This document shows positions 1 to 64,000 of a stretch of 64,000 nt of DNA, piece after piece (the first letter of the stretch is position 1; every line of letters starts with the position of its first letter). The stretch lies in contig CAMPDV010000008.1 of NCBI GenBank assembly GCA_946699065.1, forward strand, positions 1,488,001 to 1,552,000. Reading direction: 5' to 3'. This DNA is from Loxodes magnus (lineage: Eukaryota; Ciliophora; Karyorelictea; Loxodida; Loxodidae). The translations under genes were made by a program, and so were the position numbers. The notes below the pieces were generated by a model. That model did no database searches, had not been told where the DNA came from, and worked only from the letters and a program-made list of their open reading frames with translations.

Positions 1-380
1 AATACTCTTATTTATATTAATTACTTCTAACTTACTTTATATTACTTCTATTATAAGCAATAGGAGCTTAATCTTCATGTCTTATACAATATCTCATCTA
101 GTTATATACAATATCTTTATAACTATTTACACTTATCCAATATAACTGATTTCTATTTTATCCTGCTAATGTCTTTTATAAGTATGATTGGCTTTTGATG
201 TTTATGAGATCTGACTAGAATCATATTATTGATATCTTCAGCCATAAAGCATTCTGCTATTCGTTTACCAGCATTAACTTTCTTAGGTAGTTGTTTAAAC
301 TTGCATCAGATAAAATACTTAAAAGAATGAGTTTCATGCCTTATACAGTGTAATATTGTAATATAGGAATATAAGTAAAA
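1..380. other. AT-rich flank, no gene seen
   Basis: I see no convincing reading frame, RNA or repeat here. The stretch leads into the first gene, whose earliest in-frame ATG is at 381. Confidence 0.5.
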
Positions 381-1981
381 ATGTCTAATAAGCACTTTCT
401 TAATTAGAGGAAACTTAACTTGATGCAGATAGAATAAGCTTTCGATAAATTAAACGACGAAGCTTTGAGACTTAAAAATGTGTACAATGACAAGTTTTTC
501 AATTAGCTTTCAACCTACAGAGAAAATAGATACCTTTAGACAGAAAGTAATAATATGATTTATAGCATGCGAACGGAAAATTCAATGTCTAATTTATCTC
601 AAAAGCAACTCTTGAAGGCAAGAAGTAGTCATAATATCAACCTTCATTTATCCTCATAAGACAAAAGCAGCTCTCCAATGTTTAAGAGCAACACTTAATA
701 TGAAAATGTATTTAAATCAGCTAAAGTTTCGTAAGACTCGAAGATATAGTTTTCTACTGATTTATGGACTGAAAGAGGATTGAATACTTCTAAGTTTAAT
801 ACTTCTAAAAAGACAGACATAAGTTTAGAATCTCATAAAAGCGCAAGAATGAAATTCCCCCAGATTAAACAGAAAAATTTTCAATAAGAAGGACCTGGAA
901 ATATAAGGTAAAAAGTAAATGACACTTTAATGTAGTGCCAAGCAAAAGAATCAAGCTATAAAAGGTTTTGGATTGGTAAATTTTTGTTTCCTGAAATCTA
1001 CGGAACGTAATGCAACTAAAAGTACCTAAAACCGGATGAAAGAACATATAAAGTTAGAATGAACCCCAGCAAAAGAAAAATATATGTAGGACATGATATA
1101 GAAATACATGTACCTAGGTATAAGTTTCAATTAATGGGCTCAGAGGATATTGATTATAATATAGAAAAGAAAATATTAGAAAATGTCTAAGTTTATTCCG
1201 ATAATCTTGAGAAAGGAGTTCAAATGCTTGAAAAATTTAAGTAAGAATCTATAATTAAAAATCCTAAAAAGTTGTTTAGTTAATAATTAGTCGAAATAGG
1301 ATTTTAGGATAAGGTTATTACCAAGAACATAAATGAGAAGTTTTCTAGCGCTTTTTTGAAAGCAACTGAATAAATGAATATGTTTCGGCTCAAGCCTCAT
1401 GATTTAAGTAATCTTCATAAAGTATTCTAGACAAGTCCTTACTATCTTCCTAGATCAAAAGCCTTTTTCAAAGCAATCAAACTAAATCTTTTTGAAGAAA
1501 CTAAGAAAATTATTTACTAAGACAGATTCTTAGCTTTCAGTTATGATGGAATGAAATAAACAGCCCTACACTGAACAGCTAAAAGAGGGAATCTAAAAAT
1601 TGCCTCTATTCTCATTTAAATAGGATGTGACATTAATGCAAAAGATATTTCTGGAAGAACTCCTCTACACCTAGCATGCAAATACAACTAAGTTGAAGTT
1701 GTAAAGTTGCTGCTGAAATCAAAAGCAGATTCCTATATTAAAACAGCAGCAGGTAGAATACCTCTCGTTCTGACAGAACATTTATAGATCGTAAAAATGC
1801 TGAAATATGCTATGAGAGTAAGTTTGTATTCTATAAAATTTGAACTATATAGTTAAAAATAATGCTATCACTATCTAAATATGAGCAGAAAATGCAACTT
1901 ATGAGTGAAGCTGAAATATTTTATGACAGTGTTAAATAACCGAAATATTCACTATTTATAAAATTTGCTTATACTTCTTGA
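381..1981 (+). CDS. ankyrin-repeat protein (521 aa, one intron)
   Basis: Read as join(381..1817,1853..1981) with TAA/TAG as Gln and TGA as Trp, ending at TGA 1979-1981. Residues from about 391 to 480 form ankyrin repeats. The first contains TALHW, where W is an in-frame TGA (CTA CAC TGA ACA GCT), followed by GRTPLHLACKYNQ and VVKLLLKSKAD. The N-terminal 390 residues are polar, rich in Gln, Ser and Asn, and unassigned. The 35-nt intron 1818-1852 starts GTAAGTTT and ends ATATAG; removing it extends the frame by 42 codons to the stop. ATG 381 is the first in-frame ATG; ATG 423 is a possible alternative. Ankyrin repeats bind proteins; the partner cannot be guessed. Confidence 0.85.
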
Positions 1982-4367
1982 ACAAAACTAGTGCCGCTCC
2001 AAAGTTACTCTCATCTTTCTTTCTTTTTTAGCAGCAAATGATAATCAATTTCACTCTTCTCTTGTTTTTTATTTTATTCTAATAGATTCTATTTTTCCAA
2101 CTTTATAAAGTAGTTAAATTAGGTCTATTCTTCAAATTAAGTTGAAGTAATAGGGGTTTTCAATATTACAATGATAAAGTTTATTAAGAATGGTAGATGT
2201 AAGTCTTAACTATATAAATTGAACAATCTATAGAGATAAACTAAGCTAATTAGTAAGCTTTTCTTAATCTTAAAACACATCAATATTTAGCATTCACTAG
2301 ACTAAAAAATAACCTAAAGTATCCAATTCTAATATAAGCAAAAGATTATTAAATCTGAGATTATAAAGAAAAATAACTCCTCAGTTTTTTAAGGATTGAT
2401 AGGGATTAAAAGATTAATAGCAAGTTAATATCAAAAGATAAAAGAAGAATACCAAAGATTTCTAGCTTATTAATAGTAAAGAAATAGAAGCTTTGCAACT
2501 TACTATATGATGAGTGAATCCTTTCATAATCTTAAGTTAGTTAAATAAAAATTATTTTTATGTCTTTAATGTTTCATTCTTTATTAATTTACTTAGAAAT
2601 AGATAGATAGAAGGAGTATATAAAATCTCCATTTAAATAATTGCTTGCTCCTTTTATCCTTCTACCCTATTTTATCTCTATCTTTATAAATGAACTCTAG
2701 TATGCTTTTGAATAACCCTAACTTCTTAGCTCTTTATTCATTATTATCAATTTATAGCAATTATAAGTTTATATCCTAAGCTCTTATTTTTCTGAGACGA
2801 GTTCTCAGAGCTAATAATTTGTCAAAATGCTAGCATTAGTAAAAAGGAAATTTATCCTTTGATATATGTAAAAGAAATAATTTGTCTATATACTACAAGT
2901 ATTTCTTAATGCTATCTCATTATGCTTAAAGTTTTATAGCTTCATAGATTGAAGTTTGTTAGCTTATAAGCAAATAAGAAAAATACCCTTAATATAAAAA
3001 ATTAGATAAATGAACCTTAAAAGAAAGTTGATTCTTTTCAAAAGGTAACAAAAGATCTCCAAGATCACTATAGCATAATATATAGGCATAGTTAGATTAA
3101 CATCTATCTATTTAGTTTTAAATCAGAACATAAGATGGTTTCATTACTATCAAACCGCACTGATATCATCATTTTTATAAAATTGATAAATTCAGGCTTA
3201 AATATGGGGTAATTGTGATAAATGGAGTATCTTTATTCCTTTTAAAGTTTAAATATAAACAACTTTATTCTTCATTATATTTTAAATAAGCCATCTTTAA
3301 CTTTATATTTAATTAATGCCTGCTTATAATCCAAAAGGGAGATATCAAATTAGCATTCCTTAATACAACTAAAGAAGTACTAAGCTTCAATTATCTAATT
3401 TCTAAATTTTAATTTTAGTTTTAGAAGAGAATTGCTATTAACTCACTCTTTCTATTAATAGTACGAAGCAATAATTGATAGAAATCTTAGTATTTATCCT
3501 ATTTATAAGATACACTCTAATTCAAATCTAAATATGAAATATAAATTTCAGTCCCATTTTTTTGATTGGAGATATAAACAAAGTTGTATGGTTAATTAAG
3601 ATGAAGCTTACTAAATGCTTATAATATGTGATCTATAACTAATTACAAGATAAGCTATTAATGTCATATTAAAAGAGAAATACTACTGCTTGCTCAATTA
3701 AACTAAAGCTATTTATGTCTGAATTATTTTATATATAAGTATGAGAAAAAGGAAAAAGATAGTAACTATTACTAACAGTAATGGCATTTATTACAAAAGG
3801 CTTTCATCTTCAACAAAGGGTAGCCTTAATAGCATATTTTGGGAATATGTTAAGTAGATTTATAGATAAAAGGAATAGATAGATAGAATTGCTATTTTAT
3901 CCTGCTAACTTATAGCTCTCAGTAAGAAATTAAAATACATTAGAAATTAGTAATTTAAGACTAGATATTATCAAGGATAGATTATACCTAATCAGAATTA
4001 AGTCCTAAAATCATTATTAATTTAAAGGCTGCTGCAAGTAAATAACTATTCAAATCCTCATCATATGATACACATTTACTGTCATATACATACATTTTAT
4101 ACATACAGCAAGCATACTGCTAAAATGATTATATATCTAAATACTTAAAAGCTTTAGTGACTAAATTAGACTTCAAATAAATTAATTAATTCTTAACTAA
4201 AGCTGGAAAATTGCTAAGCTTCATATTTGAAGATCCATAATAAGAAATGAATTTCATATTTGAAGGAATTCCTATTTTTCATTCTTTAGTGATAGAATAA
4301 ATAAAATATTCACTCGTATTCATATCAAAATAAGTACTCAAATATCAATTTTAAAATATTATAAAGA
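1982..4367. other. intergenic, no gene recognised
   Basis: About 2.4 kb of AT-rich DNA. I read both strands with the reassigned code and found no frame with coding character, no tRNA and no copy of the repeat families seen elsewhere in the window. Confidence 0.45.
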
Positions 4368-7300
4368 ATGTCTGTTGAAAGTATTATCTTACTATGCAAT
4401 TTCTCTAACATATAAGGGGAACTTCCTCCTCCTGTATAAATATACTGAAACACTTAGCAGCTTTCATTCACTTTAGATAAAACTTTAGTTATTAATGGTA
4501 AGTTTTGTTATGAAGAGAACCATAAGATTGCGAGAATTGAGGAAGGAACAAACTATCAACTTCTAAGCGATTAAGATATCGTAGATCTGTAAACCAATGA
4601 GGAGTTCTGTTTTGCTCTCAGTAAAAACGGAAGAATTTTTGTAGCAAGTCTTGGAGTAAATTTCTAAGATTTACTAGACTTTTAGAAAGTGGTTTTGAAG
4701 TATCAAGTGGTTTAAATGTGTCTTGCAGATCATCACATCGCCTTTTTAGATAGTAAGTTATTTTTAGTAACTTTGAATACTACAGCGTAAGGAAAAATTT
4801 ATTTATATGGTACGGAAAGTTTGAAAAAGGAACCAATCATAATATATGATATGAATGCTAAGAAAGTAGCATGCACTGATTAATGTGTAACTTTCGTAAC
4901 AAAAGGAGGTTATCTGTACTATCAGGAACTATATTAGTAATCTAAAGTGGAAGCTATTTTAACAAACCATTTTATTTTGTAAATATCAGTAGGCCCTAGC
5001 TTTATTTGTGCTGTTGACGATAAGGGAAAGGCAATTTGTTTCGATATTACAAAACATCAAAGCTTTTCTTTACCAATCGGTATAGAATCTTATCTTCACC
5101 AAATAGCAGTAGGTGATGGGTTTATTGTTGCTTTGGACTGGTCTGGAAGTAAAAATTCTTCTAAAATGTTTGATAAAAAGGCAACTGGAATTTATGTTTG
5201 AAGCTCTCCACATGATGAATTTTTGCACGAATTAACCTAAAGTCCAATAAAGCAAAGAAATATGAAGTTAGATATATCCTCCTGGACTGGACGATTTTTC
5301 ACATTTGAAAGTGATATTGGATTCAATATTTACGGTTTGCATGCGTTCAGTACATCTAATGAGTTTTATTTGAAGGCTAAACTAGATTTTGAGTAACCAG
5401 AATAAACAGAGAGAAATAAAAAATTTAATAAAAGGTTAGGTATGTATATATAAACCTTTACACCTGTAAGAAGACAAGAATTTACTCGCAATAGGTCTTT
5501 TAACCTAGCCACAAGCATTGACAGTCCTTTTTATTTCAAAAATTATAATGTTTCACCCAAATAAGAAAACTAATTTCTATAAAATTCACTTCCTCCTAGT
5601 GGAAAGCTATTTAAAAAATCCAAAACATAGAGAATTAACGATATCAGCTTTCATAATTTCGGGGAGCGGAAAAACACAGAAGATTAGAAGTTAAATAATG
5701 AGTCTTTCCAGATGTTAAAGCAATTCAACTACTAATCATAGGAACATCTACATTTAAATCACAGCTTCATGTCATAAGAAAGTGTCTTTGAATCTTCTGA
5801 CTTCAGCGAAACTAAATAAGCCAATATTTTGCTTATACCTAAAATACTTTAGCGTAAGTTATTTTATAATTATCAGACCTTATCTATAAAAGAAAAGCCT
5901 AAGCGATGCAGAAATTGTAGTAATGTCTAATATCCATACTTAGAGCAAAAGTATTAAAATTGGACAAAGATATAAAGGCAGTAAAGCTGGAATCTTTATA
6001 AAAGCTGTACTTAAAAAAAATCAAGCAAACAAAATAAAAAGCTTTAATTTTCATGGTCTAGAACGGAAAACACACATACAAGCTTTACAATCTTCTCCAC
6101 AACTTATCCCTCAAAAATTCATTCTAACAACTACAAACAAAAATTTAAATTCTCAAAAAGCAAAATGCAGTGTCAAAGCTAAAAAAATCTCTGCTAAGGA
6201 TAAAACTAAAGAAACATTTTTTCTAGTTACTCAATAAGAAGTAGAACAAGTAAAAATACTTAGTATTTGCGGCAAATGTTTCCCTATTATTATCGAAAAT
6301 ACTATTTTATAATAAGAAGCATATATTCCAGGTTTTAAAATAACAGAACAACCATATTTTACTAAACATAATGCAGAATCTAATTAAAAAGACTGCTAAG
6401 ATATTGTTGAAGAAGTAATTTTAGAAACTTAAATATAACTTGAGGAATAAATCCTAGAGGTATAATGTAGATGAGTATGATCATAATAAGATGAATGGTG
6501 TGCTGCTGCTTGCAAATAGATTGGAAGAAGTGATAGGTTTAAGTTAAATTATAGCTTTGAAAAAGATCAAAGACTATGTTTTGATTGATGAGGAGAAAGA
6601 TATTTTATTCAACACACCTTTATAAATTAACAGCTTCACTCATAAGAAGTAAATAATATATAGGTAGCCTAACTAAAATTAGTCATAAGCAAGGTAAAAA
6701 GTTCTTAGTAGTCAAAACTTGTAGAACTAAAATAATGATTAAGGTGAGAGAATGCAAAATTTTGCTAACTTTATAGAAAAAGAAGATTTTTCAAACTAAT
6801 TTAACTCTTTAAGGTCTAGTTAGAATATTTTTAACTGCCCAACTGATTAATCATGGAGATAAGCTTCTTAAGTCTTCCCTACAAGACAGAAATAATCAAG
6901 ATCTAGAAATAATAAAGAAAACAAAAACTAGGCATATTAATCAGATAAACCACCTTGGAGACAACCTGGATATAATAAAATAGTTGAAACTAACGAAAAT
7001 AGGTCAAGACGAATGAATTATGATTAGTAAATAAGATAGAAAAGGTCAATAAGCAGAGAAAAGGAGGACGAAAATGTGAGAAGAGTACTTAGTTAGAATT
7101 AGATATCTTCCAGAACCTTTGAAACAGACTAAGAAAACTAAAGCAGATGAAATCCAAGTCCTGCACCTCCTATTTTAACTAAATACGATCGAACAAAAGC
7201 CTTATATAAACTTTTAAGAGTGATTGACCTTACAATATGCTAGAACTATTTATGCGTATGGAGGAAATTGAATAATAAGTAATATACTATTTCCGAGGAA

Positions 7301-7396
7301 GAGTATAACTTTTAGCAATTGCTATAGACATAGTTAGACTCTTACTTATTAATGAATCAGCCAAGCTATCAAACTCCTATCAGCTCAAGATTCTGA
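4368..7396 (+). CDS. large RCC1-like beta-propeller protein (about 975 aa, two introns)
   Basis: Best model join(4368..5853,5912..6414,6458..7396), ending at TGA 7394-7396. The first 320 residues carry repeated strand-turn motifs of the RCC1/BLIP-II propeller type, such as VGPSFICAVDDKGK and VGDGFIVALDWSG followed by GIYVWSS, whose W (about residue 278) is an in-frame TGA. The rest is low-complexity, rich in Gln, Asn, Ser and Arg, and unassigned. The frame changes twice, implying introns. The first may be 58 nt (5854-5911, GTAAGT...GCAG) or 19 nt (5858-5876). The second may be 43 nt (6415-6457, GTAATT...CCTAG) or 16 nt (6460-6475). Two adjacent genes split near 6470 cannot be excluded. The propeller assignment is by pattern only. 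Confidence 0.65.
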
Positions 7397-8786
7397 TTTA
7401 ACCAAAAACTTAATTTTATATTACTATTAATAAAAAATTGCTTGAATTCAAAATTTATCTTCAATACTTTAAATCCTTAAGCTTTCATCTTATTATTATT
7501 TTAATGGCTTTATTTGTCTTTATACCCTGTTTTCTATTTCTAGTCTTACTTTGTTTTTATATTTTTCTTTATTAATAGAAGCATATTATTTATCTAAATA
7601 ATATAATACCTTTAGTTACTAAAAAATGAGATAATTGTGGATAAATTTGATAGCAAGGATTTTTAGGCTTTTATAATATCATTAAATTAAGACTAAAGTG
7701 AAGGATGATTGATTTTTGAGTTACACTTAACTGAAATATCCGTAAAATTAGTAACTATCTTTGTTATTCTCCCAATTATCCCTATATATATAATTATCAT
7801 CAGAACAACGTAAGTATTGTTAACCAAGAAACTTATCTAGCAATACTAGCTTACGTAATCTATCAAGTTACTATAGCTTAAAATAGAAAGTCTCAACTGT
7901 TTCATAATATTTAAGATATAAGCCTTCATTATATATATGAATATACCTTAAGCGCCATTTCGCATGTATAACAACAATTATTTGCTTTAAGCTCTTAAAA
8001 TATTTACTTTGATATTGAAATGATGGATTATACTTAGCTAGTATTAGAAAGATAATTAGATATCCTTCAGAAGTACTAAAATCAAAAATATGACATAAAT
8101 TTAGCTATAATGGTATCTATATAAATAACTTAGAATGTACTGTCTAATTACTATTAATCAATAGCTACAAGCTTCTCTTATATCTAAACAGTTAACTAGT
8201 AGGATTGTTTTATTAAATCAGCTTATCAAAGCTAATTTTATGGCAAAAAGATTATTAAGATGCAATATGAATTGTGGTAGCAATTTAAGGTAAGCAAATT
8301 TAATACTTCTAGAAGTATTCCATACAATAGATAAGACAAGCTTTTGCAAAAACCACTGGATAATCCTTTTTTAAGTATACTAATCTAGAATAAAAATAGT
8401 ATGTCTATATCTTTAAATATCTTGCACTTTGTTTTAAAAACTACTTTTCGCTAGCTGTGGATTACCTATAGAAAGAGTGTATTAAGCAAGCTAAATTAGT
8501 AATAAAAAATATAAAGGGTGATTAAAATATGAACTAGAGGAAATAATAAAGTACAAGTATGGTATAAAAACATTCGCTATTATAATATATAAAATACATA
8601 AACATTTGGATAGAAAATTAGATAGTCATTCTAAATCTATCTCATTATACTAGCAAAACTTACTACAAGCATACTAGCTAAAAAGACAGGCAGCAAAATA
8701 TGATTATGAAGTACTAAAGGCTGAATGATGCTATACTATCAGAATGGATTTAAATACTAAATGTAAGTTAATTATATTAATAAAAT
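7397..8786. other. intergenic, no gene recognised
   Basis: AT-rich DNA between the RCC1-like gene and the next coiled-coil gene. No supported frame or RNA. Part of 8520-8786 could hold a short 5' exon of the next gene, but I could not join it in frame. Confidence 0.4.
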
Positions 8787-9485
8787 ATGTTTAGTTGTAC
8801 AAATCGTATCTCTACTTGTTCTACTTGTGCTAAGCTAATGGAAAAACTGACTTAGATGTTTAAAATACTAGACTAAATGTAAAAAGAGAAGTTAGATTTG
8901 GTTAGTTAATTAAGATAGTAAAACTAATTAATAAAGGGAAGCTCACTCTTTGCTAATTCTGTTGCTTAGATTTCTTTTTTAAGTCCTAAAAATATATGAT
9001 TTGGAAGAGAAGGCTAATAACAGAAAAAAGCTCAGGATGGACAGCATTTTTAGTGAAATTAAAAGGCAGAAAACGGAGAATTGTACAGCTTGAAGTAATA
9101 GTTAGCTGAGGAGTAATAGAAGAATGAAACTCTGATTCAGTAGCTTTAAATATATGCGACAGAAGACAAATAGCAGATAATCAGAACTTTATAACTTTAA
9201 CTTGAAACTGATAAATAGAAGATTGAAAACCTAACTATTAACTTAATTGATCTCAAGCTTGAGAACAAATAATTAAAAGAGTAGGTAGACGGTGCGCAAC
9301 TTGATTATCTGAAGAAAGTTCCCTTTTCTAAGGAGTGCAAAAGCAAGCAGAGCTCTGATTATAGTTTTTCATCGAAGAATCTATCAACAGGACTTGGTTA
9401 GATAAGCGAATTAGATTCAAGTCGAGAAGAGAATCCCGAGGACCTTTCTACTGATCTGAGATTTTCTATAGAAGCAAAATTCTGA
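8787..9485 (+). CDS. coiled-coil protein with N-terminal Cys pairs (232 aa)
   Basis: One continuous frame from ATG 8787 to TGA 9483-9485. The N-terminus carries closely spaced cysteines (MFSCTNRISTCSTCAK), perhaps a small metal site. From about residue 85 the protein is a Gln/Lys/Glu-rich coiled coil (for example LQIYATEDKQQIIRTLQLQL), then an acidic Ser-rich tail with SELDSSREENPEDLS. Two in-frame TGA codons near residues 70 and 90 are read as Trp. It ends 59 bases before the CFAP161-like gene, same strand. No family recognised. The codon pattern and the clean single stop support a real gene. Confidence 0.75.
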
Positions 9486-9544
9486 TTTTCGAACAAATTA
9501 ATAGATTAATTGATATTTTAATTCATATTTGAATATAAATAAAA

Positions 9545-10999
9545 ATGCTGTTTACAACCTAGCAGTTACAGGGAGGTCCACGATATGCGCATAAAACAAG
9601 AATTGGAAATTGGAAAGAAGATTTAGAGTTGGAAGAGGCTCAATTTAAGGATTATATGAGTAAGAGAGAGACTGGAGTTCTAACTGTTCATTAGATTGAA
9701 AACAAACTATATAAACTTTTGTAACCTTCTGGACATAGTTATTCGAGGGACGGATTTGTGCATTTTGGTGACAAATTAATGTTGCTCAGCAAAAACACTA
9801 AGAGTTATCTAGTTTGTGATATTTGGGATCGAATTCCAGGTGGAGATGAGGCTTACGCAGTCACTGCAAGTCCTAAAGTAAATTCACCTGTAAGAAGAGC
9901 TGTTTTCGTACTTACATAGATGGAAAATGAAAAGAATTAAGATGATATACTGAGATATGGACAGTAGTTCAGACTCGCTATTCATCCAACTCTGATGCCT
10001 AAGTAGTTCTTTCTTCATAGCTGTCCTATATCTCCTCTACATTTTGCTAGATTTAGTAGATATTAAGAAGTGAGTGTTGTTGGAAAAGCGATATATAATA
10101 CAGTCTGGACTTGTGAGCATATTGATGTATAATAAAGATTTGAAATGTAAGGAGAACCAGTGCTTGCTAATGAGCCTGTTTTAATAAAACATAACGCAAC
10201 TGGACATTGGCTCGCTGCAGATTTTCTAGCATATCCTAATGACTTTGGATAAGAATGGGAAGTTTCTGTGCATAGCTTCATATCTAACAAAAAGACTCAG
10301 CAACTATCATCAGAAAAGGCAGGAAAACTCACTACAGATATACCTTCACGCTTGATCTAAGAACACAATATTTGAATGTTCTGTACATCTTCTGATCCAT
10401 CAGCTGAAGAAGAACTTCCTGATATATAAGTAAGAACCTTTGACGATGTAATGAAATAAATAAAGGACTAGCTGATGCAAAAGGGAGCATTTGGAGTAAG
10501 AGGCTTAGCACGAGTTTTCAAGAATATGGATGAAAATTCCAATAAAACATTAGATAAGGAAGATTTCAAATGGGGACTCTATAACTATGGAATTTATCTT
10601 GAAGATCAAGAAATTGTGCTTCTTATAGAAAAGTTTGATAGGAATAAAGATGGAGTTGTAAATTTTGAAGAGTTCTTGGTAGGTTTAAGAGGTGGTCTAA
10701 ATTCCTACAGAGAAAAGTTTGTTAAATAAGCATATTAAAGGTTGGATAAAAATGGAGACGGTCAAGTAACTCTTGAAGACATTGCATTAATCTACAACGC
10801 TTCCTAACATCCTGATGTTTAGAGCGGCAAGAAGACAGAAGAATAGATTTTCAAGGAGTTTATGAGCATGTGGGATACATAGTAGGCAGATGGAATAATT
10901 ACCTTAGACGAGTTCAGGCAATATTACGGTGATGTTAGTAGCAATATTGAGAGTGATGAATACTTTGCAGAGATGATGAGAAGTGCATGGAAGCTTTGA
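9545..10999 (+). CDS. CFAP161: CFAP161-like ciliary microtubule inner protein with C-terminal EF-hands (484 aa)
   Basis: Single exon from ATG 9545 to TGA 10997-10999, which is followed at once by a second TGA. Residues from about 17 match the CFAP161 start pattern (RIGNWKEDLELEE, then FKDYMSKRETG). Later come DGFVHFGDKLMLL and LRYGQ, also CFAP161-like. The family lies inside ciliary doublet microtubules. From residue 311 the protein is calcyphosin-like with four EF-hand loops starting near residues 329 (DENSNKTLDKED), 365 (DRNKDGVVNFEE), 401 (DKNGDGQVTLED) and 444 (DTQQADGIITLD). Loops 2 and 3 look canonical; 1 and 4 are weaker. One in-frame TGA (NIWMF) is Trp. Human CFAP161, about 300 aa, has no EF-hands, so the C-terminal half is an added module. 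Confidence 0.88.
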
Positions 11000-11072
11000 T
11001 GAAATATTTTACTTTTTTACTTATCATTTTTAGAAAAGTAATCCTTATACAATTTTTTGAATAAATTAAAAC

Positions 11073-11869
11073 ATGGAAAATGACAGAATCAGAGGTGAGA
11101 AAAGAAACCACTCATAGGGTTAGTAATAAGACTAGATTATAGTTAAAAAGTAGAAATTAAGTTCTGTCTTAAGGTTTCAAAATAAGTTTTACGAATTACC
11201 AGAGGATTTCTATAAAAAATGCATTAAGCAGATAAGAACTGAGAAATAACCTTAGACATAAGTAAATTAAAACGAAAAACTAAGAGCAAAAAATTTGATG
11301 GGCAATATATAAAGCCACCTTTAAAAGGCGAAACAGTAATTAGAAGCTTTGAAAGTAAAAGAGAATAAAGAGATTGAAGAACTAGATGTATTAGATAGGA
11401 AGATATAGTAGCATTATAATAACTTATCCAATTTTTTCTTCACTAAGTAAGTTTATTTCATTAAATCTGTATTAGAACTATTCCAAGTATTATGTGACTA
11501 CCTTATTAAGATGATCCTAAACTTTTTTAGTCATTATAGCAAAACACAAAGGAGAATATCAAAAAAAAATTGAAAACATGGAATTAAGAATACGATAAAG
11601 AGAAAAGAAGACAGAATAATAGCTGAAATTGCACGAATATCCTAAAATAATAATTTTAATAATGTTTCATACAATAAGACTTACTAAACTCATTCCAATC
11701 TTCTTTTTTTTATGCTGAACATAAGTTAAAGCCACTCTAAAAACCAGAAAATATTATTTTTGAGGCAAGGGTTATTTCAAAAACCTATTATGCATAAAAA
11801 GAGATGTAGGTATAAAAGACTAATATCAATTAAATTTAAGAGAGCTACTATATCTACCAATTTAAATGA
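11073..11869 (+). CDS. coiled-coil protein of unknown function (255 aa, one 29-nt intron)
   Basis: Read as join(11073..11446,11476..11869), ending at TGA 11867-11869. The intron 11447-11475 starts GTAAGTTT and ends TATTAG. After splicing the frame reads FFFTKTIPSIMWLPYQDD, where W is an in-frame TGA; without splicing the frame is poor. Residues 70-120 form a charged coiled coil (QKAKQQLEALKVKENKEIEE). The C-terminal part is basic and aromatic and ends YYIYQFK. It starts 74 bases after the CFAP161-like gene on the same strand. No family recognised. Confidence 0.75.
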
Positions 11870-14034
11870 TAATTAATAAATAAGCACACTAGCCATCTAA
11901 AATTAATTATTGCTTTATTGATTTAATTTTCATAAGTATATAATAGCTTTTGTTATAAAGAGAAATATTTAATTTTAGTTTCTAGCTAATTTGTATAGGT
12001 TTGTTATTATATTATTAAATAGTAATTTCCCAGTTATTTTACCTAATATTTGATTTATTAGTTTCTTTATTAAAGAATTCTATAATTATAAATTAAAAGG
12101 ATGAACTATTTAACAGTTTAGATAGTTTCATTAGTAATAGATATAGAATATTTACTATTAAACTAACGAAACTTTTAAAGCAGATGCTCAATTATTTACC
12201 CCAATATTATCTTTTATACTTTTGCCAAGCCAGAATATTCTAATTTTGCTATAGGATTCTATATAAAAATGATATGATAACCTAACTAATAGCAACTTCA
12301 TACTAAGAATTTAATATGATTTTTATTTGATTAGCAAGCAAAAAATTGTATAGCTAGATATTTTATAAATTCTGAATCCTTTCTTTAAGTTCATGTAATA
12401 TATATGTATATGATTGTAGGATACTTTAATATTATATCTCTTAATTAGAATTCATATAAAAATAGCTGACATAAAATCTATCTAATATGCAAATTTACCT
12501 ACAATCTCTAAATACAGTTAAAACAGAATGATTATATACTCTTTTATTAACAATGAAAGAATAAAGACTTTCTAAATTATTTATTTTGATACCTCTTGTT
12601 ATTAACTAAACTTTTAATTCTATAGTTATTAATCATAAGCTAAGCATTATATAAATAATTATTTTTAACCTATATTTCTCTTTTACTAGTAAGGTGAATT
12701 AATAGCTGACTCCACTAGAAAATGAGAAAATTAATTTTTTAAAATTTCTTTATTTGCATTTTAATCTTTTAAAGAGACAAATTGCTCCTTCACCAAAACC
12801 AATTTTGAAATTATTATTAAAGATATTGATTATTAAGAAATAGGTATTAGATAGAAAAGGAATAATATAAAGATAGTTATCTTTTCTTCTAAGTAAATAT
12901 TTTTATTTGCTTAGATTGTTTATTAAAAGGCAAAAACTCTTATATGCTATAACTTCTATTATGATAAGCTAATTTTAGCTTTTAAAAAAATCTTTAAAGC
13001 TTTATGCTATTTTTATGGATTAAGTATTCTTAATGCTTTGTCATTTATTTTATTTTTTTCTTTAAGTTATAGGATGTGAAGTTGCACTAAAGATGTATTC
13101 TAAAAATACAATTAAATTAAATAAATACGAAGTATTTCGATATTTTTATCCTTGATAAGTTAAGTGTACTTTGAGCATCAACTAGTTCCTTCTGCAAATC
13201 ATTCGATGATTCCATAATTTACTGTTATAAACTTATTATTCATTTATAATCTGATTTCTATAGATAATCTTAACTGTAAAATTCTTATTTTAGTTAAGAT
13301 TTACTTTGTAATTACAGGCTACAGGTTTTTAACTATCTATTTGCCTCTTATATTCTTCAATCGTATTTCTAAGCTTTTTATTACTTTTTTCAATCAAGTC
13401 TCAGTTTCTGTCAAGTTACTTACTATATTTCTTTGACTACTTGCTGTATTGTTGGATAATAATTAAAATTACCTCTTATTAGAGGTAATTTAGTCTTTAA
13501 TAAGTAGCTATACTAAGTTTTCTAGTTACCCTCTATCAAAAGCCTGATAAATTAAAGACTTATATAGATAATAGAAAGTTAACCTTTGCATAAATCCTAT
13601 TCTTACTTTAATAATAAGTCTACCATAAATTAATTGCTGCTACGAATCAGATTCTTTTATTAGTCTTAAAGTAAATTTAAGTTATAAAACTTCTTACATT
13701 TCTAGCTAATAAGGAAGCAAAGTATAATAGGCATTTTCATAAATACTAATTATATATTGTTTTATTTACCTTAGTAAGCTAGAAGATAGTTAGTTTTAAG
13801 CTTATTTATTATCGCTTTTTATAGAGTTTCTCTTTACATTTCTTTTAGTTACCTAGATATTAATAACTTAACTTTTGGGTTTTTACTAAACTAATAAAAT
13901 GGTAAAGCAATACTTATAGTTTAAATTTGATTATGACAAATTAAATAGAAAGCTTAAATAAGAAATGAATAATTCCATTGTAATTTACTTTGTAATCTGT
14001 TTATAAATAGAGATTTCTTATCCTTTTTATAATA
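11870..14034. other. intergenic, no gene recognised
   Basis: About 2.2 kb of AT-rich sequence. I saw no coding frame with plausible composition on either strand, no RNA gene and no copy of the local repeat families. Confidence 0.45.
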
Positions 14035-17000
14035 ATGGCTGAAGAGCTATCCAATAGCTAAGAAGCTGACGAAAGATTAAAGCTAGTCTTTCAAAATGAA
14101 ATGGCACATAAAGTTATGGATGGAATCGATAAACTCTATTCTCATTATGAAGACTCTGCAAGAAGATGGATTTGAGAACTAATACAAAATGCAAAGGATG
14201 TTGCTGATGGATAAGTATCCATTGAAATCTAGGTAAATCAAGACTTTATAGAATTTAAGCATTCAGGCATGCCTTTCACAAACAAAGATCTAATGAATTT
14301 GATACATCAAACTTCAATGAAAGATAGAACACCTAGTTAAGATCAAAGCAGTAATGCTGTAGTAACTACAGGAAAGTTTGGAACAGGATTCATAACAACT
14401 CACCTTTTATCAAAAACAGTACAAATTGATAGTATCTTTTTAAATCCTAGAAAGAAAACATATTAGCATTTTAAGCTTTCACTTGATAGAAATGCTAATA
14501 CTCCTGAAGAAATGATAAGCAAATACTAAGAAACTTATCGCATTTTTAAAGATTTAGATAATCTAAGCATCTGTCCAATTGAAGAAAACTATAACAAGAG
14601 CAATCTCAATACAACTTTCAGATATTAACTTAATTAGGAAGGAAGAGAAACTGCTTAGATTGGAATCTAAGATTTCAAAAGATGTGTCCCTTTAGTACTT
14701 GTATTCAACTAATAAATTTCATAAATAAAGTTAATAGAATAAAACTAAGAAACCTTATACAAAATACTCAGCATTAGCCCTTTATAATAAGGGATTAGTA
14801 TTGTAACTGTTTAAAGTAACTAAACTGAACAGAATTACATTACATCGTTTAAAGATAACAGAACCTAAATATGCATACAAGTAGAAGGATAACATCCATA
14901 TTCAATGATATAGTAAGATGCTAAAGCTCCAACACTTTATGCAGACTTCCCTTTAATAGGTTCAGAAGAATTTTTTTATCCTACTTATATAAATTCTCAT
15001 TTGTTCTGGCCAAACGAATAAAGATCATCAATATTATTAGCAAGGAGTGCTCATTCTGATATTAACAAGTAAATAATGATATAATGTTCTAATGATCTAT
15101 TAAGAAATTTATTATCTTACGTTGAAGAGGCTAAAACTGAGAATTTGCATTTTCTATTTAGATACAAAACTCCTTAAAGTGTAGACAATGCATGATACAA
15201 ATAAAATGTGTTCATGCCAATATTTTAAACACTAGTTTCAGCATAAATAATTTAAGGTTCATCAGGATTTATTTCATTGAATAAAATTAAATTTCCTTTA
15301 TCTTAAAATGACTAAAATAAAGAGCAAGAACTATTAGATTTGTACGATCTACTGATATAAATGAAACAGTATAAAGCCATTTTAATTAAAAGAGACAAAG
15401 ACTATATAATTTATTGGATAAATGTACTAAAAAATGAATGGATAAATGAACTGAGAAATCCTTTCGTAAAAATAGATAATATAGTTTAATGAATAGATTA
15501 GCAGACTTAACTTAGTTAGATTCCTAACTCCTTATGACTAAATAAAATATTCGAATATATATTCAGCTATACATAAACATTTAATAAACTTTAATGATTT
15601 TAAAAGTACAAAATCCTTCCTAATTAAAAGAATATTTTCTAGAAGTTAAGTTCTTAAGTTTTCTGGGATGAGGATATAGAAGAAACTTTTAAAAATTTGT
15701 TTGAATATTTTGGATATGATTTAAGATCCTAATAATTTCTAAAGAAGTTAAACCAGAATATAAGGGACCATTAAATGTGTTTTCAAGAGATGATAAATGG
15801 ATCATATAACAAATTGATGAATTATACAAATCATAAGAATGAACGTATTAAAATTAACGGAGTTAAAGCAAAAGTGTTCTAGATCATTTAAAAAATAGCA
15901 GACTTTTAGAATTTGCTTTACATGTAATTGCTTTAATACCCTAAGATTCTGAATAATAGGAAAAAAGAGATTAATTTCTCAAGTGAAACGGAATATCTCC
16001 ACTAAAGAGTGATTTAAACTGTGAGAGAAAATATATAACAGTATAAGAAAAATAATTAAATTAACTTTACGATGAAGTAGATAAATATATATTAGAAAGA
16101 TACTTTCAATAAATTGAAATTTTCAATGATGTAAGTTAATTAAAGTTAAAATTAAAGTTAAATGAACCATTTTTATGGTTTAATCAATTTTACTAATTTT
16201 GTAAGGAGAGATAAATAAAATATGAAAAGAGAAAAATTTTTCCTAACCAATTATAAGAATTAGATTTCGTGCATTAAAATTTTTGGAAATAAGGTTAAAT
16301 ATAATATATTGATGAAACAAATAGATTCTTAATTAATATGAATGAAAATGAAGATAAAAGTAAATTTGAAAAGGATATTGAATTTCTGAAAAATTTACAT
16401 ATGAAACTTTTCTAAGAAAAAGAAGGAAATATTTTTAAGGTTTTGCTTAATAATTAAATTTAAGTTGAGAATGTTTAAAACTTTTTAATTAAAAAATATG
16501 AATTTGAAAGACTTTGTAAAGAGATAGATCAAATTTTAGGCGACAAAGGAACAAAAGATATTTAATTTGTTTAAGATTTCCAAAAGGAAATTCTTTACAT
16601 CAAGAAAATGCTTGAATAAAATGAAAATGTATAAAAATGCTTTCAACTAATGACAAAAAAATGAAAAGATATTTTTGTTCTTTTAGCAAACCAAGGTGAA
16701 AATAAAGAAAATATTTATAATTTGTTAACAAATTGAGATTCATAGGATCTAAAATAAATATCAGATTTAACAAAAGAAAAACAAAAAGTTTTAATGGAAT
16801 CTTATCAAATGAGCTAAGAAAATCCCGAATTATTTGAATAAGTTAAACAAGAGATTGAAAAAAGGAAAGAATAAAATGGTTCCGAAAAAAATAAAGAATC
16901 TTAACCTAAAATTTTTTAAGAAAAGACAATAGATTGAAATTAACTTTGCATTCGAGCTCTAATAACATCAAATTAGCATTTAATATAATACTGTCAGCAA

Positions 17001-17675
17001 AATAATATTTAATATAATAACTCCTTAGATTTAGATGCTTTTCAAAGAGTATAAAAAATGATAAAGCGTGCAGTGGAAAATTTATTTAAATATTTAGAGA
17101 AGGATTAAAAATTTGATTTATCTTAAAAGCACCTTATATAAACTTTTAATAATAATATTTTTGGAGGAATTAAATTTTAAGGTTACCCTATTTATATTGT
17201 CATAAGACCAACAGACGGTGATAAACTTATAATACATAACCAAGACGAAATACAATATCTAACAAAAGAAGAAACTTAGCTATGAGGTGAAAATGGCACA
17301 GCCATTCCTATATAAATTAACATAGGAAGAGTGATAAGAGACAATTATATAAGGGAATTTAAAGTTAACAATTATTAAACAATTTAATAAATATCTAATT
17401 AGAGTAACTAATTTAATAGAATAAACCACATTTAAAAATTGCATTCCTATATGAATTTAAAGAAAACTCTATACATACTATTAAACTTGAATTTTCTCTT
17501 CTAATGCTATCTATAACAAAAAAGAAAATATAATATAAGATTCTTGTTTAGAATTAAAAATTATTATAATAAAATAAAGCTTTTTATATTTTTCTCACGC
17601 TAAAAAACTCAAGTAATGCTAATCTATTAATATATTAATTCAAATTTGAGATAAATAAAATTGTATTTTAAATGA
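14035..17675 (+). CDS. GHKL (Hsp90/sacsin-type) ATPase, about 1200 aa, one frame change
   Basis: The N-terminus is a GHKL nucleotide-binding fold. The N-box is RRWIWELIQNAKD (E48, N52; the second W is TGA), then HSGMPFTNKDL, and the glycine loop TTGKFGTGF ends near residue 119. This combination is typical of bacterial and eukaryotic proteins with a sacsin N-terminal ATP-binding-like domain. The middle is long and helical. Near 17,100-17,340 it reads IYIVIRPTDGDKLII and LWGENGTAIP, which I recall as the C-terminal module of bacterial members. The reading frame shifts at about 15,725-15,745, between EYFGYDLRS and IISKEVKPEY, with no plausible GT-AG intron; this is an indel, an assembly error or an unusual intron. 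Several in-frame TGA are Trp. The first in-frame TGA after the conserved end is 17673-17675, so the last 100 codons are uncertain. Confidence 0.75.
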
Positions 17676-17864
17676 ATAACTATAAATAAAAACAAAAATG
17701 AATCTTAGTTTTATTATTATAGATATAGTTAAGAAATTTACTAAAATTAAATAGTAAGTTATCAACAAATAAATCAGAGTTTAATTATTTTATTTTATAT
17801 ACAATTTTTCTCATTTAATAAATAGTATCAATCAAACTCAGTAGAAGCAGTATTTTTAATTATC

Positions 17865-17992
17865 TGATTATACCTCTAACTCAGAGAGGTCTCTGGTGAA
17901 ATTTTTGATTCTAAAGAGAACGCATCTTGAAGGATATCCAGCTTTGCAAGGGGCTTGATATATTAGAATATAGAGTAGATATTCACTAATCA
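17865..17992 (+). ncRNA. candidate structured RNA, diverged relative of the 48.3-kb RNA
   Basis: It shares ordered blocks with the GC-rich island at 48.3 kb: a CTCTGGT or CCCTGGT box, AAAGRGAACGC, CTTGA, TATCCA and AAGGGGCTTGA at similar spacing. Nested helices are possible: TGATTA 17865-17870 with TAATCA 17987-17992, CTCTA 17874-17878 with TAGAG 17971-17975, and GTCTCT 17889-17894 with AGGGGC 17949-17954 (with G-U pairs). The outer helices are short and AT-rich, so this may be a pseudogene or a distinct paralogue. The type is inferred from these patterns only; strand is set by the match to the other copy. Confidence 0.35.
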
Positions 17993-18561
17993 TAAATTTT
18001 CCTACTTGCTAAACTTATAAAAAGAACATTCCTGCTTTATCCTTAAAAGGGTGAGCAGAGAAAACAGCATGTACAAATTTTAATTAATGACGAGAATGTT
18101 TTATTAATTTTTTCTAAGGAATATGAATAACTTCCAATTATTTTAACCTTAAAATATCTCAACTATTAATTACTAAGAAGGGTAAATTTTAACCCAGTTA
18201 TGAAAATCTAATTATTAGAAAAAATGATATTTAAATCTGCAATGATAGTTTCATTTTATAAAAATCAATAATGATAAGATCCTGTTATTGACATTTTTTA
18301 AATATTAGCTAGAAATAAAAAATAAATACTAAATATATTATGCTTATAAATAAATTGAGTTTTAATACATTATTTTTAGAAGCAGAGTGATTACGTTTTA
18401 TCTTGCAGATTTCTGATTTTCTATGTCCTGAAATTAATAACTTCAATGAGTTTTGCTTATAAAAATATAATTAGAAATATTAAATTTGTATGTAGTTTAA
18501 AGTTAAGTTTATAAAAATTACTAAAAATATGCTATACTATACTTATTTTGGTTAAAAAAAT
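17993..18561. other. intergenic, no gene recognised
   Basis: AT-rich stretch between the candidate RNA and a decayed ORF1-like element. Nothing supported. Confidence 0.4.
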
Positions 18562-19445
18562 ATGTTAGGATTCAAATCAGGATTTTTCGTGGCTCCAAAA
18601 AGGCAAGAGTTAACAACATCCTAGAGAGGTTAAAACCAAGAAAAGGAAACCAATAAGGTCATCCATCAAATCGAATCTCCCATTTCTGAAGAAAAGCCTT
18701 GGAAATAGGAAAAAATTATTGATCAGGAAGTCTCGAATCTAGCACAGAGCAGTAAATAAACCATGATTAACTGAAAAAAATGGTACTGTACCTCCAGTAG
18801 AGGTCAAAAAGCTGAAGTAAGATAATAAGAGACTGATAGAAAAACTTGGAATTGCAGAGGAAATAAAATAGAGACTCATGACCTAAGAAAGAGACCTTAA
18901 CCCATTTTGAAATATTTCACAAGAACAAATCAATTAATAATAAAATTAAAAATAGAAGCAGAAAGAATTGCTCAACAAAATAGAAAAAATAGAAGAAAAA
19001 AAATAAAAATTGCAGTGCTAAATGGACCTACAATAATAATGAAACAACCCAATGATAATCGAAGGAGAAAAGAACTCAAGATTTAAACTTAAACGAAAGC
19101 AAAAAGATGCAAATTTTAAAACTATAGAACGCATCTATGGAAAAGACGCTAGAAATTTCAAAATTTTAAATAAGAATAATGAAACTATAGAAGAAGTTGG
19201 AGATTAAAAAGAAGATACAACAACAACTAAAAATTGAAAGAGAAGTATTATATTGCAATAAATTTGGAAAAATATACAAGATCAAAGATGCCAAACATTA
19301 TCTAATCGAAAGGATACCTCAATGACATGTGCATAGCAAGGAGAAAAATTGTAGAGACATTTAAACTTTTATATTTAGTCTTAAGAACAATCTAGAAGCT
19401 GGTGGGAAAGAGGTGAAATACGTCCAAGAACATCGAACATTTAAT
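18562..19445 (+). mobile_element. decayed ORF1-only retroelement copy (family related to 25.9-26.8 kb)
   Basis: Starts with ATG 18562 (MLGFKSGFFVAPKRQE), runs through a charged coiled coil (VEVKKLKQDNKRLIEKLG) and ends with FSLKNNLEAGGKEVKYVQE. The - strand copy at 25.9-26.8 kb aligns throughout: its coil is LQEEVKKLKNDKKKLEEI and its end FSLWSNLEASGKEVKNLQE. The frame changes near 18,740 and again near 19,190-19,230. A 46-nt GT-AG intron (18752-18797) could repair the first change, but the related copy reads through that region as coiled coil, so indels are more likely. In the CCHC knuckle region of the other copies only CNKFGKIYK with scattered Cys/His remains. Confidence 0.6.
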
Positions 19446-19802
19446 TTTGTATATTTATTTGTACTTATTTTAGTCCGAAAAATTTTAATAAATAACTGAT
19501 ATAAAAAATAAACTTTAATTCTATTCTTTTTTATCAACTATATGGAATTTTTGTTAGTTTTTATTTTATCAATTAATTCCGCAACGTGAACGTTGTGATC
19601 CTTTTGCTAAAAAAAATTTTCTTTCTAATTTTCTTTTTTTTGGATAATTGATTAACTATAGAAAGAATTGACTAAAGAGAAAAGGATATCTTATATTTAC
19701 TAGAAATTTTAAATAAAATTTATACCTTACAAATTAAATGAAGTGAGACAGTTGAAAAAACTAAATTAAAGCCATTAGGATAATATGAATAATCTATTAA
19801 TT

Positions 19803-20330
19803 AACGTGGATCCATCTTTATTAAATCCACCATGATAAATAAAAGAAACCAAACTTTATTCTTAATAAAAGTCTAGTAATCTTCTAGCTTCACCTGGTCT
19901 CTCTGTTTATATTTTCTTCTTTTATCAGTTTTTAAAATCAAAATTGATTACCTTCTTTCTCTAGTTTTTTGTGATTCTGTGATTCAGTCCAAAGGCAGGA
20001 GTTAGAAAAGTTTAAAGAATACTCAGATATTTCTGTAAAATGCCATAATTGAATTAAATTCTTCTAAGTGAAAATTATTTCTGATCTCAGTCAAGTCTTT
20101 AGGTGTTTTCCATTCGAACAGATTAACGACATGTAAGGCAGGATAATTCTGAGACCTGAACTTCATTGCTTCATATTCAGATTCTAGTACCGATAGAGTG
20201 AATTTTCAAATAGCTAAGGCTAATATAAAAAAGGATACATCCTTATTTATCAGTGGTGGAACCTATTGCAAGAGTACTTTTAATACAGTCTACACTGCGG
20301 GTTACCTATTGGGCTGACTAGAGTCAAACA
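19803..20330 (-). repeat. Cys-rich dispersed repeat, copy 1 (about 520 bp)
   Basis: The - strand reads GNPQCRLYQKYSCNRFHHW near 20.3 kb, then LYRYQNLNMK, and continues toward 19.8 kb. The copies at 55.87-56.39 kb and 63.66-63.80 kb share this order of motifs and the DNA around both ends (for example a CACCATGA box near the low-coordinate edge). Here the ring of Cys/His is partly lost compared with copy 2. It looks like the C-terminal end of a larger transposase- or zinc-finger-like protein, but I cannot name the family. Confidence 0.5.
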
Positions 20331-20799
20331 TATATCCCAATAACAAATACATATAATAAAGTATTAAATTTATATACATTTTTTATCTCTTTATATTCAC
20401 TTTATTTCAAACTCATCATAAATAAGAAGCAATCACATCATAATAGGACTTTATTTAGAAATTTAGCATTAAAATTATTAATTTAGAGTAATACGAAAAC
20501 TTAATATTCTTATTATATATAAATGGCATAAAAAAAGTTTAATAAGAACATATATGTATCAGATTAAAAAACTCAGTCATTAAAAAATAAGATACAAAAT
20601 TAAAAAGAAAATTCTGAAATAATGTAAAAAAATTTACTGAAATAAAAATTACGATTCTTAGCCAAATTTAATAATTAAATATATTCAGTAATTTGTGGAA
20701 AATATATATTAGATATTAAAAAACTGGAGGTAATTTTATGTTTTAGTAAAATACATTTTTTAATTTAATTACTCAGTTTATTAAAAAAATTAAGAAAAA
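20331..20799. other. intergenic, no gene recognised
   Basis: AT-rich sequence upstream (on the - strand) of the Cys-rich repeat and downstream of the tRNA-Asp gene. No coding frame found. Confidence 0.4.
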
Positions 20800-20871
20800 C
20801 TCCGAGGCCGGGGATTGAACCCGGGTCGTCTGCGTGACAGGCAGAAATACTAGCCACTATACTACCTCGGA
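20800..20871 (-). tRNA. tRNA-Asp(GUC): tRNA-Asp (GUC)
   Basis: On the - strand a 72-nt cloverleaf: acceptor TCCGAGG pairs with CCTCGGA plus discriminator G, the D-arm region is TAGTATAGTGGCTAGTA, the anticodon loop reads CTGTCAC (anticodon GTC) and the T-arm contains GGGTTCAATCCC. CCA is not encoded. It has the same sequence as the copy at 34,963-35,034 but unrelated flanks. Confidence 0.95.
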
Positions 20872-20939
20872 TCTTATTAAAAATATACGCAAAAGATTAA
20901 ATAAATATATGATTATTGTTTATGATATACAAACTTTTA

Positions 20940-21640
20940 AAATATTAAACTCTAGTGTTATTTATACTTAGTCCTGTTATCTCTTCAAGTTTTTTAGTTT
21001 TCTTTTCGTTTAAATATTTTAAAACCAAAACAGTATTTAATCAGATACTGAGAAGAATTGCAATATAACACCCTTTATTTTCTACTTCTGCTTTATTTCG
21101 GAAGAATAAATTCCTAAAATTTTTCCAATTTTTTAGTTATTTTAGTCCTTTAAATTAATATTTAATCATTTACTTGATTATTCACTATAAAAGTCTAAGT
21201 TGCTTCAAAAATCATAGGAATTTTTCAATTTAATTGGATTAAGATTAACAAAATATCTATTCTTATGCTAAAACTTTATTTTGAGCAAGCTACTCCAGTT
21301 TTTATATTGCTTCTAAAACTAAGACATCAATATATTTTATTCGTTCACTTAATTTCTCAAAAAGGTTGTAAATTAATCATGTTTCTGAAAATTTTAATCT
21401 TAATGTCACAATAATCATATATGGATTCATTTTTTTGCTCTGATATTGAAATGCTATCCTAGTTACTTTTTAATCATTTACCTTGCTTCATCAGCAAAGA
21501 TATCGGTGACTTTTGTTTTTTTCTCCTATTCTGGCTTATCTCTTAGCCTTTTTTCTCTAATTTTTATTTTCTTTACTATTTTCCATTTCCACTGTTCTTT
21601 TATTTAATTCTTTGTTTAGTTATAATTTCAAGCTTTTTAT
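20940..21640 (-). pseudogene. possible decayed coding region
   Basis: The - strand has blocks with coding composition, such as KVTDIFADEA, IKYIDVLVLEAIQKLEQL and EITGLSINNT. They lie in different frames, and no TGA stop appears before the tRNA gene. It may be a decayed gene or chance. No family recognised. Between here and 22,553 I see nothing else. Confidence 0.25.
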
Positions 21641-22552
21641 AATAAAGATAAAATAAGTTGATATGGGATATAATAAAACCAGGATATTGAATAAATTCTA
21701 AAAATGAAAATTGGTTAATTTATTTACATATTCTATTAATTAATAGCTTACTAATAGCATTTTTCAATATTTTAAGCTTTATAAAGGTGTTTGCCTACTT
21801 AGCTTTCTATGATTTGATACAAAGGCTATATAGCAAAGCCTTATTTATCTTAATAATTTATCTATTAGTATATAAAAGTTCCTTTAAAATATTAATTTTC
21901 TTTAATTATTAAATAATAATAACTTCTTATATCTATAAGCTAAGATTTCATCATATCTACTTAGATTAACTTTTTTTCTTATTTCTACTAAAATATTAAA
22001 TAGAATCTTCAATTAAATCCATGTCTTAAATGATACATTTTAAATATATAATAAGTTCACTAATTGATTCAAGTTATTGTAAAGAAGAAAGATAATTTTA
22101 AATCTAGTTATGCTTACACAAACCCAAGAAAGAATATTTATAATTTAAGAGACTAGAATGAAAAACAGGTAATATAGTATCCCTAAAGAAAAATTAGTCT
22201 ATTAGATTTGAATATCTTAGTATTTTTACTTTGGTTACTATTAAATTATAGTATTAATATTATATTATAAGATTAAATTTCCAATTTATCTTCAATACTA
22301 ATTTTTGAGCGTCATATTTTTTAATGTTTTAATTGTAAATTTTCTAGAAAATATAGGAATGATCTTAACTTACAAATGGAAACAATTTAATTTTCTCTTT
22401 ATGCAAGTATTATGTAGAAATTAAAATGGAAATTTTTCTATTTCTATTATATAACTACTTTTAAAGTTATTAGCTTAGTACTCTCGTTCTAAATTGTATC
22501 ATAAAACTTAATATATTTGGAGTTTAATTATCTTATTATTGTTATTATTGCT

Positions 22553-23430
22553 ATAATAATGAAATTAAAATGTTCAACAGTGCCAATCTGGACACCGTTT
22601 AAAATAAGTTGTTTTATCAGCAACATTTCTCATCATTCTTGACTTTCTAATGAAATTATCTTCACTAAGGTCTTCTCAGTTTCTTTGATTTCTTGTTCTT
22701 ATTATTTCAAAAGGTACTTCACATTATTTTCTTCTGTAAATATCTCCATGCTAGTTGCAATAGAGCCTCGTGTACTTTTCTTATTCTTTACGCCAAAATT
22801 TTTTCTTGAAATTCTAAAATTTTTAGCAATTCTTGTACAAATGTCACTTACTATTACAGTAGTAGCATTTCTTCCTTACTTATCTGATTGGTTTTCGATT
22901 TATAACCTCTTTTTATTCTATCTCCATCTAATTTGTCTAATTAGTTATGTTTGTGCTAATATTCTTTTGCTTAATAAACTCCAACTCTTGTTTTTATACG
23001 ATATTTCCAAGTCTTGTTGTTTCTTATCTATGTTCAGTTTAAATGTTCCAATATGCTTGGAGTTCCCTTTCTTAATTAATAATTCTAATCTCCAAGTTAT
23101 CTTATCCAAGCGATAATAAGTTTCTTAGTTCTTAATTTTCCTGCTTAAGCACTTTAATCTCTTCCTAGAGATTGGATATTTCAAACACAAACTGTTAAAT
23201 ATTGATTTCCTTTTTAATTATCTTTGATGGAAGTTCTTTTCCTGTTATTATATTTGATTCTTTTCTTTCTATTACTTTAGGAGGTATTTATTATAGTTAT
23301 TAGGTTCTTTATTAGTTTTGTAAGTGAGGAGAAGAAGACTCTTGATACTTTTTTTATGCCTGTTTTTCTCTAGAGCTTTTTGCTCTTCTTTGCTCAAGAG
23401 AAAGCCGGGAACAAGATTTTAAGACTCTAT
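22553..23430 (-). mobile_element. ORF1-only retroelement with coiled coil and CCHC knuckle, copy F
   Basis: The - strand, read with the reassigned code, gives a continuous frame from about 23,420 to 22,560. It has a Ser/Gln-rich start (KYQESSSPHLQNQQRTQQ), a coiled coil (LQEEIKVLKQENQELRNLL) and a CCHC zinc knuckle CYYCNSKWHLYKNC (W is TGA), followed by a basic tail. The opening ATGGAG of the sister copy G is ATAGAG here, so no start codon remains. The 3' end runs into TTATTA-type sequence. It is nearly identical to 41,247-42,127. The long + strand ORF in the same place is only its antisense shadow. The role is inferred: Gag/ORF1 proteins bind nucleic acid during retrotransposition. Confidence 0.8.
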
Positions 23431-23865
23431 TTTTTTTATCCTATTATTATTGCTATTAAATTAATTTTTTAATACTTTGAATTCTACTAGATTTCAACTA
23501 GTTTATGCTTCCTATTTTTATTTTTGCTGGATTTCTCTTCTATTGTTTTTATGTGGATAGTTGCAATTTCTCCTTCAATTTTATTAGATTTGTTCTGAAT
23601 CACATTCCTTTAATTTGAAAGACTCTTGTGCTTAATATATAATCAAGGGAATTTTATTTTAATTTTTTTATCCTCATATTTTTAAAGTATTTCAAAGCTA
23701 AAACAGCATTCTTATATATACTTGGTAAAATTAAAGTTGCAACCTCTTTAAAATTTTTAATATCTATTATATTTTTTGAAGGATATACTTTTGAAGTATT
23801 TTTATCCTTTTATTCATTAGTTATTAAAAATTCTATTTATCTTTCATCTAAATATTTATTATACT
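23431..23865. other. AT-rich spacer
   Basis: No supported gene. It may contain the 5' part of the truncated LINE tail that follows, but I could not align it. Confidence 0.35.
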
Positions 23866-24095
23866 CTGAATGCCAGGAGGAAACTTTCTTCATCATGGGT
23901 CGGGGAAATGTACCCGTAATTTATATTGCATCCTATGCTTTGGAAGGAAAAATTACAGAGACGTACTGCAGGAAGAGAAATCAAGGATAGAGAGACCCAT
24001 AAAAAAAATTTTCGACATTAAATAAAATAAATTTAAAGAGTTACGCACCAATGAGAGTGCTACGCGCTCTATAATCCAATATATTTATTTATATA
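23866..24095 (+). mobile_element. LINE 3'-end fragment with terminal hairpin
   Basis: Ends in AAAGAGTTACGCACC ... GTGCTACGCGCTCT (about 24,036-24,071), the imperfect hairpin that also ends the reverse transcriptase element at 45.35 kb, and then a short T/A-rich tail. The upstream part (CTTCATCA ... TGGGTCGGGG ... TGCTTTGG) matches the two tandem units next to the hairpin at 25.5-25.9 kb. It is read as a 5'-truncated LINE copy in + orientation. Confidence 0.6.
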
Positions 24096-24361
24096 CATTT
24101 TTTTATCTCAAGTATCACCAAAAATTCTTCATATAAATTAGATTGGAATAACGAATAAAGAAGCTCATTGATGAGTCTTTATTTTGAACAAGTTATTTAC
24201 ATAATTAAGAATTTTATTGTTATTAAATAACTGATTCGGCCTCTTTTATTTTCTCAGAAAGATAGTAGATTTACTCTTCAAGCTTGCAAAGAAACACATT
24301 TTATTTAGTCATATTACTCATAAAAATTAGAATAATTTATTAAATACTAATTTTGCTAATA

Positions 24362-25200
24362 ATGAGAAGAATATTCGTCTTTCAAAGAAATAACAAAGAA
24401 AAATAAGAAAAAAAGTGACGAACGAAGAGCTAAAAAAGCAAAGACAGGATAGAGAATCTAGCTCGTCTTCAGATGGAAAAGTAATTGTTGGTCCGAATGA
24501 ACAATAAAACCCTGAAACAAAAAATAACATTTACTCCAAAGCGAAATCGAAAAAATGAAAGCAAAAATTGCAAAATATGAAGAGATATTTTTTAATCAAG
24601 GAGAAAAAATCCGGGAGCTAATGAATTACATAGAAAATTAAAATAACGAACTACTAATTCTCAAAAGTTAATTGATTAAAAACTCAGTAGTAACAGAAAA
24701 TTAACTTTATGAAATGTCGTAAACTAATTTCACTTAATCACAAAGAATGATCATAGAAGAAGATTAACACAAAATGCAACTTTAAGAAAAGCTAAAATTA
24801 AGAAAAAAATTATACAAACATAAGCAAAATAATTGAGATGCTGGAGAAAAAATTTTATTAAAAATAGAAATTAGAAAAACGATATAAAAATTGTTGGTAC
24901 TGCTAATCTCGGTATCACTTACTAAGACATTGTAAGAAATGAAGATAATTCAAGTACAATGAAGAATAAAGGACCTGATGAAACTTAAACAAACTTTGGA
25001 TAACTGAGTAAGGCATATATAAATAGAAACCATGAACAAGAAACTAAGAGAATCCTTCGTAATAGCCGTCCACTTTAAAAAAAGATCGCGGAGAACAACC
25101 CCGGAAAAAAAATTGTCATCTGAAACCTGGTTGAAAACCCAGGATATGCAAAATTTAATTTTACATTTAGTTAAAATAATAATAATATAATAATTTAATA
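24362..25200 (+). mobile_element. ORF1-only retroelement, copy A (CCHC, PGWKPR type)
   Basis: Starts near ATG 24,362 after an A/T-rich leader. It encodes a coiled-coil region, then the zinc knuckle CWYCQSRYHLLRHC (C-x2-C-x4-H-x4-C) at about 24.9 kb, a conserved WNLNKLWITEQGIYKQK block and a terminal PGWKPR motif at about 25.13 kb, followed by an AATAAT-rich tail. The frame changes between the coil and the knuckle, so this copy is probably defective. Copies B (50.9 kb), C (57 kb) and D (60 kb) share the same plan. Confidence 0.75.
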
Positions 25201-25497
25201 AAATTCCAACTAATAAAATATATTAAATAACATTTTAGAGTGTAGACTTTTAGCTTAATAAATTACATTTTTAAGCTTTTTTTACTAATACACTTAATCT
25301 TTCTTTCTCTTAAATCTGATTTTCAAATATATTTATTATGAACTCGACCTTCAGAAATTAAAAGCACATAATATATATTTTAATTTCATTTTTAATAACT
25401 TAGCTTGGATTAATTAGATGAGATCTCATTGAGTTCAATCTCATATTCTTCTAAATTAATTCTCAAAATTAAAAAATTATAAATAAATAAATTTGAT

Positions 25498-25920
25498 TAT
25501 AGAGCGCGTAGCACTCTCGTTGGTGCGCAGCTCTTTAAAAAAAAATGTATCATATTGACAAGAATGTTTGTTACTGATAAAATTATCAGATACTGATAAA
25601 AATGTTCAACACTGATATAATTTTAGAATACTCGTAATCTTTAATACTTGCTGGAGGTCCAAGGACATGGCAGGATTGTGTCTCATTGCATCACCAAAGC
25701 AGAGGATAACATGTGTTAATTAAGGATACTTAAATTCCCACCTCTGATGAAGCTCGCAATATTATTTCTTTTTCGTTCCAGAATTAAATCCAAATTAAGC
25801 CAGTGCCGAAGGTCTAAGAATCTTATGTCTCGAGGCCAAACCAAAGCAGAGGAAGACATAAAGTCGATTATGAGTACTTAACTTCCCCAATCTCTGATGA
25901 AGATGACCTTGTTTTTTACC
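25498..25920 (-). mobile_element. LINE 3' region: two tandem units plus terminal hairpin
   Basis: On the - strand two tandem units (about 150-190 bp) each hold CTTCATCAGAG, TGGG(G)AA, a TTAAGTA block and CCTCTGCTTTGG. They are followed by AT-rich DNA and the hairpin GAGCTGCGCACC ... GTGCTACGCGCTC (25,534-25,500), then TAATCAAATTTATTTATT. The same hairpin ends the LINE at 45.35 kb. The decayed ORF1 copy H lies immediately upstream on the same strand, which may be chance or may show that such elements carry the LINE tail. Confidence 0.6.
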
Positions 25921-25939
25921 TTCGAACAACTATGGCGGT

Positions 25940-26765
25940 TTTAAAAAAATTTAATATATATAATATTAAGTGTTAGGCGTTCTTGGAGGTTTTTCACCTC
26001 TTTTCCGCTGGCTTCCAGATTGCTTCAAAGGCTAAAATTAAAAGATTAAAAATTTTTCACTTCCTCTCTGTAATTTTCAGTTTTACTATATGTTCTAATT
26101 CTTTTTTTCTCGTTAAATATTTCCCGTTACATTCATACATAGTCTTTCTCTCTCTTTTAAGCTTCAGTTCTTCTATCTATTAATTTTTCTTAGTATTTTT
26201 TTGAGTCTTCTAACACTCTAACTTAAATTTTAGAAACTTCTTGCATCTTCTCAATAGATACATAATTAAATTCCAGAAATATAAAACTTCACTATCTGTA
26301 TATGTTTACTTGTCTTTTCTTCTTCAATTTCATATTGCCACATTTTCGATTTTATTAATCAATTTGCAATTGTAATATATTCTGAATTTTTTCCAACTGT
26401 ATTATTTATATGTCTAAATTACTCTATTTCATTTCATAGCTTTAGGATTAGTTGTTTTAACTCTGCTACATATTACAGAAAGTATTTATGTCTCTTTCTT
26501 GAGACATGAATCTTGAATCAATCTCCTCTTACTTTTATATAATCTCTTCTAACTTCTTTTTGTCATTTTTTAGTTTTTTCACCTCTTCCTAGAGGTTTAG
26601 TACCATTTTCTCTAGCTTTCATAGTTTATTTATCAATCATGGAGAATTCTGGTATTTCTTGCTGCACTAAATTCTTAACCTATTTTCTAGATTTCTCCTC
26701 CGATTTAGTCTCTCGAATTAGTGAGGGTCTCTTTTTTTGTGTCCTTTTTCTTTTTCATGGTGCTT
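25940..26765 (-). mobile_element. ORF1-only retroelement, copy H (decayed)
   Basis: The - strand encodes a coiled coil (LQEEVKKLKNDKKKLEEI, then FMSQERDINTF) and ends with FSLWSNLEASGKEVKNLQE. It aligns with the + strand copy at 18.56-19.45 kb. Several frame changes and loss of a clear CCHC knuckle mark it as degenerate. Several in-frame TGA are read as Trp. Confidence 0.55.
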
Positions 26766-28881
26766 TAGGATACTATTACGACCTTCTACTTAGACAAATA
26801 AGGAAATCCTTCTAAAAAGATTGTTAAAGTTAAGTTTATTAATAAAATTATTTTTTAAGTAATTATGGTAGTAAGAATTGATGCTTCATGCTTCCTTCCC
26901 TACTTTTAGGCGGTAAAGCAACCTTTCTTTAAGAAATCCTCATTTTAGAATTCAATTAATATTAGAATTTAATTTAATTTATATCTAAAGTAAGAAACTT
27001 GCTTTGATCTTTAAGCTTTTCAATTTTTCATTTTTTATAAAATTAAAATTTGATTGCTTTAATTCCTTTATCTAAAGTATATATCTCACCCTTCGCATTG
27101 CTTATAGTTGGTTTTACTCAAATTTTAATATTGGTCTATTAATGTCTCCTATTATCTTAGTCAATTAGTATTAAGAGTCACTTAGCCAGACTTAAATATC
27201 AATCTTAATCAAATTTTTAAGCCAGATTGTTTTTCTTTATCAAGTAAATTCCTGATAACAATATAATGAAGAAAGTACTAAGAACAGTATTAGTCAAACT
27301 TCCTTACAATATTACTAACATAACACCAATTCCTTGAATAATAACTACCCAATAACTAAATATAGAAGAATGAATTAAAGAAGTCTAATAGTAAAATTAT
27401 AGCAAACTTTCCTATATGATAAGATAGCAGCTTTAATAGCTTTAAACTTAGCTAGAAATTAAATAAAATGCTTTGGTATTTCTAAAAAGCATCAGATAGA
27501 TAATAATGGATAAAAAAGTTAAATTGGTATGATTATCTATCTACTTTTATAATAACTTAAGTGTAAAGGAATAAAGAAAAAGAATAATAAAGTAAATTTA
27601 TTTACTAGAACGAAAGATATTCTAAGTTTGCTTTAAAGAAGGATAAAATTATAAACATAAATACGTTTTTATCATAGCATCAAATTAATAAATGAAGGAT
27701 TTTAGATATTAGTTATGTTAGGTAAGCATGCACTTAAATATTTAACAAATGAGTCTAAAAAATAGTTTCAAAGTTATTTTATCAGCTTCTTAAAAGTATA
27801 CTATAAAGAAATAATTAAAGTAAGTTGCAAATCAATAATTAAAAAAAATCTTTTTAAAGAAGAAAATTTTATTACTAAAGCATATTAATTAAGATATTTA
27901 ATTAATAGTTATTTTAGATATAAAAGGATAAATATATCATAGCTGTAGGCTAAAAGATAAAATTTAAACTTTAAATTAAAATGCAATACATAAATAGAAA
28001 GATTTCTCCTTTCTATTTAACTAAAAAAGCTTAATTAGGTATGAAAGCCTCTAGTCATTTTCTTAAGAGAAGATTTAGCAATAAAATTTATTTTTATTCA
28101 TAAAACTAAAGGATTTTACCTTCATTTACCATATTATCCTTACCTAACTATAATTGATTTAAATTAAATTGTATAAATTCATTTAAAATGCTTGCTCAAT
28201 CATTGCTATAAAATTTTCTATTTAAATCATTTAAATTAAATTCAAAAAGCTAGTTTAAATTGACTTGACTTATTTATAACTATAAAAAAATGATGAATAT
28301 GCTTTTCAGATTATGTTTGATGATTAAGATTATGAAACTAATTCCATATAACTCTGCCATGTCATAATATCTACTCTTAATTTTTTTAATTAAATTTATT
28401 CTTTCTTACCTCTTTTTTTAAGAGGTAAGTGGAATCATACTTGACGAGAGAATGAAATGAATAAGGACATTCGTATCAACTTTATAAAATTAAAAAAGAG
28501 AATGAAAACTTTATACCTATTAGACAATTTAAGCTTACTTACTTAGTAAAATTAAATAAACTTATGATATAAGAAAATGTTTAAGTTTATTATTTTTAGT
28601 TTCCCAGTCCTAGCAAACGTCCTACTTTATTGAAAAATCCTCTATAGTTTTATATTTTTTAATAACTATCTTTGGTAATAAACTAGCTTATAAATTTCAA
28701 TTCAAATACTTTTTTACAATCAATACACGCAAGATCTTTTTGGGAATACTTTTCCTATTCAATATTATTATTCAAATGCTAGCTTAAGCAATCCTAACAG
28801 TGTCAATTTTTACAACACGGAAGCTAGTAGTTTGTTTATATATGCTTTTACTATTTGCATATTAAGCAAATTTAAGTTTAT
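26766..28881. other. intergenic, no gene recognised
   Basis: About 2.1 kb of AT-rich DNA between the retroelement block and the 3' end of the OTU-RBR gene. No supported frame on either strand, no RNA gene and no family repeat. Confidence 0.45.
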
Positions 28882-31800
28882 TCATTTGGGTTTTTTATAG
28901 CATAAATATTGTTAAATGTCATAACATCTTTGAATGCATTAGAATTACATTATTAGCACTCTGTATAATATCTTACTTTTATCTATTATTTTATTTAAAA
29001 AGCACTCACTACATCTTTTCATATTGCAATTACAATGAGTCTGGTAAAATGAATCCTCGTTTCTATTTGTGTAGCAGCTTTGGCAAATTATCTTCTAAAC
29101 TTCTTCTTTCTTTTAGTCATATCTCCATTCATATTTCGATCCTTAGGGTGGATCACATAATGATCCCTTTTTTACACATGCAAAACATTTTTGGTCAAAC
29201 TAAATTCCTTAATTGTAAGCACTGTAATGATCACAATCTTATCTATGATAATAGCTAGAATGTATCATTGTTGGCTATCTATAAACTGAACAGCAAAACT
29301 ATCATTCCATTTTACAATCAAAGCAAGTGACATGTTCACATTTGTTATCTTTAGTCATCCAGTTCTAGCAGCCTGGACATTTTCGAATATCCATTCCGTT
29401 ATTATGTGCTTCTTATAATGCTTCTTATAAATTACAAGGTCCAGTATGCTATTCTTTAAAGCAAGTACAACAGAATTAATGCTTACAAACTGGGCAAGTT
29501 GCAATTTTTATATCTTCAGCAAGCATTTGTGTTTAGCACTTAGGACATGAAATTATTCCTTTGATACTGTTAATTCTTCAGCTATTTATCTTTTCCAACT
29601 ATTCTTTATCCACATGTGCAATAATGATATTGAAATCAGTTTGTTAAGGATTCCAAGAAACATTTTCTAAGGGTTAGCTACACACCGGGCAAATTAAATC
29701 TTCTATTTTATACTTTCCTTCGGATATCAAATTCTGAAGTCAATAATTCAAGCAGTCATGGCATATTTTGTGGTCACAATTTAGAGTGCAACATTTAGTA
29801 TCTACTTCTAATTCATTTCCACAGATCGGACAACTGAAAACTTTCTTTTAGCTCTACTATTCTTCTTATACCAACTATTAAATTAGGTTTTATGAAAGTC
29901 TTTCTTACTCTATCAATTACTATTACTTCTTTTAATATAACGAAGGTTACGACATATATTAAGACTATCCACTCTAAATCTATTTCTATATCTGTTAATT
30001 TACTTAAATGCTTTAGCTCTGAAGGTACAATGAAGATTTTTCCATTATCTTTATTATATCATTTTCATCAATGTTAAATAAGCATCCTCTTTTCAAGCAT
30101 GTTTGGTTACCATATTAAAGTCTTGATTGTAGCAAAATTCAAACGCAAGATGGATGGAATTTATGCTTACATTTCGTAAGGATAATCTTTTCCTCATTTA
30201 CATTTTAACTCGTATATTTACAGTTAGAGAAATCACAACATATAAACATGCGTACGTAAATTTTCTTTGATTATTCATCTAACTGCTAGTTACAAATATT
30301 GCAAGAATCTGAAATAAAAGCTTACAAGTTTGCCAATTTACTACTATCTACATGCAACTAAAACAGATTTAGTGGCATTTCATATTTGATTTATCAGATA
30401 ATTCTTTGGATATTCCACATTTGAAGCATTTAAAGTTTTATTATCCTTCTAATTAGTTGATATTCAGTGTAGTTTATAATTGAAATAGCTAAAAAGCTTC
30501 GTTATATCTTTTATCTCCTACACAGTATTTAATGTAGTTATCTTATACTAAAATCATTCGATTACTCTATTAGCATTTAAAGCAATATACTGGAATTCCT
30601 ACTATCTTATTGTTAGTTTGACTTATTATATGCTGCCTTAAGCATACTCTATGGAATATATGGCCACATTCTAAAATGACTTTAGACATTTTATCTTTAC
30701 CACAATCACAACACATTTGAATTTAAGTTTCCTAGAATTGAATCTCAAAGGGAAATTGCGTATTGAAAGTTTAAGTATTCTGAATTTATTCCAACTAAGC
30801 AAGTTTATTTTATTCATTAATTCTAGTTTAGATGAGACTTGGCACTTTATAGTTTAGATAATATTTCTTATTATCATTCATTAAGCTCTAAAACTATTTA
30901 TTGAAGTTATTCTCACTATTTATGAATATGGGATCATTATCTCTTTTAAGAGCCTTTATAGTAAAGGTATCAGTTTATTAGCCTTGTAAAAGATAAGCAA
31001 AATCACTCATTGATTCATATAGCTTCTTTATCCTTTAAGCTAGTAGTTCATTTAGTTGTCTTTGATTCTCTATTAATTCTTGCTATTTTTCATCTTTCCT
31101 TGTATAGATAGGAAATCCAACGTAATAAGGCCACTAGTCTTGATTATTTAAAAAGTAATTTTTCATTTTTGGAGGTACCTTAGTCTATGTATACTATCCT
31201 TGAAGGGTTAATCCGTCTAAGCTTGTATGCTCTTTTGTATAAAGTACACAAAAATATTATAAGTTAGAGTAATCAAATATGCTAATAAGAGGTACAGGAA
31301 ATGAACTTTCCTAGAACTAGTAGATTTCTACTTCATCAGTTTGATCACTTTCATGCACTATCTAAATCTAGAGTTCTGAGTTTAGTGCTTCTATAATATC
31401 TGGAAGCCAAGATCTATTCAAGTCAGGCTTTTACAACTCTTATATAAACTACGAAACATTTCACCCTTTGACTTTGTCCAAATAATATGTTGCAATAAAT
31501 TTCATCGCTAGAGATAATTGGGTTTAGTTATAGACCATGTCTTAAATTAACTAGTCACTTAATTGAGTTTAATTTTATAATTTGCTAAGATAGTGAATGT
31601 TTTGCTAGAAGAGCTAATAAACGGAAGGTAAGGTTTAATACATTTTTCTGAAACCTTGCTGTTTTGAATCTACCAAGTTGACGAAATTTTATAAGAGTTA
31701 CTAAGGAGTAGTTTATCTTACAAGGTGTTGCAAATACGCCACTCCAACAGCATTAAAAAAGGAGTTTTCCATTTAGCAGGGAAAGTACATATCATATACC

Positions 31801-31943
31801 CAGGTTTTGGCCTATAATTTATTTGGAAGATTCTAGGTCTAGGTCAATAATTAAAAGTTTTACCTATTATTTTGCTGAGGTACATTTATCTTCATGTTAA
31901 AGGAATTGTTCATGCTAATAGGATATTAGCCTTAGCTTTTCAT
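28882..31943 (-). CDS. otubain-like / multi-RING / RBR E3 ubiquitin ligase fusion (1014 aa)
   Basis: complement(join(28882..30308,30326..31943)) with a 17-nt intron GTAAGCTTTTATTTCAG, stopping at TGA. The first 200 residues look like a peptidase C65 otubain domain: MENSFFNAVGVAYLQHL around residue 61 matches otubain DGNCFYRAFGFSYLEAL, with catalytic Cys changed to Ser61. Later blocks are LPDIIEALNSELQIQI and YFCVLYTKEHTSLDG, where the His motif is altered. From residue 410 come RING-like clusters (CCDCGKDKMSKVILECGHIF, then CNICNQQLDE with CKHKFHPSC). The RBR follows: RING1 CPICGNELE at 699, IBR CPKCQTQML at 794 and Rcat CPGCQNWMTKDNKCEH at 850, with Cys863 in the catalytic position. A final Cys-rich CQSCYTNRNE unit closes it. 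It probably binds ubiquitin through the dead OTU domain and transfers it through the RBR. Confidence 0.88.
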
Positions 31944-32916
31944 ATTATATTTAAATTAAGAATCTCATAATTAAATGCAAAGAATATCATAAATCTCTTC
32001 ATAAAATATTCTATTTACAAGCTAAAATACAATTATCTAATAAATCTCCAAATATCAGAAAAGTATAAGCAATTTAATATAATACATTAATCTAATTCTA
32101 TCTTGAGAGATGCTAATTGACATCGAGATAACCTAAATTAAAATATAAAGAACTTTGATATAATTATTAATTTAAGTAATAGCATTTTATTCCTTTAGAA
32201 AATTTTAGTGCTTTTAGTGCCAAAAATAAATTTATTTTAGAAAAAATAAATTAAGCAACTAACTAAAATTTAATGGCATTTGCTATCTTTTAAACAGCTT
32301 AAGTCTACGCCTTTTTTATATTTCTTATGTAATTAAAAAAATAATTAATTATGTGGAGGTTTTATCTATAAGAGTTGACTTAAGAATTTTCTAGAATGAA
32401 GCTTCGAAACTTTTTTTATTTAGACCTTAAAATTAAAAAAGGAAATTAAATAATTCAAATTAAAAGTATGAGTGTAAACTTTTTATACTACTTAGACTGA
32501 TATGGAGTGAATAATCATTTTTAAATAGAGTCTTTTGACTCCAAGTGATATAAGATTTTTTTATTATAATAAGACTAAAGATGTAGTTCAGCGCTAATAA
32601 ACTAAAAATGGTTTAGCCATAAAAATTGTTTTATAATTCTAAAAAGCTTGATAATAATAATTTATTCTGTCAAGCATAAGAATTTCCTTTAGATCTTAAA
32701 ATCCACTTTTAACTTAAAGTATAAACTTATTTTCTGATTGAATTTTTCTAAAGAAATGTATTATAATATTCTTACATTTTTCATATTTTTCATCTATAAA
32801 TCAAATGCTCTTTCAAAATTTTCCATATCATTTAATTTAGTTTATTTTATAGCAATATTCGCATATTTTGCATTTTATCTTGATTTTAGTACTAAAAACT
32901 AGCAAAAATAATAAAA
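31944..32916. other. intergenic upstream of the OTU-RBR gene
   Basis: AT-rich DNA on the 5' side of the - strand gene. I see no other gene. The promoter must lie here, but no motif can be named. Confidence 0.4.
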
Positions 32917-32990
32917 GAAGAAAACGTGGGCATCAATCCCTACCCTCTAATATGTGAAGAGAGTATTTTATCATATAAATATAAACTCCT
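32917..32990 (-). pseudogene. probable tRNA-Ala pseudogene
   Basis: The - strand resembles plant-type tRNA-Ala with a GGGATCGATGCCC T-arm: GGGATTGATGCCC with 3-bp stem ends, an anticodon-arm-like CTCTCTTCACATATTAGAG and a D-region TATATGATAAAAT. The acceptor ends no longer pair well and the anticodon loop is distorted, so it looks decayed. The match is by eye. Confidence 0.4.
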
Positions 32991-34919
32991 TAATTATATA
33001 CAAAATTAAATGAAAAATTAATTTTATTAGATAGAAAGCATTTTTCCTAAAGTCTTCACTTGTAGTATGGTTCGAAAGAGACTTAATATAAGAATGATAA
33101 TTAATATCCTAGCATAACTTATAAAATAAGGAAACAATAAAATAGTTTTAAGATAAGTAAATCTTAATCCTATATACACTTTCACTAGAAGAGTCAATCA
33201 AAATCATCTTTTACTTAGAAGATAAAAATTTTAGTGCTAAGTATGCTTTTTCTGACTTAAAGAATAAATAAAATAAGCCAAAGGCAACGTAAGGAAACAA
33301 ATAATAATTTAAGTAACTCGTATAATAGCATTTAAATAAAGAATAATTAATAGTATGAATCTAAGTAGTAATAATTAGTTTCTCTTCTGAAGATCTTCCA
33401 CTAAGAATACTCTATTTATAATTTTATTTTAATAGTAAGCATTCTTTGAAATAAATGTTTCCAGTTTGGAAAATTAACATTACATTTTAATATAAAATTA
33501 AAAAGGCTTTCTTCATAATGCTTATAATTATAACTATCCTTGAGACTTTAATTTTATTAATTAATATTTCATTTCCTTCCTTGAAGCTTACTTATGCTAA
33601 TAAAATATTGTTATTCTGAATCTTTATTATTGTTTTATTACAAATCTTTGATAATCTTCAAAGCAATAATCAAATATTTGTTCTCATTCTAGTTCAAATA
33701 GAAAAGAAGATAATTTCTCATTTCTAATTTTAACTTTCCTTAGAAATATTTCTAGATACTCCAAAATTAGTCTATTGGAATATTTTGCCTATTAAGGCTG
33801 ATATCAAAGTATGCCAATAATCAAAGAAGTTATAACCTAGTTTTTATTGCTAGTAAATGCATGCTTTCAGTATGAATTTGAGCATATTCCATTAAATAAG
33901 CTTAAGTTAGACAATAAACTTTAAATTATCAAGTAAAATAATTGTTTCATTAGATAAAGTTACTTTCTAAAATGCATAAAGAGCATGATATATATTACAT
34001 ACTTAAGATAAAAGAATCACAGAATAAATTTTAAGAGATAGACTCTTAAAATCACTAGAATTTTAATGAAATTAATATTAATGAATATTAAAGCAATTTT
34101 GACAATTTGCAAGATCTTCCTCGTAATCAATAATGAAATAATTCTAAAAAATAATGCTTTATATGCATAAAATTTTATAGGATTTAATTATATGCATCGT
34201 TGAAGAATATAACTATAAAGGAGTAGAGTTATGATATGGGAAAATTGTAAACATGCATATACTGGAGTTATTTTGCAACAATAGTTAATTTAATAAAGAT
34301 AATGAGAAATAATCTAAAATTAGCATTTATTTCATAATTAATCTTTAAACTTCTATTTACAAATTTATTTCATAGAGAGTTAGATTTATTTTTATAGCCA
34401 TTAGATATAAATTGTAGTTACTTCAAATCAAGTTAGACTCCTCTTGCTGCTTTAATATTCTGGCTATCCAATACTTACTATTTGGATGCTAGTTTTTTGT
34501 GTCAATTCTATAACAACTATTGATTAAATTTAATCTCTCTTAATATCTACCAAAAACAAAAGAATGTTTATTAAATGAGCAAATATAATTAGTTGATGAA
34601 ATAAAATAAATATCTAAGAAATTTCTGATAATTATGTAAAAAGCTTTCGATTTTAAAAGCATCTTGAGAATGCTCAAGACCAAATATCATAGAATTGGCT
34701 GGAAGATATTCTTGAGTTAATACTACAAGATTATTTGATATTAGAATAAATAGATTACGTTTTAATTAGTGCTAGATTTAGAGTTATATTCTATATAACT
34801 CTATTTATTTTCATTAGTCTCATTAACTTATTAATATAATCTTAGATGCATAAGTTAGATTTAAAAATGTGGTATTTTATTTTAAAATAGAAGCTAAATA
34901 TATTATGTGTTGCTTAGGG
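32991..34919. other. intergenic, no gene recognised
   Basis: About 1.9 kb of AT-rich sequence without a supported frame, RNA or repeat. Confidence 0.4.
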
Positions 34920-34962
34920 TATTAAACAGAGTGATTATTTATATAAGAATAAACATTAAAAA

Positions 34963-35034
34963 CTCCGAGGCCGGGGATTGAACCCGGGTCGTCTGCGTGA
35001 CAGGCAGAAATACTAGCCACTATACTACCTCGGA
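34963..35034 (-). tRNA. tRNA-Asp(GUC): tRNA-Asp (GUC), second copy
   Basis: Same 72-nt sequence as the gene at 20,800-20,871: acceptor TCCGAGG with CCTCGGA, anticodon GTC, T-arm GGGTTCAATCCC. It is the intact member of a duplicated block; the other member at 58.7 kb is decayed. Confidence 0.95.
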
Positions 35035-35396
35035 TCTTACTTTTAATGATTTCACTAGTTTAAATAAGAAATTGAATTAATAATATAGTAAAAATAGGAG
35101 CTAATTTAAGAGTAAATTAACTTTATGAAGAATATATAATACTAATGCTAAGAAATAATCTAGATTAATTATATAGAAAAATAAGCATTTTTATATAAGG
35201 AAGGTATAAGTAATCACTAGATTTCTCTATTTTAAAAATTATTAAAAGGCTTATTTAAAAATACTGAAACTAAAGTTATTTAGTTTGTATTTATTATCTA
35301 TTAATAAACACTTTACTTTATGTTAATTTTTATTTTTTAGAACTAGCTAATTTTATTTTTTCAAAAATAAACAAAAAATATATTCAAGTTTGTTCT

Positions 35397-35735
35397 TCAT
35401 AACAGAAATTATATACTTTGCTATATCAACTCATTTTTTATAAAGTAAGGCATAGGTACTTCTGATGCGCAAGGAGCTAACTTCCATATTGGTACGAAGA
35501 ATTTGTTTGCTTTTTCATTGCTATCCTAAATTCTATTTTTCTTTACTTTGTTTTTCTTGCTGTTCTTTTACTTCTCTACTTGATGAACCTCTGATTTGCT
35601 TGTAACTTTCTATCTATTTTAGTTTTTCTTTCTTTAATCCTCTTTCTAGACTTTTACTTTCATGCTTTGACTTTTTTGCTAAATTTTCTTCTTTTACTTT
35701 ACATCATTCTTAGTTTGCTCTTCCAAATTTTCCAT
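35397..35735 (-). CDS. small basic protein with C-terminal Pro-rich motif (112 aa)
   Basis: A - strand frame from ATG 35735 to TGA at 35399-35397. The N-terminal 75 residues are very rich in Lys, Gln and Ser. The C-terminus reads FFVPIWKLAPCASEVPMPYF and is the part best conserved in the 59.2-59.4 kb copy. Its spacing recalls the short SP-P-S-LP-P-F motif of PNRC/EDC-type mRNA-decay factors, but that is only a resemblance. It lies beside tRNA-Asp on the same strand. Conservation of the C-terminus and the clean stop support a real gene. Confidence 0.6.
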
Positions 35736-35770
35736 AGATATCTCGATCTTCTTGTAAGCTAATAATTAAT

Positions 35771-38021
35771 GTTAAAATTAAAAGAAGCTTGGTATTTAAA
35801 GAGTAATAAAACAAAAAGCATCAGAAGAATGAAAATAATAAAGAAAATATAATGAATTTTGATAAAAAACTTCAATAGAAACTATCAGGATTGATAGCTT
35901 TTGATCCCTTTATTTAGCTTAATAGCTAATAATTATAATACACTCACTAATATTTAACAGATAAGATTGTAACTTCCTAACTAACTAAATTAAATTCTTT
36001 ATTATTTTCTTTATAATTAGAGTACTAATTAATATCCTTTATTTATATAATTGAAAGAGAATTTCTTAAAAGTGGGCTTAGAAACTATTTTGAAAAATAA
36101 AGGGAAATTTAATAATTGCTTAATTGAGATTTGGTTATTGTGAAGTATTAATAATTTAAGCTTTTAAATAAGAATATTAAACCTGTATCTAGATATAAAA
36201 ATAACTAATACTCCTATCAAATTAATTTGGTTATTTAATTTTATTAACTTACATTTCTATTTACCTTAATCCAACTTTTACCTTTCTTTCTATATTATAG
36301 CTAGTTAAAAAATATATGATAAATAATTTCTAATTATCCTGGTATTAATCTAATAAATATAGTTATAGCTTCCAGAAGATTTATAGTTCATTTATTTTTA
36401 TAATAGTTTATCATTTCTTTAATAAAAGGATTTATATTTATAAAAATAACTAAATAACTAAAATATATAGTTATCATTAACCTTTTGAGGTTATTTAATT
36501 ATTTGCTTGATTTCCATCAAACTAGCATTCATTTCCTATTTAATTTATATTATGTTTACTAGTTAAAATAGCTTCTATATCTTCAATTATACCTCCTTCT
36601 ATTTTACATTTCCTCTCATCAAAAGTTAAGTTTCCATGCCTCTGAAGCTACAGCAAATTTTATTAGAAAATAAATGAAATATTATTTATTTTAGAGATAG
36701 CTTCTTTAATAAATAGCTTACGTTGCTTAAAACTAAGGATGTAATTAATAAAGATAACTAATAATAAATGAAAAATAATAACTATTATATAGAATTTTAG
36801 CATTCTAGTAAGTTAGTTTAAGATAGAACTTATTAGAGATTATTATCACAAAGCAACGCTATATTTACTTAATATAAGCCCTAAATTTAATTATAAGGCT
36901 AATAACTATACATGCTTATAAAATTGATTGCTTTTAGGTATAAAATGATAAATAGATGTGGTTCTTATAACTAGTTCTTTTTATTAATTATATTTAGAAG
37001 CAAACTTTATAATAAAATTCAATTTAATTTTAATAATATCAACTATAATTAATGATATCAAGCTAGGCACTAAGAAAGAGCTTTATTATTTTAGTTAATC
37101 TTAGAAAGAGAGCTGATTTTAAAAAAATAGCTTAGAAATTAATAGAAATTAGATGTTTAAGCATTAGATTAATAGTATTATTTTCAAATCAAAAACTACC
37201 TGATATAACTCTAATTAAAAATATTAAATAATTCATTTAAAATACTCTTTTACACTAAGAAATAAATTAATTATGTGTATGCTTTTAATTTTTTTCCTTG
37301 AAGATAATTATATAAAATAACTAAAATATTTTAAAAATTAAGTCAAGTGAAAGAATCATTTCCTTTTTCAAATTTAAAACAAAAGACTTTATAATATATA
37401 TTCTCCAATAATTCTTACTACCATAGATCTAAATTGAGAAGACCTAGCAAAGAATATTCTCTTTATGATGTAATTTATTGTATTTATAATTTTTTTTAAT
37501 TCCATTATATTTAAAAGCATGATAAATTAATAAATTTCTAGTATGGATTTCTTTCTCCGTTAGATTTAAGCTAAACTTTTATTATTAATGTTTGTTTTTT
37601 ATATATTTAGCAATGAGTATCATTCTATTAAACTTAATCTCTGCTTTTAATATAAAAATAGTATAGTTCCATGAATTTTCTTATAATTTGAAACTTTAGC
37701 ATCATAAATTTATCTTGCCAAGTCTATTTAATATAGATGCTTACTTAATAAAAAATCCTATTTCGTTTTAATTTTTGTTAGCTAAATCATTTAAAATATT
37801 CTTATAAATCTATTTCTTTTATCTCTAAAAATGAGAATAAATTAACAATGTAAAGCTCCAAAGTAATAATTAAAACTGAGCATAAAATATATTTAGTACA
37901 TATAACTTGGATTAAATATGCTGGTTACAAAATAATTAGCTCTTGCTCCATTCTACTAAGCTTATTTACATTATAATTGTCATTTAAATTTGGATTAAAT
38001 GTGCTATAGTTATAATTAACA
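35771..38021. other. intergenic, no gene recognised
   Basis: About 2.2 kb of very AT-rich DNA upstream of the WWE-PARP gene. No supported feature on either strand. Confidence 0.45.
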
Positions 38022-40280
38022 ATGGATTAGAAAATATAATCTCAATTTTAAAATTAAGAGATTTTAGGGGCTTCTGATGTTGAGGCTTGAGGAGATAGTG
38101 ATTTTAATGTGGGGGATAGTAATAAATATGTTTTCTGTGGTAGAAATGAATAAGATAATAAATAGAGCAATGTAGAAGAATATTAAGTGTAAAAGTTTAT
38201 TTTTAGCTAATCTGAAATAAATTATTTTCAGAGTGAAGAAGGAAAATGTAAAATTAATCTTCAAGCTCAGTTATTAAATGTTAATTATGAACTTCATGAA
38301 ATAGTGTCTTAAGTAAGTAGCTTCGAATAAGATTGGTAATTATGTTTGCCTTAATAAACCTGAATTAAGCAAGAGATTAGTAATAGTGGCAAAGAGTATA
38401 ATGATTAAATGTTCTAGTAATAAAATCTTAATGACTATGATAGTAGTGAAGAACTTATAGCCTCAGATAAAAAATTAGTTTTTGTACAGTAGATTCATGT
38501 TATAACTGTTCAGTGAGAATGAAATTAAGAGAAAGATAAGTGAATTGCATATGATTTAAAAACTTCATAATAGATAGAACTTGCCTTCTAAATAGCATTT
38601 AAAAATAAGTTGAAGTTAAAAATAAAAGTCCTCGATAATGAATTTTACTATAAAATAGATTTTTAAGCAATGATTGAATAAGATAAAAACACTAAAACTT
38701 AAAGAAAAATAAGAAGGTAAACAAGAATCTAATACTTATGAGATAATTAGTTTGAATGGTAGTGATAAGAAGATAACAATTGAGTTTCATATAATTTCTA
38801 TTTATAACCTATAATAGAAGAAGCCTTTTTAAATAAAGAAGATATATGAATAAACATTCAATCAAATAAAACTAAAGAACTACTACCATTTGAAATTAAT
38901 CCATAGCACTATATTTAAAAAGGCATATTTTCAGATTATTCTAGAATGATGAAAAGAGTTTAAAGAAAATAGCAGATTACTTTATAAGACAATCCAATGT
39001 GATAATGGCTAGATGATAATCAAAAATGAAACAATTTTGATGAGCAGAGTCAGAAGGAAATAGATTAAAAATATAATGAATACTTAGCATAGAAGCTAGA
39101 TTAATTTAGTAATTAATAAATATACTATAGTGATATTGATTTTACATAGATGAAAATATAAAGGGATAATAAGCAAAGACCTATTTAAAGATATTTTCTA
39201 AATAAGTAGGAGTCAAGCCATCAATGATTTTGAAAAGAAGATAAAAATTATATAAAATACGAAGAATCAGTTAATTAAAAGATAGAAAAAGCTTTTCTAG
39301 ATAAAGAAAAAAATGTAAATATCGTTATAGATGAAAAATAATACTCTATTGACTTTAACTAAATGAAATAAGAAAACATAAAAACATAATTTAAAAGATA
39401 AATTGTAAGAGCAATGCCTTTAGCACCAGTAGGAGTAATATTTGTAAAGGGAAATCAATAAAAAGTTGTTAATTTTCTTTAATTTATTGAGGATCAAAAA
39501 GGCATGCAATAAGTTGAAGTAATGGATTATCAAAAAGCTATTACCATTGCTGAAAAATATAAGCTACTCTTAACGATAGTTAATAGTAGAATTGTACTAT
39601 AAGGATATAAAGATAAAGTTTAGAAAGGAGTTTTTAAACTTTTAAAGTTAAACTCTTAGATCGCATAATAGATAAGGAAGTAAATGAATTATCCAAAATT
39701 CTGAAAATGACCTTTTGAAGGGTGATATTTAGAGTAAGAATGTAAAGAAAATCCAAAAATATGAAATTATATAGCGAATCAAATGAGTGATATAAAGAAC
39801 AGAATAAAGATTACTTAAATAACAATCATTTAGAATAAGATACTTTATAAAAAGTTTGTGGATGAGCTTGAAACTTTGAATTAATTATATAATTAGAGAA
39901 CTCACGTTTATTAATTATTTCATGGAACTGGAAAAGTATCTCCATAAGTAATTTGCAAAAGTGAAATTGGATTTGACACAAAATATTCAAAATCTTCGAA
40001 TTTATATGGATAAGGAATTTATTTTGCTAATAAAGCAGCTTTTTCTTATAAAAAGTACGGGTATAAAAAGGAAGGTTAATATTAGCTTCTATTATGTACT
40101 GTTATCGTTGGAGAATCATATTTAGTATCTAATAAAGTTAACCATCCTCCAGATAATCCTCATTTTGCAGAATTTCGAAAGCGATATGATTCAGTTTATA
40201 ATGGGGATGGCGTTTATGTAATTTTCGAAAACGGGAGAGCTTATCCTTCTTTTTTGATTACTTATGATATAATATGCTGA
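38022..40280 (+). CDS. WWE(x4)-PARP, predicted mono-ADP-ribosyltransferase (752 aa)
   Basis: A single continuous frame from ATG 38022 to TGA 40278-40280. Four WWE domains in tandem begin near residues 164 (QWEWNQEKDKWIAYD), 241 (FEWQWQEDNNWVSY), 325 (MWQWLDDNQKW) and 400 (HQWFWKEDKNYIKYEE). Each is followed by IE-A, and most by a Y-x-IDF-x-M block with a basic end (YSIDFNQMKQENIKT in the last). WWE domains bind ADP-ribose units of poly-ADP-ribose. The C-terminus is a PARP catalytic domain: FHGTG with His634, YGQGIYFANKAA with Tyr667, and AYPSFLITY placing Leu745 where PARP1 has Glu. H-Y-L predicts mono-ADP-ribosylation, as in the PARP10/14 group. Many Trp, including several in the WWE cores, are TGA, the last about 165 codons before the end. 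Confidence 0.92.
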
Positions 40281-41246
40281 TCTATAATTAATTAATTATC
40301 TATTTTAGCATTAATTTAATTTTTCTATCCCTAGTAAAAGAGATAGCGATAATATGATAAGTCATTTAAGTTTTGTTAATTAATATTAAACTATTATTAT
40401 AAAATTAATAGAGAAGTTATGCTACATATCTTTGAAGATAGTGCCAACCTCATTTTATATTATAAATTATTCATAAAATCATTCTAACTTAATCTTTTCA
40501 AAAAATTAAACTTAATTTATTTTCTATCTAAGCAAGATAGCCTTTTATCTTATTTAGTGGAAATTAAATTATTTTTTCAATCCTTTTTTCCTTTTTCTTT
40601 TCTATTTTATAGTCTAACTTCTTTAATAAAAATTCTAAGATACATCATATTATTGATTTACCTACTGATATTAAACTAATAAAATAATATTTAAATAATT
40701 ATAATTTTAATTAGTGACTTAGAAATAGAAAACTTAAATAGGTTAGATTTATTATTCTTATCTTACTTTATAGTTAACGAAATAAACCATCTCTGTTTCT
40801 CCTTAGCTAAATTGGGGTCAATCTATTTATAGTTAATTAATACTTTATACAGTTTACTTTACTCTAAAATTAAGTTTCATTATATTTATGAACTAGCAAC
40901 AAAGAAATAAATGTAATAACTTAAATTAGAATTATAAACTTCTATTAATTAGCTTGTTAAGCAGAACTTAATTATATAAATATAGACTGATATACATTAA
41001 AGGCTTTAATAAATAACTTAAATAATTAAAGTATAGATGCTTTATTGCTATTATTTCTAAATATAACTATATTATTTATCTTTATTTAGTTTATCTCCTA
41101 TTTTAGTTTTATTGTTTTTCTCTGTTTATATGCATTAGTTAATAATTTATAAGAGTTATATATTTTACTAAAATAATTCCCTTTATTCAATTTTAATGAG
41201 ATTTAAGTCTCTCAAATGTTCTTAAGAAATAGCCTTTTACCTTAAT
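40281..41246. other. intergenic, no gene recognised
   Basis: AT-rich stretch between the PARP gene and the retroelement block. Nothing supported. Confidence 0.45.
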
Positions 41247-42127
41247 AATAATAATGAAATTAAAATGTTCAACAGTGCCAATCTGGACACCGTTTAAAAT
41301 AAGTTGTTTTATCGGGAACATTTCTCATCATTCTTGACTTTCTAATGAAATTATCTTCACTAAGGTCTTCTCAGTTTCTTTGATTTCTTGTTCTTATTAT
41401 TTCAAAAGGTACTTCACATTATTTTCTTCTGTAAATATCTCCATGCTAGTTGCAATAGAGCCTCGTGTACTTTTCTTATTCTTTACGCCAAAATTTTTTC
41501 TTGAAATTCTAAAATTTTTAGCAATTCTTGTACAAATGTCACTTACTATTACAGTAGTAGCATTTTTTTCTTACTTATCCGATTGGTTTTCGATTTATAA
41601 CCTCTTTTTATTCTATCTCCATCTAATTTGTCTAATTAGTTATGTTTGTGTTAATATTGTTTTGCTTAATAAACTCCAACTCTTGTTTTTATACGATATT
41701 TCCAAGCCTTGCTGTTTCTTATCTATGTTCAGTTTAAATGTTCCAATATGCTTGGAGTTCCCTTTCTTAATTAATAATTCTAATCTCCAAGTTATCTTAT
41801 CCAAGCGATAATAAGTTTCTTAGTTCTTAATTTTCCAAATTAAGCACTTTAATCTCTTCCTAGAGATTGGATATTTCAAACACTAACTGTTAAATATTGA
41901 TTTCCTTTTTAATTATCTTTAATGGAAGTTATTTTCCTGTTATTATATTAGATTCTTTTCTTTTTATTACTTTAGGAGGTATTTATTATAGTTATTAGGT
42001 TCTTTATTAGTTTTGTAAGTGGGGAGAAGAAGGCTCTTGATACTTTTTTTATGCCTGCTTTTTTCTCTAGAGTTTTTTTCTCTTCTTTGCTCAATAAAAA
42101 GCCGGGAAGAAGATTTTAAGACTCCAT
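41247..42127 (-). mobile_element. ORF1-only retroelement, copy G (near-identical to copy F)
   Basis: Same structure as 22,553-23,430: a coiled coil, then CCHC knuckle CYYCNSKWHLYKNC and a basic tail, all on the - strand. The two copies differ by only scattered bases over about 880 bp. The initiating ATGGAG (42127-42122) is kept here but opens a frame different from the coil frame, so a frame change follows. The 3' end has a (TTA)-type tail at 41,247. It abuts the LINE fragment that begins at about 42,140. Confidence 0.8.
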
Positions 42128-42139
42128 TTTTCCATTTTA

Positions 42140-43105
42140 CCTTAATTATGTTTATTCTGTTTTGATTAAGGAATTTTTATTTCTTTCTTTATCAAGATTT
42201 ATTAAAGGATATGAAGAAACGTAAGTAGGAACAATTTTAGCAGTCGGGAACAAAACAAATAGAAGTAACTTGCAAAATGATAACTAAGATGATTTAAGAG
42301 GGAGTAATACCTTAGGAGATGAAATAATAATGCATAATATTAAAAAAAGAAAGAAGGATAGATGAACCCATGACCTATAGACCAATCTCTTTATTGGATC
42401 ATGCTTTAAAATTTGTAAAAGCATGAATTAGCAATTGTAAGGATATCTTCATAATGATGAAAGCGAATACTAATATGGCTTCGAAAAAAAAGATAAATCG
42501 TGCACATTATAAATCGTCAATCTAAGAACAGTATAGGATAATCAATGTGGAACAAAAAAGATGTTTTTGTAATATTTGTTGGTATAAAAAAGCTTATGAT
42601 TCAGTGCAAAGAAAAGATATATGATAAATCCTAAACGATCTAAAAGAACTGAAATAGATAACTAAACTTCTAGAAAACTTCTATTGTGAAGAAGAAATTT
42701 AACTGAAAATCAATTATTAAATAGCAAATGCATTCGCGACAAATAAAGAATTAAAAAAGGGAAGCTTAACCTCACCAAGACTATTTAACTTGATAATAGC
42801 AAGACTTCTCCATAGCTTGGAAGATTAAAGGATAGGAATTACAATATACTATAAAAATGAAGAGGGATGAACATAAGAAATGTATGCAGGATTTTTTGCA
42901 AACGCAGATGACCTTGCTTTAATAAACTGGGAATAGTTAAAGGAAGTAATGAAAATTTAACCTAATAGGTAGAAAAATAGAAATTAGAAATTGCAGATAT
43001 AACAAAATGAATGAATGAAAAGCAACAAAAAATATTAACTGAGAAAATATTGGAAATAAAATCAAGGTGAGAAATTTAAGGATCGAAAGAGCAACAACCT
43101 TTTAG
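42140..43105 (+). mobile_element. LINE ORF2 reverse transcriptase core, decayed
   Basis: Reverse transcriptase motifs appear in order: TYRPISLLDHALKF at about 42,371, KKAYDSV at 42,586 (catalytic Asp of motif A), GSLTSPRLFNLIIARL at about 42,760 and ADDLALIN at 42,904 (the DD of motif C). Read with TGA as Trp and TAA/TAG as Gln. Frame slips mark it as dead. It continues after an insertion at 44,030. The 5' end, including any endonuclease, is missing, as expected for a truncated non-LTR copy. Confidence 0.8.
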
Positions 43106-43123
43106 TACCTAGGTCATATAATA
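43106..43123. repeat. 18-bp target-site duplication, left copy
   Basis: TACCTAGGTCATATAATA here is repeated exactly at 44,012-44,029, flanking the inserted ORF1-only element. Both copies belong to the LINE coding sequence (YLGHII motif). Confidence 0.8.
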
Positions 43124-44011
43124 ATAATAAATAAAATTGTTTAGAGGTCTTCTTGAATTTTCACCAATTTCCCTCTTTCCAACCAGGATAATCTGGTAGA
43201 TAAAAAGAAAAGTTTATAGTTTCATTTTTATTTTTCCTTGTCTTAAATCATGTATTTCTCTTCTCTCTCCATCTTTCATCCATCTATCTTTCTACTATTC
43301 TTTTGGCACTTGTCTCTTTAATTTGATAAATAGATTCTCTCTCAGTAATATAAATTCTTTCTGTCAGTTTGTTAATTCTATAATTAAATTAATTCTTGAA
43401 TACATAAAAGTTTCTATATTATTTGCATTAATGTCCTTTTTTCTTGTAGAAATAACATTTTTTGCTCTTTTTGTATTCTGATAAATTTTTGTCTTTTTTC
43501 AATTTCTATTTGACAACTTTGCTAATTATTTTAAGACTGTTCTTAAATTTGATTTTGCTCCAATATCGCAATTGGCTCCGGTTATTATGCACTTTCTGTT
43601 TATTTATTAATTATGATTATTTGTCTTATTTAATTTACTATATTTGCTAAGAGCAGGAGTTTGAGTATTTCAATAGGCATCCATTTCTCTTTCTTATTTA
43701 ATTAATCTGTCTTCAATTTTTTTCACGAATCTCTATCAATATTTGATTTTACTCCTAAAGCTTTTTAAATTTATTAAGCAAAATTTGTACTAATTCTGTA
43801 AGTTATTCAATGCTAATTTGATTCTCACTGAGATTAATTTCTGAAAGATCTTATTCAACTGGAGTTTTTTATTACTTCTGGTGGTGTGGACATTATTTCC
43901 TCGGTTTTGATTGTTTCTACTTTTTTTCTTCAGATTCTTATTAATTTACCTTTCTAGTTTTATTCGGTAAAAAAGCTGGGCTTCATTTTTTTTGTTTACA
44001 AAATCTTTAAT
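43124..44011 (-). mobile_element. ORF1-only retroelement, copy E, inserted in the LINE
   Basis: The - strand starts near 44,011 with a short A-rich leader and ATG (MKPSFFTE). It then has a coiled coil (LSENQISIEQLTELVQIL), a damaged knuckle CYFYKKKGHQCKQY and a terminal YLPDYPGWKEGNWWKF, and ends in a run of TTA repeats at 43,124. With the flanking 18-bp duplication this is the clearest complete unit of the family: about 890 bp, with no reverse transcriptase of its own. Confidence 0.8.
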
Positions 44012-44029
44012 TACCTAGGTCATATAATA
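44012..44029. repeat. 18-bp target-site duplication, right copy
   Basis: Exact repeat of 43,106-43,123. The LINE frame resumes directly after it (EENISFEKHMENRLEAA). Confidence 0.8.
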
Positions 44030-45395
44030 GAAGAGAATATCAGTTTTGAAAAACACATGGAGAATAGACTAGAAGCAGCATAAAAGATATAAGCATGGTT
44101 ACTGGGAAAAATAACAATGAATAAGGGATTAACACCATATAATGTAGGAATAATGATGAAAACCTTCGTAATCTCAGTTTAAGTGATCCCATATTACGAA
44201 TAATTCGTAGGAAAATAAGTGATAGAGACATTAGAAATAATATAGAAAAGACCTTTACGAGCTTTCGTAGATGCCCCTTTAAGTTTAAAATGAGATGTTA
44301 CAATATAAACTGTAGTTATAAAATTCAAACACTACCTATGACAGAAAACGTTGAGATTAAGAGTCAGAATAATAGAAACTAAGGAAAAACATTAGCCAGA
44401 TTAATGTTCAGCCTAAGTAAGGAAGAGAGCTTTATATTTGAATAATATTGCACGGCAATAAAATTATAATTATGAATTAAGAACAAAGAAATATTTATAG
44501 ATGATGGTAATAATAATTAAAAAAGAAAGAAAAACACAAATCGTGCAATATGAGAACATAGAGTATACGTAGAAGATAGAGAAAGGATGGAGTAAAGGAT
44601 AGCAACATTACAGTATAGAAAAAACATGATTTGATGAATATGTAATAGGATCACCCAACTATCTAAAATACTATAAAAATAGAAAAGAAAAAATATGCAA
44701 CATATTTAGAATAAGAACGAGATGTATTTGGAGCTAGGATTGCTTAAAAGAAAGACACCTAGTTGTGACAAATCAATATCCTTTCTGTAATGATACAAGA
44801 GAAAAGAAAGGCATATCATAGAAAAATGTTCAAAATAGAATACAAAGAAGGAAGATAAATATTTATTTGAAATCTAAGAGTAATAGGAATAGAGAAATAA
44901 GGAATGGAATTATTTTATATAATATGAGATCTCAAATTCGAGAAATTCATTAGAGCCTAAGAAGAGTGAAAAAATCTAAAGCTGATTTGATAATAAAAGG
45001 TGATATCAAAGGTATAATAGAAAAAAGGAAAAAAAGATACATAGAAAAGAAAATTGAATGAAAAAAATAGAAAAATACTATAGAGCAGGAAAAAGATATT
45101 TTTTATGAGTTTATAAAGGCTTGATTAAGAAGAAAATAATTTAAAAAATTAGCAAGATATATAAGAAAAAATAAAGGAAGCTTGCAATAAAGATCTAATA
45201 AAGTGTAGATAGGTAGAAGACAAAAGAACAAGAGATAATTTAGAGGAAAATGATTAAGACATGCAATTAATAAGACAAGAATTTTTATTATCTAAAGGCT
45301 TACTTGAAGAAACGGACATATATTGAAATATGGAAAGAGTTGCGCACCAACGAGGTACTAAGCGCTCTATAATAAAATTTATTAATTATTATTAT
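44030..45395 (+). mobile_element. LINE ORF2 C-terminal part and 3' end
   Basis: Continues the interrupted element: YLGHII from the duplicated site, then FEKHMENRLEAAQKIQAWLG, the usual post-palm region of LINE reverse transcriptases. A later Cys/His cluster NQYPFCNDTREKKG with HIIEKC resembles the C-terminal zinc knuckle of LINE ORF2. A Lys/Arg-rich tail runs to about 45.3 kb. The element ends with the hairpin GAGTTGCGCACC ... GCGCTC (about 45,341-45,372) and TATAATAAAATTTATT. A close copy of the last 500 bases is at 62.19-62.72 kb on the other strand. Confidence 0.8.
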
Positions 45396-46579
45396 TTAGA
45401 AAAAATAATTTAGTACTTTAGAAATAAAGCTTTTAGTTTATTTTTATTAAGATATTTCCTTCAAGAATAAGAAAAGCTGCATATAAGTTATATAAGTTCT
45501 ACTAATATTCTTATATTGTAATTCTAAATAAAAAATGAATACATTTTATTAAGATAGCTTATACAATTTCTAATATACCATAATTCTAAATAATTATAAA
45601 ACACTTAAATTGCTTTTTTCTATTTAATTTTCAGATTTATAGACTCAGCATACTGTTTATTATATGATATCATTTGAATATATCTTATAGAATTAAATAA
45701 TAGTTAAGAAAATAACAAAATTTAAAAATATACTTTCGTAAAGAACATAAAGCAAAAATAGAAGAATTAAAAGATTTAAAAAAATGAGACAAAAAATAAA
45801 ATTTGAATGAATAAAATATTAGAATAAATTAATTATAAATTAGACTATAAAAAGATATAATATTATAATATGCTTTATAATTAATAATTCATTAATTAAT
45901 TTATAATATCTTTAGACTAAGTATTTATATTCTTTATAAATAGTATAAAATAAAAATTTTAGTAAAGAATAAAGTATATTAAATAAATTTATTAGGTAAG
46001 GGAAATAAAATTAAAAATAAGTTTATTCTAAATATATTAATTTTTAATTTATCAAAGCTTATCTAGTTTTTTAGCAATTTACTTGTAAGGAAACATAATT
46101 AATTTATATTAATTAAGATTATTATGAATTTATATTAAATGGCTTTTGATAATTAGATAGAGTCTTATATAGATTGATAAATAGATTGCATATCTTCTTA
46201 TATAGCACTTAATATAAATAATGCTTTACTTTTTTAATTTTAAAATAGCAAGCAACTTATATCTAGATATTTTACTACATCTCATTCTTTTGCTTAGCTT
46301 ATTAGAATCTTTATTTTATAGTTAAAATTTAAGAATATTTACAAGTATCCTACAACTTAAAAATGGACAGAGTAACTTAGTTAAGATATAATAAAATTAG
46401 AAAATGAGGATTTAAATAGATAATTAAAGAATATATCCTTAATACATGTACAGTTTAAGAGGCTTTAATTTAAATTATAAGGATATTAGTTTAAAAGTAT
46501 TACTTTGCTATACTATAAACACTAAATATTGATTTAATAGCTACTAATAAAAGAAATATTAAATCATTCATCATAAATA
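45396..46579. other. AT-rich spacer, no gene recognised
   Basis: About 1.2 kb with no supported frame. It separates two LINE 3' ends of opposite orientation. Confidence 0.4.
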
Positions 46580-46885
46580 AATGAGATTATAGAGCGCATA
46601 GCACCTCAATGGTGCGTTGCTCTTTAATAAAGATTTTTAAAGTTAAAAAAATTCCTTGTTGAAGTCTTTCACAGTGCTAGCATTCCTTGTTATTTCTATT
46701 TTCTATAGGACTGCAATTGGAATGCTGCCCTAAGAGACCTTAGTATCTGGCATCTTTTGTCATTAATGCTACTTGATGCCTCCTTGATCTTGTTTTCTCT
46801 TCTCTTGGCTGGTTCTTAACCTATGGGGCACTTCCTGGTACCAGAGTTTAAATTAGTTTCAGTTGGAGGATTGCTCCTCCCTATT
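46580..46885 (-). mobile_element. LINE 3'-end fragment with hairpin
   Basis: The - strand hairpin GAGCAACGCACC ... GTGCTATGCGCTC (46,620-46,588) followed by TATAATCTCATTTATT matches the LINE terminus. Upstream (46,640-46,880) is a comparatively GC-rich piece that reads with coding composition on the - strand (EASSINDKRCQILRSLRAAF) and may be LINE-derived. Confidence 0.5.
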
Positions 46886-47108
46886 TATTTATATATAATA
46901 TAATAATCATAAATAGAATTCATAAAAAGGCTTTAAAATAGCTTAGCAAAATCAAAATTAACTAATTAAATATCTGTTGGGATATCCACTATTTATATAA
47001 TTATTTATTGGTTACACTAAAATAAACTACTAAACATTATTTAAACAAATAGCAATTAGTTGCTTTTAATTTATCTTTTATGGCTTTAATCTTATTAAAA
47101 ATAATAAA

Positions 47109-47180
47109 TTCCGCATCCGGGGCTTGAACCCGGGTCTTTCGGGTGAGAGCCGAATATCCTAACCACTAGACTAATGCGGA
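47109..47180 (-). tRNA. tRNA-Glu(CUC): tRNA-Glu (CUC)
   Basis: The - strand cloverleaf has acceptor TCCGCAT with ATGCGGA plus discriminator A, D-arm TAGTCTAGTGGTTAGGA, anticodon stem-loop TTCGGCTCTCACCCGAA (anticodon CTC) and T-arm GGGTTCAAGCCC. 72 nt, no encoded CCA, typical eukaryotic tRNA-Glu. Confidence 0.95.
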
Positions 47181-48240
47181 CTTATAACTAAAATTATAAG
47201 CTCTATTTAAAGAGATTAGATATAACAACTTAGCCTTATATTTAATACGTATAAGCATGACCATTTATATAAAAAGATAAAGGATAACTTAAAAAATCTT
47301 TAAGCTATAATAGATTTCTTTCTTCTCTGTATAAATAATATATTCATTATAGCAAAGTTTTTATAATATCTCAAAAGACATATTTAAGTGATCAAATATA
47401 GTAGATTATATGTATTATATGGCCTTTGTTAATTCCTAAAGCTATAACTTTTTAAATTTCTATCCCTTAAAAATTATTTTTTCTACTAAAGTTAGATAAA
47501 TTAGTTTAATAAACACTTATTATAACCCTTTAAGTTAAATGACTATTTGGAGTTAGTTATAGATCTAAATTAAATAATTAAAATATTAGCTCTTTTATTT
47601 CTATTTTGTATTTTTTTATCTATCTAATTCGTAAATTGAATTAGCTATTTACACAACCTTGTTTTATAAAATCTAAAATAAAGTATTTTAACTAAACTGT
47701 TCAATAAATAGATTTAAATTACTAAATAAACAATAGTTATTTTTAGAATTATAATAGAGAATAATTTTAGAATAACTCCAATGGTATTTAAACTGCTTTT
47801 CTAAATATTACCTGCTTCCTACTTAAGGACAATTAATTTAATTAACTAAAATCATCTTGCTATTTAAAGTCAAATCAGTTAATTATTAAGTTCCTAGAAT
47901 CTAAAGCATAGAAATATGAATAGCATGAATTTTCTATTTCATAATATTTATTTAAACTACTTAAATTGAAGCATTCTAATTAAATAAATTAGCATATTTA
48001 AATCTTAAAGCTTGCATTCAGATAATGAAGATACAGTTTATTTATTCGCTATATTTAAAGTAACACTTGTTATCTGAGTATTAAGAACTAAAGATTTATT
48101 TCTATGAAGCAATATGATATAAATATTTAATAGCAGCAATGAAATAAATATAGGAGTGATTGCTAATAGTATTTAAGATATTAATATATACTAAACAATC
48201 AAGTACTAATGTATTATTTTATAGGTAATAATTAAAAAGA
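47181..48240. other. intergenic, no gene recognised
   Basis: About 1 kb of AT-rich DNA between tRNA-Glu and the GC-rich structured RNA. No supported feature. Confidence 0.4.
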
Positions 48241-48242
48241 TT

Positions 48243-48505
48243 GTGGGAGCTGAGATTGACCTTCTGGCTTTATGGCTAGGAACAAGTTCCTTTCCTATCG
48301 CTGAGAAAGTCCCTGGTCAAAGTCAACCTTTGCAAAGGAACGCCTTCCTCTTGATTATCCACTCCTGATAGGGGCTTGAAGCCTGGCTGCCCATAGCGAT
48401 GGAGCTCCCTGGCAGCTGCTTTTCGAAAGCAACAGGATATCCCCGTTATCCCATGAAGGGAGTGTTGGGGTCGTTAAACTGCAAGAAAATGCAGTCCAAA
48501 ACTCT
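48243..48505 (+). ncRNA. GC-rich structured RNA, possibly RNase P/MRP-like
   Basis: A sharp GC-rich island in AT-rich DNA with no sustained reading frame. Three nested long-range helices are perfect or near perfect: GGGAGCT 48245-48251 with AGCTCCC 48413-48419, ATCGCT 48297-48302 with AGCGAT 48395-48400, and AGTCCCT 48308-48314 with AGGGGCT 48370-48376. The last pair sits in GAGAAAGTCCCTGG and GATAGGGGCTTGA, which resemble conserved regions I and V of RNase P/MRP RNA (helix P4). GGAACAAGTTCC is a local hairpin. TTTT at about 48,420-48,423, just past the outer helix, could terminate RNA polymerase III; GC-rich sequence with two more hairpins continues to 48,505. The space between the P4-like strands (about 55 nt) is short for either RNA, so identity is tentative. 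Confidence 0.5.
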
Positions 48506-49202
48506 TTAAGTTGAAATTAATTAATTATTTTATAGGTATTACTATCAAATTACATTAACTGATTTGTTCCAAGGAATAGGATCTTTTAATTTAAAGGAAG
48601 AACAAACAAAAGGAAAATTGAACAACGAAATTAAAAGAATAGCTGTAAGGAGTAAAGAGAAATAAATATGACAATAAAATACTTTCATTGAAACATATGA
48701 AAATACCTTTTATTTAGCATTTAAGTCCAAGTATTTATTAGTTATTACCAAAGAGGAGTTATGTTATATACTTAGACTTTAATAAATTAATTAATAATAT
48801 AAATAACTACATGCAAATAGGCTACCAAAGCTAATTAATTCAATACAAAGTTTATTTATTAAGCTTTGTTCATTCATTAAAAGCGTCTAAATTAAATGAA
48901 AAAATACCAGAAAATATATTCAAAAATTTTTGACTTAGCTAAATTCTAATATTTTTAAAAGCTTAATTTAATAACTTTGCCTTAGGATAAAATCATTTAT
49001 TTTGCTTATTTATTGATAAAAAGGAAGCTTAGTTGTAAAAATGAAATGAATAAAGTTCAATAAACAATTATATAAAACTAGTTGATGGCTTTATTAAATT
49101 TCATTTTTCAATTACTATTTTAAAAATAAATTGAATATAGATTTGTATTTAGTAATATAACTTGTTTCCTATTTATTAGTTTAAATGCTGGTTATTATAA
49201 AA
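48506..49202. other. intergenic, no gene recognised
   Basis: AT-rich DNA between the structured RNA and the broken Myb-like gene. Nothing supported. Confidence 0.4.
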
Positions 49203-49280
49203 ATGAAAGAAAGTAACCAAGCTGAAGATGAATGGTCACATGAGGAAGATTTATTTATTATATATATTAATATAAAATGA
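49203..49280 (+). pseudogene. Myb/SANT-like gene, 5' part, split by an insertion
   Basis: From ATG 49203 the frame reads MKESNQAEDEWSHEEDLFII, the start of a Myb/SANT repeat (acidic lead, W, EED). It then meets the ORF1-like element that begins at about 49,281. The second half of the repeat (KWTKIARHVNKTFYN, then QQIKRRW) is found 870 bases downstream at 50,155. Together they make one normal Myb repeat, but the halves join only with a one-base adjustment. Confidence 0.5.
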
Positions 49281-50154
49281 CTTCTAAGAAATAACAGAAC
49301 TTTGAACAAAACATTTAAACAGGAAAATTCTCTAAAAAATAAAAAAGCGAAATAATTAAAATGAGTGAAAGTGAGAAATATGATTGATATGACGAACATT
49401 AACCACTTGGAAGTCCAGAATTAAAAAAACTTCCGACACAAACTCAAATAGAAATATTATCTAAGTCATTAAAAGAGTTTATGTTTAAAAATAGATACCT
49501 CACTGATAAAGTAGAAAAATTAGAAAAACTAATAACGTCTTTATTTGAGAAACAATATTAATCATCATAAGAAATAGAAAAAAAACTGGAACAAAGAATT
49601 CTTTAAATTTAATAATAAATTCAGGTAACGCCATTTTCGTTTTAACAAAATTAATCGGATCTTATGGAAATAGAAAATGAAGCCTCAAATTAAAATAAAT
49701 AGTAAACGTTTATTTAAAATAAGTAGTAAATTTAAATTAAATAAGTGTTACAGGAATAATAGTTTAAAAGAAGAATAAAATGCTACGTGTGCAATAAATA
49801 ACACCAATGAAAATACTGCTACTAACTAAGCGAAATTTAAAGAAAGAATAAATAAGATATTTTTAGAAAACTATTCAGGATATATCCAACATAAAGCGGA
49901 AAAATTTATAGAAAAAAATTCTTTAATTCAAATCTTAATCCTTGGATAAATAATTAGGAACGCTAAGTGCAAGACCAAAACTATTCAGAATATTAAAGGA
50001 TGGTGCACTAATGAAGTGCTACACCGCCTAGCTAAGCCTAGTAGGAATTCAAGACAAACTAATAGAGACAATCTGATAGAATAGGTCAGATGGCTGACTA
50101 CTAAGGCTTTAACAAAGTTTTTTAACTTTTAACTTTTAACTTTTTTATGAAAAA
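49281..50154 (+). mobile_element. ORF1-only retroelement, copy J (intact coiled coil plus CCHC frame)
   Basis: An open frame from ATG 49277 to TGA 50156-50158 gives about 293 aa. It has a basic start, then YDWYDEHQPLGSPELKKLP, coiled coil (LTDKVEKLEKLITSLFEKQ), Gln-rich linker, knuckle CYVCNKQHQWKYC (W is TGA) and an Arg/Gln-rich tail. The 3' end is a tandem AACTTTT repeat (about 50,127-50,147). A decayed copy on the - strand at 53.68-54.43 kb shares DEHQPLESSKLQKLP and the same AACTTTT-type end, so this is a repeat, not a host gene. It lies between the two halves of a Myb-like gene. Confidence 0.65.
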
Positions 50155-50706
50155 ATGAAACTAAGCAATTGGTATTACAAGTGGACGAAAATTGCCAGAC
50201 ATGTTAATAAAACGTTTTATAACAGAGAAATAGTAAAAAGTGATTAACAAATAAAGAGAAGATGGTTATTTGTACTTAATCATCTGGTTATTAATTAGAA
50301 GAATAGAGATTAAGCTTTAACTTTTGTTAAAATTTCTTAAAAGCATCAACACTCAAGTCGTAAGTTCTGGTAAAAGCTAAAAAAGGAGTTAGCCTTATAA
50401 TTTTAAAATGCTTAAATTTAAATACAGGTAGTATCAAGTTTTAAAAGAGGCTTAATTCTTATTAATTCATGCAACCACTACAAAAAAAAGAGTAGCAAGT
50501 TCGGGAAAAGTAGATAATACCATTTTATTATGTAAGCAACCAGGAAACATTTTATGATAGTATTAAATGACATTTATTTATATGAAAAGGATACTATATT
50601 AAGTGTTTTAAATAATCTCAAATAAAATTAAAATCTAAACTCATAAAAATAAAAGAAATAATAAAAAATAGTGAAGTTTATTCTTTTGCTATTAAACTAA
50701 AAATGA
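50155..50706 (+). CDS. Myb/SANT-like DNA-binding fragment (3' part, 183 codons)
   Basis: The frame from ATG 50155 to TGA 50704-50706 begins MKLSNWYYKWTKIARHVNK and continues REIVKSDQQIKRRWLFVLN, the second half of a Myb/SANT helix-turn-helix (W, IA, then RRW and LN). It then becomes Lys/Gln-rich. Its ATG overlaps the TGA of the element upstream. It is better read as the 3' remainder of the gene that starts at 49,203 than as an independent gene. Confidence 0.5.
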
Positions 50707-50887
50707 ATAAAATTACTAGCATATATTTGAGATTTTGCAAATAATAAAAACATTAAGAAAGAATACTTTTTATTCTTTGATTTCACTCTAATATATTAAA
50801 TTATTTATTAGTGGAACTCTTAATTTAGAAAATAGTGCTATTCTAAATTTTATGCTTATCTATAATTTAGATCATAATTTTTAAAAA

Positions 50888-51720
50888 ATGGAAAATTGCG
50901 CGGTAAAAAAGAAAATAGTCAATTCGCCTTTCTAGAAACTAAAATAGAAAAGCCAAAAGAAAGGTGAGCAAAGAAAAATAATAGTAGATGACTACATCGA
51001 ATCTAGTTCTTCTTCCAAAGGTAAAGTGATGGCTGGAATGTAATAAGTAGAAGAATAAAAATTGACCCATATTAAAAACTCTAAAATTAAGTCGAACAAA
51101 TGAAAAAATAAATTTCCCGATACGAAGAAACTTTATATAAAAGGCATAAAAATAAAAGAACTTATGAGTAACATTTATTTTCAGGATAATGAATTAACAA
51201 TCTTAAGAAAATAACTAATATAAAATCAATTAATAACAGAAGAATAATTATGAAGATAATCTTAATCAAACTTACCCAATAATCAAATAATGGAATTAGA
51301 AAAAATTCCAACTTAAATAAAAAAAAAGAAATCTCATAAATCGAAATTTAGGATCAGAATATAATAAAAAGATTAGAAAAGATAGAAAACAAGATATTTA
51401 TAAAAAATTAATCAAGATAAGAACTTAAACAATGTTGATACTGCAAATCAAGATTTCATTTATTAAGGAAATGCATAACCTGAAAAAAACTGAACGAAAA
51501 AGAACAAAACAGAACATGAACTTAAATTAACAAACTTTGAATTACATCAAATGGAATTTATAAGAGAAAAATATTTGCTGGATAGACTGAGAATCAACAA
51601 TGGTTACCTACCACTTAATCAAGAAGGTCGTGGTATCCATCCTCGTTAAGAAAATGGCAGCAAGTACCTGGTTGAAATCCCCGAGAATGCTAAACTCTTT
51701 TTTACATTTAGATTATAATT
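50888..51720 (+). mobile_element. ORF1-only retroelement, copy B
   Basis: ATG 50888 after an A-run, then a basic region and Ser stretch (ESSSSSKGKVMAGM), coiled coil (NELTILRKQLIQNQLITEEQ), knuckle CWYCKSRFHLLRKC with TGA for W, block INKLWITSNGIYKRK and terminal VPGWNPREC. The frame shifts between coil and knuckle, as in copies A and D. An AATTAATTAATT-type tail follows. Confidence 0.75.
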
Positions 51721-52463
51721 AATTAATTAATTAATTTAGATCATAAATTTGGATGCTAGTATTTTTTATTTTAAGCTATAATTATATAAAGAAATATTTA
51801 GCCTCAACTTTAACAAAGGCTCTCTAATTTAAATAGACATTGCTTAGAATAATTATTTATAGGATATTTACTAATTCATCAATTTAGTTGTTATTCATGC
51901 ATAGAAAATATTAATAAATATATTTCTCTCTAACTTTCATATAAACATAGCTATATAAATTAGGAAAAGATAAAATAAATTAGAGAAATAGAACAGAATA
52001 AATAAAAGATAGATATATCTAAATATTTCTTTTACAACTAGAGTCATTAAGTTGGAAATAGAAATGACTTTAAAATAAAATTAAGCAATGCAATTATTCT
52101 TTAATAGCACTAAATAAAATAAGTTTATCATATAATTACATCTTAATCATCTTATATAAATATCTAATAGCTATGCATTAATTAAAGCTAGTATACTATT
52201 AGTTATAGCCTTATACATTTATATATTTTCAATAATTAACATTTCTTTCTATATGATGTACTCTAGGTTTATATATCTATAATTTAAAGAAATAGTTGCA
52301 TGCAATAAATTTTGGATTTAATAATATGTAAAAGAATAAATAAAAGGTATTATGATATAATTCATTAATTGTATAATAAATTTAATGCTATCAAATATAA
52401 GAATCCTGAGAAGATAAATCTATTAAAATAAAAGAGAGCCTAAGAAATAAAAGATCTCTCTCA
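51721..52463. other. intergenic, no gene recognised
   Basis: AT-rich, no supported frame or RNA. Confidence 0.4.
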
Positions 52464-53110
52464 ATGAATGCCTAAAAAATGGAATACAAATCTAATTTAA
52501 TCGAATAATCACCTTAATAATATAAATTAAATAATCTTAGGAATCCTTTGCATAATACGTTTCTATAAGGGATATCAAGTGTATGGTAAGAGTAAAAAAA
52601 ACGTAGAGTAAAGATTGAAAAATTAGAAAAAATAATAGAAAAAATAGATGGAAAACTACTTTTATTTCCATTTATAGAGGATGCAATAAATAGCCTATAA
52701 TCGTAAATGGGACATAAACTAGATGAGATTGACAAATAATTTAATTAAATCCTCAGATACTTTAATTCTGGTTTTCTTAATTCCAATATAAAATAAAAGA
52801 ACTTTTTATATATAATATTCAAAATGAAATATATAAAGAATAAATGGAAAGCAGGGAAATATTTTAATGGACATTGAAATCAATGAATAATAATAATGCA
52901 TAAGAAAAATAAGCTGCTATGTATGGTAAAAGTAGCATCATTATAATAGATTCTGGAAAAGAAATCAAATATATGAAAAAAAGAATAAAAAATCTATTTC
53001 AAATATGGCCAACTCAAACAGGTTAAATAAATAGGAAAAAAAATTATAATAGTAATATTAGAAATTTAAAAGTAGATTTTAGATGTAAAATGCTTAACCA
53101 TGAAGTATGA
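52464..53110 (+). CDS. unknown protein (208 aa, one 20-nt intron)
   Basis: Start MNAQKMEYKSNLIEQ at ATG 52464 (or ATG 52479). It runs through KIEKLEKIIEKIDGKLLL. After removal of the 20-nt intron 52703-52722 (GTAAATGGG...CTAG) it continues WDWQIIQLNPQILQFWFSQF and then MYGKSSIIIIDSGKEIKYMK. Without splicing the frame changes and fits poorly. It reaches TGA 53108-53110. The next ORF starts in an overlapping ATGA, so either these are two genes or there is another small intron near 53,100 that I could not place. No family recognised. Confidence 0.55.
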
Positions 53111-53652
53111 ATTATAAATACGGATATCTGACTAATGAAGCCCCTAAACTGGTCTCTATTCAAGAGAAGTCTTTTTCAGATGCCTTAATAAAACCACCTT
53201 TAGAATCTATTAACTCCTTTTAACCTTTTTTATAGTTAAATAGTTTTCTTAATTTTATAAATAATTAATAATACAAAAGGATTAAAAGCCAATCTATTTT
53301 CTTTCTTAATGTAAATATGAGGAAGCTTTACTAATAAATCGATGTAGAAAATATTATTAAAAGGTTTAAAAATGAAATAACTCTAGAGACTAATATTTTT
53401 GATAAAAAATGTATAAACCTATAGATTAAAGTTCAAAAGTAAGTTTATCTATCTAAAAAATTAACTTAAAAAATTCAGTAGGAAATAAGTAAAATTCTCA
53501 TTTATAATATGTTAAATATACTTTTCTAAAACTCAAAATAAATTAAATAAATTAGATAAGTTAAGAAGATATTTGCATTATTTTTAGCTTCTTTAGTATA
53601 TCAAAAAGCTTGTTCAAATCAATCAAGAAAGATTAAGATAGTTTTTACTTGA
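53107..53652 (+). CDS. unknown protein or 3' exon (181 aa)
   Basis: The frame from ATG 53107 to TGA 53650-53652 contains no other TGA. It begins MNYKYGYLTNEAPKLVSIQE, then KSFSDALIKPPLESI, and later a helical Lys/Gln-rich stretch (QQIDVENIIKRFKNE, then KKLTQKIQQEISKIL). It may be the 3' part of the preceding gene. No family recognised. Confidence 0.5.
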
Positions 53653-53674
53653 TATATTAAAATTCTTGGAACTT

Positions 53675-54430
53675 TAAAAAAAATTAAAAGTTAAAAGGCG
53701 CAATACGATCCTTATACTTAATCATATAACCTATTCTATTAGTTTATCTTCATTAATTTGGTAAAAAATCATATTAGACTTTGGTAGGCAGTAGCATTAC
53801 AATATCATACCGTCCTTAATACCCTGAAATATTTCTCCCTTATTTATAGCAATCATAATTATAATTTATCTAAGGATTAAAATTTTAATTATAGAGTTTC
53901 TTCTATAAGTTTTTCCAGCTCAATGCTGGATAATCTTAAATCGGCATTATAAATATCTTTTTTTTTCAAACTTTGTTTAATTAGTAACATTGTTTTCAAT
54001 GTTTTTGTTTATTTCACACTTTACATTTTATTCTTCTTTTAACTTTTATTCCTATATAACTTAGTTAACTTAATCTTACTGGCTATCTTAAATTAAAGCT
54101 TATTGTTTATTTTAAATTTAGATTTCATTTTCTATTTCCGTTGTACCTGATTAATTCTGTTAAAAAAATGAAATTTCCTTAAATTTTGTTAAATTTAATT
54201 TACTCTTTTTCCAATTTTAAATTAATGCTTTATGCTGATAGATATTGCTTCTCAAGTAGAGTAATATAACTTTTTAAGCTTCTATAGGAAGTTTTTATAA
54301 TTTTGAACTTTCAAGTGGTTGATGCTCATCGAATAATTCTTGTATCTAACATTCTTTCATTCTATATATGACATTTTTTATGTTTAGAACTTTTTCTTGT
54401 TTAAGTATTTTGCTATAAAGTCTGTTATTC
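53675..54430 (-). mobile_element. ORF1-only retroelement, copy K (decayed copy of J)
   Basis: The - strand shows FDEHQPLESSKLQKLP, the Gln-rich linker and the region of the knuckle with its cysteines lost, and ends in CTTTTAACTTTTAATTTT like copy J at 49.3-50.15 kb. Frame changes are frequent. Confidence 0.5.
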
Positions 54431-54730
54431 CTTAGCAACCATTTTTATATCATAATAAAATAGTACTTAAGAAATTATTCACCTAAAAGCAAAATCCTAA
54501 CTAACAATAAGATACCTTAATGGAGATTTTTTCGCTATAAGCTGGTAGAATCTATAGGATGTAAGCAGCAACTATTTCAGTAAATAAGCAGCCTTGTAAT
54601 TAAAATTAATAAAATATAAGATGATAATAAAATCCTTAATACAAAATGAGCTTAAAAACTTCTAAATATCTGTTCAATTAAGAAACTAAAAGAACAGAAT
54701 ATGAAATAAGAAATTTGAAGTTTCAATAAA

Positions 54731-55180
54731 ATGAACCATGAACATTTTAGTATTAAAACCATACACAATCCAACGAAGAATGATCAATTAAATTTAAATA
54801 TTAATCAAATATTAAAAATTAGTCAATTAATAATATATCGAAAAAAAGACCCATTATGTCCTGATTATGTAGAAGACCAAGGCACACAAAAAAGAACTTT
54901 TGATGATATCTAAAATTGTAAAGAAAATAAAATAAAAATTTTCAAAAATCCTAACCAAGATTTATTGATTCTTGAAGGTGCTGTATATAGAAAAACGATT
55001 GGTGGAGATTTATTAATCATAGCAAATATATACTCAAAAAAGGAGAGCCCAGCTGATGTTTGGAAAGGATTAAGATATGAAAAAATAGCATCAATAAAAA
55101 TGTATGGAATAATAGCCTTCGATATGCTATTAAAGAATATGAACCCGGAGAAGAAATGGACGAGTTCAATGAGTCTTTGA
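54731..55180 (+). CDS. unknown small protein (149 aa, probable frameshift near the end)
   Basis: ATG 54731 opens MNHEHFSIKTIHNPTKNDQ. After one in-frame TAA (Gln) it continues IFKNPNQDLLILEGAVYRKT and NIYSKKESPADVWKGLRYEK to TGA 55178. Near 55,083-55,088, a run of six A, another frame becomes better: NSINKNVWNNSLRYAIKEYE, then PGEEMDEFNESLMIFDLF. This suggests a one-base change in the A-run (decay or assembly error). Upstream, a frame from ATG 54646 also has coding character. A diverged copy lies at 57.8-58.33 kb. No family recognised. Confidence 0.5.
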
Positions 55181-55210
55181 TGATTTTCGATCTTTTTGCA
55201 TATCAATAAG

Positions 55211-55865
55211 TAAAAAGCTAAATAAAGACGACGCTACATTATTAAATTATAAATACTATAAACAAATATTTAATTTCCTTTTAAGGTTAAATTTGCAGTA
55301 TCTAGTCCAACTCTTTAAGCAATAATAAAAATTTACTATTATATAATTACATTTTTAGTGATTCTTATATAAAAAATGAAAGTGATTAGATTTTATTCTA
55401 TAAAATTACTAATTTTTTATCTAACAATATTTAAGTTAAATTTAAAATAATATATAAAACTTTTAAATTATAAATGCATATTAATAGCATTTAAATAAAG
55501 TGAGATATATAAAATTACTACAATTAAAAGCTGAAAGTGATTATAATGGTTTACTATATTCATATAAAAGAGCATAAACATTAAAAATAGTAATTATATT
55601 AAATCATAAAACAACTTTAAATTTTAATTTTTCTGATCAATAACTAATTAGTTTTTCTTAGTACTTAATATTTTAATCTTTATTTAGCTATTTCAATCCT
55701 ACAAAGTTATTATTTTTCATTAAGTATTGTATAAAGACTCAACTACTTATTTTTATTATCTAGGATATAGTTTCTTAATTTGAGTTGTAGGAATTAATAA
55801 GTAGATATTTGAAAAAAAGAGATATTAAAATATTTAAGTAACTTAAATAAATAAATTAATTAAAT
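55211..55865. other. AT-rich spacer
   Basis: No supported feature beyond a possible continuation of the preceding frame. Confidence 0.35.
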
Positions 55866-56386
55866 TAGCTTGGTACCACCATTGTTTGGTTCACCATGAA
55901 AAATAAAGAAACAAAATTTATTATTAATAATAGGCTAGAAATGTTTCTAGCTTCATCTGGACTTTTTGATTCTTATCTTCTTCTCTCCGTTTTTATAATT
56001 AAAATTGATTGTCTTCGCTCATCAAGTTATTGTATCTCTTCCAAAGGCTGGAGTTAGAAGGGGCTAGAGAACATTCCAATATTAGTGTCATAGGACTCAA
56101 TTAGGTTAATTCTTATAAGTAATAATTATTTTAATTTCAGTCATGTTTTTGATGTTTTCTATTTCCTGATCAGAATATTGACATGTAAAATCAGGATAAC
56201 TCTGAGATCTGGATTTCGGTTTCCTCTAGTCGAACTCTCGTACTGATAGAGAGAACCCTCAAACAAGTAAGGCTTATCACACAATGGGCCTGTCTTTATT
56301 TGTTTATGGTAGCATCTATTGCAAGAGTACTTGCAATACAGACATAACTGCACCGGGTTACCTACTCGGTCTAATAGAAACCAGAA
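55866..56386 (-). repeat. Cys-rich dispersed repeat, copy 2 (best preserved)
   Basis: The - strand reads GNPVQLCLYCKYSCNRCYHK near 56.36 kb, then GPLCDKPYLFEGSLYQYESS, and keeps one open frame down to about 55.87 kb (through SPFQLQPLEEIQQLDERRQS). The Cys/His spacing (C-x2-C-x3-C-x2-C-x-H, later Cys) suggests a small zinc module. No start codon or upstream domain is present, so it is a fragment of a larger element. Copies lie at 19.8-20.33 and 63.66-63.80 kb. Confidence 0.5.
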
Positions 56387-56924
56387 TCCATTAAAAAAAT
56401 GAATTATTTAATAATAAACATAAACAAATATAATATGAAATGAAGATTTATATAAGGACATAAAGCTTAATATTTAATTCTTGCTATTATTGTCTTATTA
56501 AAATACCTTTATCTGTCTCCTTTTCTGATTTTATATCCTAAAATATTTCTATAAATTGAGTTAGTTTTTATTTAATAAGGACTTGATTGTATTTAAAAAT
56601 GTAGAATAATTTATCTTATTGAAATTTATTTTATGGTTCTGTAATTAATTAGTTTAAACTATAAATATTTTAGTTAATAAAAATAATAGATTGATTGAAT
56701 ATATTACATATATATTAATAAAATGCTACATAAGAAATAGCAGAACTCTCCAACAAAACCTAGTAATTTACCAGATCTTTCTAAGGATTTTATTTGTTAC
56801 AATTGGATAATTAGAAATTGACAAGAAATTAAGGCTTTAAATAAATAACTTAATCTCTTATGATAGCAATTAACAAGTTATTATTAATATTATTTATTTA
56901 AATGTTAAATAAATATTTGCGTAC
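56387..56924. other. AT-rich spacer
   Basis: No gene, RNA or repeat recognised. Confidence 0.4.
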
Positions 56925-57712
56925 CTTGGGTTTTCAACCAGGTACCAGTGGACAAATTTTTTTTCGTGGTTGTATTCTTCGACCTTTTCTTTAAGAGGGT
57001 GTTTACCACAAAGGAAACTCTTAATTTCTTATGAGTAATTTTTATTTATAAAATCCTTGCTCAGTTATTCAAAGCTTATTTAGGTTTCTTCAAATTTTTT
57101 GCTCTTCATTGTACTTGAATATCCTTCATTCTTTACAATGTCTTAGTATGTGATATTTAGATTAATAGTAACAACAATTTTTATTTTGCTTCTCGACTTT
57201 CTTCTTTGGATAAATCTTTCTTTCTAACATCTCATCTCTTTTGCTTAGATTTGAATCAATTTGTTCTTAACTTTAATTTTCTTAATGCTTATGTTAATGT
57301 AGATCTTCTTCTATAATCATTCTTAGTTATTATTCGAAGTTGGATTAAGAATTTCGTAAAGTTAATTTTCTATTACTAAACTGTTTTTTATCAGTTAACT
57401 TTTAAGAATTAGCAATTCGTAATTTTAATCTTCTAAGCAGTTTATTAGCTTCCGGATTTTATCTCCTTGATAAAGAAAGTTTCTTCATATTTTTCAATTT
57501 ATGCTTTCATTTTTTCAATTTAATTTTAGATTAATTTGTTATTTTGAATTCCAGGATTAACTTATTCAATAAGACCGATCATTACTTTTCCCTTTGAGGA
57601 TGAGCTAGACTCTCGATTCTGTATATGTTTTTTAGTCCTCCGTTAGTCGTTTGCTTCTGCTTTTCTTTTTTAATTCTTTGAAAGATGGATGTTCTACTCC
57701 ATTTTTTCCAAC
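56925..57712 (-). mobile_element. ORF1-only retroelement, copy C
   Basis: The - strand starts at ATG 57712 (MEQNIHLSKNQKRKAEAN), has ESSSSSKGKVMIG, a coiled coil (NYELLILKSQLIKNSLV) and a knuckle region NCCYYQSKYHILRHC in which the second Cys is Tyr. It continues LNKLWITEQGFYKQK and ends near 56,940 in a damaged LVPG-type motif. It contains frameshifts. Confidence 0.7.
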
Positions 57713-57779
57713 TAACAAATTAATGATTAGAATCCTAATATGTTATTAACTAATAGACTATTACTTAAAAGATGGAAAG

Positions 57780-58335
57780 ACAATTTAATAAAATCAAATG
57801 GAATTTAAGATAAAATTTGGACCTGAAATCAGTTAACTAGAATATGCCAACCTTATTAGCAATAGTATCCTGTATCAAAAGAATAAAATAAATCCTTAAA
57901 TTTCTCATATTAGGAAAGAAAAATCAGATGTTGATTCTGCAAAAATTTGGCCATAAGATAAATTAGTTTTATAAATTTAAGAAAAATAATATTATGAAAA
58001 ATAAAGAGGAATTTTAAATCTATTCAAGATTTAATGCTAACCAATCCGAAGATGCTACAAGATGAAAAGATTCTAGCCTTGTTAAGAAGATCCAAAAATT
58101 ATAGATGCCCTGACAAAATTTAGAAATTATAATATGACATTGACTTCTAGGCTTTAAAAAAAGCCAAAAAAAAGTTATAAGAATTTATGATCCAAAAGCC
58201 AAGAAGAATATGAATTAGAAACCTATTGATTAATAAAAATATCTACAAACTTTAATTTGTGGTAAACCAAATAAAGATGGAGTCACGTTAATATATTATT
58301 ATTATACTATAAATATAAAGAAACTGAAACTAAGT
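57780..58335 (+). pseudogene. decayed paralogue of the 54.7-kb gene
   Basis: It shares a block with the 54.73-kb gene: YSRFNANQSEDATRWKDSSL here against YSKKESPADVWKGLRYEK there. The DNA just after both is similar (a TAAATAAAGA-type stretch, then ATATTATAAATA). Frames are broken. No function assigned. Confidence 0.4.
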
Positions 58336-58711
58336 TTAAATTGAAATAAACAATAAAATAACTATTTATAATATTTTTCTTTATTTTTATATAAAAATAC
58401 GTTTTATGTATATTAGTAAAGAACATTGTTACATGACTTATTACAATTAGATTTATATTCAATTTAATAAAAATATTTTACTATTATCTGCTTCTTTATA
58501 TACTGAAAAAATCCAGTTTATAAATATAGTTAAGAAAGAAATAAAGTGTTAAAATATAACTTTAAAATACTTAATTATAATAAACAATTTTAATTTTATT
58601 TTAAACAATTTTATTTTAATATTTATTCTTTTAAGTTAAATAATAATTTATGTTTATTATGTTCGTAAATTATTAAAAATAGTGATTATTAATAAATTAA
58701 TTATATAAAAA

Positions 58712-58778
58712 CTCCGAGGCCAAGGGTTGAGCCCTGGTCATCTGCATACAGACATACAGGCCACTATACTACCTCAGA
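58712..58778 (-). pseudogene. tRNA-Asp pseudogene
   Basis: Recognisable as tRNA-Asp by its acceptor and T-arm (GGCTCAACCC in place of GGTTCAATCC), but only 67 nt long. The D-loop is shortened, the anticodon loop reads TGTATGC and the acceptor stem is mismatched. Confidence 0.8.
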
Positions 58779-59169
58779 TCTTACTTTTAATGATTATGTT
58801 ATTTTAAATAAGAAATTTAATTAATAATTGAGTAAAAATAAAAATAAATTAACAAGTTTTTTAACTTTATGCCTAATTAAAAATACTAATGCAACTGAGT
58901 AAATATAAAGAAAAAATAATAATTTTGATTTCAAGAAAGTATAAATAAACACTAGGTTTCTTTATTTTAAAATTATTTTTAAAATTTATTTAAAACTACT
59001 GAAGTTATTTAGTTTGTATTTATTATTTATAAATAAATGCTTTAATTTTTTAATTTTTATTTATAATTAGCAACTTTTTCAAATATAAACAAAAAATAAG
59101 TTTTTTCTAGCAGATGTTATATGCTTTGCTATTTTAATTAATTTTTATAAAGTAAGGCATAGGTACTTC

Positions 59170-59435
59170 TGATGCACAAGGAGCTAGTTTCCATAATGGT
59201 ACAAAGAAATTGTTTTTTTTTCAAAGTTATCCTTAACTTTATTTTTCTTAGAGTACTTCCACTTCTCTATTTGATGAATTTCCGACTTGCTTGTAACTTT
59301 CTTTTGATTTTAATCTTTCTTTTTGCAATTCTAATACTAGCCTTTTACTTTCATGCTTTTGCTATTTTACTGAATTTTTTTTAAACTTAGCATCATTCCA
59401 GTTGGTTCATCCAGTTCCATATATTTCTCAATCTT
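59170..59435 (-). pseudogene. frameshifted copy of the small Pro-motif gene
   Basis: The - strand has ATG (MELDEPTGMMLS), a Lys-rich body and the conserved end FVPLWKLAPCASEVPMPYF. A one-base change in a long A-run near 59,215 separates them into different frames. Confidence 0.6.
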
Positions 59436-59619
59436 CTTATATGCTAACACTTAGTCACCTAATTATTAGTATTACATAATAATATTATTAATAAAAGAAG
59501 TTTGGTATATAAATAGTAATATAGCAAAAAGAACCAGAAGAACATAAAAAATTATTGACTAAATTAAGTATATCGAAAAAATAATAATAATAATAATGTA
59601 AACTAAGAGTTTTAAATGT

Positions 59620-60404
59620 TTTGCTTTCCCTGGGCTTTCAACCAGGTACATACTGACATTTTTTTATACGTGGATGTATACCACGACCTTTTGTGTATGT
59701 GGATGGCTACCACAGAGAATTTCCATCTTTTCTAACGAACAATTTTTACCTATATACTCCATTCTATGTTATAAATAGTTGATTAAGGGCCCTTCATGTT
59801 CTCTATTCTTCTTTTAGTTTAAGTTATTTTCATTCTAGGCATTGTCGTAGTAAGTGAAATTTAGAGTTGCAGTACCAGCAAGGTTTATACTATTTCTAAG
59901 ATTATTTAAGAAAAACTTTTTTTCTAGTTTATCAATTCTCTTCAACAAAGTTAAGTCGATAATTTCATATTGTTTTTCTTGATCTTACTTTTAAAGAGAT
60001 ACGTTTTCTATAATCATATTTTATTCTTGCTTGAAGTTCGATTGAGATTATTCATAGAGTTATTATTCAGTGACTAGATTATTCTTGATTAGTTGACGTC
60101 TAAGTATCGTTAATTCATTATTTTGATCATCTATGTTATTCATGAGTTCTCTAATTTTTTCCCCTTGATTAAAGATTGTTTCTTCATACCTTGAAATGAG
60201 AGCTTTCATAGATTCAAGTTAAATTTGAATATTTGGATTGCTTTCTGTTTTGGATTCGTTCATCTCTACTAATCCAACCATTATTTTTCCCTCAGATGAA
60301 GAACTTGATTTTTAATCTTACAGCTGCTTTTTCATGAGTTCCTTCATCACTTTCTTCTTAGCATTTTTTAACTAACTCCTTGAAAGGCGAACAGAATGCT
60401 CCAT
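59620..60404 (-). mobile_element. ORF1-only retroelement, copy D
   Basis: The - strand starts at ATG 60404 (MEHSVRLSRSQLKNAKKK), then KSSSSSEGKIMVGLVE, coiled coil (GEKIRELMNNIDDQNNELTI), knuckle CWYCNSKFHLLRQC, LNQLFITQNGVYRQK, GRGIHPRIKKC and the terminal YVPGWKPRE motif. The tail is a TTA-repeat run at about 59,585-59,600. Coil and knuckle lie in different frames, so a frame change occurs near 59,890. It is one of the better preserved copies. Confidence 0.78.
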
Positions 60405-61011
60405 TTTTTTTCTATATCGAAAAAATAATATTACCCTTTTATTTAGGTTTAATAATCTTATAAAGATGATATATATATTTATTAATTTTTAGCAGAAAAG
60501 AATACTCTCGTAAGTTTTATTTTAGAATGCTGAAGTTAGTTTATCTATAAGCTCTCACTTAATTCTATTTACCCTATTCTTACTTCTTTCTTTTAAATTT
60601 AAAAAAGAATGATATATAATTTAACTTTATCATGTTGATGATTAAATATAATTATACCTATCAGATAGTGTTATAGCTTCCTTTATTTTTATTTTTAAAT
60701 AGCCTGACACTTTTTTTAATATAAAGAGCTCAATAATACTTACAAGCAGAACAAAATAACTAAATTTAAATCATATTGCAATCTGAATAATTAGTACTTC
60801 CTTCTGTTGAACACTAAAATTATCCAGTATTAAGTTTTACATGGATCTGTCAATAAAAGCTAACTTTAGTACATAATTAATTGAACCAAAGCAGAGAATT
60901 AAATCATTTGCATTTATATTTTTTATTTATACAAAAAAGGCTAAAAATAGCTTTCATCATAAGAAAGATAATTAGTCAATTCCATTTATTTTGTCTAAAA
61001 ATTTAGATTAT
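60405..61011. other. AT-rich spacer
   Basis: No supported feature. Confidence 0.4.
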
Positions 61012-61052
61012 AAAGAGCGCGAAGAACCTCATTTGCGTGCAGTTCTTTCAAA
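61012..61052 (-). mobile_element. LINE 3'-terminal hairpin, isolated
   Basis: The - strand AAAGAACTGCACGCAAATGAGG ... GCGCTCTTTATAA is the diverged LINE terminal hairpin. No coding part of the LINE is recognisable beside it, so the copy is very short. Confidence 0.5.
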
Positions 61053-61573
61053 TACTTATAAAAAGAGGTCATAAAACTGCTTAAATGATTATTATTTAGT
61101 ATACTTTTTGGATCTTATTATTACCATAAGCATTTTAATAGTTTCAATTTTAATCTTCGTATGAAATTTAATTTTCTACACTATTACGATTAATAATTAA
61201 AGATTCTATTCTTAACAATTAATTTATATCGCTCTCTTAACTTCATCATATACACTATTATGCTTCTAGTGATAAATTCAAATAAGAAAAGTTTGTATTA
61301 ATTGAATATTTGTTTCTAAGATTTATCCTGGATGTTTAAGAAACTTGTTAAAAATGCTTATCTATAATTATTAATATTCATTTTAAAAAACTAAATCAAT
61401 CATAACTTAGAAAATAATCAAGATGTAAAATACCTTTGAATAAAATAGACCAAAGCTTTAATTATAGTAAAAGTAAACTAAAAATAAGAATAAATAAAAG
61501 TAATTTATACTAAAGCTGAATTTAGTTAAATTCTTTTAATAATAAATACAAAAGTTATTAATAGTAAAAGTAA

Positions 61574-62074
61574 TCAGTTTTTATATAATTTTTTTTGATT
61601 TAATTTAAGAAATGAAAGTTTAATCAGTTTACTATTGATCTGTTTCCTGCCTGGTTACTTTTGGCAGGGTTTTTCTTCAGTTTCCTTTCGATACAACTTC
61701 TTTTGGTGTATGGTCGCTTCAAATTTTAAATCTTGAATTTCAGTTTGGAGGGTCTAACTTGTCCTGTAAAGGTTCCACTTGACTGATCAATCCTCATGCC
61801 CATTAGCTATTATTATTTCTTGAAATATTCTTCTCATCTTAGGAAGAAGGAACGGAACTGCTTGATCTTTAGGTTCTACATCCATCAAATCATTAATTGA
61901 TATATTTTAAAGGAATATCCTTTCAGTCAGCTCTTCAAATTGGTTGAATTTAGTTTCTAATTGTTCAATTCTTTATTTGCTGAGTACTTATTTTCTTATG
62001 TGTTAGATATCAGGTATATGATTTTTCTTCAAGTTTCTATTTTTTTCCTTAAATTTTAAATTCTACTGTTGCAT
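61574..62074 (-). CDS. coiled-coil protein, possibly element-derived (166 aa)
   Basis: The - strand frame from ATG 62074 to TGA 61576-61574; it stays open upstream to about 62,150 without an ATG. It reads as coiled coil (LSKQRIEQLETKFNQFEEL), then FLLPKMRRIFQEIIIANG and a basic C-terminus with PCQKQPGRKQ. It starts just downstream of a LINE 3' end on the same strand. No family recognised. It may be another ORF1-like element without a knuckle. Confidence 0.5.
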
Positions 62075-62185
62075 AATTTCGAGTTTTTAAGGTATATTTA
62101 TCTAATCGTAATTTGATTGGGATGGATTCTGTTTAGAAGAGATTTTATGCAAGAAAATTTCCTTTTTTTATATAGATAATAAATA

Positions 62186-62720
62186 AATAAATTTTATTAT
62201 AGAGTGCGTATTCCCTCGTTGGTGTGCAGTTATTTTCATATTTCAATACATGTTCGTTTCTTCAATTAAGCCTTCAGATAATAAAAATTTTTATCTTATT
62301 AATTGCATGTCTTCATCATTTTCCTCTACATTATCTCTTGTTCTTTTGTCTTCTACCTATCTACACTTTATTAGATCTTTATTGCAAGCTTCCTTTATTT
62401 TTTCTTACATATCTTGCTAATTTTTGTTTTTGATTCTTTCTTCTTAATCAAGCTTTTATAAACTCATAAAAAATATCCTTTTCTTGCTCTATAGTATTTT
62501 TCTTCTTTTTTTCGTTCAATTTTCTTTTCTATGTATCTCTTTTTTCCTTTTTCTATTATATCTTTGATATCATCTTTTATTATCAAATCAGCTTTAGATT
62601 TTTTTCACTCTTCTTAGGTTCTAATGAATTTCTTGAATAAGGCCGTATCTCATATTATATCAAATAGTTTAATTCCTTATATTACTCCTATTACTCTTAG
62701 ATTTCATAAACATATTGTAA
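62186..62720 (-). mobile_element. LINE ORF2 C-terminal fragment and 3' end
   Basis: The - strand matches 44.93-45.39 kb closely, including RRVKKSKADLIIK-type basic coding, the GSLQQRSNKVQIGRRQKNKR stretch and the final hairpin (GTGTGCAGTT side at 62,222-62,230) with TATAATAAAATTTATTTATT. It is truncated at its 5' end near 62,720. The long + strand ORF here is only a shadow. Confidence 0.75.
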
Positions 62721-62779
62721 TAAAAAGTTAAGTGTTAATGCTACTTTATCACTTTATGAAATATCTAATGGCGAAAATT

Positions 62780-63200
62780 GCTGTTGCAATGAATTGCAAT
62801 ATAAATTTGAATTTGATTCTATGAAATATTAAATCTGCAAAAAAACTCTGAAGTTTGGACTTCCAAAAGTCAGTAATTACAAAGCATAACCTTGTCATAG
62901 ATATTATTTTGAGGATTGACCTTCTTGGCCTAATCCTTAGAAATGACTAAGCCACCATCGACTCTGCAATCCAATGTATAAATGGGAAAGATTAGACTCC
63001 AATCATCTTTATCAGCCTCATTTTTCCGGATATGTAAATATACAAATAACCTCAAGAAATAATCGAAGAGAGCAATTAATCAAGATAATAGCTTGGAGTT
63101 ATGCTCAAAACACCATTCACTTTCGGTGCATATTTAATTATCTGCAATAAAAATTTAGCAAGGAAAGAATAACATAACTATAATAGTTTAAAAATATTGG
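62780..63200 (+). pseudogene. possible coding fragment of unknown origin
   Basis: One + strand frame reads NCCCNELQYKFEFDSMKYQI, then PCHRYYFEDWPSWPN, then LDSNHLYQPHFSGYVN and REQLIKIIAWSYAQN, with several TGA as Trp. A second frame (IIFISLIFPDMQIYKQPQE) is also open. The composition suggests former coding DNA, but I cannot choose a frame or a family. Confidence 0.3.
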
Positions 63201-63411
63201 TGAAAGATTTTAATACATTTCTTAAACTAAAATGTAAGCAATTATAGACAATTATGCCCAAAGAGCTGGAAAAATTTCAAAATAAAAATAAAATAAAAAA
63301 ATATGTAAGATGATAAGAGAACTGAATAACCAATTTTTATATGTAATCATGACAAATAAGAAACTAAATTTTTACGATGCATATAATGTAATAATAGCCA
63401 AGTACAATTAT

Positions 63412-63450
63412 AGAGCACCTAGCACCTCGTTTGCACGTAACTCTTTCAAT
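63412..63450 (-). mobile_element. LINE 3'-terminal hairpin, isolated
   Basis: The - strand AGAGTTACGTGCAAACGAGG ... GGTGCTCTATAAT is a further copy of the LINE terminus. Coding sequence upstream on the - strand is not recognisable. Confidence 0.5.
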
Positions 63451-63659
63451 ATTAATATTTAATATAAAAAAAAATATTCTCAAAATTCTTGTTGTCAATC
63501 TATTAGTTCAGTGAGTCATGTAAGCTACTCTAAATGGGGAACTTGCTTTTTAAAAATTATTCTTTAGGCTTGAATAAAATACTTTAGTCTTCTTGAATAA
63601 GATCCAAATAAGAATTAGTAATTAAGTCATTAGCAGCCCATCAATCAAGCTTCAATATT

Positions 63660-63800
63660 GCTAGAGAGAACCATCGTGCAAGTTAGGTTTGACTTTTCCG
63701 ACCTTGTCCACCCTTCCTTGTGGTGGCATCTAGTGCGAGATTACTCATAATTCAGTATAAACTACACCAGATTACCTGCTATTTCTTCTGACCTCGGCCA
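63660..63800 (-). repeat. Cys-rich dispersed repeat, copy 3 (short, decayed)
   Basis: The - strand AGNLVQFILNYEQSRTRCHH matches the start of the module seen at 56.36 and 20.3 kb, with most cysteines lost, followed by a CTCTCTAGC stretch shared with copy 2. Confidence 0.45.
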
Positions 63801-63814
63801 ACATCTGTTTTTTT

Positions 63815-64000
63815 ATATCTAATAATAATTAAAAATCTTACTCTTGTAGATGTTTCTCTTCTTAAACCTTTTTATCTGTATTCAGTATCTTTCAATTAAG
63901 CTATTTAATCTGAAATTCTTTTAAGAATATCTCAAGTTTGGTTATTGTCTTAATTAGATTTCGTTCAATAAAGATAAATCTGGGTTTCTTCCCTCATAGC
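63815..64000 (-). CDS. partial coiled-coil frame running off the window
   Basis: The - strand is open from the window edge: RFIFIERNLIKTITKLEIF, then LKEFQIKQLNWKILN (W is TGA). It lies on the same strand and just upstream of the Cys-rich repeat, so it may be the missing N-terminal part of that element. The start lies outside the window. Confidence 0.3.

Follow-up and report, generated by a model that had tools for sequence, protein, structure and literature searches.

Short retroelement families encoding only a coiled-coil/CCHC ORF1-like protein, probably mobilised in trans, in the karyorelict ciliate Loxodes magnus

The window, a stretch of 64,000 nucleotides from Loxodes magnus, contains a series of short elements, each with a single ORF for an ORF1/Gag-like protein, together with one LINE copy. 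A sequence-only reading had put the short elements at no fewer than eleven copies. All eleven loci were located and translated within the window (E1-E11), but the count was too low, as at least two further copies, E12 and E13, had been overlooked. The features are, with target-site duplication abbreviated as TSD:

18562..19470, plus strand: E1, group C, degenerate; 10-nt TSD
20890..21650 (approximate), minus strand: E13, extra degenerate copy; 20.9 bits
22553..23434, minus strand: E2, group B; 12-nt TSD
24361..25190, plus strand: E3, group A, knuckle CWYCQSRYHLLRHC; TSD approximate
25956..26800, minus strand: E4, group C, degenerate; no TSD scoring 10 or more
41248..42131, minus strand: E5, group B, adjoining LINE I; 12-nt TSD
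42206..45400, plus strand: LINE I copy, 5'-truncated, reverse transcriptase (RT) part, interrupted by E6; separate from the short elements
43123..44005, minus strand: E6, within LINE I; 18-nt duplication TACCTAGGTCATATAATA flanking both sides, by eye
49265..50146, plus strand: E7, group D; tail (TTTTAAC)n
50887..51738, plus strand: E8, group A; TSD score 16
52380..53250 (ends approximate), plus strand: E12, extra degenerate group D-like copy
53677..54457, minus strand: E9, group D, degenerate knuckle
56882..57712, minus strand: E10, group A; TSD approximate, score 8
59590..60404, minus strand: E11, group A; 18-nt TSD

Self-BLASTN placed E3, E8, E10 and E11 in group A, E2 and E5 (96.9% identical) in group B, E1 and E4 in group C, and E7 and E9 in group D. 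E6 has no BLASTN link to the other window copies; its alignment and 3' block hint at membership of group C. As E6, at 43.1 kb, splits the RT-coding LINE I copy, the order of insertion is visible, and the 41.2 kb copy, E5, adjoins the same LINE. An Rfam scan of the window returned three tRNAs and nothing else.

In the karyorelict code, UAA and UAG specify glutamine, and UGA is read as tryptophan internally and as a stop near the 3' end. A Tetrahymena-type code (code 6) was rejected, since under it UGA codons break the frames at positions where sibling copies carry TGG. With the karyorelict code, each unit comprises 0.82-0.88 kb and is built of an A-rich leader, an ATG, a single ORF of ~250-285 codons, a UGA, a short 3' UTR and a simple-repeat tail. 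Within the ORF, a coiled coil is followed by one CCHC knuckle and a post-knuckle motif. The UGA is located ~20-50 nt upstream of the tail, while the 3' UTR of group D may be longer. The motif PGWKPR had been taken for the protein terminus in part of the copies; the UGA read as W in it is, however, invariant in six of six aligned group A copies and lies ~50 nt from the tail. Hence, it is most likely a conserved stop, the proposed terminus a read-through, and PGWKPR mostly 3' UTR. The tails, described before as simple AT repeats, fit this description in groups A-C, with AT repeats of 3-4 nt, but consist of (TTTTAAC)n in group D.

All 30 group B copies that were fetched are units of 879-885 bp with the ORF only and no endonuclease or RT, and none of them is joined to an ORF2; pieces of LINEs near them are confined to the flanks. 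With no RT in any window copy either, the earlier statement that RT is absent holds. In 11 of the 30 copies the ATG, the knuckle and the last motif lie in a common frame, while 19 lack such a set; three groups each have a copy that is open in one frame. Neither LTRs nor terminal inverted repeats were seen in the three copies checked (L024, L061 and L057): the end repeats of L024 and L061 are TSDs, and L057 has no end repeats.

The strict C-x2-C-x4-H-x4-C knuckle is intact in five of the eleven copies (E2, E3, E5, E8 and E11). In E7, x3 replaces x4, E10 is without one Cys and E6 without two, E9 has one degenerate knuckle, and by eye no knuckle was recognised in E1 and E4. A knuckle HMM had no match in 20 shuffled windows and the reversed window; as it was trained on eight of the eleven copies and one group B peptide, its high scores on those eight are given by construction. 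Coiled-coil periodicity exceeds that of shuffles in groups B (200 of 200), A (192 of 200) and D (199 of 200). The earlier description of elements that encode an ORF1 alone, with a coiled coil and a CCHC knuckle, is supported. An AlphaFold2 model from four sequences contains a long helix (mean pLDDT 65.4, pTM 0.23). The knuckle regions of A, B and D are related (z 7.4-8.5); group C compares well with B (z 5.3) and weakly with A (2.3) and D (2.0), and the knuckle and post-knuckle residues are conserved between families. Against LINE I and LINE II the group B knuckle region reached z 4.2 and 3.9, respectively. Pfam gave no family above curated cut-offs and the PDB nothing credible.

The L. magnus assembly of 705,730,643 bases was searched for relatives. 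Four DNA queries returned 558-2231 first-look candidates per family, which are loose counts and not copy numbers, with 40 or fewer matches scored per query. All 40 scored matches were near-full-length for group B (96-100%), group D (97-100%), group A (92-100%) and the E6-like family (88-100%), four of the last ending at base 833 of 883. The four queries thus lead to high-copy families, not to single-copy host genes. The copies are interspersed: within the window they occur on either strand, and others are spread over many contigs. The 3' blocks are family-specific. In a few cases, several scored copies go back to a single insertion by segmental duplication (L061-L063; L044-L046; L027/L033). 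Exact TSDs of at least 10 nt flank 21 of 30 young group B copies, compared to 15 of 870 cross-paired controls, and a TSD score of at least 10 was obtained for 6 of the 11 window copies and for 6 of 110 cross-pairings. E6 falls below the threshold of this test, its 18-nt duplication being located further upstream. TSDs and simple-repeat tails, which the sequence-only reading had singled out for checking, are both present in the set.

We regard it as likely that the elements are non-autonomous non-LTR elements, which encode only their own ORF1/Gag-like protein and depend on a LINE helper in trans. As no RT is encoded, they probably borrow the copying enzyme from other elements, and they would probably constitute a superfamily of gag-only, trans-mobilised non-LTR elements. 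The protein would most likely oligomerise via its coiled coil and most likely coat the RNA encoding it, while a LINE of the same genome would provide the endonuclease and the reverse transcriptase. Acting in trans, these would start target-primed reverse transcription at the tail and leave the TSDs. Cis preference of the protein and current activity of the families would belong to the same scheme.

The protein may instead be useless for spread, the ORF a relic, and the elements passive passengers of LINEs that copy any RNA so tailed. This would fit group B, where many copies are frameshifted (the 19 of 30 above) and no constraint was detected within the young copies, either in private changes (107 N and 40 S, ratio 0.88) or in changes common to at least three copies (17 N and 8 S, ratio 0.70, not significant). 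For group A, however, comparison of E11 with five other copies gave pN/pS values of 0.36-0.46 in the true frame and of 0.77-1.22 in shifted frames, which shows that the group A protein was under past purifying selection. The residues kept between families at and behind the knuckle and the open copies in three groups also speak against passive passengers, which we consider improbable. For E7 and E9 of group D, pN/pS was 0.60 in frame and 0.50 in one shifted frame, and for E10 and L016A it was 0.49 in frame and 0.54 and 0.70 in the shifted frames. Processed pseudogenes, retro-copies of the mRNA of an ordinary host gene, could likewise be short, flanked by TSDs and ended by a simple tail, but the several diverged families with hundreds or more candidates each, the combination of CCHC and coiled coil without a Pfam match, and the family-specific 3' blocks make such an origin hardly credible. 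SINEs were rejected on account of the ORF length and the constraint in group A; a scan with ARAGORN placed no tRNA within any of the listed copies.

As for the origin of the elements, they may, at somewhat less than even chances, represent an independent coat-protein-only superfamily of LINE satellites that encode their own packaging protein, have diversified into at least four families and never owned an RT in this lineage. Descent as in mammalian HAL1, by internal deletion of an autonomous LINE that shares the coiled-coil/CCHC ORF1 (LINE IV or an unseen one), is a serious prospect but falls short of even chances; mobilisation would still be in trans. In favour of such descent, LINE IV encodes RT and is a young family (95-97% identity); in each of 40 scored matches its copies continue for at least 410 nt past the truncated copy L016, and at one place (C145) an E3-like copy and a LINE IV piece share a strand, the former lying ~1.7 kb upstream. 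By eye, however, this is the only pairing between the 40 E3-like places and the 40 LINE IV 5' pieces listed. Moreover, the ORF1 of LINE I, II and III, one copy each, codes for a different protein, RRM-like by eye and with a knuckle; the short-element protein has no match beyond the knuckle to it, and a full-length LINE that shares its ORF1 was not seen among these three copies. In a pairwise search, the 3' ends of the short elements had only simple repeats in common with LINE I-IV. The HAL1 parallel drawn earlier therefore holds for the mode of working but, as far as LINE I-III show, probably not for descent. The group D sequence GCACTAATGAAGTGCTAC, which by eye resembles the LINE II hairpin, was rejected as a 3' recognition sequence; it lies ~110 nt from the tail and folds no better than shuffles (E7 z 0.05). 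ORF1 and ORF2 could also reside on separate, mutually dependent elements of a bipartite LINE: ORF1-only units exist, and LINE IV initially resembled an RT-only unit of 3.28 kb. This partner was rejected because the LINE IV query copy is 5'-truncated; its apparent start is that truncation, beyond which all 40 scored matches share the additional 410 nt. As LINE I-III also have their own ORF1, we consider a bipartite LINE very unlikely.

In the relevant part of PMC5753468, HAL1 is described as a mammalian non-autonomous non-LTR element with ORF1p only. The short elements likewise encode ORF1 only and must obtain RT from elsewhere. HAL1, however, derives from L1, whereas here a coiled coil and a CCHC knuckle occur in a protein unlike the ORF1s of LINE I-III, and the 3' ends are not those of LINE I-IV; neither an L1-type ORF1p nor an L1 3' end emerged from Pfam and these comparisons. 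HeT-A of Drosophila telomeres, according to the section of PMC5537684 dealing with it, has a Gag but no RT, the presumed source of which is TART or TAHRE. The short elements are gag-only as well, and RT would reach them in trans; but HeT-A is confined to telomeres, where it forms head-to-tail arrays, and its 3' UTR is long, while the short elements are interspersed with TSDs, with no restriction to arrays at chromosome ends, and their UTRs are very short. For the ciliate non-LTR element REP of Tetrahymena, the corresponding part of PMC6564038 reports an ORF1 that may contain a zinc finger, and a 3' tail that is conserved. Functional REP differs in that a single element carries both ORF1 and ORF2. 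The published L. magnus LINE families are, as far as their description was available, autonomous and 5-6 kb long, in the same genome; LINE I-IV are labels used in this analysis alone.

To our knowledge, RT-less non-LTR elements with only ORF1/Gag, such as HAL1 and HeT-A, are known from animals only and tied to known LINEs. With the families described here, a distantly related eukaryote offers a large natural collection; the families differ in age, their units are below 0.9 kb with almost no UTR, and their protein is not traced to the ORF1s of LINE I-III. The collection makes it possible to test which role an ORF1 protein has if RT is supplied in trans, whether ORF1 or ORF2 is responsible for cis preference, and how transcription works in an element almost without a leader. 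If the superfamily were independent, selection on the protein of an RT-less element would be direct evidence that an ORF1 protein is able to act in cis on its own RNA.

The elements had been proposed to be an undescribed ciliate family. A literature search, covering articles without their supplements, found no account of such ORF1-only coiled-coil/CCHC elements in a ciliate, and the parts of the L. magnus genome paper on LINE families contain no RT-less ORF1 family; there are several families, however, and not one. According to the part of PMC11441545 on repeats, the interspersed repeats of L. magnus are mostly unclassified, and the short-element families may be part of them. On the minus strand of the window, a segment at ~61.64-62.16 kb matches repeats at other loci and is possibly akin to the elements.

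BLASTN comparison of the eleven short copies without reverse transcriptase in the window (contig C8, bases 1488001-1552000), E1 to E11, joins E3, E8, E10 and E11 as group A, E2 and E5 as group B, E1 and E4 as group C, and E7 and E9 as group D; on weaker grounds of sequence similarity, E6 may be assigned to group C. The sequence-only reading had counted at least eleven copies; all eleven stand, but at least two more, at 52.4 and 20.9 kb, had been overlooked. A profile of the CCHC knuckle, for which a group B peptide and eight of the eleven copies supplied the sequences, scores 90-117 bits on those eight, as expected by construction, 20.9 bits on one independent window locus, and also matches loci fetched from outside its source set (e.g. 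L054 and L022, 77 bits). No match was obtained in 20 shuffled windows or in the reversed window.

The assembly searched comprises 705,730,643 bases in 7843 contigs; the L. magnus macronuclear assembly is described as 706 Mbp in passages of PMC11441545. All 40 scored matches of group B span nearly all 884 bases at 96-100% identity, and the 40 scored matches each of group D, group A (query E3) and the E6-like family lie at 97-100%, 92-100% and 88-100%, respectively, with four E6-like matches ending at base 833 of 883. First-look candidates, which are loose counts, number 905 for group B, 2231 for D, 1738 for A and 558 for E6-like. Exact target site duplications of at least 10 nt flank 21 of 30 group B copies with flanks, versus 15 of 870 cross-paired controls. 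As L044-L046 and L027/L033 resemble single insertions on duplicated contigs, the independent group B insertions number fewer than 30. The group B unit reads AAAA, ATG, ORF, TGA, 21 nt and an (ATT)n tail, and its copies diverge from the majority sequence by 1.4% on average. E6 sits within a copy of LINE I, one of the RT-coding families of the assembly, flanked by an 18-nt duplication identified by eye; hence, the LINE I copy was in place before E6 inserted.

ATG, knuckle and final motif share one frame in 11 of the 30 group B copies, and ATG and knuckle in 18. Single-frame open copies were also found in group A (L061) and group D (L057). The two other group A copies fetched, L062 and L063, have no frame with an intact knuckle, and the knuckle is intact in all six fetched group D copies. 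When E11 set the reading frame, comparison with five other group A copies gave pN/pS of 0.40, 0.46, 0.41, 0.36 and 0.39 (upper 95% limits 0.45-0.56), versus 0.77-1.22 in both shifted frames. When the frame was taken from E10 (72-81 codons), the in-frame values were 0.35, 0.55, 0.49 and 0.52, and those of the shifted frames, in the same order, 0.72/0.67, 1.20/1.19, 0.54/0.70 and 1.45/0.71; the third comparison, with L016A, does not separate the frames (0.49 versus 0.54/0.70). For E7 against E9 in group D the ratio was 0.60 in frame, and 0.50 and 1.06 in the shifted frames, which again leaves the frames unseparated. Changes within the young group B revealed no detectable constraint: nonsynonymous to synonymous counts were 107:40 for private changes, 29:10 for those in two copies and 17:8 for those in three or more (ratios 0.88, 0.95 and 0.70, none significant), which is what dead-on-arrival copies would look like. 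Purifying constraint on the protein is seen in group A only.

The knuckle regions of groups A, B and D are related (A-B, z 7.5; A-D, 8.5; B-D, 7.4), and that of E6 shows a relationship with B (5.3) and a weak one with A (2.3) and D (2.0). The segment after the knuckle alone gives 3.2 for A-D, 2.1 for B-D and 1.6 for A-B, with no support for E6 with the other groups. Heptad periodicity exceeds 200 (B), 192 (A) and 199 (D) of 200 shuffles, and an AlphaFold2 model predicts a long helix over residues 51-174, followed by a knuckle region of lower certainty. Pfam and PDB yielded no credible match for the protein.

Loxodes uses UGA as its sole stop codon, and a UGA that lies far upstream of the poly-A tail is read as Trp. 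Its 3' UTRs are short, averaging 53 nt with a median of 41 nt, and over the ~20 codons that precede the true stop UGA is depleted as a coding triplet (passages of PMC11441545). Among six aligned group A copies, codon 175, within the knuckle, is TGG in three, TGA in two and TGT in one; all six have TGA at codons 190 and 202, and also at codon 254, which is separated from the tail by about 50 nt. In the majority sequence of group B, TGA occurs in frame at codon indices 195, 235 and 251 and as the terminal codon after 285 codons, 21 nt from the end of the sequence. This pattern fits internal UGA read as Trp and terminal UGA as stop. The motif PGWKPR, previously described as the C-terminus of several copies, probably does not hold as a protein end; given this reading of UGA, it most likely represents PG-stop followed by 3' UTR.

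LINE I, II and III, read from one translated copy each (L011, L013 and L015), are 5.3-5.5 kb long and encode ORF1 with an RRM-like part, recognized by eye, and a GH-type CCHC, then EN and RT. The RVT_1 matches scored are the best 150 of 3403 candidates, which covers the strongest RT lineages. Knuckle regions of these LINEs are related to each other (I-II, z 21; II-III, 11.4; I-III, 5.0) and mostly unrelated to those of the short elements. The exceptions are group B with LINE I (4.2) and LINE II (3.9), and E6 with LINE II (3.0); since all scores after the knuckle are below 1, this likeness is carried by the knuckle. LINE IV (copies L016 and L017) is a young family, at 93-97% in most scored matches, and the L016 RT matches LINE I at E 1e-19. 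The L016 copy begins inside EN, and the next 410 nt upstream are common to all 40 scored matches. At C145:215710-218625(-) an E3-like copy precedes a same-strand 5' piece of LINE IV by ~1.7 kb, either by chance or as a hint at the ORF1 of LINE IV. Another LINE, a LINE I copy, is followed 70 bp beyond its 3' end by a group D copy oriented like it (L009:1574-2467(-), 95.5% to E7). The E6-like matches ending at base 833 adjoin LINE IV matches that end at query base 5549, the two meeting at one shared coordinate; the repeated abutments may be either chimeras or insertions:
C630:192226-195617, E6-like/LINE IV abutment
C27, three places, E6-like/LINE IV abutment

Two blocks at the 3' ends of group A, ACCTGGTTGAAANCCC and one resembling TTTACATTTA, stay similar while the copies diverge elsewhere. 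Group B contains a 9-bp hairpin (z -2.4), LINE I-III contain hairpins with z of -1.4 to -2.0, and folding of E10, E11 and E4 gives -1.5 to -2.0; for E3, E8, E1, E6, E7 and E9, folding is not clearly better than that of shuffles (-0.5 to 1.8). Between the 3' ends of all short-element groups and LINE I-IV nothing was found in common beyond simple repeats, which favours recognition of the tail or of structure rather than of a borrowed LINE sequence.

Constraint on the protein of an element without RT is best explained if the protein aids the RNA that made it. In the most likely course of events, the element would be transcribed and its ORF translated with UGA as Trp, and the coiled-coil protein would assemble on its own RNA, which a LINE EN/RT would capture for target-primed reverse transcription at AT-rich sites. 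The parallel with HAL1 drawn earlier survives as a mode of working (passages of PMC5753468) but not, against the one copy read of each of LINE I-III, as descent: the L1 origin of HAL1 was tested for and not found in the short elements. They likewise work like HeT-A (passages of PMC5537684), but its telomeric arrays were sought and not found, and functional Tetrahymena REP differs in holding ORF1 and ORF2 together (passages of PMC6564038). The proposal of an undescribed ciliate family is supported: a literature search, with the supplements of PMC11441545 outside its scope, found no published account that describes elements carrying ORF1 alone from Loxodes or any other ciliate. An unclassified RepeatModeler family of that study may contain them.

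Other repeats of the window share LINE 3' ends. The hairpin region of the LINE I 3' tail has copies at:
23863-24090(+)
25469-25542(-)
46555-46631(-)
~61010-61060(-), by eye
62163-62716(-)
63407-63828(-)
As some of their bodies differ from LINE I, these look like SINE-like elements sharing its tail. A ~500-bp repeat that matches the LINE III 3' end over its final 120-140 bp probably represents a SINE-like element carrying the tail of LINE III:
19790-20308(-)
55847-56364(-)

Three tRNA-Asp genes were found, two identical over 82 bp and the third decayed:
20800-20871
34963-35034
58689-58783
Beside tRNA-Asp, 34920-35829 and 58671-59542 are 73% alike across 0.9 kb. The region ~48240-48490 looks by eye more G+C-rich than its AT-rich flanks and matches no Rfam family at gathering score. 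At 9533-10999(+) a host-gene-like ORF, by eye putatively EF-hand/calcyphosine-like, runs on without a frame change through an in-frame TGA near 10373.
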